Source of the DNA: Clostridia bacterium
GTDB lineage: Bacteria; Bacillota; Clostridia; Christensenellales; Aristaeellaceae
Reading direction: 5' to 3'
Length of the DNA stretch: 55,321 nt
NCBI GenBank assembly: GCA_017429695.1
Contig: JAFROK010000039.1
Coordinates: forward strand, 1 to 55,321
Shown: one piece after another, positions 1 through 55,321 of the stretch
Position numbering within the stretch: position 1 is the stretch's first letter
Layout: each line of letters starts with the position of its first letter
Position numbers and translations under genes: made by a program
The notes under the pieces: model-generated
What the model was told of the DNA's origin: nothing
Databases searched by the model: none
What the model saw: only the letters and a program-made list of their open reading frames with translations

Positions 1-780
1 ACCCACTGCACCACCGGTATGGCCTACATGACCCTGACCAAAGCGATCGAGAGCGGCGTAGACGTGATCGACACCGCGACGAGCTGCTTCTCCAACGGTA
101 CGAGCCAGGCGGCGACGGAGACCATGTTCTACGCCTGCCAGCAGTACGGTATCGAAACCGGATTGGACGAGAAGGTCATCAACAAGGTGAACGACTTCTT
201 CAAGCCCGTGAAGCAGAAGTACGTAGACAACGGCATGATCAACCCCAAGAGTATGGCCACTGACTCCCAGGCGCTGGTGTACAAGGTTCCCGGCGGTATG
301 CTGTCGAACATGATCGCTAACCTGAAGGATATGAACGCCATGGATAAGTTCGACGAAGCGCTGCTGGAGATCCCGGCGGTCCGCAAGGATCTGGGATATC
401 CGCCGCTGGTAACCCCGCTGAGCCAGATGGTCGGCAACCAGGCTGTGACCAACGTGCTGGTCGGCGAGCGTTACAAGAACATTTCCAACGAAGTCAAGAA
501 CTACTTCAAGGGCGAGTACGGCATCGCGCCCGCTCCGGTGGACAAAGCGCTGCAGGAGAAAATCCTGGGCGAAGGCGGACAGCCCACCGACTGCCGGATC
601 GAAGACGCGAAGCGCACCGGTGAAGACTTCGAAAAAGCGAAGAAGGCCCTGGGCGACCTGGCCGAGACCGAAGAAGACCTGATGAGCTGGATCTGCTTCC
701 CGAAGCAGGCGGAAGACTTCCTCAAGGCCCGCAAGGAAAAGCGCGAACAGGTTGTCAAGTACACGATCGAAGAAGCATAA
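1..780 (+). CDS. oadA: Sodium-pump decarboxylase alpha subunit (carboxyltransferase), 5' partial
   Basis: The frame is open from base 1, so the N-terminus lies outside the window. The visible part starts with HCTTGMAYMTLTKAIESG, the typical late TIM-barrel segment of oxaloacetate/pyruvate carboxyltransferases, and continues into the helical carboxylase C-terminal domain (PPLVTPLSQMVGNQA). In this family the subunit moves the carboxyl group of oxaloacetate (or a related acyl-CoA) onto biotin. The protein ends at KYTIEEA with no biotinyl domain, which fits the separate carrier protein encoded two genes on. The next gene starts 13 bases after the stop, so this is one operon. Oxaloacetate is the likeliest substrate; methylmalonyl-CoA is less likely given the pyruvate-carboxylase-like fold. 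Confidence 0.88.
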   Translation, partial: THCTTGMAYMTLTKAIESGVDVIDTATSCFSNGTSQAATETMFYACQQYGIETGLDEKVINKVNDFFKPVKQKYVDNGMINPKSMATDSQALVYKVPGGMLSNMIANLKDMNAMDKFDEALLEIPAVRKDLGYPPLVTPLSQMVGNQAVTNVLVGERYKNISNEVKNYFKGEYGIAPAPVDKALQEKILGEGGQPTDCRIEDAKRTGEDFEKAKKALGDLAETEEDLMSWICFPKQAEDFLKARKEKREQVVKYTIEEA

Positions 781-793
781 GGAGGCAGGATAG

Positions 794-1141
794 ATGGAAG
801 GCCGTCTGACTCTGAATATCGGAGATAACCTCCTTGACGCCCTGCTGGGATACCTGGTCGTATTTATCGGTCTGACCCTGCTGATGTGCGTGGTTGTTAT
901 CACAGGCAAGATCATGGTGGCAAAGCTGAAGAAGCCCGCCGAAGCGCCGGCCGCTGAAACGCCTGCCGCCAAGGCGGCTGCTCCCGCAGCACCGAAAAAG
1001 CTGGCTCCCGGCAGCGCCGGCGACGTCAAGCTGTACGATACGGATCCCCGGGATGCGGCCATGATTATGGCCATTGTCGCGGATAAGCTCCAGAAGCCCC
1101 TGAACGAACTTCGGTTCGTATCCATCAAGGAGGTCAAATAA
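794..1141 (+). CDS. oadG: Decarboxylase gamma subunit (OadG-like)
   Basis: This is a 115-residue protein with one N-terminal membrane segment (about residues 15-40, LGYLVVFIGLTLLMCVVV). An Ala/Pro-rich linker follows (about 48-75), then a short soluble tail (DPRDAAMIMAIVADKL). This is the OadG/sodium-pump gamma architecture: a small subunit that anchors the carboxyltransferase to the membrane beta subunit. A GGAGG at 781-785 gives good spacing to the ATG at 794. The stop is two bases before the next start, and that gene's ribosome site lies within this coding end, suggesting translational coupling. Identity rests on topology and context because the family is poorly conserved. Confidence 0.82.
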   Translation: MEGRLTLNIGDNLLDALLGYLVVFIGLTLLMCVVVITGKIMVAKLKKPAEAPAAETPAAKAAAPAAPKKLAPGSAGDVKLYDTDPRDAAMIMAIVADKLQKPLNELRFVSIKEVK

Positions 1142-1143
1142 CC

Positions 1144-1542
<399 letters not shown>

Positions 1543-1555
1543 GGGGGATTAAGAG

Positions 1556-2803
1556 ATGTTAGAATCCCTTGGAAAACTGGTAACGGAATCCGGATTTGCC
1601 GGATTCTTCAGCAACCCGGACGGATGGAGAAACCTGGTCATGATCGCCATCGCGTGCGTGCTGCTGTATCTGGGAATCAAGAAACAGTATGAGCCCCTGC
1701 TGATGGTCGGTATCGCGATGGGCTGCCTGCTGGCGAACGTTTCCTCCGTTTTTATGACGGCGGACGGAAGCCTGCCGGATGCCCTGTACCATCAGGACCT
1801 GTGGGATCGCTTCCTGAATGTGGAAGCTTATAAAGAGGGATACGAAGAGTATCTGCACAATTACGGGTACATTCTGGCGGAAGGCGGCTTGATCGATATC
1901 CTGTATATCGGCGTTAAGGCCGGTATCTATCCCTGCCTGATCTTCATGGGCATCGGCGCGATGACTGACTTCGGTCCGCTGATCTCCAACCCGAAGAGCC
2001 TGCTGCTGGGCGCGGCTGCGCAGTTCGGCGTATTCTTCGCCTTCTTCGGTGCGAACCTGCTGGGTTTTGACGCGCAGCAATCCGCTTCCATCGGTATCAT
2101 CGGCGGTGCGGATGGCCCGACAGCTATCCTGACCACCACCAAGCTGGCTCCCGAACTGCTGGGACCGATCGCCGTGGCAGCATACAGCTACATGGCGCTG
2201 ATCCCGATGATCCAGCCCCCGATTATGCGGGCCCTGACCACCGAGAAGGAACGCAGCGTCAAGATGACGCAGCTGCGTGAAGTCAGCAAGACCGAAAAGA
2301 TCCTGTTCCCGATCATCGTGACGATCTTCGTTGTTCTGCTGCTGCCCTCCACGGCTCCGTTGATCGGCTGCCTGATGTTCGGCAACCTGCTGAAGGAAAC
2401 CGGCGTCACCGAACGCCTGAGCGATGTGGCGCAGAATGCTCTGATGAACATCGTAACCCTGTTCCTGGGCATCAGCGTCGGCGCGACTATGGTCGGTTCC
2501 CGCTTCCTGACGCTGGATACGATCAAGATCGTCGTCCTGGGCCTGATTGCATTCTCTTTCAGCACCATCGGCGGCCTGCTGGTCGGCAAACTGATGTACA
2601 AGCTGAGCGGCGGCAAGATCAATCCGCTGATCGGTTCTGCAGGCGTGTCCGCGGTTCCTATGGCGGCCCGCGTTTCCCAGCGCGAAGGCCAGAAGGCCAA
2701 TCCTTCCAACTTCCTGCTGATGCACGCCATGGGCCCGAACGTGGCCGGCGTGATCGGAAGCGCGATTGCAGCCGGATTCCTGATCAGTATGTTTGGTGGC
2801 TGA
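1556..2803 (+). CDS. oadB: Sodium-translocating decarboxylase beta subunit
   Basis: This 415-residue multi-pass membrane protein is the ion pump: it decarboxylates carboxyl-biotin and exports sodium. The family signature IGGADGPTAILTT (about residues 181-193) contains the conserved aspartate thought to take part in sodium binding. The C-terminal half has the matching repeat (SAGVSAVPMAARVSQ). The length is normal for OadB, MmdB and GcdB. The gene is 13 bases after the carrier gene, with GGGGGA as ribosome site, and is closed by a strong terminator. The operon would conserve decarboxylation energy as a sodium gradient during fermentation. Confidence 0.93.
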   Translation: MLESLGKLVTESGFAGFFSNPDGWRNLVMIAIACVLLYLGIKKQYEPLLMVGIAMGCLLANVSSVFMTADGSLPDALYHQDLWDRFLNVEAYKEGYEEYLHNYGYILAEGGLIDILYIGVKAGIYPCLIFMGIGAMTDFGPLISNPKSLLLGAAAQFGVFFAFFGANLLGFDAQQSASIGIIGGADGPTAILTTTKLAPELLGPIAVAAYSYMALIPMIQPPIMRALTTEKERSVKMTQLREVSKTEKILFPIIVTIFVVLLLPSTAPLIGCLMFGNLLKETGVTERLSDVAQNALMNIVTLFLGISVGATMVGSRFLTLDTIKIVVLGLIAFSFSTIGGLLVGKLMYKLSGGKINPLIGSAGVSAVPMAARVSQREGQKANPSNFLLMHAMGPNVAGVIGSAIAAGFLISMFGG

Positions 2804-2823
2804 TCGAATTAAATATGATTTAG

Positions 2824-2849
2824 AACGGAGCTTCGGCTCCGTTTTTCTT
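2824..2849 (+). terminator. Intrinsic terminator of the decarboxylase operon
   Basis: An 8-bp perfect stem AACGGAGC/GCTCCGTT closed by a TTCG tetraloop is followed by a T-rich run. It lies 20 bases after the oadB stop. Confidence 0.9.
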
Positions 2850-2880
2850 GCATTTTTATCGGATATCAAAACTGTATACT

Positions 2881-2923
2881 TTGCATTTACGGGGCTTTTA
2901 TGATATCTTAAAGACTATCATAA
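2881..2923 (+). promoter_or_regulatory. Putative promoter with overlapping inverted repeat
   Basis: TTGCAT (2881-2886) and TATCTT (2904-2909) are 17 bases apart, ahead of the acetyltransferase gene. An exact 8-bp inverted repeat, TTATGATA (2898-2905) and TATCATAA (2916-2923), overlaps the -10 box and could be an operator. No regulator is assigned. Confidence 0.4.
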
Positions 2924-2932
2924 GGCAGGGGA

Positions 2933-2961
2933 AAAGACAAAAGAACCGTCCCCTTGTCTTT
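2933..2961 (+). repeat. Short hairpin element AAAGACAA/TTGTCTTT
   Basis: AAAGACAA (2933-2940) and TTGTCTTT (2954-2961) form an exact 8-bp stem around AAGAACCGTCCCC, just upstream of the acetyltransferase ribosome site (GGAGG, 2973-2977). The GAACCGTCCCC core resembles dispersed REP-like motifs I recall from other Clostridia; that resemblance is from memory. It could also act as a 5'-UTR hairpin. Confidence 0.45.
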
Positions 2962-2986
2962 CTTGTTTTGATGGAGGAGCAAAGGA

Positions 2987-3535
2987 ATGAGATTTCCGGA
3001 AAGGGAAATTACGCTGAAGGACGGGCGGACTTGTGTCCTGAAGCCTACGGGGCCGGAAGTGGCGGCGGAAATGATTGTATATATGAAGATCACAGCCGGT
3101 GAAACCGAATGGCTGCTGCGATATCCGGACGAGGTGAACTTTACCCTGGAAGGCGAACAGGATATCCTCGGGAAAATCCTGGATGATCCTGGACATGTGA
3201 TGATGGCGGCCATCGTGGACGGGAAGGTGGCCGGCAACGCCAGCATCAGCGGAATCGGCAACAAACGGAAAATCCTGCACCGCTGCTCCCTGGCCATCGC
3301 GCTGTACCGGGAATACTGGAGCCTGGGGATCGGCCGGGCGATGATTGAATACCTGATCGAACTGGCGAAGGAAATCGGTTTCAGCCAGATGGACCTGGAA
3401 GTTGTGGCGGAGAATACGCAGGCCCAGGCCCTGTACCGGAAATGCGGGTTTATTGAGACCGGCCGGCGGCACAACGCACTGAAGTTTGACGACGGAAGCA
3501 TGCATGATGAGATCCTGATGTACCGGGATCTGTGA
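2987..3535 (+). CDS. GNAT family N-acetyltransferase
   Basis: This 182-residue single-domain acetyltransferase shows the acetyl-CoA binding region with YREYWSLGIGRAMIEYLI (about residues 104-121) and the late NTQAQALYRKCGFIETGRR segment typical of RimI/RimL-like enzymes. The substrate amine (protein N-terminus, ribosomal protein, polyamine or antibiotic) cannot be read from the sequence. The ATG has GGAGG ten bases upstream. It stands alone between a terminator and a convergent argF, with its own putative promoter. A heptamer repeat block begins five bases after its stop. Confidence 0.85.
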   Translation: MRFPEREITLKDGRTCVLKPTGPEVAAEMIVYMKITAGETEWLLRYPDEVNFTLEGEQDILGKILDDPGHVMMAAIVDGKVAGNASISGIGNKRKILHRCSLAIALYREYWSLGIGRAMIEYLIELAKEIGFSQMDLEVVAENTQAQALYRKCGFIETGRRHNALKFDDGSMHDEILMYRDL

Positions 3536-3539
3536 TAAT

Positions 3540-3588
3540 AGTTATCAGTTGTCAGAAATCAGTTTTCAGTTATCAGATATCAATTTTT
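3540..3588. repeat. Heptamer tandem repeat block A (7 units)
   Basis: Seven consecutive 7-bp units of the TCAGTTN family run between the acetyltransferase stop and the argF terminator. Read in one phase they are AGTTATC, AGTTGTC, AGAAATC, AGTTTTC, AGTTATC, AGATATC and AATTTTT. This is the longest block of this subfamily in the window. Confidence 0.85.
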
Positions 3589-3595
3589 AATATGA

Positions 3596-3631
3596 AAAAG
3601 CCGGATCAGCGGAAAAACTGATCCGGCTTTT
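3596..3631 (-). terminator. Bidirectional intrinsic terminator after argF
   Basis: A 14-bp perfect stem (AAAAGCCGGATCAG and its complement) encloses an 8-base loop and ends in A/T runs on both sides. It can serve argF on the minus strand and the acetyltransferase on the plus strand. Confidence 0.9.
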
Positions 3632-3640
3632 CAACTTTCA

Positions 3641-4627
3641 TTACAGTGTGGCGGCCATAACGGCTTTGATGGTGTGCATGCGGTTTTCCGCTTCGTCGAA
3701 GACGATGGACTGGGGACCTTCAAAGACTTCGTCGGTCACTTCCATACAGTCGACACCAAACTTTTCGTAGATGCTTTTGCCGATGGATGTGTTCAGGTCG
3801 TGGAAGGAAGGAAGGCAGTGCATGAAGACGCACTGGGGACCGGCCTTGCGCATCACTTCGGCGGTGACCCGGTAGGGCAGCAGGTCCTGAATCCGGGTTT
3901 CCCAGACATAATCCGGTTCGCCCATGGATACCCATACGTCCGTATAGATCACATGGGCACCGGTGACGGCGGCGGTAACATCTTCTTCAAATTCCAGGAC
4001 GGCACCGGTTTCCGCGGCAATTTTGCGGCATTCGTCAATCAGTCGGGAATCCGGATGGTACTTTTTCGGCGCGCAGGCAACAAAGTGCATGCCCATTTTG
4101 GCGCAGCCAACCATCAGGGAATTGCCCATATTGTACCGGGCGTCTCCCATGTAGACCAGCTTGATACCGGAGAGGGAACCGAAGTGTTCCCGGATGGTCA
4201 GCAGGTCCGCCAGGATTTGGGTCGGGTGGAATTCATTGGTCAGGCCGTTCCAAACCGGGACGCCGGAATAACGGGCCAGGTCTTCCACAATCTGCTGGCC
4301 GAAGCCGCGGTATTCGATACCATCGTACATGCGGCCGAGAACGCGGGCGGTATCGGCAATGCTTTCTTTTTTGCCGATCTGGCTTCCCGAAGGATCCAGA
4401 TAGGTGCAGTTCATGCCCAGATCGTACGCGGCCACTTCAAAGGCACAGCGGGTGCGGGTGCTGGTTTTTTCAAAAATCAGGGCGATATTTTTACCCGGGA
4501 ATTCCGCATGTGGAATACCGGCTTTTTTCTTTTGCTTCAGGTCTGCAGCCAGATCCAGCAGGCCGGTGATATCGGCCGGGGACAGGTCCAGCAGTTTGAG
4601 GAAGGAACGCTGGGACAGATGGAACAT
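3641..4627 (-). CDS. argF: Ornithine carbamoyltransferase
   Basis: This enzyme makes citrulline from ornithine and carbamoyl phosphate, either in arginine biosynthesis or, running backwards, in the arginine deiminase pathway. The 328-residue protein has the carbamoyl-phosphate motif STRTR (56-60), the HPTQ motif, the ornithine-binding SMG loop (VWVSMGEP) and HCLP (270-273). Length and motifs are normal. AAGGAG lies nine bases before the ATG. It is monocistronic here, with no other arginine gene nearby, so the sequence does not settle whether it is the anabolic or catabolic type. Confidence 0.95.
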
Positions 4628-4672
4628 TGAGGGTCACTCCTTTTTCATGCATCAAAGCGAATGAATAACATG

Positions 4673-4702
4673 ATTATAGAATATCCGGAAGCAGAGCGTC
4701 AA
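4673..4702 (-). promoter_or_regulatory. argF promoter
   Basis: On the minus strand, TTGACG (4702-4697) and TATAAT (4678-4673) are 18 bases apart, about 45 bases upstream of the argF start. The T/A-rich stretch downstream (GAATAACATGATTA on the plus strand) loosely resembles an ArgR half-site, but I would not call it one. Confidence 0.6.
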
Positions 4703-4756
4703 TGCAGCTGAAAAGGAAAGACAAAAGGGAGACAACAATAAAATTGTTTGTTCCCC

Positions 4757-4786
4757 TTTACAAGCACAATAAATTTGTGCTATAGT
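4757..4786 (+). promoter_or_regulatory. Promoter and operator of the XRE/S24 repressor
   Basis: TTTACA (4757-4762) and TATAGT (4781-4786) form an 18-base-spaced promoter. The palindrome GCACAA-N5-TTGTGC (4764-4780) fills that spacer almost exactly, so a bound repressor would block RNA polymerase. A second, smaller inverted repeat ACAAT-N3-ATTGT lies at 4735-4747. Autorepression is inferred. Confidence 0.65.
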
Positions 4787-4794
4787 AGGGGCGG

Positions 4795-5619
4795 ATGAGA
4801 AACGGGGGGATGGGAATGGCCCGCACAGAACGGAAAGAAGCCGGCTCCCTGATGAACAAGGCCGGTGTTTCCTATGGCGATATGATCCGCCAATGCCGGA
4901 AGGAGCGGGGCCTGAGCCAGGAAGAGCTCGGCTCCCTGGTCAGCGTCGGGAAAAATGCCGTCGGCGCGTGGGAAGCCGGCCGCAGCCGGCCGGACCTGAG
5001 CAGCGTGCCGGTAATCTGCGAGGCTTTGGGAATTTCTGTTCCGGAATTTTATGGCCTTCAGGAACCGGAATCCAGCTATGAATCACGTGTCTTTATTGAC
5101 CGGTTCGATCAGCTGAACGATTATCACCGGCAGGTGATCCTGCGGGAGATGGACGTACTGATTGAAATGCAGGAAAAGGCGAAACCGGTCCGGAAATTGA
5201 TCCGGATATATCGAAACGACCTGGCCGCATGCGCGGGGCCCAGTTTCAGCATCGGGGACGACGCCGGCGAACCCATATGGCTGTATGCCGACAGCATCAC
5301 CGAGCAGGCAGATGAGATTATCTCAGTCAGCGGAAACAGTATGGAACCGGTATTTCATGACGGGGATCAGGTGCTTGTCCGGCATATGCCGGCAATCCGT
5401 CCCGGTGAAATCGGCATCTTTACAAACGGAGACGCCGGATATATCAAAGAGTATCAGAAAGACGGCCTGCGCAGCCTGAACCCAGATTATCCGATGATGC
5501 GCTTTGCGGACGGAGACGAAGTCCGCTGCATCGGAAAGGTGATCGGAAAAGTAAAAAAGGCCATGGTTGCTTCCATGAACGATATTGAACGTTATCAGAA
5601 TGCTTACGAGAGAGGATGA
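4795..5619 (+). CDS. XRE-family repressor with S24 (LexA/CI-like) self-cleaving domain
   Basis: The protein has 274 residues from the first ATG; ATGs at 4810 and 4816 are also possible, the last having GGGGGG six bases upstream. An XRE helix-turn-helix (about 27-80, CRKERGLSQEELGSLVSVG) precedes an S24 peptidase domain. SGNSMEP gives the candidate serine S182 and GYIKEYQK the lysine K218. An Ala-Gly bond at 147-148 lies 34 residues before the serine, as in LexA. These features predict a repressor that cleaves itself when RecA or another trigger is active. It forms a two-gene unit with the LexA-like winged helix six bases downstream. It resembles phage or mobile-element repressors, but no such element surrounds it. 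Confidence 0.85.
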   Translation: MRNGGMGMARTERKEAGSLMNKAGVSYGDMIRQCRKERGLSQEELGSLVSVGKNAVGAWEAGRSRPDLSSVPVICEALGISVPEFYGLQEPESSYESRVFIDRFDQLNDYHRQVILREMDVLIEMQEKAKPVRKLIRIYRNDLAACAGPSFSIGDDAGEPIWLYADSITEQADEIISVSGNSMEPVFHDGDQVLVRHMPAIRPGEIGIFTNGDAGYIKEYQKDGLRSLNPDYPMMRFADGDEVRCIGKVIGKVKKAMVASMNDIERYQNAYERG

Positions 5620-5625
5620 AGAAGA

Positions 5626-5880
5626 ATGATCAGCCGTACACCGAGAAACAGACAGACCAGGAATGTGATCCTGCATTATATGGTATCCTTTGCCATGGAA
5701 CAGGGAAGACAGCCGTCCGTGCGGGAAATCGGAGAAGCCGCCGGCCTGATGTCCACATCGACGACGGCCGGATACCTGAACCGTATGGTGAATGAAGGCC
5801 TGCTGGAAAAGATTCCGCAGCGCCGGAGAAACTATATCGTGACGACCTCCGGCGCCGCATTGGTGAAAAAAGCAGGCTGA
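5626..5880 (+). CDS. Stand-alone LexA-type winged-helix DNA-binding protein
   Basis: The 84 residues match only the N-terminal DNA-binding domain of LexA: the PSVREIGEAAGLMSTSTT recognition region and the NRMVNEGLLEK wing. The protease domain is absent. The end is a clean stop with no downstream coding remnant in any frame, because the next gene is convergent and starts at the following base. It may compete with a full LexA at its sites, or act with the upstream XRE/S24 protein, which supplies the missing S24 module. GAGAGGATG upstream gives a usable ribosome site. A simple phage-like MarR/LexA-domain regulator is the alternative. Confidence 0.8.
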   Translation: MISRTPRNRQTRNVILHYMVSFAMEQGRQPSVREIGEAAGLMSTSTTAGYLNRMVNEGLLEKIPQRRRNYIVTTSGAALVKKAG

Positions 5881-6294
5881 TCAGGCCTTCTGATGGAACT
5901 GATGATTGCAGCGGACACAGGTGATTTCCTTATCGCCTGTGCCTTTTTTCATGCGGAGCAAAACTTTGCAGTTCGGGCACCTGAAATATTTGTAGTCCTT
6001 CCGGTTCTGCATGCGTTTGACGAACTGGCGCGACTTTGTTTTGACATTGGAGGTCAGGGCCAGGTATTTCCTGTTTTCGGCCAGGCGCTTTTCATTGTTG
6101 CAGGAAAGCATTCTGAACAGGGTCCAGACATACAGGCCGAAGCCCACATAAATCAGGATCGGCAGGCCGGTAAACCGGGCCACCAGCGAGATGACCAGGC
6201 CGGTAATCAGGGTAAACATGCTGAGGTTATCAGGACCGTGTCGGCCCTGCATGAAGCGGGCCAGGGCGGCTTTAATCCGGGACCAGAATGACAT
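5881..6294 (-). CDS. Membrane protein with C-terminal zinc ribbon, last gene of the Hsp70 cassette
   Basis: This 137-residue protein of no named family has two hydrophobic segments (about 27-44 and 46-63). A basic stretch follows, then a C-terminal zinc ribbon with CPNC and CVRC pairs (about 109-131). It would sit in the membrane with the ribbon in the cytosol. It is 48 bases after the J-protein gene and transcribed with it, which suggests a membrane-side partner or adaptor for the chaperone cassette. Its stop directly abuts the stop of the LexA-like gene, with no terminator between them. The function is inferred only from neighbours. Confidence 0.65.
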   Translation of the reverse strand: MSFWSRIKAALARFMQGRHGPDNLSMFTLITGLVISLVARFTGLPILIYVGFGLYVWTLFRMLSCNNEKRLAENRKYLALTSNVKTKSRQFVKRMQNRKDYKYFRCPNCKVLLRMKKGTGDKEITCVRCNHQFHQKA

Positions 6295-6342
6295 AGGAGA
6301 ACCTTCTTTCTGTATTCGTAAGATGGTGGGATATCAATTTCA

Positions 6343-7170
6343 TCAGCACCAGAAGGCGCGGCCGCAGCAGCAGTTCAGGAGAATGTTGGCAGCGAAACAG
6401 GTGAGGCAGGGATTGCCGCAGAGCATGGAGCGGAAATCGTAGCCGCCTTGGGAGCGGTTCTGGTGATAAGCCTGGCGGCCGCTTTCCACGGTGGAAAGCA
6501 GTTGCTGGTATTCGTCATCGTTTGGAGCCATCCGGACAGCGGAGCGGGCATGATCCAGTGCGGAAATACGGTTTCCCAGTCCCAGGTCCGCCCGGGCATA
6601 CAGGGCGTGCCAGTCGGCATCGTGCTGGGGGACGCGGTTCAGCAGTTGCATGGCCTCCGTATATTTGCCGGCGCGAAGCAGGTCGGCTGCGGAACGCAGG
6701 TCCGGATTCGAATAGGAACGGGAACGGAAGCCGGTTTCACGGCTTTGCGACGCGCCGCCGAAGAACGCGGCGAAAGGATCAAACCCGTAAGAACCGAAGG
6801 GGTTGCCGGATTGCTGCTGTTGATTATCATAGCGGTATTCATAGTGATAGCCGGAACCGGAAGACTGATTCTGGGAGGAACCGTATGAATTGCCATATCC
6901 GTATGGATTTCCGTAGGAACTGCCGGAGGAACCGTATGATCCGCCGGGGGATGAACCGTAGGAGCTTCCGAAGGGGGAGGAACCGCCGCCTTTTTTGATC
7001 TGCAGCGCTTGGGTATAGGCTTCGTTGACTTCGCGCATTTTCTGCTCAGCGGCCTTATCCCCGGGATTCAGGTCCGGGTGGTATTTTTTGGCGAGCTTTC
7101 GATAGGCAGATTTGATTTCATCCTCGGAGGCGGAAGAAGAAACGCCCAGGACGGCAAAGGGATCATTCAT
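6343..7170 (-). CDS. J-domain protein with low-complexity linker and TPR-like tail
   Basis: This 275-residue Hsp70 co-chaperone has an N-terminal J domain (residues 2-65) with the HPD motif at 31-33, needed to stimulate Hsp70 ATPase. A Gly/Ser/Tyr/Gln-rich region (about 60-150, with many YGSS-type repeats) follows, then a tetratricopeptide-like helical segment (about 160-240). It lacks the zinc-finger and client-binding domains of classical DnaJ, so it is a specialised J-protein. The start overlaps the stop of the DUF5685 gene by eight bases, implying coupled translation. The C-terminus ([15 protein letters not shown]) is unusually cysteine-rich. Confidence 0.85.
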
Positions 7171-8014
7171 CTGGCAGGGTCACATCCTTTCCGTATCGTT
7201 TTCTCATATTCAGCACGTAGCGCTGCCAGACGCCGCTGTACAGGATGTTCCGGAGGATATCCAGATCCTTTTCCAGTGGCAGGAGTTCAAAGTGTTCTGT
7301 GGCCTCGGCAATCAGCATTTCCAGGGTTTCCCGGCAGAAGTCTTCATAATCTTCCCGGTCGTGCCACCGCCGCAGGGGATTGAAACGGCCGGCTTTCACA
7401 TCGGCATCGTAATCCTCCCAGGCGTCCATCCAGTAGACAAAACGGCCGAGGCCTACGCCGATGGCATAGAGCTCCGGCGACCAGATATCATCCGGGTCGG
7501 GTACGAAGCAGGCGCCCAGCATTTCCCCGGAGAGGTTGCAGAGGAGATCCGGATCCGGGTCCGGTGCTTTTTCCCCTGCCCAGAGGCGGTTCAGCGCACC
7601 TTCCGCACGGGTGGACTGCCGCGGATATCCGGCACAGACGGACAGCGCTTTTTTCCGGAAAGCTTTTTCACCGGTTTTCCCGGAAAGGGAGGCATCGTCC
7701 AGCTTCTGGTCCTTGCATTTCAGATAAAACAGGAAGATGTTCATATCCGCCGCATAATCAATCATTTTTGAGGACAGGGCGATATGCTGCTTCAGGGGAT
7801 GAACCGCACAGCGGGATGTTTTTTCGGTCGTTTCAGGCTCATAAAGGGAGGACAGCAGCATGGCCAGGAATGTCATATCGTTGCTGAGGGAAAGCCGGCC
7901 CGTCTGGCCGTAACGGCTTTCCAGTGAATGGCACAGGCCGCAGTAGACAGACCGGTAGGTGCGCTTCTGCTCATCGGAAAGCCGGGAAAGATCCGGCGCT
8001 ATATATCCGAACAT
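7163..8014 (-). CDS. DUF5685 family protein
   Basis: This 283-residue protein starts with [12 protein letters not shown] and the [13 protein letters not shown] motif characteristic of DUF5685. Its role is not known. Two close cysteines plus scattered CAVHP and CAGYP cysteines suggest metal binding or redox sensitivity, which is inference. The gene lies 15 bases after the Hsp70 gene and overlaps the J-protein gene, so the three are almost certainly cotranscribed. I recall this gene near Hsp70/J pairs in other Clostridia, but cannot confirm how general that is. Confidence 0.75.
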
Positions 8015-8029
8015 GGCTTGCCTCCCGGG

Positions 8030-9781
8030 TCAGGCGTCATAAGCGCCGTCATCCTGCTGATTGTCAGGATCGGATGTGTAGGAGCCGGCGGCGTTCAGGA
8101 TGGATTCCAGACGATCGACGGCGTCCCGGATGCGGGAATCGCTACCGGATGAAACGGCGGATTCCAACTCCGACACGGCAGCGTCCAGGCCGGAACGGTC
8201 GGCATCCTTCAGCTTTTTCCGGACGCGGCGGGCCTGGTTGAGCAGGCTTTCAGCCTTGTCTTTCAGCTGTGCCTGGTTTTTGCGCTGTTTGTCTTCGGCC
8301 GCATAGCGCTCCGCATCCCGGATGGCCCGGTCAATATCCTCCCGGGACATGTTGCCGGAACCGGAGATCGTGATATCCTGGGCATGGTTGGTTCCCAGGT
8401 CCTTGGCGGTCACATGGACAATGCCGTTGGTATCAATGGAGAAGGTGACCTCAATCTGTGGAATGCCGCGGAGCGCCCGGCGAATGCCGGTGAGGCGGAA
8501 TTTGCCGAGGGATTTATTGGCCGAAGCCACCTCGCGTTCGCCCTGGAGCACGTTGATTTCGACCGTTGTCTGGAAATTGGCGGCGGTGGTAAACACCTGG
8601 GAATGCTGGCAGGGCAGGGGCGTGTTGCGGTCAATGATCTTTGCAAAAACATCGCCCAGCGTTTCAATACCCAGCGAAAGTGGGGTTACGTCGATCAGCA
8701 CCAGGGAATTGATGGCGCCGGTAAGCACGCCGCCCTGCAGGCAGGCGCCCATGGCAACGCATTCATCGGGGTTGATATCCCGGGCAGGCTCCTTGCCGGT
8801 CAGGCTCCGGACGGCTTCCTGCACCGCGGGAATACGGGTGGAACCACCCACCAGCAGGACCCGGCTCAGTTCCTGGGGCTTGAGCCCCGCATCCTGCAGC
8901 GCCTGCTGCACGGGGCCTTTTGTGGCATTCACCAGGTGTGCGGTGAGCTCATTGAAGCGGGCACGGGTGATGGAAGCTTCCAGGTGCATGGGGCCGGCAG
9001 GCCCCTGGGCCAGGAAGGGGAGATTCACGGTGGTTTCCATGGAGGCGGAAAGCTCGATCTTGGCTTTTTCGGCCGCTTCTGTCAGGCGCTGCATGGCCAT
9101 GGGGTCGGATGAAAGATCACGATTGTGTTCCTTCCGAAACAGATCCAGCATATAGCCGACGATGCACTGGTCAAAATCGTCCCCGCCGAGATGGTTGTTG
9201 CCGGCAGTGGCCAGGACTTCGATCGTTTCCGGATTGATTTCCAGGATGCTGACATCAAAAGTGCCGCCGCCCAGGTCATAGACCATGATTTTGCAGGGTT
9301 GTCCTTTATCAAAACCGTAGGCCAGGGCAGCGGAAGTCGGCTCGTTGATGATACGGCGGACGTTCAGTCCCGCAATGACACCGGCGTCCCGGGTGGCCTG
9401 GCGCTGGGCATCGGAAAAATAAGCAGGGACCGTGATGACCGCATCGGTTACCGATTCGCCAATGTAGCTTTCCGCGTCTGACTTGAGCTTTTGGAGGATC
9501 ATAGCGGAGATCTCCTGCGGGGTATAGGATTTGCCGTCCACCTGATACCGATGGTCGGTTCCCATTTCCCGTTTGACGGAGGAAAAAGTGCGTGACACGT
9601 TGGTGACGGCCTGGCGCTTTGCAGCCATGCCGACCAGGCGGTCGCCGGATTTGGTGAAAGCCACGACGGAAGGGGTGGTTCTGCCGCCTTCTGTATTCGG
9701 GATGACAACAGCGCGTCCGTTTTCTATGAAACTGACGCAGGAGTTGGTAGTTCCGAGGTCGATTCCGATGAGTTTGGACAT
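8030..9781 (-). CDS. Hsp70-family chaperone (DnaK paralogue)
   Basis: This ATP-driven chaperone has 583 residues. The nucleotide-binding domain shows [12 protein letters not shown] (about 5-16), [12 protein letters not shown] and [12 protein letters not shown]. The substrate-binding domain begins with [13 protein letters not shown], and a helical lid ends in an acidic tail. It is somewhat shorter than the usual DnaK of 600-640 residues. Neither grpE nor hrcA is adjacent and there is no CIRCE, so it is probably not the main stress DnaK but a dedicated paralogue working with the J-protein two genes on. The promoter region contains TATAAT on the minus strand (9828-9823), though I see no good -35. 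Confidence 0.9.
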
Positions 9782-9794
9782 GTTTTTCCTCCAA

Positions 9795-9808
9795 CTGGTT
9801 AGTGGTTA
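9795..9808. repeat. Heptamer repeat block B (2 units)
   Basis: Two units (CTGGTTA, GTGGTTA) lie just upstream of the Hsp70 ribosome site, related to the TTAGTGG subfamily. It is short and degenerate, and is called because of the longer blocks elsewhere. Confidence 0.5.
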
Positions 9809-9944
9809 CTTTTTTTACCGCTATTATATTAGCAGGGGAAGTTCAAGGGTTTGCGTATGTTGTGTGAAAAGAACGTGAAAATTCATTGTTTTTCGGCATA
9901 AAGGATGGTAAGATAATCATCAGCAAAGGAGCGTGAACAGAAAA

Positions 9945-11327
9945 ATGGAAAGACCGAACGCATGGAAAGAGTATAAAAAGACCGAACTGAAAAAAGTGGA
10001 ACAGACTGCGGAAGCTTACCGGCGCTTTCTGGATAACGGAAAAACAGAACGGGAATGCGCGAAGCAGGCCATTGAGATGCTGGAAAAAGCGGGATATATT
10101 TCGCTGGACAGCGCCATTGCAGCCGGAAAAAAGCTGAAGGCCGGAGACAAAATCTATGTGAACCAGATGAACAAAGCCGTACTGGCCTTCCTGATCGGCA
10201 AAAAGCCGCTGGAAACTGGTATGAATATTGTCGGTGCGCATATCGACTCTCCCCGGCTGGACCTGAAGCAGAATCCGCTGTATGAGGACAGCGATTTTGC
10301 CTTTGCGGATACGCACTATTACGGCGGCATTAAAAAGTACCAGTGGACCGCACGGGAACTGGCGCTCCACGGCGTGGTGGTGAAAAAGGACGGCAGTACC
10401 GTTCAGATCTGTATCGGAGAAAAGGAATCCGATCCGGTGGTCGGGATTACGGACCTGCTGATTCACCTGTCCCAGGACCAGATGGGCAAAAAACTAAATG
10501 AAGCGATTACCGGCGAGAACCTGGATATCATGCTGGCGGGAAAGCCGTTGGCCGGAGAAGAAAAGGAACCGGTGAAAGCCCAGCTGCTGAAGATCCTGAA
10601 AGAAGAATACGGCATTGATGAAGAAGATTTCCTGTCTGCAGAAATAGAAGCAGTACCCGCCGGAAAAGCACGGGATTACGGTCTGGACCGGAGTATGATT
10701 ATGGGTTACGGCCATGATGACAGAGTCTGCGCATTTGCTGAACTGGACGCACTGTTGAGCATCAAAAACATACCGGAGTCTGTTTGCTGTGGAATGCTGG
10801 TGGACAAGGAAGAGATCGGCAGCGTCGGCGCGACCGGCATGCGGGCCAATTACCTGGAAAACGCCGTGGCGGAAATTATGAATCTCATGGGGGATTACAG
10901 CGAACTGAAAGTACGCCGGGCGCTGAAGAACAGCCGGATGCTGAGCTGCGACGTCAGTGCCGGATTTGATCCGCTGTACTCATCCGCCTATGAAAAGAAA
11001 AACGCGGCCTTCCTCGGCCGCGGAGTTTGCTATAACAAGTTTACCGGCAGCCGCGGAAAGAGCGGCTCCAACGATGCCAACGCGGAGTTTATCGGCCGGC
11101 TGCGGAAAATCATGGATGACAATCATGTGTTCTGGCAGACCGCGGAACTGGGCAAAGTGGATGTCGGCGGCGGCGGAACGATCGCATATATCTGTGCCCT
11201 GTACGGTATGGAAGTCATCGACAGCGGCGTGGCGGTGCTGAATATGCACGCGCCGATGGAGGTTATTTCGAAGGCGGATCTTTATGAAGCCGCCAAAGCG
11301 TATAAGGCGTTTATGCTGGAAGCATAA
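9945..11327 (+). CDS. M18 family aminopeptidase
   Basis: This metallo-aminopeptidase releases N-terminal, often acidic or hydrophobic, residues from cytosolic peptides. The protein is about 460 residues, normal for M18. Metal and catalytic motifs are AHIDSPRLDL, DKEEIGSVG, HDDRVCAFAELDA and the late NMHAPMEV histidine. I chose the ATG at 9945 because AAAGGAG (9925-9931) is only one base from the in-frame GTG at 9933 but 13 from the ATG. It is monocistronic, divergent from the Hsp70 cassette and convergent with mutY (two bases apart). Confidence 0.9.
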   Translation: MERPNAWKEYKKTELKKVEQTAEAYRRFLDNGKTERECAKQAIEMLEKAGYISLDSAIAAGKKLKAGDKIYVNQMNKAVLAFLIGKKPLETGMNIVGAHIDSPRLDLKQNPLYEDSDFAFADTHYYGGIKKYQWTARELALHGVVVKKDGSTVQICIGEKESDPVVGITDLLIHLSQDQMGKKLNEAITGENLDIMLAGKPLAGEEKEPVKAQLLKILKEEYGIDEEDFLSAEIEAVPAGKARDYGLDRSMIMGYGHDDRVCAFAELDALLSIKNIPESVCCGMLVDKEEIGSVGATGMRANYLENAVAEIMNLMGDYSELKVRRALKNSRMLSCDVSAGFDPLYSSAYEKKNAAFLGRGVCYNKFTGSRGKSGSNDANAEFIGRLRKIMDDNHVFWQTAELGKVDVGGGGTIAYICALYGMEVIDSGVAVLNMHAPMEVISKADLYEAAKAYKAFMLEA

Positions 11328-11329
11328 AA

Positions 11330-12367
11330 TCAGAAAAGTTGCAGGACCCGGACGGCGGCTTTCATGGCGGTCGGAAGGGCCCTGTTTTTGATTTCATTTA
11401 TTTCCACAAATTCATAGCCGGCAGGGGCGGCAGTTTCCGACGGGGCTTCGAGGCTGAAAAGGGACATATCCCAGACCTGGTGGGTAAAAACATGCCGCGC
11501 TATGCCGTGATCCTGCACGGCGCCGGCACTGAGATGCAGCTTTGAATGAACTGCGGAGTGAAGATCTTCGGGAGAAAGATGGCCTTCCAGCATCGGGAAG
11601 CACCAGAGCCCCTGGAGCAGTTTTTCCGTGCGCATGCGCAGCAGAAACCGGCTGCCGGAGCGGATGACCAGCACGGTCCACGGGATGGTTTTCGGCTTAC
11701 GGGCTTTCGGCATAAGCGGCAGGTCCGCCGCATCCCCGCGGGCATATGCATCGCAGAAAGCAGAAAGCGGACAGCGGTCACAATCCGGCGTGCCCGGGAC
11801 GCAGACGGTGGCGCCCAGGTCCATCACTGCCTGGTTATGATCGCCCGGACGTTCCGGCGGAACAAGCGCCGCTGCGCGGAATTCGATTTCCCGGCGGGCG
11901 GCAGGTGCGGAAGCGTCTCCGCGAATGCCAAAGAGACGGGAAACAACGCGGATCACATTTCCGTCCACAGCGGGAACGGGAATGTCAAAGGCAATTGAAG
12001 CAATGGCGCCGGCCATGTATGGGCCGATGCCGCAGATGGCAAGGAGCTGATCCGGATCGGAAGGAAGGCTGCCGCCATACTGCTGCATCACCATCCGGGC
12101 ACCGTTCCAGAGATTCCGGGCACGGGAGTAGTAACCAAGGCCTTCCCAGAGCTTCAGTACATCCGCTTCTTCCGCGGCGGCCAGGGACGGCAAATCCGGA
12201 AAGCGGGCCAGGAACCGGTCATAATAGGAAAGGACAGTCTCCACACGTGTCTGCTGGAGCATGGCTTCGCTGACCCAGGTTCGATACGGGTTGTGAATAC
12301 CGCGCCAGGGAAGAACCCGGGCGTTACGGTCATACCAGGTCAGCAGGGCAGCGGTGACGGGATGCAT
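11330..12367 (-). CDS. mutY: A/G-specific adenine DNA glycosylase
   Basis: This enzyme removes adenine mispaired with 8-oxoguanine in base-excision repair. The 345-residue protein has the catalytic glutamate E34 (WVSEAMLQQT), the helix-hairpin-helix ICGIGPYMAGAI, the catalytic aspartate D135 (PAVDGNVIRV) and an iron-sulfur cluster C189-X6-C-X2-C-X5-C205. The C-terminal NUDIX-like domain that reads 8-oxoG is present (about 225-345). AAAGGA precedes the ATG. A five-unit heptamer repeat lies directly upstream of that ribosome site. Confidence 0.95.
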   Translation of the reverse strand: MHPVTAALLTWYDRNARVLPWRGIHNPYRTWVSEAMLQQTRVETVLSYYDRFLARFPDLPSLAAAEEADVLKLWEGLGYYSRARNLWNGARMVMQQYGGSLPSDPDQLLAICGIGPYMAGAIASIAFDIPVPAVDGNVIRVVSRLFGIRGDASAPAARREIEFRAAALVPPERPGDHNQAVMDLGATVCVPGTPDCDRCPLSAFCDAYARGDAADLPLMPKARKPKTIPWTVLVIRSGSRFLLRMRTEKLLQGLWCFPMLEGHLSPEDLHSAVHSKLHLSAGAVQDHGIARHVFTHQVWDMSLFSLEAPSETAAPAGYEFVEINEIKNRALPTAMKAAVRVLQLF

Positions 12368-12380
12368 GAGAGATTTCCTT

Positions 12381-12415
12381 TCAGTGATTAGTGATTAGTG
12401 GTTAATGGCTGGTGG
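12381..12415. repeat. Heptamer tandem repeat block C (5 units)
   Basis: The units TCAGTGA, TTAGTGA, TTAGTGG, TTAATGG and CTGGTGG lie in the leader of mutY, before its ribosome site. They decay away from the gene. Confidence 0.85.
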
Positions 12416-12552
12416 TTATTTCGCAGTTGACAGGCAATATAATAGCATAGATTTGGAAGACGTTTCAATGATTTGCAGGAAAGAAGAACCGGAATGGCGA
12501 ATTTTGGAAACAGAGTCTTTTTGAATATGTTTACGAATAAAAAAACAGGAGG

Positions 12553-15036
12553 ATGTATATGCGTACAGTAAAACCAATGCCCCTTCCCGGATATGATACC
12601 AACGCGATCCAGCCGTGGGAAACAGAACATGCCAAAGTGGCCCGGAAAGCCGCGGCGGAAAGCTTTGTTCTGCTGAAGAATGAGAACAAAACCCTGCCGC
12701 TGAAAAAAGGCAGCAAGGTTGCCCTGTTCGGCGTTGGCGCAGTACAGACCGTCAAAGGCGGCACGGGTTCTGGCGACGTCAACGAACGGTATGATATTTC
12801 CATCGCACAGGGACTGGAAAACGCCGGGTTTGTTCTGACCACCAAAGACTGGCTGCAACGGGCAGAACAGATTTATACCGATGCCCGGATTGCATGGCGA
12901 GAAGCAATCATGGATGATTACAGGAAGAACGGCGGAATATTTTTCCTGGCCTATTCCAGCCACGCATTCCGGATCCCGGCCGGGGATCCGATTCCCACGG
13001 GCAATACCGAAACGAATACGGCAGTTTACGTAATCAGCCGGATTGCCGGTGAAGGCGCGGACCGGGATGCCGGGAAAGGCGACTATCTGCTGACGGATGA
13101 GGAAGAAGCCCATATTCATACCCTGTGCAGATGCTATGAAAAGGTAGTGCTGCTGCTGAACGTGGGCGGGGTGATTGACCTGGGCATCCTGGACAGGGAG
13201 CCGAACATCAGAGCGGTGCTGCTCATCGGCCAGCCCGGTATGGAAGGTGGCAATGCCGTGGGTGACGTGCTGTGCGGTGATGTGCCCGTTTCCGGCAAAC
13301 TGACGAACACCTGGGCGCAGAAATATGAGGATTATCCGAATGCAATGACGTTCTCCCGGATGAACGGGGATGTGGAGCATGAAATCTACACGGAGGATAT
13401 CTATGTCGGATATCGGTATTTTGATACATTCGGGATTCCTGTGCGGTTCGGATTCGGCGAGGGACTGAGCTATACGGATTTTCGGATTGAAAATGTGAAG
13501 ATCAACGCATCTGCCGACGGAAAAGTGAATGTCCGGGCTGCGGTGAAAAATACAGGCGGAAGTCCCGGACGGGAGGTTGTACAGGTATACCTGATGCTGC
13601 CTGACATCAAGCCGGGCAGGGAGCTGCGCCGGTTGGCGGCTTTTGCCAGGACTCCGCTCCTGCAAGCCGATGAAACATGCGAAGTGGTCATGTGCTTTGG
13701 TCCGCAGGAAGCTGCGTCCTACTGTGAAAGCCGAGCGGTTTGGGCTGTTCCGGCAGGACGTTATGGTGTATGCGTCGGCAGCAGCCTGAAGGACAGCGAA
13801 GTTTACGGATGGCTGGACGTAAAAGAAGAAAAGATCCTTGAAAAATGTGAAAATATCTGCCCGTGCCAGCAGGAAATTGATACGCTCAGACCTGACGCGG
13901 CAAAACGGGCAGAGCTGGCGGACGCCGTTCCGCAGCGCAGTGCGGAAACGGCTGAATGGGATCTTTCCGGCGTGAAGACGGTTTGCCATGTATACGGAAA
14001 TCCGGATGAATCCGGTGATGAAGCGGCGGCCATTGCCGATACGCTGAGCGAGGACCAGATGATCCGGCTGGTGATCGGGGATCCGTCCAGGGGCCAGGGA
14101 AGCACCATCGGCGCCGCGGGTGTATCGGTGCCCGGATCTGCTGCTGAAACCAGCGGCGCGGCCCTGGAACAGGGCGTGGCCGGCATTATTCTGGCGGATG
14201 GTCCCGCGGGACTGCGCCTGACGCCGGTATGCCATATCCAGGACGGCAAGGCGGTGAATCCCGGATTCCTGAACAGCATTGAACATGGATTCTTTGCCGA
14301 GACAACAGAGGAACCGGCAGGGGAAAGGCGGTATCAGTACTGCACTGCAATCCCGGTAGGATCTTTGCTGAGCCAGAGCTGGGATCCGGAAGTGCTCTCT
14401 GAATGCGGCGACGCGGTAGGCGATGAAATGGAACGGATGAATGTGACGCTGTGGCTGGCACCCGGCATGAACATTCACCGGAATCCGCTGTGCGGGCGGA
14501 ATTTTGAATACTACAGCGAGGATCCGCTGCTTTCCGGAAAAATGGCTGCCGCGATGACTGCCGGCGTCCAGAAACACCCGGGATGCGGCACCACCATCAA
14601 GCACTATGCCTGCAACAACCAGGAAGACAACCGCATGGGTTCCGACAGTATCCTGACGGAGCGGGCGCTGCGCGAAATCTACCTGCGGGGATTCGGGATC
14701 GCCATCCGCGAAAGCAAACCAATGTCCATTATGACCAGCTACAACTTTATTAACGGCATACATTCCGCGAACAACTATGACCTGTGTACGAAGGCGGCCC
14801 GGAATGAATTCGGTTTCAAAGGCGCGATCATGACTGACTGGGGAACCACCAATCACGGAAGGGACTGCTGCGCCGCCGGATGCATTCGGGCAGGCAACGA
14901 CTGGACGATGCCCGGCCAGCCGATGGACCATGAATCCGTACGGAACGCATTGGCGGACGGCAGCCTCAGCCGGCAGGAACTGAAGGACTGTGTGATCCGG
15001 ATTATCCGGGTAATCCTGAAGTCCAGCAGATATTGA
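12553..15036 (+). CDS. GH3 beta-glycosidase with permuted domain order
   Basis: This 827-residue glycosidase probably hydrolyses beta-glucosides or beta-xylosides from plant cell walls. The order is reversed compared with most GH3 enzymes. The usual C-terminal alpha/beta sandwich comes first (about 18-270, starting AAAESFVLLKNE), then a fibronectin III-like domain (about 310-400), then the catalytic barrel (about 490-820). The nucleophile is probably D762 in MTDWGTTNHG. Permuted GH3 enzymes are known from rumen Ruminococcus and Butyrivibrio. No signal peptide is visible, so it is likely cytosolic and acts on imported oligosaccharides. ACAGGAGG upstream is a strong ribosome site. Confidence 0.9.
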   Translation: MYMRTVKPMPLPGYDTNAIQPWETEHAKVARKAAAESFVLLKNENKTLPLKKGSKVALFGVGAVQTVKGGTGSGDVNERYDISIAQGLENAGFVLTTKDWLQRAEQIYTDARIAWREAIMDDYRKNGGIFFLAYSSHAFRIPAGDPIPTGNTETNTAVYVISRIAGEGADRDAGKGDYLLTDEEEAHIHTLCRCYEKVVLLLNVGGVIDLGILDREPNIRAVLLIGQPGMEGGNAVGDVLCGDVPVSGKLTNTWAQKYEDYPNAMTFSRMNGDVEHEIYTEDIYVGYRYFDTFGIPVRFGFGEGLSYTDFRIENVKINASADGKVNVRAAVKNTGGSPGREVVQVYLMLPDIKPGRELRRLAAFARTPLLQADETCEVVMCFGPQEAASYCESRAVWAVPAGRYGVCVGSSLKDSEVYGWLDVKEEKILEKCENICPCQQEIDTLRPDAAKRAELADAVPQRSAETAEWDLSGVKTVCHVYGNPDESGDEAAAIADTLSEDQMIRLVIGDPSRGQGSTIGAAGVSVPGSAAETSGAALEQGVAGIILADGPAGLRLTPVCHIQDGKAVNPGFLNSIEHGFFAETTEEPAGERRYQYCTAIPVGSLLSQSWDPEVLSECGDAVGDEMERMNVTLWLAPGMNIHRNPLCGRNFEYYSEDPLLSGKMAAAMTAGVQKHPGCGTTIKHYACNNQEDNRMGSDSILTERALREIYLRGFGIAIRESKPMSIMTSYNFINGIHSANNYDLCTKAARNEFGFKGAIMTDWGTTNHGRDCCAAGCIRAGNDWTMPGQPMDHESVRNALADGSLSRQELKDCVIRIIRVILKSSRY

Positions 15037-15063
15037 ATATCAGATTTTACCTGACAGGAACAG

Positions 15064-15092
15064 GGGCGGATCCATCCGGATCCGTCCTTTTG
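15064..15092 (+). terminator. Intrinsic terminator after GH3
   Basis: A 10-bp stem (CGGATCC/GGATCCG core with G-rich extension and one G-T pair) with an ATCC loop is followed by TTTT, 28 bases after the stop. Confidence 0.85.
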
Positions 15093-15224
15093 TGTGGGTA
15101 TCGGGAATCGCGGTATGACAGGGTTTTGCCGGAATAATTTCAACAAAACGGACGAAAATCAGATAAAACAGAAGAAAACAGAAGTAAAAGCAAGAAAAAT
15201 ATAAAATATCGTTCAAAAGAGGGG

Positions 15225-15254
15225 TTGCGATATTTCGGCAAAAGCATTATATTA
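15225..15254 (+). promoter_or_regulatory. groESL promoter
   Basis: TTGCGA (15225-15230) and TATATT (15249-15254) are separated by 18 bases, directly upstream of the CIRCE operator, which would cover the transcription start. Confidence 0.75.
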
Positions 15255-15265
15255 CATCATGTTGT

Positions 15266-15292
15266 TAGCACTCTAGACAAATGAGTGCTAAA
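15266..15292 (+). promoter_or_regulatory. CIRCE operator (HrcA binding site)
   Basis: TTAGCACTC-N9-GAGTGCTAA is an exact match to the CIRCE consensus. It predicts heat-inducible repression of groESL by HrcA, whose gene is not in this window. Confidence 0.97.
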
Positions 15293-15324
15293 ACGGAAAG
15301 CAAAGAACGACAGGAGGAAATTGA

Positions 15325-15612
<288 letters not shown>

Positions 15613-15628
15613 TCGCCGCAAAGCATAA

Positions 15629-17275
<1,647 letters not shown>

Positions 17276-17302
17276 TCAAATATCCATCCAAGCCATTTAC
17301 AG

Positions 17303-17331
17303 CACACCCTGGAAACGGGGTGTGTTTTTTT
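17303..17331 (+). terminator. Intrinsic terminator after groEL
   Basis: An 8-bp stem CACACCCT/GGGGTGTG (outermost loop pair T-G) with loop GGAAAC is followed by seven T residues, 28 bases after the groEL stop. Confidence 0.93.
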
Positions 17332-17461
17332 ATCATCATACTGGACATTTATTGGACAACGCCTGCTACAATACCCGTGAATGATGAGAAAAGAACGAAT
17401 AGAACGCCTGAAAACAGGCTGTTCCTGACGGAAAATGCGCATCAATTAAGGAGGGAGAGGA

Positions 17462-17830
17462 ATGACCCAGAGAAAACGGCAGAACTGCTGCCTGCCCGGG
17501 TGCACGAATCGCTGCGAGCCAGGCCAGGCATTCTGCAGGGATCATATGATCTGGGGCAAAGACATCCTGAAAGGCGTTCCTGAACCGGATGAACAGGATC
17601 CGCGGTGGCAGGAAGCTACGGCGAAGTTCCTGGAAGAAAACCCCCTGTGCGCATTCTGCCAGATGGAAGGAAAAGACGTTCCTGCAGTTGCTGTGGATCA
17701 CATCATTCCGCACCGGGGCGACCAGCGGCTTTTCTGGGACCAGCACAACTGGGAACCGCTGTGCCGGGAATGCTATGAAAGAAAAACCGGCACGGAACTT
17801 TACGCAGAAGAAAAACGATTTGCCATATAA
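17462..17830 (+). CDS. Orphan HNH-type nuclease-like protein
   Basis: The 122 residues start with a cysteine/histidine cluster (CLPGCTNRCEPGQAFCRDH, about 10-28) that may bind zinc. An HNH core follows: CAFC, AVDHIIPHRG and the late HNWEPLCRECYERKTG. Such proteins are common beside phage terminase genes, where they nick DNA during packaging. No phage gene is nearby, so this is an orphan copy or a phage remnant. GGAGGGAGAGG is a strong ribosome site. It is followed by its own terminator, so it is probably expressed alone. Confidence 0.75.
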   Translation: MTQRKRQNCCLPGCTNRCEPGQAFCRDHMIWGKDILKGVPEPDEQDPRWQEATAKFLEENPLCAFCQMEGKDVPAVAVDHIIPHRGDQRLFWDQHNWEPLCRECYERKTGTELYAEEKRFAI

Positions 17831-17853
17831 AACATACAAAATGCGGAAGACAG

Positions 17854-17884
17854 ACCGGACAAAGCAGTCCGGTTTGTTCTTTTT
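17854..17884 (+). terminator. Intrinsic terminator after the HNH gene
   Basis: The perfect stem ACCGGAC/GTCCGGT with loop AAAGCA is followed by a T-rich run (17874-17884). Confidence 0.85.
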
Positions 17885-17960
17885 GGGGTTATTGGGTTGT
17901 TTTACGGGCGGGGGTATGATAAACTGCGGAACAAGAATCCTACGAAAGGGATGAGGTGCC

Positions 17961-18878
17961 TTGCCGATCAAGATTCCGAACGGATTGCCTGCGTACCGTA
18001 CGCTGACGGATGAAAATATATTTGTGATGACGGAAACCCGCGCCATGACGCAGGATATCCGCCCGCTTCGCATTGCCATTGTGAACCTGATGCCGACCAA
18101 GATTGACACGGAAACACAGCTGCTCCGGCTGCTTGGCAACACCTCCCTGCAGGTGGAAACGGAACTGATTAAGATGGAATCCCATGTATCCAGGAATACG
18201 GCCGCGGAGCATCTGACCGCATTCTATAAAACATTTGCGGACATTAAGGACCAGAACTTCGACGGCATGATTATCACCGGGGCGCCGGTGGAACACCTGC
18301 CTTTTGAAGCGGTGGAATACTGGGACGAACTGTGTGAGATTATGGCATGGAGCAGGCAGCACGTGCATTCCACATTCCACATCTGCTGGGGCGCCCAGGC
18401 TGCGCTGTATTATCATTTCGGGATTGAAAAGATTCCGCTGGAGAAGAAGCTGTTCGGCGTATTTCCGCATCATGCGGAGCGCAAGAACTATATCCTGCTG
18501 CGCGGATTTGACGATGTATTTATGGCGCCTCACAGCCGGCATACAACCGTACGGCGGGAAGACCTGGAAAAGGTGCCGGGACTGAAGATCCTGGCTTCAT
18601 CCAATGAAGCCGGCGTGTATGCGGCCTGCACGGAGAACGGTCGGCAGGTGTTTATTATGGGACACAGCGAATACGATCCGCGGACACTGGAAAGGGAATA
18701 CCTGCGGGACAAGCAGGCCGGGTTTAAGATTGACGTGCCGAAAAACTATTATCCGAATGACGACGATACAAAGGAACCGCTGGTGACCTGGCGGAGCCAT
18801 GCCAACCTGCTGTATGCCAATTGGCTGAACTATATGGTGTATCAGACGACACCGTACGATCTGAAGAAGATCACTTGA
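17961..18878 (+). CDS. metA: Homoserine O-acetyltransferase (MetA family)
   Basis: This enzyme acylates homoserine as the first committed step to methionine. The 305-residue protein uses a TTG start: the N-terminus [11 protein letters not shown] matches the family exactly, and GGATGAGGTG lies just upstream. The catalytic triad is C142 (HICWGAQA), H235 and E237 (MGHSEYD). Residue 111 is glutamate (TGAPVEH). In the characterised Bacillus cereus enzyme this residue selects acetyl-CoA, while glycine selects succinyl-CoA, so acetylation is predicted. I see no SAM riboswitch or T-box in the short leader. Confidence 0.93.
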
Positions 18879-18905
18879 GAGTGATTAGTGGTTAGTTGTC
18901 AGTTT
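18878..18905. repeat. Heptamer tandem repeat block D (4 units, mixed subfamilies)
   Basis: The units AGAGTGA, TTAGTGG, TTAGTTG and TCAGTTT link the two subfamilies in one array. It fills the whole gap between the convergent metA and GH36 genes and supplies the GH36 stop codon and last residues. Confidence 0.85.
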
Positions 18906-21054
18906 TAAGATGAAGGACGAAGCTTGAGAAGTCGCCTTTCCGGGGGACGGAGATACCGACGTTCATCAGGACGGAGCCGTTATATGCGGCGCCGTCTTCT
19001 GTTTTATACCAGGCTTCCGGCAGGAGGCCTTTCAGGCGGATCCTCCGGGGCGGCATATTCGGCACGGAAAGACTGCTGTAGGCACAGAAGAGGACTTCCT
19101 TCCGGTCTTCGGAGACGAAAGCCCACGCGGTATCATTGCCTTCAAAGGGGGAAAGCAGGCGCCAGAAAGTTCCGGTACGCGTCAGGTCCCGGAGGGATTT
19201 AACGCGGGAGACGAGATCTGCGGCTTCCGCAAGATCCTCTTTTGTCATTTTGGCCAGGTCCAGTTCAAAACCGAAATTTCCGGCAAGCGCCACTTCGCCG
19301 CGCATGCGGAGGGAGACGGAGCGCCCGGTCTGGTGATTCGGTACGGCGCTGACATGGGCGCCCATTGCAGAAGCCGGATAGACAAAAGAGGTGCCGTACT
19401 GCAGTTTGAGGCGCTCCACGGCGTCCGTATCATCGCTGGTCCAGGTCTGGGGCATATAGTACAGCATGCCGGGATCGAATCTTCCGCCACCGCCGGAACA
19501 GGATTCAAAAAGAATCTGCGGGAAAGCGGACGTGACCGTTTCCAGCACGTGATACAGGCCCAGCATATAACGATGCTGGGATTCCATCCTGCGCTCCGGC
19601 GGGAGCGCTTCGGAGAACGCTTCGGTCATATTCCGGTTCATATCCCATTTGACATAATCAATGGACGCGGAAGACAATACGGCGGAAACAGATGAGATGA
19701 TATATTCCTGTACTTCGGAACGGCTCAGATCCAGGATCAGCTGGTTCCGCGCTTCTGAACGGGGACGGCCGGGAACATGCAGGCACCAGTCCGGATGGGC
19801 CCGGTAGAGTTTGCTGTCCGGGGAAACCATTTCCGGTTCAAACCAGAGTCCGAAACGCAGGCCCATGGCGTGCAGTTTTTCTGAAAGTCCGGAAAGGCCG
19901 GAAGGCAGTTTACGCCGGTTGATGGTCCAATCCCCCAGGGAACAATTGTCCGAATTCCGCCTGCCGAACCATCCGTCATCGAGGACAAACAGCTCAATTC
20001 CGATTTCGTTTGCTTTTTCAGCAATGGCCAGGAGCCGCTTTTCAGTGAAACTGAAATAGGTGCCTTCCCAGTTGTTGACCAGCACAGGACGGGAACGGTC
20101 CCGCCAGAAACCACGGGCCAGGCGGGAACGGTACAGTGCGTGAAACAGATGGGACATGCCGTTCAGTCCGGCATCGGAGAACGCCAGGACTGCCTCCGGT
20201 GACTGGAAGGATTCGCCAGGATTCAGCAGCCAGGAGAAGACCGCCGGATTCATGCCGATGCTGAGGCGGGCATGAGATGTGTTGTCCACGGTGCAGGAAG
20301 CCTGGAAGCTGCCGCTGTAGACGAAGCTGACCGCCCAGACACGGCCACTGAATTCGTCTGTATTCCGGTCACACAGGGCAAAGAAAGGATTCTCCTCGTG
20401 ACCGGAAGCGCCACGGGCAGAAGAAATACGGTATTCGCCTTCACCGACAGGGGTACGGACCACCGTACGCTCCCGGGCCCAGGCGCCTTTGAGATGAATC
20501 ACATCCATGCCGGCATTCCAGAAAGGAACCGACGCGGGCTGGACAGAGGTAAGGTGAAGCGGGCCGGAACCGGTATTCCGGATATTCAGGCTCCTGGCAA
20601 TTGCTCCGGAAGAGGCAAAAACGGTATAGGATGCCTCCACCTGCAGGCCGGTCAGGGCATCCTGAAGAAGGATCAGCAGCGTATCCGCCTCGGAAGGAGA
20701 TTCCGCATAGAGGGCAGGCAGGTCGGGAAGGGACGGTTTGCCCGGAACAACCCGGAAGGAGACAAAGCGCAGGTCGGTCACATCGTCTCCGTGGGCGTTG
20801 CAGGCGGCAACAGCCGGTGTCCCGTACCAGCCGCTGCCGCAGGTGGGAATATCGAAAGGCAGGCGGGATACCGGCAGATCGAAGCTGGCAAAGGAGAAAT
20901 AATCCCGGGAATCGTAGGAAAAAGAGCCGTCCGGAAGGCGGACGCCCCAGTAGGGACAAAGCAGGCGGTTTTCTTCGTCGATATGGAGGAGATAAGTGGT
21001 ATTTCCGCCGGACAGGTAGAAGGTATGCCGGTCGGAAGAAATGAAGATGGACAT
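18892..21054 (-). CDS. GH36 alpha-galactosidase
   Basis: This 720-residue enzyme removes alpha-galactosyl units from raffinose-type sugars or galactomannan. It has the N-terminal beta-sandwich (about 1-310), then the TIM barrel with VNNWEGTYF, FVLDDGWFG, the nucleophile D471 in YVKWDMNRNMTE, CSGGGGRFD and the acid/base motif SDDTD (about 540-544). There is no signal peptide, so it is likely cytosolic on imported oligosaccharides. AAAGGAG precedes the ATG, with a heptamer repeat upstream of it. The last residues TDN and the stop are encoded by heptamer block D. Confidence 0.93.
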   Translation of the reverse strand: MSIFISSDRHTFYLSGGNTTYLLHIDEENRLLCPYWGVRLPDGSFSYDSRDYFSFASFDLPVSRLPFDIPTCGSGWYGTPAVAACNAHGDDVTDLRFVSFRVVPGKPSLPDLPALYAESPSEADTLLILLQDALTGLQVEASYTVFASSGAIARSLNIRNTGSGPLHLTSVQPASVPFWNAGMDVIHLKGAWARERTVVRTPVGEGEYRISSARGASGHEENPFFALCDRNTDEFSGRVWAVSFVYSGSFQASCTVDNTSHARLSIGMNPAVFSWLLNPGESFQSPEAVLAFSDAGLNGMSHLFHALYRSRLARGFWRDRSRPVLVNNWEGTYFSFTEKRLLAIAEKANEIGIELFVLDDGWFGRRNSDNCSLGDWTINRRKLPSGLSGLSEKLHAMGLRFGLWFEPEMVSPDSKLYRAHPDWCLHVPGRPRSEARNQLILDLSRSEVQEYIISSVSAVLSSASIDYVKWDMNRNMTEAFSEALPPERRMESQHRYMLGLYHVLETVTSAFPQILFESCSGGGGRFDPGMLYYMPQTWTSDDTDAVERLKLQYGTSFVYPASAMGAHVSAVPNHQTGRSVSLRMRGEVALAGNFGFELDLAKMTKEDLAEAADLVSRVKSLRDLTRTGTFWRLLSPFEGNDTAWAFVSEDRKEVLFCAYSSLSVPNMPPRRIRLKGLLPEAWYKTEDGAAYNGSVLMNVGISVPRKGDFSSFVLHLKTDN

Positions 21055-21070
21055 AATGCAGGCTCCTTTA

Positions 21071-21084
21071 TCAGTTGTCAGTTA
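21071..21084. repeat. Heptamer repeat block E (2 units)
   Basis: TCAGTTG and TCAGTTA lie directly upstream of the GH36 ribosome site. Confidence 0.6.
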
Positions 21085-21175
21085 ATAAGCAGATTCATTT
21101 TACAAACAGTAAAATTATAGCGGAAAAAGGGAAGGAAAACAACGGGAAAAAACGAGAAGCGCGGGTATGTTTTTC

Positions 21176-21204
21176 TTGTCATCGCAGGCTGAAAACAGTA
21201 TAAT
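21176..21204 (+). promoter_or_regulatory. Promoter of the priA operon
   Basis: TTGTCA (21176-21181), a 17-base spacer and a consensus TATAAT (21199-21204) lie 40 bases before the priA start. This is the only clear promoter I see before the long operon running to mnmE. Confidence 0.75.
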
Positions 21205-21243
21205 ATAATTTGGCTTTGTATGCCCGGGAAAGGAGGAGGAAAG

Positions 21244-23481
21244 GTGTACTGTCAGGTCATTGTGGACATTGTTCATGAAAACGTGGCACGGCCTTTTACC
21301 TACCTGATTCCGGAAGGGATGGAGCTGAGTCCCGGGCAGCGGGTAGCGGTGCCGTTCGGACGAATGGAAAAGGAAGGCGTGGTGACAGCCCTGACGGAGG
21401 AAACGGATGTCAGCCCGGAAAAGCTGAAAGCGGTCATCCGTCCCCTGGAAGACTATGCGGCCATTCCGCCGGAACTGATGCTGCTGGCGCGGGAAATGGC
21501 GGAGGAAAACCACTGCCCGATGGCGGAAACGCTGCGGCTGATGATGCCCGCCCAGATGCGCGGCGGACGGATCCATCCAAAGACGGAAAAAACAGCATGC
21601 CTTGCCGTATCCCGGGAAGAAGCGGAAAAGGCGATTGAAGAAAACAAGCGCGGCGGCAAACGGAACGAACTCCTGCGGCTGCTTTCGGACGGAAATCCGC
21701 GGCCGGTCAGGGAACTGGAAGCGCATGTCAAAGATCCCCGTGAGGCCCTGAAGAAACTTCACCAGGACGGACTGATCACGCTATATGACGCGGAGACCAT
21801 GCGCACGCCCGGCAGCAGTTTTGAGGAAGTGCAGGACCCCGGATATACGCTGACCGCCGGACAGCAGGAGGCACTGGATGAAATCCTGCCGGCGCTGGCG
21901 GGAGACGGCGGCGCGTTCCTGCTGCATGGCGTTACCGGAAGCGGGAAAACGGAAGTTTTCATGGCAGCGGTACGCAGCACCCTGTCCGCCGGAAAGAGCG
22001 CCATTATCCTGGTGCCGGAAATTGCGCTGACGCCCCAGATGGTATCCTGGTTCAGGGGCCGGTTCGGATCCGTCGCGGCGGTAATTCACTCGCGGCTGAG
22101 CGCCGGTGAACGGTATGATGAATGGCGCCGGATCCGCCGAGGAGAGGCACGGGTGGTGATCGGCGCGCGAAGCGCGGTGTTTTCACCGGTCCGTAAGCTT
22201 GGTATGATCGTGATTGATGAGGAACACGAGAGCACTTACCTGAATGACCGGCACCCACGGTATGACACCCGGGACGTAGCGTTGAGCCGATGCAGGCGGG
22301 AACACGCCGTGCTGATCCTGGCCAGCGCCACACCGAGCATCCTGAGCTTTGCCCGGGCACGCAGGGGAGATTATGTCCTGCTGGAAATGCCGGACCGGGT
22401 GAACGACCATCCGCTGCCGGAAGTTGAGATTGCGGATATGCGGGAGGAACTGGAGCGCGGTAACCGGTCCGTGCTCAGCAGGGCCCTGCAGCAGGCGCTG
22501 AAAGAATGTGCCGCCCGGAAAGAACAGGCGATTCTGCTGATGAACCGGCGCGGATATCACTCCTTCGTTTCGTGCCGAAGCTGCGGATATGTTGTCAAAT
22601 GTCCGAACTGTGATATCAGCATGACATACCATATCGGACAGAATGACGGGATGCTGCGGTGCCATTACTGCGGAAGCGCAATGCCGATGCCTTCCGCATG
22701 CCCGTCCTGCGGCGGAGAATATATCAAATTCTTCGGCGCGGGAACCCAGAAGGTGGAGGAAGAAGTACAGAAGCTGCTGCCGGGTGTTCCGACGGTGCGG
22801 ATGGACTACGACACCACCAGCGGCAAGGACGGGCACGGGAAAATCCTGGAAGAATTCCGGAGCGGACGGGCCCGGATCCTGATCGGAACGCAGATGATTG
22901 CCAAGGGACTGGATTTTCCCCAGGTCACACTGGTTGGCGTTGTGGCGGCAGATCTGGCACTGAACCTGCCGGATTACCGGAGCCGCGAACGCGCGTTCCA
23001 GCTGTTTACACAGGTGGCCGGCCGGGCCGGCCGTGGGAGCCTGCCGGGACGCGTGATTATCCAGACTTACAAACCGGAGGATCAGGTGATCTCGTTTGCG
23101 GCAAGGCAGGATTACCGTGCATTCTTTGAAAGTGAGTTCAGGCGGCGCCGGAACGGACTGTATCCGCCCTTTACGAAACTGGCGCGGATCCTGGTGGAAA
23201 GTCCACAGGAGGCCATTGCGGACCGGATTGTCCGGGAAATGGATACGGCGGCAAGGGAACTGCTGGATGATCATCCGGAATGGCGGAGAAAGATCCTGAC
23301 GATGATCAATGACCCGCCGTCGGTACAGTTCCTACGCGGGAAACACAGGCGGCAGGTGCTGATGAAGACGCTGGTGAGCCCGGAGACGGAGGCATTCTTC
23401 GGGGAACTGAGCGGAATGATTGCAGCGCCGTTTGAGGGAGCGGAAGTATACCTGGAAGTCAATCCGACGACGATGATTTAG
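21244..23481 (+). CDS. priA: Primosomal helicase PriA
   Basis: PriA restarts stalled replication forks by loading the replicative helicase. The protein has 745 residues from a GTG at 21244; AGGAGG at 21231-21236 is seven bases upstream, so I prefer it to the ATG at 21220. It shows the DNA-binding N-terminal domain (VYCQVIVD), Walker A GVTGSGKTE (229-237), the motif II DEEHE, eight zinc-binding cysteines (CRSCG, CPNC, CHYCG, CPSCG) and the helicase C domain (GTQMIAKGLDFP). It leads the translation operon. Its stop codon is part of heptamer block F. Confidence 0.96.
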   Translation: MYCQVIVDIVHENVARPFTYLIPEGMELSPGQRVAVPFGRMEKEGVVTALTEETDVSPEKLKAVIRPLEDYAAIPPELMLLAREMAEENHCPMAETLRLMMPAQMRGGRIHPKTEKTACLAVSREEAEKAIEENKRGGKRNELLRLLSDGNPRPVRELEAHVKDPREALKKLHQDGLITLYDAETMRTPGSSFEEVQDPGYTLTAGQQEALDEILPALAGDGGAFLLHGVTGSGKTEVFMAAVRSTLSAGKSAIILVPEIALTPQMVSWFRGRFGSVAAVIHSRLSAGERYDEWRRIRRGEARVVIGARSAVFSPVRKLGMIVIDEEHESTYLNDRHPRYDTRDVALSRCRREHAVLILASATPSILSFARARRGDYVLLEMPDRVNDHPLPEVEIADMREELERGNRSVLSRALQQALKECAARKEQAILLMNRRGYHSFVSCRSCGYVVKCPNCDISMTYHIGQNDGMLRCHYCGSAMPMPSACPSCGGEYIKFFGAGTQKVEEEVQKLLPGVPTVRMDYDTTSGKDGHGKILEEFRSGRARILIGTQMIAKGLDFPQVTLVGVVAADLALNLPDYRSRERAFQLFTQVAGRAGRGSLPGRVIIQTYKPEDQVISFAARQDYRAFFESEFRRRRNGLYPPFTKLARILVESPQEAIADRIVREMDTAARELLDDHPEWRRKILTMINDPPSVQFLRGKHRRQVLMKTLVSPETEAFFGELSGMIAAPFEGAEVYLEVNPTTMI

Positions 23482-23505
23482 TGATTAGTGGTTAGTGATT
23501 AGTGA
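23478..23505. repeat. Heptamer tandem repeat block F (4 clean units)
   Basis: The units TTAGTGA, TTAGTGG, TTAGTGA and TTAGTGA are an almost perfect array between priA and def. The first unit carries the priA stop TAG (23479-23481). Confidence 0.92.
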
Positions 23506-23538
23506 ATGCTTTTAGAGAAAACGGAGAGATGCTGAAGT

Positions 23539-24039
23539 ATGGGAACACGGAATATTGTGAAGGTTGGCGATGAGACGCTGCGGAAGATCTGCAAGCGGCA
23601 GGAGAAATTTGACCTGCGGCTGGCGATCCTCCTGAAGGATATGGCGGATACGATGTACAAGGCGGAAGGCGTCGGGCTTGCGGCTCCGCAGGTCGGGATC
23701 CTGCGCCGGATTGCTGTGGTGGATGTGACGGAAGATCACAGCGGGCTGCTGGAACTGATCAATCCGGAAATCGTGGAAAGCGAAGGTACCCAGACCGGAC
23801 GGGAGGGATGCCTGAGCGTACCCGGACGGCAGGGCGTTGTGACCCGGCCGATGAAAGTCCGGGCCAGGTATCAGAACCGGAAAGGCCAGTGGATGGAAAT
23901 TGAAACCGAAGGGTTCGAGGCCCGGGCGATCTGTCATGAGCTGGATCACCTGGACGGGAAGCTCTACATCGACATGATGGACCGGGAACTGACCCAGGAA
24001 GAAATTGAAGGACATATCCCGGAGGATGACGCACAGTGA
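23539..24039 (+). CDS. def: Peptide deformylase
   Basis: This iron/zinc hydrolase removes the formyl group from new proteins. The 166-residue protein has all three motifs: GVGLAAPQVG (44-53), EGCLSV with metal ligand C91, and HELDHLDG with H133, E134 and H137. Its stop overlaps the GTG start of fmt (GTGA), pairing the enzymes that add and remove the formyl group. A GGAGAG lies upstream. The sequence is ordinary. Confidence 0.96.
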   Translation: MGTRNIVKVGDETLRKICKRQEKFDLRLAILLKDMADTMYKAEGVGLAAPQVGILRRIAVVDVTEDHSGLLELINPEIVESEGTQTGREGCLSVPGRQGVVTRPMKVRARYQNRKGQWMEIETEGFEARAICHELDHLDGKLYIDMMDRELTQEEIEGHIPEDDAQ

Positions 24040-24953
24040 GAATTGTTTTCATGGGAACCCCGCAGTTTGCGGTTCCGGCCCTGGAAGCCCTGATCGCGCT
24101 GGATGGTGCAGAGGTGGTCGGTGTATTTACCCAGCCGGACCGCCCGAAGGGACGTGGCAACAAACTGGCGATGAGCCCTGTCAAGGAAACCGCTGTGAAA
24201 GCCGGAATTCCTGTATTCCAGCCGGAACGAATCCGTAAGACGGGCGTCGATGACCTGCGGAACCTGCAGCCTGACCTGTGCGTGACGGCAGCGTTCGGGC
24301 AGATCCTGAGCCAGGAAATCCTGGATATTCCGCCGATGGGGAATATCAATGTTCATGCCTCCCTGCTGCCGAAACACCGGGGATCGGCGCCGATTGCCCA
24401 CGCGATCATGGCCGGCGACCGGAAGGCCGGCGTTACCACGATGATGATGGATGCCGGGATTGATACCGGGGATATGCTGCTGAAGGCGGAAACGGAAATC
24501 GGAGAAGGCGAAACATGCGGCGAACTGACGGAACGGCTGAGCAGGATTGGCGCGGAGCTGCTGGTCCGCACGATTGAGGCAATGCGGGCCGGGACCCTGA
24601 AGCGTATTCCGCAGAATGAAGCGGAAATGACATATGATCAAATGCTGACGAAAGAAATGGGCATTCCGGACTTTACTGCGGACGCGGACAAAGTATGCGG
24701 ACTGATCAACGGACTGAATCCATGGCCCTGCGTAAGCATTCCGGCCGGTGAAGAGTGGCTGAAGCTGCTGCGGGCCGTGGTAACGGAGGGCAGCGGAAAA
24801 GCGGGAAGCTACATTGCCGCTGATCCGAAAAACGGACTCGTGATTGCCTGCGGAAAAGGTGCGGTTAAGGTGCTGGAACTGCAGGCGCCCGGCGGGAAGA
24901 AAATGCGGGCAGAGGATTATCTGCGGGGACATAGTTTAGTGATTAGTGATTAG
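24036..24953 (+). CDS. fmt: Methionyl-tRNA formyltransferase
   Basis: This enzyme formylates initiator Met-tRNA. The 305-residue protein begins at a GTG overlapping the def stop. It shows MGTPQFAVPALEAL, NVHASLLPKHRGSAPI with the catalytic Asn-His region, the MDAGIDTGDMLL aspartate motif and the C-terminal OB-like domain (VNGLNPWP-type segment). The final residues (SLVISD) and stop are encoded by the start of heptamer block G, so the original C-terminus may have been replaced or extended. Confidence 0.95.
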   Translation: MRIVFMGTPQFAVPALEALIALDGAEVVGVFTQPDRPKGRGNKLAMSPVKETAVKAGIPVFQPERIRKTGVDDLRNLQPDLCVTAAFGQILSQEILDIPPMGNINVHASLLPKHRGSAPIAHAIMAGDRKAGVTTMMMDAGIDTGDMLLKAETEIGEGETCGELTERLSRIGAELLVRTIEAMRAGTLKRIPQNEAEMTYDQMLTKEMGIPDFTADADKVCGLINGLNPWPCVSIPAGEEWLKLLRAVVTEGSGKAGSYIAADPKNGLVIACGKGAVKVLELQAPGGKKMRAEDYLRGHSLVISD

Positions 24954-24977
24954 TGGTTAGTGATTAGTGTTCAGTAA
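24936..24977. repeat. Heptamer tandem repeat block G (6 units)
   Basis: The units TTAGTGA, TTAGTGA, TTAGTGG, TTAGTGA, TTAGTGT and TCAGTAA form the longest TTAGTGR array in the window. It begins inside the fmt coding end and runs to just before the rsmB ribosome site. Confidence 0.93.
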
Positions 24978-24994
24978 TGGTTTGAGGTTTTGGG

Positions 24995-26551
24995 ATGGAG
25001 AAGAAAAACGGAATGCCGGATAAGAATCAGAATCAGCAGAGGAGACCCGGACAAACCAGCGGACGGGGATTCGAAAGACGGGCGGGACAGAACGGCACAA
25101 AGGGCGGATTCCGCGGGACACCGCAGAAAGGCGGGAAGAGCGGATTCCGGGGTGTTCCTGCAGGGAACCGAAATTCCCGCGGGCCGGTGAAGAAGCCGAC
25201 GGAAAAACCCGAAGTGGAAGGCATGCCGTCCCGGCGACTTGCCCTGCGGGTGATCCGGCAGGTAACGGAGCAGGGTGCTTATGCTTCGCTGGCGCTGGAT
25301 ACTGCGCTGAACAACTGCGGACTTATCACAGCGGACAGACGGCTGGTTTCCCGGCTGGTGTATGATACGATGGATCATCTGATCTACCTGGACTGGGTGC
25401 TTGGACAGGTGATGGCCCGGGAGGATACGGACATCAAGCTGCGGAATATCCTGCGGCTGGGGGCCTGCCAGATTCTGCTGGAAGACCGGATTCCCGAAAG
25501 CGCGGCGACAAACACAAGCGTACAACTGTGTGTGGAGCTGGGCATGGAAGGGTTGAAGGGCGTATGCAACGGCATCCTTCGCAACCTGGTACGAAAAAAG
25601 GATGAACTGGTTTTCCCGGATTCGGAAACGGAACCGGATAAAGCAGCCTCCATCCGATATAGCCTGCCGGAATGGCTGTGGATCCGGCTGCGGGAAAGCT
25701 ATGGAGCGGAAGAAGCCGAGGCAATTGCTTCCTTCCGGATGGAAGACGCCGGATGGACGCTGCGGCCGAACCTGACGAAGCTTGGAGACGCGGAATTTGA
25801 AGCGCTGCTGGACAAAAAGGTCTGGGAAAAGGAAAAGCTGGACGTTCCGCATGCGTGGCGGATCCGCGGCGCCCTGGACATCGGCCGGGATGCCGATTTT
25901 ACAGGCGGATTCTATTCCATCATGTCACCGAGCAGCATGATGGTCTGCCAGGCACTGGACGCGAAGCGGGGACAGCAGATTCTAGACTGCTGCGCAGCAC
26001 CAGGCGGAAAAACCTGCTATATTGCCGAAATGATGGCTGGCACCGGACGGGTGCAGGCCTGGGACATACATGACCATCGTGTGGCGTTGATTGAAGCACA
26101 GGCCAGGCGGCTGGGACTGGAAAATATCCGGCCCATGATCCGCGACGCCACCAAACGGCGGGAGGATCTGGTGCAGGGCATGGACGCGGTGCTGCTGGAT
26201 GCACCGTGCAGCGGATTGGGCGTACTGGCGGAGAAACCGGATATCAAACTCCGCGTCAGCGAAGCGAGCGTTCAGGAACTGACAGAATTGCAGGCAAAAC
26301 TGTTGGATACGGTGTGCGAATATGTCCGGCCCGGCGGCATCCTGGTTTATTCCACCTGCAGCATTTTGCCTGAGGAAGACGAGGAACAGGTCACTGCATT
26401 CCTTCAGCGGCATCCAGAATTCGAAGCGCAGGAACTGCCGGCGACAATTCCGGAAAAATACCGGAAACACAGGAAAAACGGACTGCAGCTGCTGACATAC
26501 CGGGACGGCGTGGAAGGATTTTATCTGTGCCGCATGAAGAGGAAGGACTGA
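24995..26551 (+). CDS. rsmB: 16S rRNA m5C967 methyltransferase RsmB with basic N-terminal tail
   Basis: This enzyme methylates C967 of 16S rRNA. The 518-residue protein is longer than the usual ~430-450 because of a disordered, Gly/Arg/Lys-rich tail (about 1-75, with SGRGFERR and GGFRG repeats). It then has the NusB-like RNA-binding domain (about 80-215) and the methyltransferase domain with the SAM motif CCAAPGGKTC. The catalytic cysteines are in DAPCSGLG and YSTCSI. TTTGAGGTTTTGGG gives a weak ribosome site before the ATG. It lies four bases upstream of rlmN. Confidence 0.93.
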   Translation: MEKKNGMPDKNQNQQRRPGQTSGRGFERRAGQNGTKGGFRGTPQKGGKSGFRGVPAGNRNSRGPVKKPTEKPEVEGMPSRRLALRVIRQVTEQGAYASLALDTALNNCGLITADRRLVSRLVYDTMDHLIYLDWVLGQVMAREDTDIKLRNILRLGACQILLEDRIPESAATNTSVQLCVELGMEGLKGVCNGILRNLVRKKDELVFPDSETEPDKAASIRYSLPEWLWIRLRESYGAEEAEAIASFRMEDAGWTLRPNLTKLGDAEFEALLDKKVWEKEKLDVPHAWRIRGALDIGRDADFTGGFYSIMSPSSMMVCQALDAKRGQQILDCCAAPGGKTCYIAEMMAGTGRVQAWDIHDHRVALIEAQARRLGLENIRPMIRDATKRREDLVQGMDAVLLDAPCSGLGVLAEKPDIKLRVSEASVQELTELQAKLLDTVCEYVRPGGILVYSTCSILPEEDEEQVTAFLQRHPEFEAQELPATIPEKYRKHRKNGLQLLTYRDGVEGFYLCRMKRKD

Positions 26552-26555
26552 AGGA

Positions 26556-27605
26556 ATGACGGAACTGACGGGGATGACCCGCGAGGAAATTTCTGTCTGG
26601 ATGAAGGAGCAGGGATATCCCGCTTTCCGCGGAAAACAGGTTTTCGAATGGATTCACCGCGGGATTGATTTTGACGGGATGACAAACCTGCCGGCCGTTA
26701 TGCGGGAGTCGCTGAAACAGACTGCTGTGGCCCAGCCGGTCAGCATCCGCCTGAGCCGGAAAAGCGCACTGGACGGAACGGAAAAGGTGCTTTACGCGCT
26801 GCAGGACGGAAACTGCGTCGAAGGCGTGATCATGCATTACAAATTCGGCGTAAGCCTGTGTATCTCCACCCAGGTGGGTTGCCGGATGGGCTGCCGGTTC
26901 TGCGCATCCACGCTCGAGGGACGGATCCGGGACCTGACGGCCGGAGAAATGCTGGGAGAAGTGCTTGCGGTCAACCGGCTGCTGCAGCTTACGCAGCAGA
27001 AGGTCAGCCATATTGTGCTGATGGGCAGCGGGGAACCGCTGGACAACTATCAGCAGGTGATCCGGTTCCTGCATCTTCTGCGGGAAGAGGGCGGCGTGAA
27101 GATCAGCCTTCGGAATGTTTCCCTGTCGACATGCGGGATCGTTCCGAAAATGTACGACCTGGCAGAGGAGGACCTGCCGGTGACGCTGTGTGTATCACTG
27201 CATGCGCCGAACGACATCATCCGGCGGAAAACGATGCCGATTGCGGAACGGTGGTCCATGGAAGAGATCCTGGAGGCATGCCGAAACTACATCCGGAAGA
27301 CCGGGCGCAGGGTGATTTTCGAATATGCGATGACGGCCGGGATCAATTCTTCAGAAGCGGACGCCGCGGAACTGGCGGACAGGCTGCGGGGCATGCAGTG
27401 CCATGTGAACCTGATTCCGCTGAACGCGGTACCTGAACGGAACCTGCAGGGCGTCAGCGAGGAATCGATCCGGCGTTTTATGCAGGTACTGGAAGACAAA
27501 CATATTTCTGTCACCCGACGGCGGGAGATGGGCGACGATATTGAAGGCGCGTGCGGACAGCTGCGCAGGAAAACGATTAACGGAACGGAGAGCGGAGATG
27601 CGTAA
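26556..27605 (+). CDS. rlmN: 23S rRNA/tRNA adenine C2-methyltransferase RlmN
   Basis: This radical-SAM enzyme methylates A2503 of 23S rRNA and A37 of some tRNAs. The 349-residue protein has the cluster motif C109-X3-C113-X2-C116 (CRMGCRFC), the GEPLDNYQQV region where the family usually has GEPL-N, and the late methyl-carrying cysteine near GACGQL. The last eight bases overlap the prpC start, so translation is coupled. Nothing suggests the resistance paralogue Cfr. Confidence 0.95.
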   Translation: MTELTGMTREEISVWMKEQGYPAFRGKQVFEWIHRGIDFDGMTNLPAVMRESLKQTAVAQPVSIRLSRKSALDGTEKVLYALQDGNCVEGVIMHYKFGVSLCISTQVGCRMGCRFCASTLEGRIRDLTAGEMLGEVLAVNRLLQLTQQKVSHIVLMGSGEPLDNYQQVIRFLHLLREEGGVKISLRNVSLSTCGIVPKMYDLAEEDLPVTLCVSLHAPNDIIRRKTMPIAERWSMEEILEACRNYIRKTGRRVIFEYAMTAGINSSEADAAELADRLRGMQCHVNLIPLNAVPERNLQGVSEESIRRFMQVLEDKHISVTRRREMGDDIEGACGQLRRKTINGTESGDA

Positions 27606-28542
27606 GTTTAACCTGAAAGATCATGCGGCCAAACGGATGATGGATCTGGAAAAAGCAGGCAGAAGCGGGCAGGAAAAGCCGGAAAAGGCGCCTGAACCGG
27701 CAGAGGCTGCACATCCGGTGAATACGGATGAGATGCCGGGAATCCGGATGATCTGGTCAACAGATACAGGCCGTGTGCGGAAAACGAATCAGGATGCCGT
27801 GATTGTCGGCAACGGCCTGGCAGGCGTTGCCGACGGTATGGGCGGACATAACGCCGGGGAAGTTGCCTCCGGTGCGCTTCGCGACGGCCTGCTGGAGGAA
27901 ACAAGGGGGCAGATGCCAGACCGGGAAACGCTGGAAAAGGCGATTCAGAAGGTGAATCTGCAGCTGTTCAACATGCAGGAAAAGGATGCGACCCTTACCG
28001 GCATGGGCACCACGCTGACCGTGCTGTGGGTAACGGAAAGCGATATGATTATAGCCCAGGTCGGCGACAGCCGGGCCTACCTGATCCGGAACGGGAAAAT
28101 GACTCAGATGACAGAGGATCATTCCATGGTGGCGGATCTGGTCCGCCGGGGAATGCTGACCGAAGAAGAAGCATCCGTTCATCCCATGCGGAACTATATC
28201 ACCCGCGCTGTGGGTACAGATGAAGAACTCGAGGTGGACATCTATACTGAAAAACGGGAAGCCGGAGACCGGTGGCTGATCTGCTCGGACGGACTGTACG
28301 GAATGATGAGCCGGAATATCCTGGAAGGCCTGGCAGCCATTGAGGATCCGGCGGAAGCCGCGGAACAGCTGATGCAGACGGCGCTGGAGAACGGCGGACG
28401 GGACAATATCTCCATGGTTTTGATGATGGATGATACCGGCGCTCCGAAGAACGAAGAAGCTGATGAACCTGCCACGGAAGACGAAGAAAACGGCGAAACC
28501 GCTCCCGCGGATAAAGCGGAAGAGGAGGGAGCGGCCGAATGA
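27598..28542 (+). CDS. prpC: PP2C-type Ser/Thr protein phosphatase
   Basis: This phosphatase reverses phosphorylation by the PASTA kinase encoded next. The protein has 314 residues from the ATG at 27598, chosen because of GCGGAG upstream, the eight-base overlap with rlmN and the basic start MRKFNLKDHAAKRM; an ATG at 27541 lies inside rlmN. Motifs are TDTGRVRKTNQDA, VADGMGGHNAGE (metal aspartate), GDSRAYLI, TEDHSM and the late GRDNISMVL. It has a basic N-terminal leader of about 45 residues and an acidic tail of about 40 residues, both outside the normal ~245-residue domain. The ATGA overlap with prkC is standard. Confidence 0.94.
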   Translation: MRKFNLKDHAAKRMMDLEKAGRSGQEKPEKAPEPAEAAHPVNTDEMPGIRMIWSTDTGRVRKTNQDAVIVGNGLAGVADGMGGHNAGEVASGALRDGLLEETRGQMPDRETLEKAIQKVNLQLFNMQEKDATLTGMGTTLTVLWVTESDMIIAQVGDSRAYLIRNGKMTQMTEDHSMVADLVRRGMLTEEEASVHPMRNYITRAVGTDEELEVDIYTEKREAGDRWLICSDGLYGMMSRNILEGLAAIEDPAEAAEQLMQTALENGGRDNISMVLMMDDTGAPKNEEADEPATEDEENGETAPADKAEEEGAAE

Positions 28543-30563
28543 CAGAGCAGAAAATTCTGGCAAACCGCTACCGACTGACGGAACAGATCGGCATGGGCGG
28601 TATGGCCATCGTTTATAAAGCGGTGGACCTGCGAACAGGACACAATGTGGCCGTGAAAGTGCTGCGGCCGGAATACAACGAAGACCGGGAATTTATCGGC
28701 CGTTTCCAGCGGGAAGCAGAAGCCGCCAGCAAAATGACGCACCATAACATTGTCAACCTGCTGGACGTGGGCATGGACGGCGAAAACCGATACCTGGTGA
28801 TGGAATATGTCCAGGGGAAAACTCTGAAACAGGTGATTCAGGAACGCGGAAGGCTGAACGCGCCGCTGGCGTGCCAGATTACGATCCGGATCCTGAGCGC
28901 GCTGGAGCACGCACACCGGAACGGTATTGTCCACCGGGACATCAAACCCCAGAATATCCTGGTTCACGCGGACGGCCATATCAAGGTTGCTGACTTCGGT
29001 ATTGCCCGGATTGCGGACAGCGCAACACTGACCCGCGGTGACAATGTCATGGGCTCGGTTCATTACTTTTCACCGGAACAGGCCCGGGGCGAAGGCGCCA
29101 CCGCCGCGAGTGATATCTACTCCACCGGCGTTGTGCTCTATGAGATGCTGACCGGCCGGGTGCCCTATGACGGTGACAACCCGGTGGCAGTGGCCATGCA
29201 GCATTTGCACGCCACGCCCACGCCGATTCAAAGCATTGCTCCGGATGTACCGCCTTCTGTGATCCGGGTGTGTATGCGGGCCATGGAGAAAAACCCGGCC
29301 ACGCGCTACCAGAGCGCCCGTGAAATGGCAGCGGACCTGCGGACGGCAATGGAAGACCGGGGCGAGCAGATGATGCCGGAACCTGATCCGGAAATCCGCC
29401 AGCCCAAACCGATCCTGACCGGCGAGCGAAATACCAATGTCAAGCCGAGGCGGAAAGAAGCGGACAAGCGCAAGGCCCGGATCGCCGTGACCATTGTTGT
29501 GACCCTTGCCGTTACCGCTGTGCTTGCCTTCGGTATGTGGCTGATATACCGGCAGATCTTTACCACACGGCAGGTTCCGTCCGTGACCGGAATGAATGTG
29601 AACGATGCCACAGCTAAATTGAGCAAACAGGGCCTCAAATATGAAATTATCTCTGTTTCCAGCGATGAAGTAGAGAAAAATATCGTTACGGACCAGCAGC
29701 CGTCGGCATCCACGACTGTTCATGAAGGAGACCAGGTGACGCTTCGGATTTCTTCAGGACCGGAACAAATCCGGATTCCCGATGTTTACAACCTGAAGGT
29801 GGAAGAAGCGGAGAACCAGCTGACGGAAAAAGGACTGAAGGTGGCCCGACAGACCGAAATGAGCTCCGCTGAGGTGGGAACTGTGATCCGTCAGGATCCG
29901 GCACCGGACACGAAGCTGGCCAAGGGGGATACAGTGACGCTGTACCTGAGCGGCGGCAACGTGACGATTCCCAACCTGACCGGGAAGACGCTGGAAGAAG
30001 CGGAAAATATCCTGAAGGAAAACCACCTGATGCTGCAGCTGCCGCTGGTGGCCTATCCGTACGGCGAAAATGAAACACCAAACGCAGCGGATCATGGAAA
30101 GATTGCCGCCACATCGCCTGAAACCGGTAAGGTAGTTACAGAAAATACCTTTGTACAGCTGACGATTTTCCAGGATCCGGAACAGGTGGTCAGTATTCCG
30201 GTGACCTATACCGTACCGGCGAGTGACCAGACGCTGCGCATACGGCTGGTGATGAAAACCGATGAAGACGCCATGGAAGTTTACCAGAAGAATTTTGAAA
30301 TTGCACCGGACGCGGAAAACCGGATGATCTCCGGGACCATACCGCTTCCGGACAGCCGGACATATTATGCCTATATTTATATCAATGACCGGCTGAATGA
30401 TACGACTGTGCTGACAATGCCCGAAAGCGGTGAACTGAGCCTGAACCAGCCACTGACCCAGATCACAAACCAGGTGGAAGACGATATGAGAAATACGACG
30501 GAACAGGAGCCCGGAAACGGAGAAGAACCGGATACTTCCGGGGAAGGCTCAACGAATGGATGA
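28539..30563 (+). CDS. prkC: PASTA-domain Ser/Thr protein kinase
   Basis: This membrane kinase senses muropeptides or lipid II and controls growth and cell-wall synthesis. The 674-residue protein has a kinase domain (about 9-270) with K40, HRDIKPQN (D134) and DFG (152-154). One membrane helix follows (about 310-332, VTIVVTLAVTAVLAFGMWLIY), then three extracellular PASTA repeats (about 338-540). An additional C-terminal extracellular domain of about 110 residues (ITYTVPASDQTL region) precedes an acidic Gly/Glu tail. It overlaps prpC by four bases and rsgA by eight. Confidence 0.95.
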   Translation: MTEQKILANRYRLTEQIGMGGMAIVYKAVDLRTGHNVAVKVLRPEYNEDREFIGRFQREAEAASKMTHHNIVNLLDVGMDGENRYLVMEYVQGKTLKQVIQERGRLNAPLACQITIRILSALEHAHRNGIVHRDIKPQNILVHADGHIKVADFGIARIADSATLTRGDNVMGSVHYFSPEQARGEGATAASDIYSTGVVLYEMLTGRVPYDGDNPVAVAMQHLHATPTPIQSIAPDVPPSVIRVCMRAMEKNPATRYQSAREMAADLRTAMEDRGEQMMPEPDPEIRQPKPILTGERNTNVKPRRKEADKRKARIAVTIVVTLAVTAVLAFGMWLIYRQIFTTRQVPSVTGMNVNDATAKLSKQGLKYEIISVSSDEVEKNIVTDQQPSASTTVHEGDQVTLRISSGPEQIRIPDVYNLKVEEAENQLTEKGLKVARQTEMSSAEVGTVIRQDPAPDTKLAKGDTVTLYLSGGNVTIPNLTGKTLEEAENILKENHLMLQLPLVAYPYGENETPNAADHGKIAATSPETGKVVTENTFVQLTIFQDPEQVVSIPVTYTVPASDQTLRIRLVMKTDEDAMEVYQKNFEIAPDAENRMISGTIPLPDSRTYYAYIYINDRLNDTTVLTMPESGELSLNQPLTQITNQVEDDMRNTTEQEPGNGEEPDTSGEGSTNG

Positions 30564-31455
30564 ACGCAACATGGAAACCATGCAGGGCACGTTGATCCGC
30601 GGAATCGGCAGTTTTTATACAGTGCGGGATACTGGCGGGGAAACATATACACTGCGGTGCAAGAAAAAATTCAGGCGGCAGAGGATGAGCCCGATGACCG
30701 GGGATGAAGTGCTCTTTGTGCCGGGCAAGGGAGAAGAAGACGGCTGGATTGAGGAAATCCTGCCGAGAAAAACGGAATGCCTGCGTCCGCCGGTGGCCAA
30801 TGTGACCCGGCTGGTGATGGTGATTTCCCCTGTTCCAGAACCGGACATGCTGCTGACAGACCGTCTGATATCCAGGGCGTTTGCCCAGGGTATGGACGTG
30901 ATTATTGCCGTGAACAAAACCGACCTGGACCCGGATCTGGGCCGGCGGATCCGTGAGGAATATGCGGCAGCCGGAATCCGGGTGTTTCCGGTCTGCGCCG
31001 TTCAGGGAGAAGGCCTGGATGAACTGAAGGAGGCCATGCGCGGCGAACTGTGCTGCCTGACCGGGCAGAGCGGCGCCGGAAAGAGCACCATCCTGAACGC
31101 CCTGATGGGACTGGACCTGGAAACGGGGGACATTTCCCACAGGATTGCGCGGGGTAAGAATACCACCCGGCAGGCGGAACTGATTGAAAAGAACGGACTC
31201 CGGGTAATGGATACAGCCGGATTCAATCTGCTGGAGCCGGAAAAACTGCTGGAACCGGAAAAACTGAAGGAACGGTATCCTGAATTCCGTCCGTATGAGG
31301 GAAAATGCAGATTCCGGGAATGCATGCATGACCGGGAACCGGGATGCGCTGTCACCCGGGCGGTGGAAGACGGTTTTCTCAGTGCGGCCCGGGTCGGACG
31401 GTACCGGCAGTTGCTGAGTGAGACAAGAGAAGTATGGAGGTCGCGATATGATTAA
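30556..31455 (+). CDS. rsgA: Ribosome small subunit GTPase RsgA
   Basis: This GTPase checks late 30S maturation. The 299-residue protein has an N-terminal OB fold (about 1-75) and a circularly permuted G domain, in which NKTD comes before the P-loop GQSGAGKST (170-178). The C-terminal zinc site uses C251, C256, H258 and C264. Starts and stops overlap both neighbours by eight bases, indicating tight translational coupling with prkC and rpe. It is standard for this conserved cluster. Confidence 0.95.
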   Translation: MDERNMETMQGTLIRGIGSFYTVRDTGGETYTLRCKKKFRRQRMSPMTGDEVLFVPGKGEEDGWIEEILPRKTECLRPPVANVTRLVMVISPVPEPDMLLTDRLISRAFAQGMDVIIAVNKTDLDPDLGRRIREEYAAAGIRVFPVCAVQGEGLDELKEAMRGELCCLTGQSGAGKSTILNALMGLDLETGDISHRIARGKNTTRQAELIEKNGLRVMDTAGFNLLEPEKLLEPEKLKERYPEFRPYEGKCRFRECMHDREPGCAVTRAVEDGFLSAARVGRYRQLLSETREVWRSRYD

Positions 31456-32095
31456 GGTTGCGCCGAGTATTCTGGCGGCAGATCCGATCAACCTGGAACG
31501 GGATGTACGCCGGGCAGCAGAGGCTGGATGCGACTGGCTGCATGTGGATGTCATGGACGCGCATTTTGTGCCGAATCTGGCGTATACCCCGGATATCGTC
31601 CGGCGGCTGAAACAGACTTTTGACGTGCCACTTGACGTTCACCTGATGATGGACCATCCGGAAATACTGGCAGATGCATTTCTGGACGCCGGTGCAGACA
31701 TTCTGACCATTCATGCTGAGATTGACGCGGACATACCGGCCTTGCTGGAAAAAATCCGGAGGCATGGCGCACATCCGGGAATTGCCCTGAAACCGGGAAC
31801 CCCCCTGGATGCCGTGAATGCATACCGGGACATGGCAGACCTGATCCTGACGATGACGGTTGAACCCGGGTTCGGCGGACAGAAGCTGGATGAAAACGTG
31901 ATCGGTAAAATGAAGGCGCTGCGCGACAGCGGATATACCGGATACATCGAGGCAGACGGAGGACTACGGGAAGATAATCTGCAAATCCTGATTGACGCCG
32001 GGCTGACGGCCGCGGTGATGGGCACCGCTCTGTTCCGCAATGAGGACATGCCGGGTGCGATTGAGCGAATTCACCGAATGAACAGGGCGGGTTAA
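31448..32095 (+). CDS. rpe: Ribulose-phosphate 3-epimerase
   Basis: This enzyme interconverts ribulose-5-P and xylulose-5-P in the pentose phosphate pathway. The 215-residue TIM barrel starts MIKVAPSILAAD, with LDVHLMMDHPE, TVEPGFGGQKL (phosphate/metal loop) and EADGGLREDN. I chose the ATG at 31448, with GGAGG upstream, over an earlier ATG at 31418 inside rsgA. In many Clostridia thiN follows rpe; here mnmE follows instead, five bases on. Confidence 0.95.
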   Translation: MIKVAPSILAADPINLERDVRRAAEAGCDWLHVDVMDAHFVPNLAYTPDIVRRLKQTFDVPLDVHLMMDHPEILADAFLDAGADILTIHAEIDADIPALLEKIRRHGAHPGIALKPGTPLDAVNAYRDMADLILTMTVEPGFGGQKLDENVIGKMKALRDSGYTGYIEADGGLREDNLQILIDAGLTAAVMGTALFRNEDMPGAIERIHRMNRAG

Positions 32096-32099
32096 CAGC

Positions 32100-33449
32100 A
32101 TGAATCAAGATACGATAGCGGCGATTGCTACACCGCCCGGAAACGGCGGGATCGGCATTATCCGGATGAGCGGTCCAGAGGCGGAACGGATTCTGAATGA
32201 AATATTCAGGCCGGCCGGAAACGGAACCCTTCCGCTGCTGAACCGCTACCTGGCCTATGGCCGGGTGGCCGACGGGGAAGAAACACTGGACGAATGCATG
32301 GCGGTGATCATGCGCGCACCGGGCAGCTACACCCGGGAAGACGTGGCGGAAATACAGACCCATGGCGGTACCATTGTGTTGAACCGTGTGCTGCAGCTGT
32401 GCATCGCCCGCGGCGCACGGCTGGCGGAACCCGGGGAGTTTACACGCAGGGCTTTCCTCAACGGACGGATTGACCTGAGCCGTGCGGAAGCGGTGATGTC
32501 CCTGATCAGCGCCCGGGGAGAACAGCAGTACCAGTCCGCCATCCGCCAGATGGAAGGCGGAACAGCGGACTTTATCCGCGGCGTTTCTGACGAGCTGTAT
32601 CAGCTGCAGGCCGGACTGGCCGCGTGCATCGATTATCCGGAAGAAATATCGGATGAGGAAGGTGCCGGAGGACTGAAGGCCGGACTGGAAAGGCTGATCC
32701 GAAATCTGAAAGAGGCGGTGGACGAACAGGGCGCCCGGCTGATCCATGACGGCCTTCGGATTACGATCTGCGGTACGCCGAATGCGGGGAAAAGCAGCCT
32801 GCTGAATGCGCTGCTGGGACAGGAACGGGCCATTGTCACCAATATTCCGGGAACAACCCGGGATACGGTAGACGGGGAAATCATGTTGGAAGGTATCCGG
32901 ATTCTGCTGACTGACACCGCAGGCCTGCGGGAAACGGAAGACCCGATTGAGCGAATCGGCGTGGCCAGATCGCAGCAGGCGCTGCGCAGCGCGGATCTTG
33001 TGCTGCTGGTGCTGGACGGATCCCGGCAGCCGGATGAAGATGAAAAAGAACGGATCCGGCAGGAAACAGACCGGTGCATTGTACTGATCAACAAGAGCGA
33101 CCTGCCGCAGGAAGTGACAGAGGATGAAATTCATGAAATGAACCCGGCGGTACAGGTGCTTACGGTTTCCGCCATCAGCACAGATACGTTACAACCGCTG
33201 AAAAACCTGCTCCGGGAGAGGATCCGCCTGGATGACCGGATGACGCTGACGCAGCCCCGGCACCTGGAAGCGGTCCGCCGGGCACTTGGATATCTGCATT
33301 CGGCGTTGGCCACCCTGGAGACATGGACACCTGATATGGCCGCAACGGACCTTCAGGCAGCTCAGGCGGCGCTGGGAGAGATTACCGGGGACCGGGCCGA
33401 CGAAAAGCTGCTGGATCGGGTATTTTCCGAGTTCTGTGTGGGAAAGTAG
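32100..33449 (+). CDS. mnmE: tRNA modification GTPase MnmE
   Basis: With MnmG, this enzyme makes the carboxymethylaminomethyl group on wobble uridine. The 449-residue protein has the folate-binding N domain (DTIAAIATPPGNGGIGIIR), a helical domain, the inserted G domain with GTPNAGKSS (225-233), DTAGLRE and NKSD, and the conserved C-terminal FCVGK containing the catalytic cysteine. The TAG stop comes from heptamer block H. It is usually near rnpA/yidC at the origin, so its place in the priA-prkC operon is less common. Confidence 0.95.
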   Translation: MNQDTIAAIATPPGNGGIGIIRMSGPEAERILNEIFRPAGNGTLPLLNRYLAYGRVADGEETLDECMAVIMRAPGSYTREDVAEIQTHGGTIVLNRVLQLCIARGARLAEPGEFTRRAFLNGRIDLSRAEAVMSLISARGEQQYQSAIRQMEGGTADFIRGVSDELYQLQAGLAACIDYPEEISDEEGAGGLKAGLERLIRNLKEAVDEQGARLIHDGLRITICGTPNAGKSSLLNALLGQERAIVTNIPGTTRDTVDGEIMLEGIRILLTDTAGLRETEDPIERIGVARSQQALRSADLVLLVLDGSRQPDEDEKERIRQETDRCIVLINKSDLPQEVTEDEIHEMNPAVQVLTVSAISTDTLQPLKNLLRERIRLDDRMTLTQPRHLEAVRRALGYLHSALATLETWTPDMAATDLQAAQAALGEITGDRADEKLLDRVFSEFCVGK

Positions 33450-33459
33450 TGATTAGTGA
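33446..33459. repeat. Heptamer repeat block H (2 units)
   Basis: GTAGTGA and TTAGTGA provide the mnmE stop and lead straight into the ribosome site GAGGAG of the next gene. Confidence 0.7.
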
Positions 33460-33467
33460 GGAGCTGA

Positions 33468-34592
33468 TTGGGATTGAAGGTTTTACGGGGAAGAGGGAGC
33501 CTGAAAAAACTGGGAGAATTAATGGAAAAGCTGGAAATCCGGCATCCGATGATTGTCGGCATGGAGCCGCTGACCGGCCGGATCCTGAAGCTGAATCCGG
33601 GCCTGCTCAGCTGTCCGGTGTTTTCCGCTTTTCATCCAAATCCGGACTTGCAGGACGCACTGGCCGGAGCAGATATGTTCCGGAAGGAATCATGTGACGG
33701 CCTTGTTTCGATCGGCGGAGGATCTTCCATCGATACGGCAAAAGCGGTCAAAGCCCTGCTGAATGTTCCATCGGTGGACGATGTGGCACATAACCGGTTT
33801 CCGGAGAAACTGCAGGTTCCGCATATCGCTATTCCGGGAACAGCCGGAACCGGATCAGAAGCGACGCAGATTGCCGTGGCTTATGTGAACGGCAGCAAAG
33901 TGAGCCTGAACCATCCGGACCTGTTGGCGGACGGCGTCGTACTCGATGCATCCCTGCTGGAAAGCCTTCCTGCATACCATAAAAAATCCTGTGCGCTGGA
34001 CGCCCTGGCTCAGGGGATTGAAAGCTACTGGTGCGCGGCGGCAACGGATGACAGCCGGGTACATGCCTACCTGGCGATTCTCGGCGTTCTGGACAACCTG
34101 AAGGCATATCTGAACGGTGATCCTCACGCGGCAGAAGAAATGCTGGACGCCAGCTTCCAGAGCGGCAAGGCTATTCAGATTACCCGGACCACTGCAGCGC
34201 ATGCCATGTCCTACCGACTGACGAAGAAATACGGTCTTGCCCACGGACATGCCGTGATGGTCACCCTGCCGGTGCTATGGGAAATGGCAGCGGAACATGA
34301 AGAAATGCAGGATGTGCTCGGTGAACTGACAAAGATTATGCGCCTGGGGGATCCGCTGATGGTTCCGAGGCTGCTGAAAGGAATCATGTTCGACCTGGAG
34401 ATGCAGATTCCGGAACTGCCGGATGACGCGGCACTGGAAGAACTGGCCGGGTCTGTGAACGCGGAGCGGATGAACAATCACCCGGTGAAAATGACGCACG
34501 GGGAGATTAAGGAAGCCTACCGGCGCGCAATGACGCCGATGTGCGAAGCGGAAAAGCAGGCATGCCTGGATATATGGCGGTACTATCAGTAA
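33468..34592 (+). CDS. Iron-containing alcohol dehydrogenase family protein
   Basis: This 374-residue group III dehydrogenase has the NAD-binding GGGSSIDTAKAVKALL and IPGTAGTGSEATQIAVA. Metal-site helices are DALAQGIESYW and the histidines of YGLAHGHAVMV. The substrate (alcohol, aldehyde or phosphonate-derived aldehyde) cannot be read. A TTG start at 33468 follows GAGGAG (33458-33463) at good spacing; I see no in-frame ATG that keeps the N-terminal strand. It follows mnmE by 18 bases, so a metabolic gene sits at the end of the translation operon. Its last codons and stop fall in heptamer block I. Confidence 0.85.
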   Translation: MGLKVLRGRGSLKKLGELMEKLEIRHPMIVGMEPLTGRILKLNPGLLSCPVFSAFHPNPDLQDALAGADMFRKESCDGLVSIGGGSSIDTAKAVKALLNVPSVDDVAHNRFPEKLQVPHIAIPGTAGTGSEATQIAVAYVNGSKVSLNHPDLLADGVVLDASLLESLPAYHKKSCALDALAQGIESYWCAAATDDSRVHAYLAILGVLDNLKAYLNGDPHAAEEMLDASFQSGKAIQITRTTAAHAMSYRLTKKYGLAHGHAVMVTLPVLWEMAAEHEEMQDVLGELTKIMRLGDPLMVPRLLKGIMFDLEMQIPELPDDAALEELAGSVNAERMNNHPVKMTHGEIKEAYRRAMTPMCEAEKQACLDIWRYYQ

Positions 34593-34613
34593 TTCATTTT
34601 CAGTTACCAGTTT
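34586..34613. repeat. Heptamer repeat block I (4 units)
   Basis: The units TCAGTAA, TTCATTT, TCAGTTA and CCAGTTT start within the last codons of the dehydrogenase gene and end just before the radC ribosome site (AAAGGCGG). Confidence 0.75.
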
Positions 34614-34634
34614 GAATAAGAAAGGCGGATCGCA

Positions 34635-35450
34635 ATGATTAACTGGGATGATCCGGAAGCTATCCGGCAGGCTTACCTGTACGGAACGGATGAAACGGAA
34701 GATGCCGGGATGTGTGAGGCACTTGTTTCGGAATTTTCAGCAGAAACAGAGAAAAATGTCCATGCCAACCACCGGGAACGCCTGCGCCAGCGGTTTATCC
34801 AGGAAAACGGTTTCGATCATTTTACGGATCACCAGATTCTGGAACTACTGCTGTTCTACGCAAACGCCCGTTCCGATACCAATCCGCTGGCCCATGAACT
34901 GCTGGACGCGTTTGGATCGCTGAAAGGTGTGCTGGAAGCAAGGCCGGAGATGCTTCAGACAGTCAAAGGCGTCGGACCCCAGGCGGCCATCCTGATTTCC
35001 ATGGTTGTTCCGCTGACAAGGGTATGGAACCGATGCGCCATGGTGAAGCCGGACCGCATCGGCAACAGCCGTGAAGCTGAAAAATTCTGCATGTCCGTAC
35101 TGGCCGGACATCGGACAGAACGGTTTTATGTTGTGGCACTGAACGCCCAGTGCCAGGTGCTTGGACAGCGCAAGATTTCAGAGGGATCACTGAGCGAGGT
35201 TTCCGCTTATCCGCGGATGGTCATGGAGACAGCGCTGAACTATAACGCACACAGCGTGCTGCTGTGCCACAACCATCCGGGCGGGACGTGCGCACCTTCA
35301 CCGGAGGACATTTCCTCCACGCTGCAGCTGCAGCGGCTGCTGAACGGCGTGGGAATCCTGGTGCTGGACCATATTATTGTGGCCGGAAGCAATACCTACA
35401 GCATGATTGAACACGGCGATATTGATTACCGTATCCGGAACCGGTCATGA
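34635..35450 (+). CDS. radC: RadC/UPF0758 JAB-domain protein
   Basis: The 271-residue protein has a helix-hairpin-helix region (about 75-125, ELLLFYANARSD, LQTVKGVGPQAA) and a JAMM metalloprotease-like core H212-X-H214 ... D225 (HNHPGGTCAPSPED). Despite its name, a role in DNA repair is not established for this family. The N-terminus has an extra acidic leader of about 45 residues before NHRERLRQRF, where the family usually begins. RBS: AAAGGCGG. It may be cotranscribed with the following DUF218 gene. Confidence 0.9.
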   Translation: MINWDDPEAIRQAYLYGTDETEDAGMCEALVSEFSAETEKNVHANHRERLRQRFIQENGFDHFTDHQILELLLFYANARSDTNPLAHELLDAFGSLKGVLEARPEMLQTVKGVGPQAAILISMVVPLTRVWNRCAMVKPDRIGNSREAEKFCMSVLAGHRTERFYVVALNAQCQVLGQRKISEGSLSEVSAYPRMVMETALNYNAHSVLLCHNHPGGTCAPSPEDISSTLQLQRLLNGVGILVLDHIIVAGSNTYSMIEHGDIDYRIRNRS

Positions 35451-35469
35451 CAGACAAGGAGACAGCGGT

Positions 35470-36099
35470 ATGCGCAGAAAATCAAGACGTGTCCGGAAAC
35501 TGACCAGATTCCTGCTGATCTTTCTTTGCGTGATGGTTCTCGCGTTTGGCGGGATTGTGGGATATATCTGTATCCGGGAAGGGAAGGTGGAGACCGTTTT
35601 GACAGATCAGATGCGCTATGATGCCATTATCGTGCTGGGCGCACAGGTAAAGCCTGACCGGACTCCGAGCGTTCAGCTCACATGGCGCCTGGATGCCGCA
35701 GCTGAGGCATTTGCAAAGCATCATGTACCGATTGTTGTCTGCGGAGCACAGGGCAGCGATGAGCCATGTCCTGAGTCAGTGATCATGAAGCAGTACCTTG
35801 TTGAGGAAAGAAACGTGCCGGACTACCTGGTCCTCGAAGATCCGGATTCCCGCAATACCTATGAAAACCTGGAAAACGCCCAAAAGCTGCTGGCCGGGAA
35901 TACGGATATCAACCGCGTACTGATTGTGACCAGTGATTATCATGTACCCCGGTCGATGGCCATCGCCGGGGACCTCGGATTTGAAGCGGAAGGGCTTGGC
36001 AGCCCCTGTCTGCCGGAATACTGGATCAAGAACCATGGCCGGGAAGCCCTGGCTTGGTGCAAATACTGGCTGAAGAAATACCTGCATATTTCCCTGTGA
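35470..36099 (+). CDS. DUF218 (SanA/YdcF/ElyC-type) membrane protein
   Basis: The protein has 209 residues from the ATG at 35470, chosen because AAGGAGACAGCGGT precedes it; an earlier ATG at 35407 lies inside radC. A basic start and one membrane helix (about 12-35, FLLIFLCVMVLAFGGIVGY) are followed by an extracytoplasmic DUF218 domain. Domain motifs are IIVLGAQVKPDRTPS, the GAQGSDEPCPE region, and DSRNTYENLENA. Relatives affect envelope integrity and vancomycin permeability in enterobacteria. The substrate is unknown. Confidence 0.85.
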   Translation: MRRKSRRVRKLTRFLLIFLCVMVLAFGGIVGYICIREGKVETVLTDQMRYDAIIVLGAQVKPDRTPSVQLTWRLDAAAEAFAKHHVPIVVCGAQGSDEPCPESVIMKQYLVEERNVPDYLVLEDPDSRNTYENLENAQKLLAGNTDINRVLIVTSDYHVPRSMAIAGDLGFEAEGLGSPCLPEYWIKNHGREALAWCKYWLKKYLHISL

Positions 36100-36106
36100 G
36101 GTGACT

Positions 36107-36826
36107 ATGAACCGGGAAGATATCCGAATTCGCCTGGAACAGAATGAAATTCCCGCTCCGATTGAACTGCCGGAACGGCTGGAAATCTATCTGGCGCTAT
36201 TGAAAGAATGGAACAGCAGAATGGACCTGACGGCATCCGTGGAGGACGGCGAGATTGTTGACCGCCACCTGATGGACAGCCTGACTGTACTCAAAACCGA
36301 CTATGCGGCGGAAAAGACCTGCTGGATTGACGTGGGAACCGGTGCAGGATTTCCCGGCCTAGTGATTGCCATGGCCCGTCCGGATATTGATATGACTCTT
36401 CTGGACGCCCAGCAGAAACGGCTGAATTTCCTGCAGGCGGTGATGGATGCAGCGGGCATCACAAACGCGCATACGGTTCATGCCCGGGCGGAGGAAGGCG
36501 GTCGGAAGAAGGAACTCCGGGAACAGTTTGACTGTGCCGTTGCAAGGGCTGTCGCACCGCTGAATGTGCTGAGCGAATACCTGCTGCCCTATGTGAAAAT
36601 CGGCGGATGTGCCTTGTGCTGGAAAGGACCGGCACTGCGGGATGAACTGGAGGCCGGCCGACGGGCAGCCCATCTGCTGGGCGGAAGACTGGAAATGCCC
36701 GTTTCCTGCCCGGTATACGGACAGAACTGGGACCATATGATCCTGCCGATCCGGAAGACAGAAAAAACAGCGGCTGCCTATCCCCGGAAACCGGGAATGC
36801 CGAAAGCGAAGCCGCTGGGGGTTTAG
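36107..36826 (+). CDS. rsmG: 16S rRNA m7G527 methyltransferase RsmG
   Basis: This SAM-dependent enzyme methylates G527 of 16S rRNA. The 239-residue protein has the motif WIDVGTGAGFPGLVIAMARP, LLDAQQKRLNFLQ and AVARAVAPLNVL. I chose the ATG at 36107; a GTG at 36101 is also possible and the GAGGTG Shine-Dalgarno does not decide clearly. In many bacteria rsmG lies with mnmE/mnmG near the origin; here mnmE is three genes upstream. The TAG stop is in heptamer block J. Confidence 0.93.
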   Translation: MNREDIRIRLEQNEIPAPIELPERLEIYLALLKEWNSRMDLTASVEDGEIVDRHLMDSLTVLKTDYAAEKTCWIDVGTGAGFPGLVIAMARPDIDMTLLDAQQKRLNFLQAVMDAAGITNAHTVHARAEEGGRKKELREQFDCAVARAVAPLNVLSEYLLPYVKIGGCALCWKGPALRDELEAGRRAAHLLGGRLEMPVSCPVYGQNWDHMILPIRKTEKTAAAYPRKPGMPKAKPLGV

Positions 36827-36857
36827 TTATCAGCTGTCAGTTTTCAGTTATCAGTTT
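36823..36857. repeat. Heptamer tandem repeat block J (5 units)
   Basis: The units TTAGTTA, TCAGCTG, TCAGTTT, TCAGTTA and TCAGTTT fill the space between convergent rsmG and the ROK kinase gene. They supply the rsmG stop and, on the other strand, the TDN-stop end of the kinase. Confidence 0.92.
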
Positions 36858-37728
36858 CGGTAAGCTGTTTTGCGAGGAGCCAGGCGCCGGTGATACCGCT
36901 GGCGGTGCCGAGACCGGGTTCAACAATATAAGATGAAAGACCGTCGGCAATCAGCGGTTCCGGGAAATAACCGCCCAGGAGTTCAACCGTTTTTTTACGG
37001 ATCGCAGGAATCATGAATTTCTGCTGCATGACACCGCCGCCGAGAATGATGATTTCCGGGGAAAAACTGAACATCGCATTTGCGCAGAGCTGGGACATAT
37101 AGTATATTTCCAGCTTCCAGGCGGGATGATCCTGGGGCAGTTCCTTTGCGGAGATGCCCCAGCGTTTTTCAATGGCCGGACCGGCGGCTAGACCTTCCAT
37201 ACAATGCTTATGATACGGGCAGAAACCATCCGGCGTAGGATCTTCCGGATCGGGAATCAGCGGAATATGGCCGATTTCCGGATGCATGAAGCCGTGAACC
37301 GGCTTTCCGTTGACGATCAGTCCGCCGCCGACACCGGTGCCGACGGTGACATACATACAGGAGGATTTGCCTTTTGCCGCGCCAAGCATGAACTCTGCCA
37401 GCGCAGCAGCGTTCACATCCGTATCAATCGCAACGGGGATTTTCAATTCATCCCTGAACACTTTCAGCATGGGATAATTGCACCAGGCAAGCTTGGGCGT
37501 TATGGTAACGGAACCGAAGGCCGGAGAAGCCGGATTCAGGTCCAGGGGACCGAAGGAACCAACACCCAGTACATCCGCTTTGTTATCCCGGAAAAAACCG
37601 ATCATCCGTGGCATGGTATCCGCAGGGGTCAGCGTCGGAATGGTTTCCCGCTGCAGCGTATCTCCCGATTCATTCATAACAGCCATGACCATTTTGGTGC
37701 CGCCGGCTTCCAATGCTCCGTAACGCAT
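36844..37728 (-). CDS. ROK family sugar kinase (fructokinase-like)
   Basis: The protein has 294 residues from the ATG at 37728, preceded by AAGGAG eight bases away; an ATG at 37746 is possible but has no good site. It shows ALEAGGTKMV (ATP phosphate loop), TDVNAAALAE, VGTGVGGGLIVNG, and the zinc-type ROK motif with HPEIGHIPL, CPYHKHCMEGLAAGPA. This subgroup is mostly fructokinases, and glucose or mannose are alternatives. Its C-terminal TDN and stop come from heptamer block J. It is divergent from mscS. Confidence 0.87.
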   Translation of the reverse strand: MRYGALEAGGTKMVMAVMNESGDTLQRETIPTLTPADTMPRMIGFFRDNKADVLGVGSFGPLDLNPASPAFGSVTITPKLAWCNYPMLKVFRDELKIPVAIDTDVNAAALAEFMLGAAKGKSSCMYVTVGTGVGGGLIVNGKPVHGFMHPEIGHIPLIPDPEDPTPDGFCPYHKHCMEGLAAGPAIEKRWGISAKELPQDHPAWKLEIYYMSQLCANAMFSFSPEIIILGGGVMQQKFMIPAIRKKTVELLGGYFPEPLIADGLSSYIVEPGLGTASGITGAWLLAKQLTETDN

Positions 37729-37868
37729 TCTGATGACTCCTTCCATTTATGTTATGATTTTATTATAATGTGGAATACAGATCCAGCACAAGGGATATTC
37801 ACAAAAAAACACGGATGTGGTATCTTTAGAAAGGTTATTCCAGCATCAGTAAAAGGAGCCTGTGTTCA

Positions 37869-38711
37869 ATGGAAGCAATTACCAATTTTCTGACGTCCAA
37901 TCCACTGATAAACTCCCTGATCGCCCTGGGGTTCAACGCAGTACTGGCCTTCCTGGTTGCATTTGTGCTGCTGAAAATTGAGCGAAAAGCCGGAAAAAAA
38001 TGGATTGAAAAGCATGGTGGAATCAACAGCCGGTTTACGGAAAAAATCATCCGGTTTGTGATCATTTTTATTGCTTTCCTGTGGGTGATTATGAGCAGTT
38101 CACTGACACAGGCATTCGGTAATTCCATTTTCCAGGGGACAACCGTATTGGCCGCTATCGCGGGCTTTGCGGCAAAGCCTGTGTTGTCCGATATGTTCTG
38201 CGGATTTATGCTCAGCACCACAAAACCGTTCAATATCGGTGACCGGATTGAACTTGATGACGGAACGGCCGGGATTGTGAAGGATATCACCATCCGCCAT
38301 GTGGTGCTCCAGGGGATTGATACCCTGAGGATTGTTATTCCTAATAGTGAAATTAACAGCAAGCGCATTACAAACCTGAGCCATCAGCCGGGTTACCGGA
38401 GCATTCATTTCCGGTTTTCCGTCGGACTGAATTCCAATATCGAACAGGTCAAACAGGTGATTTATGACGCTGTACGGCAAAGCCCCAGATCTGTTCCGAG
38501 AAAGGACGATGAATATTCCCCCGTATACTTTATCGCCTACCAACCGAATGGAATTGAAATGGCCACGACAGTCTACTATCAGCCGACCAGCCCGACCGAA
38601 AGCGTTAAGGATGATATCAACAGCCGGGTAAAAAAGGCCCTGGATGATGCCGGCATCGAGATTCCGTACGGATATGTGAATGTGCTGATGCACAACAACG
38701 AAGAAGCATAA
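37869..38711 (+). CDS. mscS: MscS-type mechanosensitive channel
   Basis: This small-conductance channel releases solutes during hypo-osmotic shock. The 280-residue protein has three N-terminal membrane segments (about 15-40, 58-78, 88-112) with the pore helix around AAIAGFAAKPVLSDMFCGF. The beta domain FNIGDRIELDDGTAGIVKDI and a cytosolic alpha/beta tail follow. AAAAGGAG precedes the ATG. It reads toward the PTS gene but is separated from it by 52 bases. Confidence 0.92.
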   Translation: MEAITNFLTSNPLINSLIALGFNAVLAFLVAFVLLKIERKAGKKWIEKHGGINSRFTEKIIRFVIIFIAFLWVIMSSSLTQAFGNSIFQGTTVLAAIAGFAAKPVLSDMFCGFMLSTTKPFNIGDRIELDDGTAGIVKDITIRHVVLQGIDTLRIVIPNSEINSKRITNLSHQPGYRSIHFRFSVGLNSNIEQVKQVIYDAVRQSPRSVPRKDDEYSPVYFIAYQPNGIEMATTVYYQPTSPTESVKDDINSRVKKALDDAGIEIPYGYVNVLMHNNEEA

Positions 38712-38763
38712 GGGCTGCTGAGGGAAGCCTTTTTTCAACAGAAAACCGGAAAGGAATGATCGT

Positions 38764-40758
38764 GTGAAATACCTTCAGAAATTGGGGAAGGCCCTGATGC
38801 TTCCCGTATCAGTTATGCCAATCTGCGCACTGCTGATGGGAATCGGATATCTTCTTTGCCCCGCAGCGATGCAGGGCGGGGATATCAGCGGCGTAGGAGC
38901 GAGTATTGGATATTTCCTGATCAAGGCCGGCGGCGCACTGATTGATCATATTGCGCTACTGTTCGCTATCGGCGTTGGCCTTGGCATGTCAGAAAAAAAT
39001 GACGGAATCGGCGCCCTGGCGGGACTGGTTGCCTGGCTGATGATTACAACGCTGCTGAATGTAAACACGGTCAAAACGCTGATTCCCGATGTGGCAGAAG
39101 ACAGCAACCGAGTGCTCGCATTTGAGAAAATTGAAAATCCATTTATCGGCATCCTCTCGGGAATTATCGGATCGATATGCTTTAACAGGTTCCATAAGAC
39201 GAAACTGCCGGACTGGCTGGCCTTCTTCAGCGGCAAGCGGGCGGTGGCGATTTTTGCCGGGTTATTTTCTGTTGTGGTTTCCTTTGCACTGCTGCTGATC
39301 TGGCCGTTGATTTTCTCAGGGCTTGTGGTCGTGGGCAAGGGAATTGAACAGATGGGACCGGCCGGCGCAGGTCTTTATGCATTTCTGAACCGGCTGCTGA
39401 TTCCCTTCGGACTGCATCACGCCCTGAACAACGTATTCTGGTTTGACACGATCGGGTTGGGAGACCTGTCCCATTTCTGGGCAGGACATATTACCGGAGA
39501 TCCCGGCGTTACCTGGTCACTGGGCATGTATATGTCCGGATTCTTCCCATGCATGATGTTCGGCGTTCCGGCAGCAGCCCTGGCCATGATCCACAGCGCG
39601 AAACCGGAACGCAGGAAAGCGGCGATAGGTATCCTGCTGTCCAGCGCAATCTGCTCGTTTGTATGCGGCGTGACGGAACCTTTTGAGTTTTCATTTATGT
39701 TCCTCTCCCCTGTACTGTACGGGATCTATGCGCTTATGTACGGACTGATGACCGTTCTGACGGTAATTACCGGTTTCAGGGCCGGATTCTGCTTTTCCGC
39801 CGGACTGACAGACCTGATCTTTTCCGCATCACTGCCGGCAGCAGCCAAGACATGGCTTATTCTTCCGCTGGGGGCGCTTTCCTTTGCACTGTTCTTCGGC
39901 GTGTTCCGGCTTGCGATTAATAAATGGAACCTGAAAACACCCGGACGGGAAGATGAGGAAACCGTTTCACTGCAGGAAAACGTTCAGGTGACTGAGCACA
40001 CCGGCGGAAAGTATGCCGCCATGGCACAGACAATTATCCGGGGCCTCGGCGGCGCTGATAATATCACATCCATTGACAACTGCATTACGCGGCTGCGGCT
40101 GGAAATTAAAGATATGGGGAAAGTGGATGAAAGTATCATCCGTTCCTCAGGAGCCGCTGGTGTGATCCGTCCGGGAAAGAATGCAATGCAGGTTGTAATC
40201 GGCACTACGGTCCAGTTTGTGGCGGATGAAATGAAAAATATGGCCGGAAAAGCTGCGGCCGGGATCATGCCGGCAGCAGAAAACACCGGAGGGGAAAAAG
40301 AAGCGGCATATTTTCCCGGAAGTCATCCGAAGGTTACCATAACAGACCTGATTTTTGATACGCCTGATCATCCGGAAAACGGGATTCACGCTCCGGCAGC
40401 CGGAGAACTGATCTCAATGGAAGAAATACCGGATCCGGTATTCTCGCAGGGCGTGTTGGGTGAATGCGCTGGGATTATGCCGGATAACGGCAAAGTTTAT
40501 GCACCTGTCAGCGGAACGGTCAGCACAGTGATCGATACCGGACATGCGGTGTCGCTGACCGGAAACGGAGAAGAGATCCTGGTTCACGCAGGACTGGATA
40601 CCGTGAAGATGAACGGGGAAGGCTTCCGGGTTTATGTAAAGGAAGGAGAGGCGGTTTCACAGGGCCAGCTGATCATGGAAATGGATCCAGAACTTATCCG
40701 CAAAAGGGGATTCAGCCCGATGATTATCGTGGCACGTGTGGGAAAGACAGAAAATTAA
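38764..40758 (+). CDS. PTS permease EIICBA, glucose/N-acetylglucosamine type
   Basis: This single-chain phosphotransferase system imports and phosphorylates a hexose. The 664-residue protein has a membrane EIIC domain (about 1-385; LGKALMLPVSVMPICALL, FGLHHALNNVFWFDTIG, GVTEPFEFSFMF). EIIB (about 415-490) has the phospho-cysteine C440 (DNCITRLRL). EIIA (about 525-655) has the phospho-histidine H608 (EILVHAGLDTV). N-acetylglucosamine is my first guess from the EIIC motifs, glucose second. A GTG start at 38764 follows GGAAAGGAATG. HPr and EI are not in the window. No antiterminator (RAT) site was seen. Confidence 0.9.
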   Translation: MKYLQKLGKALMLPVSVMPICALLMGIGYLLCPAAMQGGDISGVGASIGYFLIKAGGALIDHIALLFAIGVGLGMSEKNDGIGALAGLVAWLMITTLLNVNTVKTLIPDVAEDSNRVLAFEKIENPFIGILSGIIGSICFNRFHKTKLPDWLAFFSGKRAVAIFAGLFSVVVSFALLLIWPLIFSGLVVVGKGIEQMGPAGAGLYAFLNRLLIPFGLHHALNNVFWFDTIGLGDLSHFWAGHITGDPGVTWSLGMYMSGFFPCMMFGVPAAALAMIHSAKPERRKAAIGILLSSAICSFVCGVTEPFEFSFMFLSPVLYGIYALMYGLMTVLTVITGFRAGFCFSAGLTDLIFSASLPAAAKTWLILPLGALSFALFFGVFRLAINKWNLKTPGREDEETVSLQENVQVTEHTGGKYAAMAQTIIRGLGGADNITSIDNCITRLRLEIKDMGKVDESIIRSSGAAGVIRPGKNAMQVVIGTTVQFVADEMKNMAGKAAAGIMPAAENTGGEKEAAYFPGSHPKVTITDLIFDTPDHPENGIHAPAAGELISMEEIPDPVFSQGVLGECAGIMPDNGKVYAPVSGTVSTVIDTGHAVSLTGNGEEILVHAGLDTVKMNGEGFRVYVKEGEAVSQGQLIMEMDPELIRKRGFSPMIIVARVGKTEN

Positions 40759-40780
40759 ACAGACTAAGCGGGTGCTGCTT

Positions 40781-41662
40781 ATGAAACGAATACTTATTGT
40801 GCTGATATGCTGTGTGATGACTGGATGCATTGCAGCCGGAGCAGTAGAAAGCGGGGAAGCTGCGATGAAAGCGCAGATTGAAACAGTCAGAGTGAATGAT
40901 TTTCGATGGACTGCATCAGGTTTGGCAGTGGGGACAGGACGCTTGTGATCCTGCCCGGGCTCAGCGTAGACAGCATCACCAAATATGCGGATGATGTTGC
41001 GAATGCCTACAGTGTGATGACAGAAGATTTTACCATATGGCTGTTCAGCCAAAGAAATGAACTTCCTGCTGAATATTCTGTGATTGATATGGCCCGGGAT
41101 ACCGCAGCGGCAATCCGGTGCCTTGGCCTTGAAGAAATCAGTTTATTCGGCGTATCTAAAGGCGGAATGGTGGCAATGACCGTGGCCATTCAGGAACCTG
41201 AACTGGTCAGCAGATTGATTCTTGGCTCCACGGCAGCCAAAGTGAATACGGAAAGATACCAGGTGATTGATTATTGGGTACAACTGGCCAAGGAAAGCAA
41301 ACGGGAGGAACTGTGCCTGGCATTTGGTGAAAAAATCTATCCGGAAAACGTATTCGAGTAATCCAAAGATCTGCTGATTGAAAACGCCAAAAGCATTACC
41401 GAAGAAGAACTGGAGCGATTTGTTATTCTGGCGGAAGGAATCAAGGGCTTTGACGTAAAAAGACCAGCTGGAAAAGATCCAATGTCCAGTACTGGTGATC
41501 GGCTCCCTGGATGACCAGGTGCTCGGAAGCGAAGCATCGGAACAAATTGCAGAACAGTTGAAGGGGCGGTGTAAACTGTATATGTACGACGGCTACGGAC
41601 ATGCCGCATACGACCTGGCGACGGATTACAAAGAGAGGATTCTTCAGTTCTTGCTTCAGTAA
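40781..41662 (+). pseudogene. Decayed alpha/beta hydrolase with lipoprotein-type signal
   Basis: Three pieces together make one hydrolase of about 290 residues. Piece one begins MKRILIVLICCVMTGC, a lipoprotein-like signal, and reaches VRVNDFR; a one-base loss near 40901-40906 shifts the frame. Piece two runs MDCIRFGSGDRTLVILPGLS through FGVSKGGMVAM, where the nucleophile serine sits, to FE then TAA at 41359-41361. Reading on, SKDLLIENAKSITEEEL continues the homologous protein. An extra A in the run 41457-41461 shifts frame again, after which CPVLVIGSLDDQV and GYGHAAYDLATDY (catalytic Asp and His) follow to a stop at 41660-41662. Three lesions argue for real decay rather than a sequencing slip. 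Confidence 0.85.
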
Positions 41663-41710
41663 ATAAACCAAACCACAAGGGCCGATAAACGGCCCATTTT
41701 TCATAGTATA

Positions 41711-41743
41711 TGAAAAGCCCTACAGGGTTGTCCTGTAAGGCTT
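41711..41743 (-). terminator. Terminator of tRNA-Leu
   Basis: On the minus strand an AAGCC.TACAGG stem (11 pairs, one mismatch, 5-base loop) is followed by TTTT, right after the tRNA 3' end. Confidence 0.75.
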
Positions 41744-41744
41744 G

Positions 41745-41827
41745 TGCGGATGGCGGGGGTCGAACCCGCACGCCGGTTAAGGCAGGGGATTTTAAGTCCC
41801 CGGTGTCTGCCATTCCACCACATCCGC
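41745..41827 (-). tRNA. tRNA-Leu (anticodon TAA)
   Basis: This 83-nt class II tRNA on the minus strand has the acceptor stem GCGGATG/CATCCGC, discriminator A, anticodon loop CTTAAAA between GGGGA and TCCCC, and a long variable arm. The T-loop is TTCGACC. No CCA is encoded. It reads the UUA codon. Confidence 0.95.
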
Positions 41828-41884
41828 TGATATGCTGAAAGTATAACACTTTGCGGATGTGGAATCAAGAGAAAAAGGGGGCTT

Positions 41885-43705
41885 TCAGTCTTTGGACTGA
41901 TTCAGCGTAAGATATACCGTATAGGTTTCGTCCGTTACATCATAAAGAGGGACCAGGCGGAAATTGGGTTGCTGGTGACGGGTGCGCCAGGTGCTTTGCT
42001 GCCAGACGAACACATCATAGGTATGCGGTATTTCCGGAAGCAGAGTTTCTTCCGGATGGTCAGGATCCACAGTCAGGCCGCAGTCATGATCAGTCAAGGC
42101 GGCGAGGACAATCGGCCCTTCCACGGCAGCGGCCATTTCCGGTGCGCCTTCCAGTGGTTCAAAGCGAATGGCAGAAGGGAAGAAGACATCCAGTTCATCT
42201 TTATGCCAGACACGGGTAATGAGCAGGTATCCGTCCCGGATTTCTGCCTGGACCGGATCCCCGTTCAGGGATATTTCCGGGTTTCCGTCACACCAGGCAG
42301 GAACGCGCAGTTTCAACGTGAAAGGAACGGACATATCCGTCCTGACAGTAAACCGCAGGCTCCACCGGGAAACACGACCGCCGCTGTGTTCATCAAACAG
42401 CACCTGGTTATTGTAATTCTTCATATGGACAGATTGGGACAGGCAAACCTTGCCGCTGTCGAGGGAAACGGTTGCCTCCGACGGAATATACTGACTGACG
42501 GTAATATCCGTTCCGTCTGTGTACCATATCAGCGAAGGATACATTGTCTGGGCCTGGACCATGGTGCCGAAACAGCACCAGAAGTCCCGGGTGCGGCTGC
42601 CCCAGGTTTTGCGTGAGCCGGGTGCCATGGGCAGGAAGTAGGTCGGCATACCGGTGTTCTTGTTCTGCTGGGCCAGGAAACCGTTATAGATGGCCCGCTC
42701 AATATAATCCGCATAGCGAACATCGCCGGTCCAGCGATACAGGTATTCCGCAGTACGAACCATATTGTAGATTGTGCAGAATTCCTGATCCGTTCCGGTC
42801 AGGTACTGGGCATGGGCATGGGGCGGAATCCAGAACTCACCAGCATTAGAAGCGGTGGTGGCAAACATCCCACGGTCTGTGACCGCATTTTTCCAGAAGG
42901 CTTCCATACGATGCATCCACTTGCTGTCCCCGGTGATTTCAAACAGGCGACCGGCGCCGTGGGAGACGGGAATGGAAGCGTTGGCATGATCATCTGTCAG
43001 GGCATCGGACCCTTCATCCAACCGGTCAAACAGGGCATTTCCCTCATAGGCTTTGACCAACTTCTGATATTTTTCCTTACCTGTCAGGACCATGAGGTCC
43101 GCCCAGACTTCGAGCATACCGGCCTGTTCACCGCTGAACACCGCAGCAGGATCGGAAGTCTGCACATCATCCACCCAGCGAACATACCAGTCGGCCAGAT
43201 GGTCGAGGATATCAATGGCAGTCTGATTGCCGAGCAGATCATAGACATCCTTGAGGCCCATGATCGTTTTATGCATGGTATATTGGGGAGACCAGATATA
43301 CCGGCCTGGTTTCATCATTGCGAAATACTTTTCCGGAATGGAGCCGATCCATTCACCGCCGTTCAGCTGCTGACAGCGGGCGAGTTCAGAAACAATATGG
43401 TCCAGTTTTGCCCGGAGCTCCGGTTTGTTACCGCCTACGCAAAGCGAGGCCGCCGCGGAGAGCCAGTGGCCCAGGAAGTGACCGCGAAGCTGACAGCTGG
43501 GAGCCTCCCAACCCCAATGCATTTTAGCAGTGGAAGGATCCGGAATAATCTGCAGACCAGGCAGGATGATCCCGGCTTCCAGATAAAAATTCTGCAGTAG
43601 ACAGGTGGAATCCAGTTCCAGAAGGTATGCTTCATTCAGGTCCATCCGGCGGCGGAAAAGACCGGGTAGTATCCGGACTTCTTTGAGAGCGGCACGGTTC
43701 AGCAT
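41885..43705 (-). CDS. GH127 beta-L-arabinofuranosidase-like enzyme
   Basis: This 606-residue (alpha/alpha)6-barrel enzyme releases beta-L-arabinofuranose from plant glycoproteins or related glycans. Family features are CQLRGHFLGHWLSA, GEWIGSIPEKYF, SVSHGA-type helix (PVSHGAGRLFEITGD) and the zinc/cysteine site FWCCFGT. The C-terminal beta domains end in YLTLNQSKD. There is no signal peptide, so it is probably cytosolic. AAAGGAG precedes the ATG. It is divergent from the sugar-sensor/GGDEF gene, which suggests the sensor may respond to its product or substrate. Confidence 0.9.
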   Translation of the reverse strand: MLNRAALKEVRILPGLFRRRMDLNEAYLLELDSTCLLQNFYLEAGIILPGLQIIPDPSTAKMHWGWEAPSCQLRGHFLGHWLSAAASLCVGGNKPELRAKLDHIVSELARCQQLNGGEWIGSIPEKYFAMMKPGRYIWSPQYTMHKTIMGLKDVYDLLGNQTAIDILDHLADWYVRWVDDVQTSDPAAVFSGEQAGMLEVWADLMVLTGKEKYQKLVKAYEGNALFDRLDEGSDALTDDHANASIPVSHGAGRLFEITGDSKWMHRMEAFWKNAVTDRGMFATTASNAGEFWIPPHAHAQYLTGTDQEFCTIYNMVRTAEYLYRWTGDVRYADYIERAIYNGFLAQQNKNTGMPTYFLPMAPGSRKTWGSRTRDFWCCFGTMVQAQTMYPSLIWYTDGTDITVSQYIPSEATVSLDSGKVCLSQSVHMKNYNNQVLFDEHSGGRVSRWSLRFTVRTDMSVPFTLKLRVPAWCDGNPEISLNGDPVQAEIRDGYLLITRVWHKDELDVFFPSAIRFEPLEGAPEMAAAVEGPIVLAALTDHDCGLTVDPDHPEETLLPEIPHTYDVFVWQQSTWRTRHQQPNFRLVPLYDVTDETYTVYLTLNQSKD

Positions 43706-43819
43706 GAAGAGGGCTCCTTTCCATGTTCGGATTTCAGTTATTTGTGATGGACAAATTGATTTATTACGGGATTCGCTGGTACTTTAGCATATTTTGAGGG
43801 TTCTTACAATGGATGAATG

Positions 43820-43857
43820 GTTACGGTTTGTTACAAAATAGTTACATCAATAATTAC
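43820..43857 (+). promoter_or_regulatory. Helically phased TTAC direct repeats
   Basis: GTTAC occurs at 43820, 43830 and 43841, and ATTAC at 43853, spaced 10-12 bases and so on the same DNA face. They end 15 bases before the -35 box of the GGDEF gene and may bind an activator or repressor. Confidence 0.4.
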
Positions 43858-43871
43858 ATCAGAAAATCAAC

Positions 43872-43900
43872 TTGTAATTCTTGGGTGGATGCGGTATAAT
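43872..43900 (+). promoter_or_regulatory. Promoter of the sensor/GGDEF gene
   Basis: TTGTAA (43872-43877), a 17-base spacer and a consensus TATAAT (43895-43900) lie 60 bases before the start codon. Confidence 0.75.
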
Positions 43901-43960
43901 TTAAAAAGTATAAGACACAACCGGGATAAATGATCATATCCCACAGGAGGATCTACACTG

Positions 43961-45853
43961 ATGAGCCGCAAAAAAATCGCCGTGCTGATCGCCAGTATTG
44001 ACCGTGAATACCAGCAGGACTTTGTATCCGGGCTGACATCCGCCGGAGCGAACCGGGATATGGATATCTGCATTTTCAATACACAAGGGCATATGAACGT
44101 TGCGATTTCTTCCACCAGTGAAGTGGGAGAAAGCATGATTTACGATCTCCCTGACCTGTCTGAATTTGACGGTATTATTTCCATGCCGGCCACGATGGGT
44201 AATGACATCGCTTTACATAAAGTGAATGAAGTACTCCGGCCGCTACAGCAGTCCGGCAAACCGCATGTGTCCATCGACGTACCCCAGGATGGCGCTGTAT
44301 GTATTACATTTGACGATGCGATCAGCGTTGAAGAACTGACGGAACACCTGATTACCGAACACGGAGCCCGGAAAATTGCTTTTGTCTGCGGACCGCTGAA
44401 TTCCAGCGTGGCTGTATCCCGGCTTGATGCATGCCGGAAATCCATGGCAAAGCACAGACTGGAACTGGATAATCGCCTGGTTTTTGATGGTGAATGGACC
44501 CGCGTGGGTGGCAGAAAGGCGGCTGAGAAGATTCTTGAAAATGGCGGGGAACTGCCGGATGCCATTATCTGCGCAAACGACGATATGGCCCTGAGCGTCA
44601 TTGAATGCCTGAATGAGCAGGGAATCCGCGTGCCGAAAGATGTGATGGTCACAGGATTTGACGCATTGCGGGAGGCTGTACTGCGCGGGCTGACGACAAT
44701 CTGCCGTCCGATTGACCGGTCTGCCCGGAAGGCGATCGATATTATCAGCCAGTGGATTGACGGAAACGAACCGGCGGAAAAGCTGGTGACACTGAGCACC
44801 ATACCGATTTACGGCGAAACATGCGGATGCAGCCAGAACCTGGAGCATATGAATGAAAAACTTCGTATGCTGGGAACAGAACGCTGGAATATGGAAACAA
44901 TCCTGACCCGGGTCAGCATGTTCTCCGGAACCATGGCGGGCGTCGGTGACGAAAAGGAAGCATACGAGAAGATCCGGGAATTTACAGCCAGCTGGGATAT
45001 CCGGGAACTGTACCTGTGTGTGGATCCGTCAATCTGTCGCGATGTGGAAACGGATGCGCAGGGAACAAAATACCCGGATGAAATGCTGCTGCTGTACGGC
45101 ATCAGAAACGGTAAGGAATATGAAACCCATTTGTTCCATAAATCCGACCTGACGCCGGTCATGCGGGAAATGAGAAAGAACAACGTATGCCTGGTATTCT
45201 GCCCGCTGTATTACAGGGACAGGAATTTCGGATACGTGGCGATGAGCATGGGCAATGGAACCGGGTCAGCGCTTTATTCCGTACTGATGCTGTTGAACGG
45301 GGCACTGATGAGCCTGTATCTGCAGACAAATATCAAACGATATGCCTCAACGATTGAAAAGATGGCTGTGCATGATATTATGACCGGTATGCTGAACCGG
45401 CGCGGGTACATGGAGATGGCACCCGTTGCCATGGAGGAAGCACGGAAATATCATAAAGTGTTTGCGCTGCTCAGTATGGATATGGACCATATGAAGATGA
45501 TCAATGATGAATACGGTCATCTGATGGGCGATGAAGCGATCTGCCGGATGGGGAAGGCCCTGATGGTGCTGAAGAAATATGGAATAACGCCTGTGCATAT
45601 CAGCGGCGATGAATTCCTGGCATACGGGATTTTGGACAGCGAGGAGGAAGCTGGAAAGCTGATTGGTATCATCAATGATGAGCTGGACCGGATCAACTAT
45701 GAAGATCCGTGGATATGTGCGATCAGTGCGAGTATCGGGCTTTATGCTGCGATTCCGCATGAAGGCGATACCCTGGACGCATTTATGACCAAAGCAGACC
45801 GGGCGATGTATACGAACAAGAACACGAAAAAGCACCGGCGGAAAGGTGACTGA
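43961..45853 (+). CDS. LacI-like sugar-binding sensor fused to a GAF-like region and GGDEF domain
   Basis: The 630-residue protein begins directly with a LacI/periplasmic-binding-type domain (about 4-290: KKIAVLIASIDREYQQDF, DAIICANDDMALSVIECL, VMVTGFD). It has no helix-turn-helix, signal peptide or membrane helix. A GAF-like middle (about 300-460) follows, then a diguanylate cyclase domain (about 470-625) with the signature SGDEF (548-552) in place of GGDEF. The metal-binding DMDHMKMIND is intact and there is no RxxD inhibitory site just before the signature. It probably makes cyclic di-GMP in response to a cytosolic sugar. CACAGGAGG is the ribosome site. Confidence 0.85.
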   Translation: MSRKKIAVLIASIDREYQQDFVSGLTSAGANRDMDICIFNTQGHMNVAISSTSEVGESMIYDLPDLSEFDGIISMPATMGNDIALHKVNEVLRPLQQSGKPHVSIDVPQDGAVCITFDDAISVEELTEHLITEHGARKIAFVCGPLNSSVAVSRLDACRKSMAKHRLELDNRLVFDGEWTRVGGRKAAEKILENGGELPDAIICANDDMALSVIECLNEQGIRVPKDVMVTGFDALREAVLRGLTTICRPIDRSARKAIDIISQWIDGNEPAEKLVTLSTIPIYGETCGCSQNLEHMNEKLRMLGTERWNMETILTRVSMFSGTMAGVGDEKEAYEKIREFTASWDIRELYLCVDPSICRDVETDAQGTKYPDEMLLLYGIRNGKEYETHLFHKSDLTPVMREMRKNNVCLVFCPLYYRDRNFGYVAMSMGNGTGSALYSVLMLLNGALMSLYLQTNIKRYASTIEKMAVHDIMTGMLNRRGYMEMAPVAMEEARKYHKVFALLSMDMDHMKMINDEYGHLMGDEAICRMGKALMVLKKYGITPVHISGDEFLAYGILDSEEEAGKLIGIINDELDRINYEDPWICAISASIGLYAAIPHEGDTLDAFMTKADRAMYTNKNTKKHRRKGD

Positions 45854-45861
45854 CCATACAG

Positions 45862-45894
45862 CAAAACCGGCAGGCATACGGCCTGCCGGTTTTG
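45862..45894 (+). terminator. Bidirectional terminator after the GGDEF gene
   Basis: A 14-bp perfect stem CAAAACCGGCAGGC and its complement encloses a 5-base loop. It can also serve the convergent DUF1292 gene. Confidence 0.9.
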
Positions 45895-45909
45895 TAGTTG
45901 CTAAGATGA

Positions 45910-46212
45910 TTATTCTTCATCCATGGAATCGGAAAGTTTAACGAGCTGCTCAAATACAGCATCGGCAACATCGTCATCCGGAACAGTATAGACGTCATCG
46001 CCGTTTTCATCCTGTTCGATTTTCAGAATGAAAACTTCGAGGTCTTCTTCATAGGCTTCCGGATCACAAAGCGCGAGATAGCTTTCGCCTTTGTATTCGA
46101 GGGTGGCGAGATGCTCAAAAAGAGTCTTTTCGCCGTTTTCGTCAATCAGTTCCACAATGTCGTCTTCGCTGCTGTCCTCATTCTGAGGATTCAGATTGAG
46201 TTCATCGTTCAT
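45910..46212 (-). CDS. DUF1292 (YrzB-like) protein
   Basis: This 100-residue acidic protein starts MNDELNLNPQNEDSSEDD and has the family core DIVELIDENGEKTLFEHLATLEYKG. Its function is unknown. The ATG at 46212 has GAGGAGG nine bases upstream; longer in-frame starts overlap ruvX and lack such a site. The ruvX-DUF1292 order is widely conserved in Bacillota, often downstream of alaS and IreB genes, which are not present here. Confidence 0.88.
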   Translation of the reverse strand: MNDELNLNPQNEDSSEDDIVELIDENGEKTLFEHLATLEYKGESYLALCDPEAYEEDLEVFILKIEQDENGDDVYTVPDDDVADAVFEQLVKLSDSMDEE

Positions 46213-46247
46213 GGGCGTTTTCCTCCTCGTAAAGGTTTTGCGGATCT

Positions 46248-46664
46248 TTATTGTCTGGAATGGTCCAGCCATTCCTGAAGGAAGACGGCGGCGGCTACTT
46301 TATCCACTTTCGTCTTTCTTTCAGAGCGGGAAAGGTTGCCTTCCAGCAGGGCATCTTCAGCGGCAACTGTGGAGAGGCGTTCATCCTGAAAGAACACGGT
46401 GAGTCCGGCTTTTTCAAGCTGGGCACAGAGATCACGGACCTTTTTTGCCTGAAATCCTTCCGAACCATCCATATTGAGCGGCAGGCCGGAAAGAACCTGC
46501 GTTGTCTCATAGCGGTCACAGACGGCTTTGATGGCACGGGAATCCGGTCCCCATCCGACACGGGTAATCACCTCTACAGGAGAAGCAATGGTACGGGTGG
46601 GGTCGGATACTGCGACACCGATGCGGACATCTCCGATGTCCAGGGCTACGATTCTTTCATTCAT
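46248..46664 (-). CDS. ruvX: RuvX/YqgF putative Holliday junction resolvase
   Basis: This 138-residue RNase-H-fold protein is thought to process Holliday junctions or 16S rRNA ends (YqgF). Motifs are ALDIGDVRIGVAVSDP with the first acidic residue, GLPLNMDGSEG, FQDERLSTVAAE and the late KVDKVAAAVFLQEWLD. The length is normal. It is cotranscribed with the DUF1292 gene (35-base gap). Confidence 0.92.
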   Translation of the reverse strand: MNERIVALDIGDVRIGVAVSDPTRTIASPVEVITRVGWGPDSRAIKAVCDRYETTQVLSGLPLNMDGSEGFQAKKVRDLCAQLEKAGLTVFFQDERLSTVAAEDALLEGNLSRSERKTKVDKVAAAVFLQEWLDHSRQ

Positions 46665-46671
46665 ACTTTCT

Positions 46672-46704
46672 GTAAGAAAGCCTCCGGGAAAAAGACCCGG
46701 AGGC
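46672..46704 (-). terminator. Terminator of pnp
   Basis: A 9-bp perfect stem GCCTCCGGG/CCCGGAGGC with a seven-base loop is followed by TTTCTT on the minus strand, just beyond the pnp stop. Confidence 0.88.
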
Positions 46705-46714
46705 CGATGTTTTT

Positions 46715-48868
46715 TTATTGATTGCTGTTGCGGCGGGGCGGACGGCGGAAACCACCTTCACGGCGGGGCGCTTCGCTGCCGGCAGCATAGGTGATGTCGT
46801 TACGGATCAGATTGATGCGGCCCTGTGCATCAATTTCGCTGACTTTGACTTCCAGTTCATCGCCGATGTTGACAACATCTTCGACCTTTTCCACACGTTT
46901 GGTATCCAGCTTGGAGATATGGATCATACCGTCTTTGCCGGGGGCCAGTTCGACGAAGGCGCCGAAGTTCATGATGCGGACCACCTTACCGGTGAACACA
47001 TCGCCGACTTCGATATCCTTGGCAATACCTTCGATAATCTTGCGGGCCTTGTCAGCGGCTTCCTGATCAGGGGTGGAGATGAAGACGCGGCCGTCATCTT
47101 CGATATCAATCTTGACGCCGGTTTCCGCAATGATCTTGTTGATCATCTTTCCGCAGGGTCCGATGACTTCGCGGATCTTTTCGGGATTGATGGTGAAGCG
47201 GATAATCTTTGGAGCGAAGGGACTGAGTTCCTCACGAGGCTGTCCCAGCGTGTCCAGCATGATCTTCAGGATGTGCAGGCGGCCTTCCAGTGCCTGGCGC
47301 AGCGCCTGCTGCAGGATGGCACGGTTGATACCCGCAATCTTAATGTCCATCTGGAGGGCGGTGATACCGTTCATGGAACCGGCAACTTTGAAGTCCATAT
47401 CGCCCAGGAAGTCTTCCAGACCCTGGATATCGGTCAGGACAGCCAGTTTGCCGCTGGCCTGATCGGTGATCAGTCCCATGGCCACACCGGCAACCGGGGC
47501 ATGAATCGGAACGCCGGCGTCCATCAGGCTCAGGGTGGAACCGCAAACGGAAGCCATGGAAGAGGAACCATTGGAAGAAAGAATTTCACTGACCAGGCGC
47601 ATCGCATAGGGGAATTCATCCTCATCCGGGATCACAGGCAACAGGGCCCGTTCTGCCAGCGCACCATGGCCGATTTCGCGGCGGCCGGGGCTCTTCATGC
47701 GGCCGGCTTCACCGGTGGCATACGGCGGCATATTGTAATGGTGAATGTAGCGCTTGAAATCTTCGCTGCTCAGGCCGTCCAGGGTCTGGCCTTCGCTGAC
47801 GGTGCCCAGGGTGGTTACGGTGAGCGCCTGGGTCTGGCCGCGGGTGAAAATGGCGCTTCCATGGGTGCGCGGAAGAACGCCGACATCGCACCAGATAGGC
47901 CGGATTTCTGTGACTTTGCGACCGTCGGGCCGAATGCCTTCATTCAGGATCTTTGCGCGCATGACTTCTTTATTCAGATAGTACAGCGCGTCTTCGATTT
48001 CGCTTTCCCGTTCGGGGAACTGAGGCGCCAGGGCGGCGAGCGTTTCTTCTTTGGTCTGGGCTTCACGGGTCTGGCGTTCTTTACGATCGAAAGTATCGAA
48101 GGTCCAGACACACTTATCGTAAGCGAACTCACGAACAGCAGCCTTGATATCGTCACCGGTGGAAATCAGCGGAACGACCTGTTTTTCTTTGCCAATTTCG
48201 GCGATGATTTCCTTCTGGAAGGTAACCAGCTTTTTGATCTCTTCATGACCGAAGAGGATTGCATCCAGCATCGTGTCTTCAGAAAGTTCTTTCGCACCGG
48301 CTTCCACCATCATGATGGCATCTTCAGTACCGGCAACATAGAGGCTCAGGTCGCTCTGTTCGCGCTGTTCCTCATTGGGGCAGATCACGAATTTGCCGTC
48401 CACACGGCCGACAAGAACGGCACCGGTGGGGCCGCCCCACGGAATGTCACTGACAGCCAGGGCGATGGAAGAACCGATCATGGCTGGAATTTCCGGCGGG
48501 CAGTCCTGCTCCACGCTCAGGATGGTGACAACCACCTGGACATCATTGCGCATTCCCTTGTTGAACAGGGGGCGAAGGGGACGGTCGATCAGGCGACAGG
48601 TGAGGGTCGCCTTTTCGGAGGGACGGCCTTCACGCTTGATGAAACCGCCGGGGATTTTGCCGACAGAATACTGTTTTTCTTCCACATCCACTGCCAGGGG
48701 GAAGAAATCCACGCCTTCGCGGGGGGTGGGGGCCATCGTGGCGTTGACCATGACGACAGTATCGCCGTGGTGAACCCAGACGGAACCATTTGCCTGCTCG
48801 CAGTAGCGGCCGAACTCAAGGGTCAGCGGCTTACCGGCGAGATCCATGGTATAGGTTTTGTGGTCCAT
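46715..48868 (-). CDS. pnp: Polynucleotide phosphorylase
   Basis: This phosphorolytic 3'-5' exoribonuclease belongs to the degradosome. The 717-residue protein has two RNase PH domains (about 10-230 and 310-545; [32 protein letters not shown]), a KH domain (about 555-615, [16 protein letters not shown]) and an S1 domain (about 620-690, [20 protein letters not shown]). The tail is basic and Arg-rich. AAAAGGAG precedes the ATG. It follows rpsO in the conserved rpsO-pnp order. Confidence 0.97.
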
Positions 48869-48944
48869 ACGTTTACTCCTTTTCTCCCGGGCATTCTCCG
48901 GCCCCGGGGAGCCTCTTCCTTCGGAGCACCGTATGCTATCATAT

Positions 48945-48966
48945 GAAAACCCCTCCGGGGATTTTC
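48945..48966 (-). promoter_or_regulatory. Hairpin in the pnp leader
   Basis: GAAAA.CCCC and GGGG.TTTTC pair around TCC (one unpaired A). On the minus strand it precedes TATGAT and could be a weak terminator, or lie within a pnp promoter spacer. Confidence 0.4.
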
Positions 48967-48999
48967 AAGGGATAACATACGAAACTCCATGATTTGTGA

Positions 49000-49031
49000 A
49001 AGCCGCCGGAAAGTTTCCCTTCCGGCGGCTT
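49000..49031 (-). terminator. Hairpin after rpsO (terminator or RNase III-type site)
   Basis: A 12-bp perfect stem AAGCCGCCGGAA and its complement lies between rpsO and pnp. The downstream T run is short (TTTC), so partial read-through or mRNA processing, as in the known rpsO-pnp intergenic hairpin of enterobacteria, is plausible. Confidence 0.7.
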
Positions 49032-49091
49032 ACCAGCGACCTGTGCCGGGCTGCTGAACTGCCTGAACAGCAATTCAGCATGATCAAAACA

Positions 49092-49346
49092 TTACTTACG
49101 CAGGTTCAGACGAGCAATCAGCGTACGGTAACGTTCGATATCCGTCTTCTTCAGGTACTCCAGCATATTACGGCGGCGGCCGACCATCAGGAGCAGACCG
49201 CGGTTGGAATGATGGTCATTCTTGTTAACCTTCAGGTGCTCATTCAGGTGGTTGATCCGTTCGGTCAGAAGCGCGATCTGCACTTCGGGGGAACCGGTGT
49301 CGCCTTCGTGCTGGGCATAGGCGGCGATGATCTCGGACTTGGTCAT
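49092..49346 (-). CDS. rpsO: 30S ribosomal protein S15
   Basis: This 84-residue protein binds the central domain of 16S rRNA and is slightly shorter than the usual 88-89. It has the conserved [36 protein letters not shown] and [18 protein letters not shown] lies a few bases before the ATG. It has its own promoter and a structured leader (see separate entries). Confidence 0.97.
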
Positions 49347-49458
49347 GGGATACCCTCCTTATATTCCGCATCAAGCGGTATTCGGCTTCCAAATCGCCGT
49401 AAACCCAGAGAAGCGTCGGAGAACCGGCAGCCTGAGGAAACGGTTCATTTCAGAGCCG
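49347..49458 (-). promoter_or_regulatory. Structured 5' leader of rpsO
   Basis: The leader of about 110 bases contains the hairpins GAACCG/CGGTTC and CCGC-TTGAT-GCGG, the latter next to the ribosome site. S15 represses its own mRNA through such leaders in several bacteria. Here the site is inferred only from position and pairing. Confidence 0.4.
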
Positions 49459-49464
49459 AAAGAC

Positions 49465-49493
49465 ATTTTACCAAAGAACAGGCGGTTTGTAAA
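49465..49493 (-). promoter_or_regulatory. rpsO promoter
   Basis: On the minus strand, TTTACA (49493-49488), a 17-base spacer and TAAAAT (49470-49465). Confidence 0.72.
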
Positions 49494-49511
49494 CCGTTTT
49501 TTTCCTGTTTT

Positions 49512-50054
49512 TCAGTCTGCCTGATACAGGCAGACACCGGTTTTTCCGTCAAATTCATTGACCATGACCGATACCACTTCGGAGTGGCTGGTGGGAATGT
49601 TTTTACCCACATAATCCGGGCGAATTGGCAATTCCCGGTGTCCGCGATCAATCAGCACAGCCAGTTGGATGGATTTGGGACGGCCAACATCGAAAATTGC
49701 CTCAATGGCGGCCCTCACTGTCCGGCCGGTGTAGATGACGTCATCTATAAGGATTACCTTTTTACCGGTCAGGTCGCAGGGAATTTCACTCCGGCCGGTG
49801 CGGGGCATATCATCCAGGGCAGTCAGATCATCCCGGTAGAGGGAGATATCGATGCTGCCGAGGGGAATGCTTTTTTCACCCAGACGGACAAAGTTATCCT
49901 GCAGCATTGCGGCCAGTGCGATCCCGCGGCGGCGGATGCCCAGGAGTACCAGGTCGTCCGTGCCGCTGTTCTTTTCAATAATTTCATGGGTGATACGCAT
50001 CATACTGCGCTGTACGGCAGCTTCATCCATGATGACAGATTTCAGTTTCAACAT
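49512..50054 (-). CDS. pyrR: PyrR bifunctional regulator/uracil phosphoribosyltransferase
   Basis: This RNA-binding attenuation protein represses pyr genes when UMP is high. The 180-residue protein has the PRPP loop VILIDDVIYTGRTVRAA (about 98-114) and RRRGIALAAML. It sits behind uraA, separated by a strong terminator-like hairpin that ends 14 bases before its start. Its own expression may thus be attenuated. Biosynthetic pyr genes are not in the window. Confidence 0.94.
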   Translation of the reverse strand: MLKLKSVIMDEAAVQRSMMRITHEIIEKNSGTDDLVLLGIRRRGIALAAMLQDNFVRLGEKSIPLGSIDISLYRDDLTALDDMPRTGRSEIPCDLTGKKVILIDDVIYTGRTVRAAIEAIFDVGRPKSIQLAVLIDRGHRELPIRPDYVGKNIPTSHSEVVSVMVNEFDGKTGVCLYQAD

Positions 50055-50068
50055 AAAGCAACTCCCTG

Positions 50069-50103
50069 AAAAAAAGCACCGAGGGCAGGAATACCCCCGG
50101 GCT
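50069..50103 (-). terminator. Terminator/attenuator between uraA and pyrR
   Basis: On the minus strand a 10-bp GC-rich stem with a single-T bulge and an 8-base loop is followed by eight T residues. It could end uraA or control entry into pyrR. Confidence 0.8.
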
Positions 50104-50121
50104 TATCATGCAGAAAACCGA

Positions 50122-51456
50122 TCAGGCCTTTTCCTTTCTCTTGTTGAACAGGACATTCACAATGATGCCGAGGATCAGGCCGGTAGCAATCGCGGAAATC
50201 GTGATTTTGCCGAAGTTCAGCGTCAGGCCGCCGATTCCGGGAACCAGGATTGCAGCGACTACAAACAGGTTGCGGTTGTCGTTCAGGTCCACAGGCTGGA
50301 GCATCTTCAGACCGGAAACGGCGATGAATCCGTACAGGGCGATGCAGACGCCGCCGACGATGCAGGAGGGAATGGAATTCACAAAGCAAACGAAGGGATC
50401 AAAGAAGCTCAGGATAATGCAGTAGATGGCTGCGATACCAATGGTGCTGACGGAAGCGTTTCCTGTAATGGCCACGCAGCCGACGGATTCGCCGTAGGTG
50501 GTGTTCGGGCAGCCGCCGAAGAAGGAACCGATGATGGATCCCACACCGTCGCCGACAAGCGTACGGTCAAGGCCGGGGTCCTTGATCAAATCGCTTTCAA
50601 TAATGGAGGAAAGGTTCTTGTGGTCGGCAATATGCTCGGCCAGCACAACGAAGGCAACAGGAGCAAACAGCACAAGGATGCTGATGACATCTGCAAAGGA
50701 AGAAATGTTATTCGTCGCATCGTCATAGGCACCGAAGATTCCCAGGAAGGTGAACCGTGGGACCTTGAAGATCTGCATGTTGTCGAAAGCGGACAGATTG
50801 ACCAGCTTCAGGCAATCGATATTGGCGGCGTTGCCGATCAGGGTCATCACCAGGGCAATAATATAGGCGCCCAGGATACCGATTACGAAGGGGATCAGCT
50901 TCATACCCTTGCTGCCCTTGACAGAAGCGTACACAGTAATGAGGAAAGCAATGATGCCGACCAGGATGGCGACAAGATTGTAATTGTCGGGGCTGACAGC
51001 GATGTTCGCCAGGTTGTTGACGGCACTGCCGCACAGGCTCAATCCGATCAGGGCAACAGTGGGGCCGATGACAACCGGGGGAAGAAGCTTGTTGACCCAT
51101 TCCACACCGGTCTTTTTAACGATCAGCGCGATGATGACATACACCAGGCCGGCGAAGACGGCGCCCAGGAAAATCCCGAGGAAGCCGAAAGCGACTGCGC
51201 TGGCCAGCGGGCTGATAAAGGCAAAGGAAGAACCGAGGAATACCGGGCTCTTCTTTTTAGTGGCAATGTACAGATAAAAGAGCGTACCGAACCCGGCGCC
51301 GCACAGAGCGGCAGGCTGGCTCATATAGGTGCCGCTGGCATCCACAAGGATCGGGACCAGCAGCGTAGCCGCCATAATCGCCAGCAGCTGCTGGAAAGCA
51401 TAGAGCAGGTTTTTCCTGAGCGGCGGTTTGTCATTGACTCCGTACACCAGTTTCAT
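50122..51456 (-). CDS. uraA: Uracil permease (NCS2 family)
   Basis: This 444-residue proton-coupled uracil transporter has about 14 membrane segments. Typical motifs are PILVDASGTYMSQPAALCGAG (shortened here), GFLGIFLGAVFAG, VVIGPTVALIGLSL and FGGCPNTTYGESVG with the substrate-site Glu. AGGAGG lies nine bases before the ATG. It is preceded by a leader containing a strong terminator, and followed by pyrR, so uracil uptake is probably under pyrimidine control. Xanthine or uric acid transport is unlikely given the pyrR linkage. Confidence 0.92.
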   Translation of the reverse strand: MKLVYGVNDKPPLRKNLLYAFQQLLAIMAATLLVPILVDASGTYMSQPAALCGAGFGTLFYLYIATKKKSPVFLGSSFAFISPLASAVAFGFLGIFLGAVFAGLVYVIIALIVKKTGVEWVNKLLPPVVIGPTVALIGLSLCGSAVNNLANIAVSPDNYNLVAILVGIIAFLITVYASVKGSKGMKLIPFVIGILGAYIIALVMTLIGNAANIDCLKLVNLSAFDNMQIFKVPRFTFLGIFGAYDDATNNISSFADVISILVLFAPVAFVVLAEHIADHKNLSSIIESDLIKDPGLDRTLVGDGVGSIIGSFFGGCPNTTYGESVGCVAITGNASVSTIGIAAIYCIILSFFDPFVCFVNSIPSCIVGGVCIALYGFIAVSGLKMLQPVDLNDNRNLFVVAAILVPGIGGLTLNFGKITISAIATGLILGIIVNVLFNKRKEKA

Positions 51457-51615
51457 CGTAGAAGACCTCCTAAAAAATCTGAATTTGGCGGATCAGCAAG
51501 GCAAGAAAAAACAGCTTTCCGGGCACAAGGCACGGAAAGCTGCGATTCTGAACGCTTCATACGATCACCTTTGGTCGCATCTTGTCGGCATCCCGTACCG
51601 TCTTAAAGACCCACC
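51457..51615 (-). promoter_or_regulatory. uraA leader RNA with predicted attenuator
   Basis: Transcription should start near 51615 on the minus strand. The roughly 160-nt leader contains a small hairpin CGGTA/TGCCG (loop CGGGA), a second stem ATGCGA/TCGTAT, then the terminator described separately, and finally the ribosome site. I do not find the classical PyrR binding loop (TCCNGNGAGG) and cannot match a known riboswitch. Regulation by premature termination is inferred. Confidence 0.55.
51504..51542 (-). terminator. Leader terminator upstream of uraA
   Basis: A 10-bp perfect stem CAGCTTTCCG/CGGAAAGCTG with an 11-base loop is followed by six T residues on the minus strand, about 50 bases before the uraA start. 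Its place inside the leader marks it as an attenuator. Confidence 0.85.
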
Positions 51616-51621
51616 GCGGAT

Positions 51622-51650
51622 ACTATATCATGGATATGAGCAGTTCGCAA
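51622..51650 (-). promoter_or_regulatory. uraA promoter
   Basis: On the minus strand, TTGCGA (51650-51645), a 17-base spacer and TATAGT (51627-51622). The remaining gap up to the tRNA promoter is A/T-rich with no further gene seen. Confidence 0.7.
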
Positions 51651-51731
51651 GGACACAATTTTTACAATTGTATGAACATTTGGGAGAAATAGAAACGGCA
51701 AAAAAACTGTGAATTATGAAGTAAAAAATCC

Positions 51732-51760
51732 TTGACAAACCGGAATGAATACGATAATAT
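51732..51760 (+). promoter_or_regulatory. Promoter of the five-tRNA operon
   Basis: A consensus TTGACA (51732-51737), a 17-base spacer and TAATAT (51755-51760) lie 53 bases before the first tRNA. Confidence 0.85.
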
Positions 51761-51813
51761 GACAAAGCCGCTTGCGAGACGGCAGGTTCCGAAAGCTTCG
51801 CAATGCAGCATCC

Positions 51814-51889
51814 GGGAGCATAGCTCAGCTGGGAGAGCATTTGCCTTACAAGCAAAGGGTCACAGGTTCGAGCCCTGTTGTTCCCACCA
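51814..51889 (+). tRNA. tRNA-Val (anticodon TAC)
   Basis: Acceptor GGGAGCA/TGTTCCC, anticodon loop CTTACAA between TTTGC and GCAAA, T-loop TTCGAGC, with encoded CCA. First of five tRNAs in tandem. Confidence 0.97.
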
Positions 51890-51895
51890 TGATCC

Positions 51896-51972
51896 GGCCC
51901 GGTAGCTCAGTTGGTTAGAGCGCCAGCCTGTCACGCTGGAGGTCGAGGGTTCGAGCCCCTTCCGGGTCGCCA
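51896..51972 (+). tRNA. tRNA-Asp (anticodon GTC)
   Basis: Acceptor GGCCCGG/CCGGGTC, anticodon loop CTGTCAC between CCAGC and GCTGG, discriminator G, encoded CCA. Confidence 0.97.
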
Positions 51973-51977
51973 TATAT

Positions 51978-52050
51978 GCCTTGGTAGCTCAGTCGGTAGA
52001 GCATGTGACTGAAAATCACAGTGTCGGTGGTTCGATTCCGCCCCAAGGCA
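51978..52050 (+). tRNA. tRNA-Phe (anticodon GAA)
   Basis: Acceptor GCCTTGG/CCAAGGC, anticodon loop CTGAAAA between TGTGA and TCACA, discriminator A. The CCA is not encoded (CAG follows), unlike its four operon neighbours. Confidence 0.96.
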
Positions 52051-52060
52051 CAGGTTTTAT

Positions 52061-52136
52061 GCGGTAGTAGCTCAGTTGGTAGAGTGCCACCTTGCCAAGG
52101 TGGATGTCGCGGGTCCGAGTCCCGTCTACCGCTCCA
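52061..52136 (+). tRNA. tRNA-Gly (anticodon GCC)
   Basis: Acceptor GCGGTAG/CTACCGC, anticodon loop TTGCCAA between CCACC and GGTGG, encoded CCA. Confidence 0.97.
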
Positions 52137-52145
52137 TTTTTTTGC

Positions 52146-52220
52146 GGTGCCATAGCCAAGTGGTAAGGCGAAGGTCTGCAAAACCTTTATTCTCCAGTTC
52201 GAATCTGGATGGCACCTCCA
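52146..52220 (+). tRNA. tRNA-Cys (anticodon GCA)
   Basis: Acceptor GGTGCCA/TGGCACC, anticodon loop CTGCAAA between AAGGT and ACCTT, encoded CCA. Last of the operon. Confidence 0.96.
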
Positions 52221-52226
52221 AAAAAG

Positions 52227-52260
52227 ACAGCCGTTGCTGACGCAGCGGCTGTTCATTTTA
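52227..52260 (+). terminator. Terminator of the tRNA operon
   Basis: An 11-pair stem (ACAGCCGTTGC with GCAGCGGCTGT, one T-G pair) and TGAC loop are followed by a T-rich run. It overlaps the recX stop on the other strand. Confidence 0.85.
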
Positions 52261-52875
52261 TTCCTCAAATGCTTTATCGCAGGCTTCCCGGGCAGTATCC
52301 CAGTCAAAACCGTGGCTGATCAGGGAACGAAGGACGCGCTGACGGACTTTGCGGGGATCTTCACCGGGCTTTGACTTCCGAAAGCCTTTTATGGCCAATG
52401 CGTAGGCTTTTTGCGCCTGGTCTTCATCATCGATGGATGAAACTGCCTCACGGGCTGTTTCCTCATCAACGCCTTTCATGCGGAGTTCCCGGTAAATCCT
52501 GGAGGGCCCGTAATTGCCGCCGGCACGATAGCGGGTCCACTGTTCACTGAAATCCCTGTCATTCAGGAGCTTTTCCTTTTCCAGCTTAAAAAGCACCAGC
52601 GCGGTGACCTCTTCGCAACAGCCCCTGGAAGAAAGCCTATCAGCAATTTCCTTTCTGCTGCAGGCACGGCGGGCCAGCATGGCAACAGCGGTATTCAGGG
52701 CATCCGGATACTGATGCAGCAGGACAAACTGATGAAAGGCTTTTTCATCCACTTCATCATTTACCTGCAGGGGATAATCCAGCAGGTCTGTTTTTTTCAG
52801 CAGGTAGGTTTTGCCGCTGCCAAATTCGACGCGGATTTTGTTTCTGATATTTGTTAGTGCGCTTACCCGTTCCAT
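52258..52875 (-). CDS. recX: RecX/OraA regulatory protein
   Basis: RecX limits RecA filament growth. The protein has 205 residues from the ATG at 52875, which has AAAGGAG eight bases upstream inside the preceding gene; a longer ATG at 52923 lacks a site. It is built of repeated three-helix modules: AMLARRACSRKEIADRLSSRG, LNDRDFSEQWTRYR, GPSRIYRELRMKGV. The first 55 residues form an extra N-terminal domain seen in some Clostridia RecX. It overlaps the serine hydrolase gene by 13 bases. recA is not in the window. Confidence 0.87.
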   Translation of the reverse strand: MERVSALTNIRNKIRVEFGSGKTYLLKKTDLLDYPLQVNDEVDEKAFHQFVLLHQYPDALNTAVAMLARRACSRKEIADRLSSRGCCEEVTALVLFKLEKEKLLNDRDFSEQWTRYRAGGNYGPSRIYRELRMKGVDEETAREAVSSIDDEDQAQKAYALAIKGFRKSKPGEDPRKVRQRVLRSLISHGFDWDTAREACDKAFEE

Positions 52876-54023
52876 TGCGGCAGCTCCTTTCGGAATGCCC
52901 ATCTGAGCATATCCTGGTTGCAAAGGCCAAGGCGGCCGGTACGTGCTTCGCTGCAGCCGCCGTTCAGGGAAATGATGACATTGCCGGTTTCTTCATCCCA
53001 GAAAGCGCCGTCCGAACAGCCGTAAGCAAATCCCTGATGTCCCAGAATACGGCCGCCAGAAAGGGCCGGATCCTGGATGATCAGTAAGCCAAGACCATAA
53101 GCAAGGGAAGGAGAAACAGCACCGTAGGCCGCGTGCTGCTGTGTCATCAGGGAAACGGAATCTGCTGAGAGCAGCGGCGCACCGCCGTCCCGGATGCAGC
53201 AAATCATCTTATGAAGCGATGCAATATCCGTATACATACTGCCGGCAGTGTGCCCGTAATGACGGAGGGGATCCGGATGGCTGAGCGGTACTTTGCCCAG
53301 GGAAGTTAACGTAAGACCGTTTCCGGGATGATATGGCAGCACGCGGATAACCGGCATGATTTTTTCCGGCGGGAGGAGACATCCTTCCAGCGTGGCATTC
53401 ATCTTCAGCGGCTCAAAAAGCTTTTCACGAAACAGTGCTCCCAGGGGAAGACCGGAAACAGCTTCCAGAATACAGCCGATGAGGCCGAAACCGAGATTGG
53501 AATAGCGGAAAACCGTACCGGGTTCTGAAAAGCGGGCGCCGCGGACTGCGTCATGATATAGACAGCCGTTTTCAAGCAACGATTCAAATCCGGCAGGGTC
53601 AGCCAGGCCGGAAGTATGGGAAAGCAGGTGAAAGAGCGTTACCCCCTGCAGTTCCGCAAGATTCCCGCTATCCGGCAGTATCTGTGTAACAGGTTCATTC
53701 AGATCCAGCAGGCCTTCATCCCGGAGACGAAGGACAACCATCGCGGTCGCTGTTTTGGTAATGGAAGCAACGCGGAACATCGAATCCGGATCAGCAGCCT
53801 GGGATGTTTCCGTACAACGGGAAAGAATCAGGGCTTCATCATTGCGGGAGGAAACCAGAACAGCACCGCCAAGCACATGATGTTTCCGAAGAATGGAGGC
53901 CAGTTCCTTTTCTGAACAGAGCGGATGGCCGTTAACGACTGAAATTGGGTTGTGATCTGCCTTCGGGGCCCGGAGGGGAAGCAGAACACGATAGGCGATG
54001 TTTTTAATTTTTGTGGACGGCAT
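52863..54023 (-). CDS. Serine hydrolase of the class C beta-lactamase/PBP family
   Basis: The protein has 386 residues from the ATG at 54023, preceded by GGGGAGG at good spacing within the end of lgt. The active-site triad is SITK (S87, K90), YSN (about 174) and HQG. No signal peptide or lipobox follows the start, so it is probably cytosolic, which is unusual for enzymes acting on peptidoglycan or beta-lactams. Esterase or D-peptidase activity is more likely than antibiotic resistance. It sits between lgt and recX in one overlapping unit. Confidence 0.85.
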   Translation of the reverse strand: MPSTKIKNIAYRVLLPLRAPKADHNPISVVNGHPLCSEKELASILRKHHVLGGAVLVSSRNDEALILSRCTETSQAADPDSMFRVASITKTATAMVVLRLRDEGLLDLNEPVTQILPDSGNLAELQGVTLFHLLSHTSGLADPAGFESLLENGCLYHDAVRGARFSEPGTVFRYSNLGFGLIGCILEAVSGLPLGALFREKLFEPLKMNATLEGCLLPPEKIMPVIRVLPYHPGNGLTLTSLGKVPLSHPDPLRHYGHTAGSMYTDIASLHKMICCIRDGGAPLLSADSVSLMTQQHAAYGAVSPSLAYGLGLLIIQDPALSGGRILGHQGFAYGCSDGAFWDEETGNVIISLNGGCSEARTGRLGLCNQDMLRWAFRKELPQWNG

Positions 54024-54981
54024 AAACAACCTCCCCGCGGGATGCTCTTCCATATAAAAGGAAGAGTGTGATGATATTCAGCAAAGAAAAGGCACCGAGC
54101 AGGTAAAAATGGTGCAGAAGCGGCATTTCAGACGGATGGATCACAATATTCAGGCAATAGCCAAGCACCGGGACAGAAGCAATCAGTGTCACAATGAAGA
54201 AAACGATGCCGGTAAGTGTTTTTTTGCAGGAAAGCCTGAAGTAATAGATCAGCAGGGCAATGCAGATGATGACACTGAGCAGCTGGCTGATCCTGACTGA
54301 TGATGCAGCATACAGGGAATCCATCCGGAAGTCTTCAATGATAAGACGGCCGCAGGCATAAAGGAATGCGTAGAAGAACAAAACATCGCCATGCTTCCGG
54401 AAATAAGTCCGGCGGGCAATGATCAGGAAGATAAAAACAAGCAGATTCCAGAGGGATTCATAAAAGAAGGTTGCCATATGCCAGGGCGTTGCAGTATCTG
54501 AAGGGATCAGTACTGCGAACGGGAAGAACTGCAGCGCGGGATTTGTGACCGCCGCACCGTAAGCTTCCATATTAAAATAGTTTCCCCAGCGTCCGATGGA
54601 CTGGGCCAGAATAACACCAGGCGCACAGATGTCGCAGAGGATCAGCGGATTGACTTTCCGGACACGGGCAAAGACCAGGATTGTGATCAGGCCGGCAATC
54701 AGCGCACCGTAAATCGCGATTCCGCCTTCCCAGATCCGGAATACCGAAAGAAGGTCATCTTTAAAATCCTGCCAGGCGAAAATGACATAATAAATGCGTG
54801 CGCCAATGATGCCAATGGGCAGTACCCACAGCGCAAGATCAAGAATCGTATCTTTTTTTAAGCCGACAATCTTTTCTTCGCGGACGGCCAGGATGACCGC
54901 AATCAGTGCACCGGTCACAATCAGAAAGCTGTAAAGCGGAAGCGTTCCGAAAAGATATCTTGAAGCGGGAACAGCAGACAT
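54004..54981 (-). CDS. lgt: Prolipoprotein diacylglyceryl transferase
   Basis: This membrane enzyme adds diacylglycerol to the lipobox cysteine, the first lipoprotein maturation step. The 325-residue protein has seven or more membrane helices and the signature GRWGNYFNMEAYG, preceded by WEGGIAIYGALIAG. It is longer than the usual ~260-280 because of extra helices at the C-terminus (FIVTLIASVPVLGYCLNIV, FSLLNIITLFLLY). The start has TCCGGAGGAAACACC upstream. Its 3' end overlaps the serine hydrolase start by 20 bases. Confidence 0.93.
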   Translation of the reverse strand: MSAVPASRYLFGTLPLYSFLIVTGALIAVILAVREEKIVGLKKDTILDLALWVLPIGIIGARIYYVIFAWQDFKDDLLSVFRIWEGGIAIYGALIAGLITILVFARVRKVNPLILCDICAPGVILAQSIGRWGNYFNMEAYGAAVTNPALQFFPFAVLIPSDTATPWHMATFFYESLWNLLVFIFLIIARRTYFRKHGDVLFFYAFLYACGRLIIEDFRMDSLYAASSVRISQLLSVIICIALLIYYFRLSCKKTLTGIVFFIVTLIASVPVLGYCLNIVIHPSEMPLLHHFYLLGAFSLLNIITLFLLYGRASRGEVVYAVHKN

Positions 54982-55126
54982 GGTGTTTCCTCCGGAGATC
55001 GCATTGATGTGTATTGGAAAGTCAGCGTGCAGTAAATTGTTTGCTTACTGATTCCAACTGAATTATACTGCAAATAATTATATATATGAAGGGAAAAGTT
55101 TTTTAAAAAAAAACAGAAAAAAGTGC
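54982..55126. other. Divergent intergenic region between lgt and the rRNA operon
   Basis: No gene is seen. TATAAT on the minus strand (55067-55062) with TTCATA 17 bases upstream is a weak candidate lgt promoter. The A/T-rich tract at 55070-55122, directly upstream of the rRNA -35 box, looks like an UP element for the rRNA promoter. Confidence 0.5.
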
Positions 55127-55155
55127 TTGACATTCATGGATTGATTTGATATTCT
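55127..55155 (+). promoter_or_regulatory. rRNA operon promoter
   Basis: TTGACA (55127-55132), a 17-base spacer and TATTCT (55150-55155), preceded by long A and T runs. The following leader (to 55290) holds the CTGCG/CGCAG hairpin and GAACCTTGAAAAC, resembling the boxA-type antitermination leader of Bacillota rRNA operons. Confidence 0.82.
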
Positions 55156-55290
55156 ATGCAAGCTCGCCTGCGGGACACCGCAGAAAAGAGCGAAGCGAAC
55201 CTTGAAAACGATACAGAGAGAGAAACGCGCAATAAGGAAGAAGACAGCGAAGATTCCAAAGAGTGAAACATCGAAAGATGTGAAAGGATT

Positions 55291-55321
55291 AAACGGAAGA
55301 GTTTGATCCTGGCTCAGGACG
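55291..55321 (+). rRNA. rrs: 16S ribosomal RNA, 5' end only
   Basis: GGAAGAGTTTGATCCTGGC is the universal 16S 5' region. Aligning it to the E. coli numbering puts base 1 at about 55291. The gene runs off the window. Confidence 0.95.

Follow-up and report, generated by a model that had tools for sequence, protein, structure and literature searches.

A lineage-specific burst of heptamer repeat arrays at gene edges in a Clostridia bacterium

Heptamer arrays at the gene borders of the window

The window, meaning the whole 55,321-nt stretch of DNA analysed here, contains blocks of heptamer repeats beside diverse housekeeping genes, among them priA, fmt, mnmE and mutY (Table 1). Ten blocks of tandem heptamers had been predicted. 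Related motifs are present at all 10 coordinates and at least two adjacent perfect TYAGTK units at seven of them (3559, 12381, 18885, 21071, 23478, 24936 and 36823/36837), but the blocks at 9795, 33446 and 34586 are weak: read by eye, each has one perfect unit beside degenerate ones, and taken singly they would not stand out. The two proposed subfamilies, TTAGTGR (A) and TCAGTTN (B), are both present and are indeed joined in the block at 18885, but a third unit type, TCAGGTN, had been missed.

Table 1. Heptamer blocks of the window and their position relative to neighbouring genes
Position	Strand	Units	Gene context
3538..3587	+	B-type (TCAGTTN), about 7 units, partly degenerate	Convergent gap; 2 nt past the stop codon of a GNAT-acetyltransferase-like gene (2987-3535); followed by a hairpin with a T-run
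9795..9808	+	Weak block, one perfect TTAGTGG; not picked up by two-unit patterns	dnaK (8030-9781, minus strand), directly upstream of its Shine-Dalgarno site
12381..12415	+	A-type, TCAGTGA TTAGTGA TTAGTGG, later units decaying	Divergent gap; abuts the Shine-Dalgarno site of mutY (11330-12367, minus strand), 13 nt to the start codon
18885..18905	+	Mixed, A units then B units	Convergent gap; 6 nt past the metA-like stop codon (end 18878); overlaps the last codons of a GH36 gene (18892-21054, minus strand)
21071..21084	+	B-type, two units	Divergent gap; abuts the GH36 Shine-Dalgarno site, 16 nt to the start codon
23478..23505	+	A-type, 4 units	First TAG is the priA stop codon (end 23481); def next
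24936..24977	+	A-type, 5 perfect units and 1 imperfect	Forms the last codons and stop codon of fmt (24036-24953); rsmB-like gene next
33446..33459	+	Weak block, one imperfect and one perfect unit	TAG is the mnmE stop codon (end 33449)
34586..34613	+	Degenerate B-type block, one perfect unit	Provides the TAA stop of an Fe-ADH-like gene (end 34592)
36823..36857	+	B-type, 5 units	Convergent; provides the rsmG stop codon (end 36826); on the opposite strand encodes the tail of a ROK gene (36844-37728, minus strand)

As the original prediction had it, no arrays are seen inside coding regions: none of the 7 clear blocks lies within a predicted gene, although several run into the final codons of a gene and provide its stop codon. 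Its claim that none occur beyond 37 kb holds too, with zero two-unit matches in that part of the window. This array-free 18 kb is unremarkable, since the genome has 55 three-unit sites (overlapping matches merged by hand) in 3.03 Mb. Chance and base composition are ruled out by 100 dinucleotide shuffles of the window, which gave expectations of 0.06 for the pattern TYAGTKNTYAGTK (15 matches observed) and 0.00 for the three-unit pattern (8 observed), and by a reversed control: the genome-wide scan returned 93 three-unit matches, far more than chance would give, and the control 0. An assembly artefact is unlikely because the arrays of the window sit mid-contig and are flanked by neighbours conserved in the genus.

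Distribution, position and orientation of the arrays

Three-unit TYAGKK matches number 132 in this genome; the remaining 44 of the 45 genus genomes have 24 between them, and 38 of these 44 have none. The arrays are thus a burst in one lineage of the genus. Comparison of orthologous borders in 19 same-genus stretches, covering the 18-37 kb part of the window, found no such array, so that neither of the conditions set for refuting the original prediction (copy number no higher than chance, or the same fixed sequence at orthologous sites) applies; a two-unit TYAGKK scan of these stretches gave 2 isolated matches in 349 kb, neither of them tandem. Relatives were comparable at 18 of 19 stretches for each of the borders at 23478 and 33446, in 6 cases at 21071 and in 3 at 36823. 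A close array-bearing relative suited to base-level comparison was not found: the longest same-genus matches at the tested locus are 73-75% identical (parts up to 80%), and nine array carriers labelled Clostridia-type or Selenomonadaceae reach at most about 75% identity over stretches of more than 100 bases, arrays excluded. An exact 27-mer of the repeat occurs in contigs carrying labels of about nine phyla. Viral carriage as a vehicle was set aside because just 9 stretches of viral contigs hold the 27-mer; in viral-contig arrays with a 5'-side gene, 8 of 13 lie within 10 nt of that gene.

Positions were analysed in 65 listed arrays from 42 fetched stretches, which were chosen for holding arrays, with gene calls predicted in this analysis. 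None of the 65 lies inside a predicted gene. Each of the three unit types contains a stop codon on one strand or both, and its length of 7 is not divisible by 3; arrays can thus persist only outside genes or as a new gene end. The predicted enrichment at gene ends was borne out and proved polar. Defining a gene edge as a stop codon or the position just upstream of a Shine-Dalgarno site, the 5' end of the array abuts an edge in 52 of 64 cases, whereas placing arrays at random within these gaps gives 26.4 (sd 2.6). Abutment at the 3' end occurs in 17 of 64; the 5' end alone abuts in 37 and the 3' end alone in 2. The 5' side faces stop codons in 38 arrays and starts in 26. Behind co-directional genes, the stop codon is supplied by the overlapping array in 25 of 38 cases; in priA and mnmE it stands at the stop position of the orthologues, the mnmE block directly following an FCVGK ending common to all 19 same-genus orthologues. 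In co-directional gaps, 15 of 17 antisense arrays lie 8-20 nt from the start codon, a distance that leaves room for a Shine-Dalgarno site. Divergent gaps show weak 5' abutment (3/9). Carriers from other phyla likewise show nearness to the 5' gene, as does a published set of Xanthomonas arrays with a different unit, for which the distances are 28 nt to the 5' ORF versus 160 nt to the 3' ORF (PMC4692102).

The arrays could be functional binding sites, for instance for an RNA-binding protein in translation, as MacGregor proposed for TAACTGA repeats (PMC4679880). The tight placement of antisense arrays before start codons and the unit sequence common to all sites are consistent with such a role. 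However, placement is governed by array orientation rather than gene function, the adjoining housekeeping genes are diverse and the compared same-genus orthologues lack arrays, the majority of arrays (38/64) stand behind stop codons, and 38 of the 45 genus members have no three-unit match; we regard a binding function as quite unlikely.

Regarding the mode of array gain, the distance between conserved codons at 36823 is 56 nt here and 57, 2 and 26 nt in three relatives, which does not support equal-length replacement at this border. The gap at 21071 (165 nt) is longer than in all six compared relatives (114-136 nt); those at 23478 and 33446 are inside the range of the relatives. Gain may have been by replacement or by insertion.

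Within the listed arrays, TTAGTGG (72) and TTAGTGA (56) are followed in number by TCAGTTG (21), TCAGTTA (19) and TCAGTTT (17). Changes of unit type, imperfect units skipped, run from A to B in 9 cases and from A to D in 2, with no reverse change (11/11 one-way), and unit decay is on the 3' side. One array (L149, 979) has an out-of-register B-like unit on its 5' side, contrary to this order. Period 7 alone is strongly enriched: a scan of periods 4-13 over 671 kb picked around array sites found 57 arrays with this period, and 10 with the next best, period 12.

Plain replication slippage would enlarge short seeds lying mostly near stop codons, while purifying selection clears genes. It fits the prominence of period 7, the TAG and TGA contained in the unit, the frequent inclusion of the stop codon and, as described in PMC4679880, indels mainly in 7-nt steps between two Cyanothece strains. 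Slippage copies the neighbouring unit, yet the A/G wobble letters of neighbours are identical in just 35 of 100 steps in this genome where about 50 are expected, i.e. they are anti-correlated. Other carriers did not confirm this alternation: where arrays lack the search 27-mer, 67 of 126 neighbours are identical, although this subset is biased in favour of identity; in long arrays of at least 8 units, which include 27-mer-selected arrays, the figure is 173 of 406. Slippage also leaves unexplained the identical unit in many phyla, the strand bias, and the 5' abutment at start codons, where no stop-codon seed exists. It is therefore an unlikely origin.

In 57 of 65 arrays TTAGTG reads along the G-rich strand (p 3e-10), with 8 exceptions. 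When each of the 42 fetched stretches is counted once and one tie is left out, 35 of 41 show this bias. Canonical A arrays follow it in 31 of 32 cases and the remaining arrays in 26 of 33. Judging from skew, the G-rich strand is probably the leading strand. Within co-directional gaps, 31 arrays are sense and 7 antisense where the genes lie on the G-rich strand; where they lie on the other strand, the numbers are 0 and 10 (p 3e-6). This implies that array orientation follows the DNA strand and not the gene, and rules out gene direction as its cause. No such bias was seen in other carriers, where the G-rich strand bears 62 of 119 arrays (25 with and 14 against at a skew size >0.05), or in a further carrier set (21/36); likewise, no leading/lagging preference is reported for the GGGAATC arrays of Xanthomonas (PMC4692102). 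The bias is thus not a general rule; either this genome may be peculiar in coupling arrays to replication, or another correlate of GC skew may be causal. Alternatively, the bias might stem from selection or stability rather than origin, one orientation being lost faster on a given replication strand. Its restriction to this genome among the carriers tested would agree with that, but neither 5' abutment nor unit order is accounted for, which makes differential loss very improbable.

Palindromes and known heptamer systems

REP/REPIN sequences with RAYT transposases are dispersed short intergenic elements that are probably non-autonomous. The arrays resemble them in dispersal, shortness, intergenic location and a probable lack of autonomy and, in Bacteroides, in having a palindromic core: TTAGTG arrays there form inverted arms flanking a conserved imperfect palindrome (GCTGCGCTAT..GCCGCA), a core that occurs with other heptamer arms as well. 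At one convergent Bacteroides border, among relatives of B. stercorirosoris, two genomes (G147, G122) are empty, one (G134) has a TTAGTG hairpin and two (G065, G133) have other hairpins; the border shows array gain outside this genome. For carriers outside the genus, 42 of 119 arrays have inverted units no more than 150 nt away on their 3' side and 5 of 119 have them on their 5' side (random positions: 17 and 16 of 920). A second palindrome (AGATYCTTCGC..) has 12 loose matches in this genome, 6 of them within 120 nt of a listed array and another 2 of them directly after TCAGGT units. A text search found no paper with the palindrome letters.

The palindromes and inverted units, together with the 2 Y1 genes of this genome, would suit arrays that are arms or relics of REP-like palindromes moved by a Y1 (HUH) transposase on single-stranded DNA, with one-strand insertion giving the orientation and target preference the position at gene edges. 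The arrays of this genome, however, are single-sided, just 3 of 65 having inverted units up to 150 nt away on their 3' side, and consist of tandem heptamers rather than a fixed palindrome. Moreover, differing arms around one core suggest that the arms originate apart from the core. Y1 genes (PF01797) occur in 28 of the 45 genus genomes, and their numbers, judged from the counts, show no evident relation to arrays: an array-free genome (G152) has 8 copies, although the second-richest carrier (G012) has 5. Transposition of this kind is therefore doubtful. Reverse-transcriptase counts do not track arrays either, so that neither enzyme class qualifies as a driver across the 45 genomes; the one RVT_1 match of this genome sits at a contig end.

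The STRR sequences of heterocystous cyanobacteria are dispersed 7-bp tandem arrays in intergenic DNA. The arrays described here are likened to them by this description and not by unit sequence. The original prediction named only these cyanobacteria as known carriers, but two reports describe others (PMC4679880, PMC4692102); dispersed intergenic heptamer arrays are a known, widespread class, expanded in this one lineage. A literature search with the array letters matched MacGregor 2015 (PMC4679880) and a Thiomargarita paper, the rest being unrelated. MacGregor describes direct repeats of TAACTGA, the exact reverse complement of the B unit TCAGTTA, in marine Beggiatoaceae, Cyanobacteria and Bacteroidetes. 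They share with our arrays the intergenic location, some over stop codons and many right before starts, a patchy phylogeny and an admixture of related heptamers. TAACTGA repeats lie mainly right before start codons in one organism where the Shine-Dalgarno site is rare, whereas here the A type is dominant, a Shine-Dalgarno site can usually be recognised between the array and the start, arrays following stop codons are commoner, and orientation tracks the G-rich strand.

Rehm 2015 (PMC4692102) describes GGGAATC arrays in Xanthomonas and GGGGAYT arrays in Nostoc, and mentions GTGATTA, a rotated A unit, for Helicobacter pylori. The GGGAATC and GGGGAYT arrays are likewise intergenic heptamers with variable positions, nearer the 5' than the 3' ORF and overlapping stop codons, and inverted pairs also occur in the Xanthomonas set. 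Unlike the arrays described here, they have a different unit, form G-quadruplexes and are reported to have no leading/lagging preference.

A possible copying process

The arrays are dispersed, real, located at gene borders outside predicted genes and specific to a lineage, and therefore plausibly the product of an element or process, as originally suggested; the search for an associated enzyme (Y1, reverse transcriptase) showed no link. Our main reading, to which we assign a probability of roughly 0.4, is that they are non-coding, self-spreading arrays added by strand-asymmetric polar copying and limited by selection. A 3' DNA end in or next to an array would acquire heptamer units from its own or another array, in a strand-asymmetric manner that in this genome would be tied to one replication strand, and the copied product would rejoin the old flank. 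Repeated rounds might shift the 5' boundary towards the neighbouring gene, with selection halting this advance once the stop codon or the Shine-Dalgarno site is reached; the 3' flank including the promoter would be retained. Copy number, restriction to the lineage, 5' abutment, strand bias, one-way unit order and absence from the compared relatives are observed, and the gain at the Bacteroides border also speaks for this reading; from these we infer the copying process, its ratchet-like advance and its link to replication.

Since the same repeat is found in unrelated bacteria, a shared copying process may scatter the arrays. An extension that we consider decidedly improbable is that many phyla share an exchangeable putative machinery for polar, template-guided addition of heptamers to a 3' DNA end beside genes, with a fixed unit and one A/G wobble and acting on one replication strand in this lineage. 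The same machinery would build the families TTAGTGR, TCAGTTN, TCAGGTN, AGCTACR and GGGAATC. If true, one machinery building different families would explain the common 5'-edge rule of unrelated heptamers.

Heptamer arrays have so far been noted organism by organism and explained as regulators or slippage. In this lineage they rewrite stop codons in genes that look essential, for example priA, fmt and mnmE, and three rules are measurable: the 5' gene edge, the array-supplied stop codon and the one-way unit order. A lineage with a strong strand bias offers a handle on how arrays arise, and the old question whether they are remnants of slippage or arise from a mobile process that bacteria share becomes testable.

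Abundance and polar placement of the heptamer arrays

Heptamers had been noted at ten gene borders of the window between 3540 and 36857, and all ten carry them; seven of these blocks hold at least two adjacent perfect TYAGTK units, which the blocks at 9795, 33446 and 34586 do not. The two-unit pattern gave 15 matches in the window (0.06 expected) and the three-unit pattern 8 (0.00 expected). The proposed genome-wide excess was borne out, since the three-unit pattern matched 93 times across the assembly (60 contigs totalling 3.03 Mb; 88% complete), compared to 0 for the reversed control; these matches were merged by hand into 55 sites. The broader pattern TYAGKK, which takes in TCAGGTN, gave 132 matches in the genome. 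When periods of 4 to 13 were compared in 671 kb of fetched stretches, selected for array content and with the other periods serving as internal control, period 7 alone was prominent (57 arrays; next best 10).

Genes were called with our own simple codon-usage finder in 42 stretches, the window and 41 others, and 65 arrays of at least two adjacent perfect units each were listed. None lies within a gene predicted by these home-made calls, in line with the original observation. Read along the TTAGTG strand, the 5’ end of the array adjoins a gene edge: downstream of a co-directional gene it falls at -21 to +6 nt of the end of the stop codon (34/38), the stop codon itself being contained in 25 of these 38 arrays, while antisense arrays in co-directional gaps begin 8-20 nt from the start codon (15/17) and, in those read, lie immediately upstream of a Shine-Dalgarno-like sequence of the gene. 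Counting as abutting up to +6 nt from a stop or up to 20 nt from a start, and omitting one array at a stretch edge (hence n = 64), 52 arrays abut at the 5’ end versus 26.4 (sd 2.6) for random placement within their own gaps, where 36 was the largest count in 5000 trials. This substantiates the suggested enrichment at gene ends. The 3’ end abuts in 17 of the 64 (both ends in 15, the 5’ end only in 37, the 3’ end only in 2), and 5’ abutment is weak in divergent gaps (3/9).

In 57 of the 65 arrays the TTAGTG/TCAGTT strand has more G than its complement when up to 16 kb is considered (p 3e-10); with a single count per stretch and the one tied stretch omitted, the figure is 35 of 41 (p 5e-6). This holds for 31 of 32 canonical TTAGTGR (type A) arrays and for 26 of the remaining 33. 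In general the leading strand is the G-rich one, and on the basis of skew the array strand is probably the leading strand in the draft genomes used here. In co-directional gaps, genes on the G-rich strand are accompanied by 31 sense and 7 antisense arrays, and genes on the other strand by 0 sense and 10 antisense arrays (table p 3e-6), so that the DNA strand, not the gene, fixes array direction. The eight exceptions comprise four arrays of TCAGTTN (type B), two of TTAGTGT, one mixed with TCAGGTG and one of two units. The TTAGTGT arrays possibly represent a separate copied unit.

Unit order and associated palindromes

The commonest units in the listed arrays are TTAGTGG (72) and TTAGTGA (56), with TCAGTT(G,A,T) totalling 57. 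When imperfect units are skipped, all type changes within arrays have the same direction (9 from A to B, 2 from A to TCAGGT and 0 in reverse), a count to which an out-of-register B-like unit on the 5’ side of the array in stretch L149 is invisible. Arrays show decaying units beyond the 3’ side, where the next two match the unit in 3.18 and 2.91 of 6 letters against a background of 2.17, and less so beyond the 5’ side (2.77 and 2.08). At the A/G wobble position, adjacent units carry the same letter in 35 of 100 steps, where about 50 are expected (sd 4.7).

A second dispersed palindrome besides the Bacteroides hairpin core, AGATYCTTCGCTTCGCTCAGRATGACA, has 12 loose matches in 671 kb, eight of them near the 3’ end of heptamer arrays; no paper with its letters was found in the literature searched by sequence.

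Coordinates of the features in the window and in the DNA stretches compared (L numbers)
Feature	Location	Remarks
GH3-like enzyme	window 12559-15033	Inverted domain order (Pfam): C-terminal domain first, N-terminal last
tRNA-Leu	window 41744-41827	Minus strand
Five-tRNA cluster	window 51814-52220	Val-Asp-Phe-Gly-Cys
Longest listed array	L172 7994-8069	TTAGTGR to TCAGGTN switch inside the single array
TTAGTGT arrays	L163 8001; L178 2428	Common 3’ flank (tttagtgttttgcc); both contrary to the strand rule
AATTCAG arrays at gene ends	L191 8372-8405; L194 4692-4718	Same-genus genomes G033 and G015
AGATYCTTCGCTTCGCTCAGRATGACA near arrays	L165 9344; L168 7989; L171 15884; L173 4299 and 9990; L175 8029; L160 16739; L167 12070	
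Bacteroides core GCTGCGC..GCCGCA	L132, L233, L248, L249, L273, L274	Inverted arms of at least three heptamer families: TTAGTGR, GTTGACN/GGGGACN, AGCTACR

Arrays in relatives and in other phyla

Three-unit matches are absent from 38 of the 45 genomes of the genus; besides the genome studied, the carriers are G012 (15), G062 (4), G021 (2) and G002, G022 and G011 (1 each). Comparison of orthologous borders, as had been proposed, revealed no such array in the relatives (19 same-genus stretches, covering the 18-37 kb part), and a two-unit scan of these stretches gave 2 isolated matches in 349 kb. In priA and mnmE the array begins at the position of the orthologues’ stop codon, 19 of 19 mnmE orthologues terminating at the same residue, and in fmt directly after the conserved gene end. 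With 57 nt at 23478 (relatives 16-86) and 72 nt at 33446 (68-141), two gaps are inside the range of the relatives; the gap at 21071 (165 nt) is longer than in six relatives (114-136 nt), and at 36823 conserved codons are 56 nt apart, the three relatives compared having 57, 2 and 26 nt. These lengths favour neither insertion nor replacement. Three relatives carry different heptamer arrays at gene ends, AATTCAG (L191, L194) and TTAGTGGATAGTGG (L203). Within the phylum, three TTAGTGR units occur in 4 of 299 sampled genomes, the present one included, and in that of B. stercorirosoris in 11 of 198, a count including two genomes already known as carriers.

An exact 27-mer array sequence, which favours A units and A-G-A wobble, matched at least 117 reference-genome stretches. 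The labels among the 80 matches listed include Bacteroidales, Fibrobacter, Ignavibacteria, Elusimicrobia, Clostridia, Selenomonadaceae, Victivallales, Planctomycetaceae, Granulicella, Gammaproteobacteria and Roizmanbacteria, which we take to represent about nine phyla; single labels may be wrong because most are metagenome bins. The 27 carrier genomes picked from these matches have 3 to 761 three-unit matches each (reversed control 0 to 398, unclean in the richest genomes, which have many other repeats). None of 119 arrays at carrier loci lies within an ORF, and for 94 the nearer gene is the one on the 5’ side; the number on the G-rich strand, however, is only 62. Inverted units within 150 nt accompany these arrays 42 times on the 3’ side and 5 times on the 5’ side, compared to 17 and 16 for 920 random positions; the counts for the 65 arrays of the window’s genome are 3 and 0. 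A second set of 40 stretches, taken from seven of these carrier genomes with Clostridia-type labels, contained 36 arrays, a few of which may repeat the 119. The 5’ end is the one closer to a gene in 29 of the 36, abutment occurs in 17 on the 5’ side and in 6 on the 3’ side, and 21 are on the G-rich strand (0/4 in the genome of strongest skew).

In Bacteroides, TTAGTG arrays form the arms of a hairpin that occurs dispersed and contains a conserved imperfect palindrome. At one border between convergent genes, the hairpin of the sister genome G147 (91% identity over the locus) is a different one, and the flanks are closely similar. A second border is empty in G147 and G122, and contains the TTAGTG hairpin in G134, another hairpin in G065 and one with the same core and other heptamer arms in G133; in G146 the core has a further kind of arms, next to the same left gene and a different right neighbour. 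Hairpins are thus gained and exchanged at these borders, and the unit of the arms can differ around an unchanged core.

Earlier descriptions and a possible mechanism

This kind of array is already known from two papers: TAACTGA repeats, equivalent to the B unit, with eight sampled Microcystis arrays between stop codons all in one chromosomal orientation (MacGregor 2015, PMC4679880), and GGGAATC and GGGGAYT arrays, with GTGATTA cited for H. pylori (Rehm 2015, PMC4692102). According to the latter, its arrays resemble ours in 5’-nearness and stop-codon overlap, those of Xanthomonas form inverted pairs, and there is no leading or lagging preference, in contrast to the 57/65 found here. In the literature searched, no account was found of the array burst within this genus, of the bias by strand or of the one-way unit order; nor were stop codons supplied by arrays found compared with those of orthologues, or carriers listed as widely.

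The placement rules call for polarity, as the 5’ end is tied to a gene edge whatever the gene direction. Selection for promoters or terminators alone is insufficient, because in the same type of gap sense arrays lie at the stop and antisense arrays at the start. Units would be added at a 3’ end, copied from pre-existing arrays, and the product would then rejoin the original flank; over many such rounds the 5’ boundary would shift until the gene stopped it. Gap lengths leave undecided, either way, whether flanking DNA would be overwritten. Counts of Y1 transposases and reverse transcriptases across the genus showed no correspondence with the arrays. Although the absence of strand bias elsewhere is a real weakness of a link to replication, the bias observed here suggests that in this genome the unit-adding step is tied to replication.
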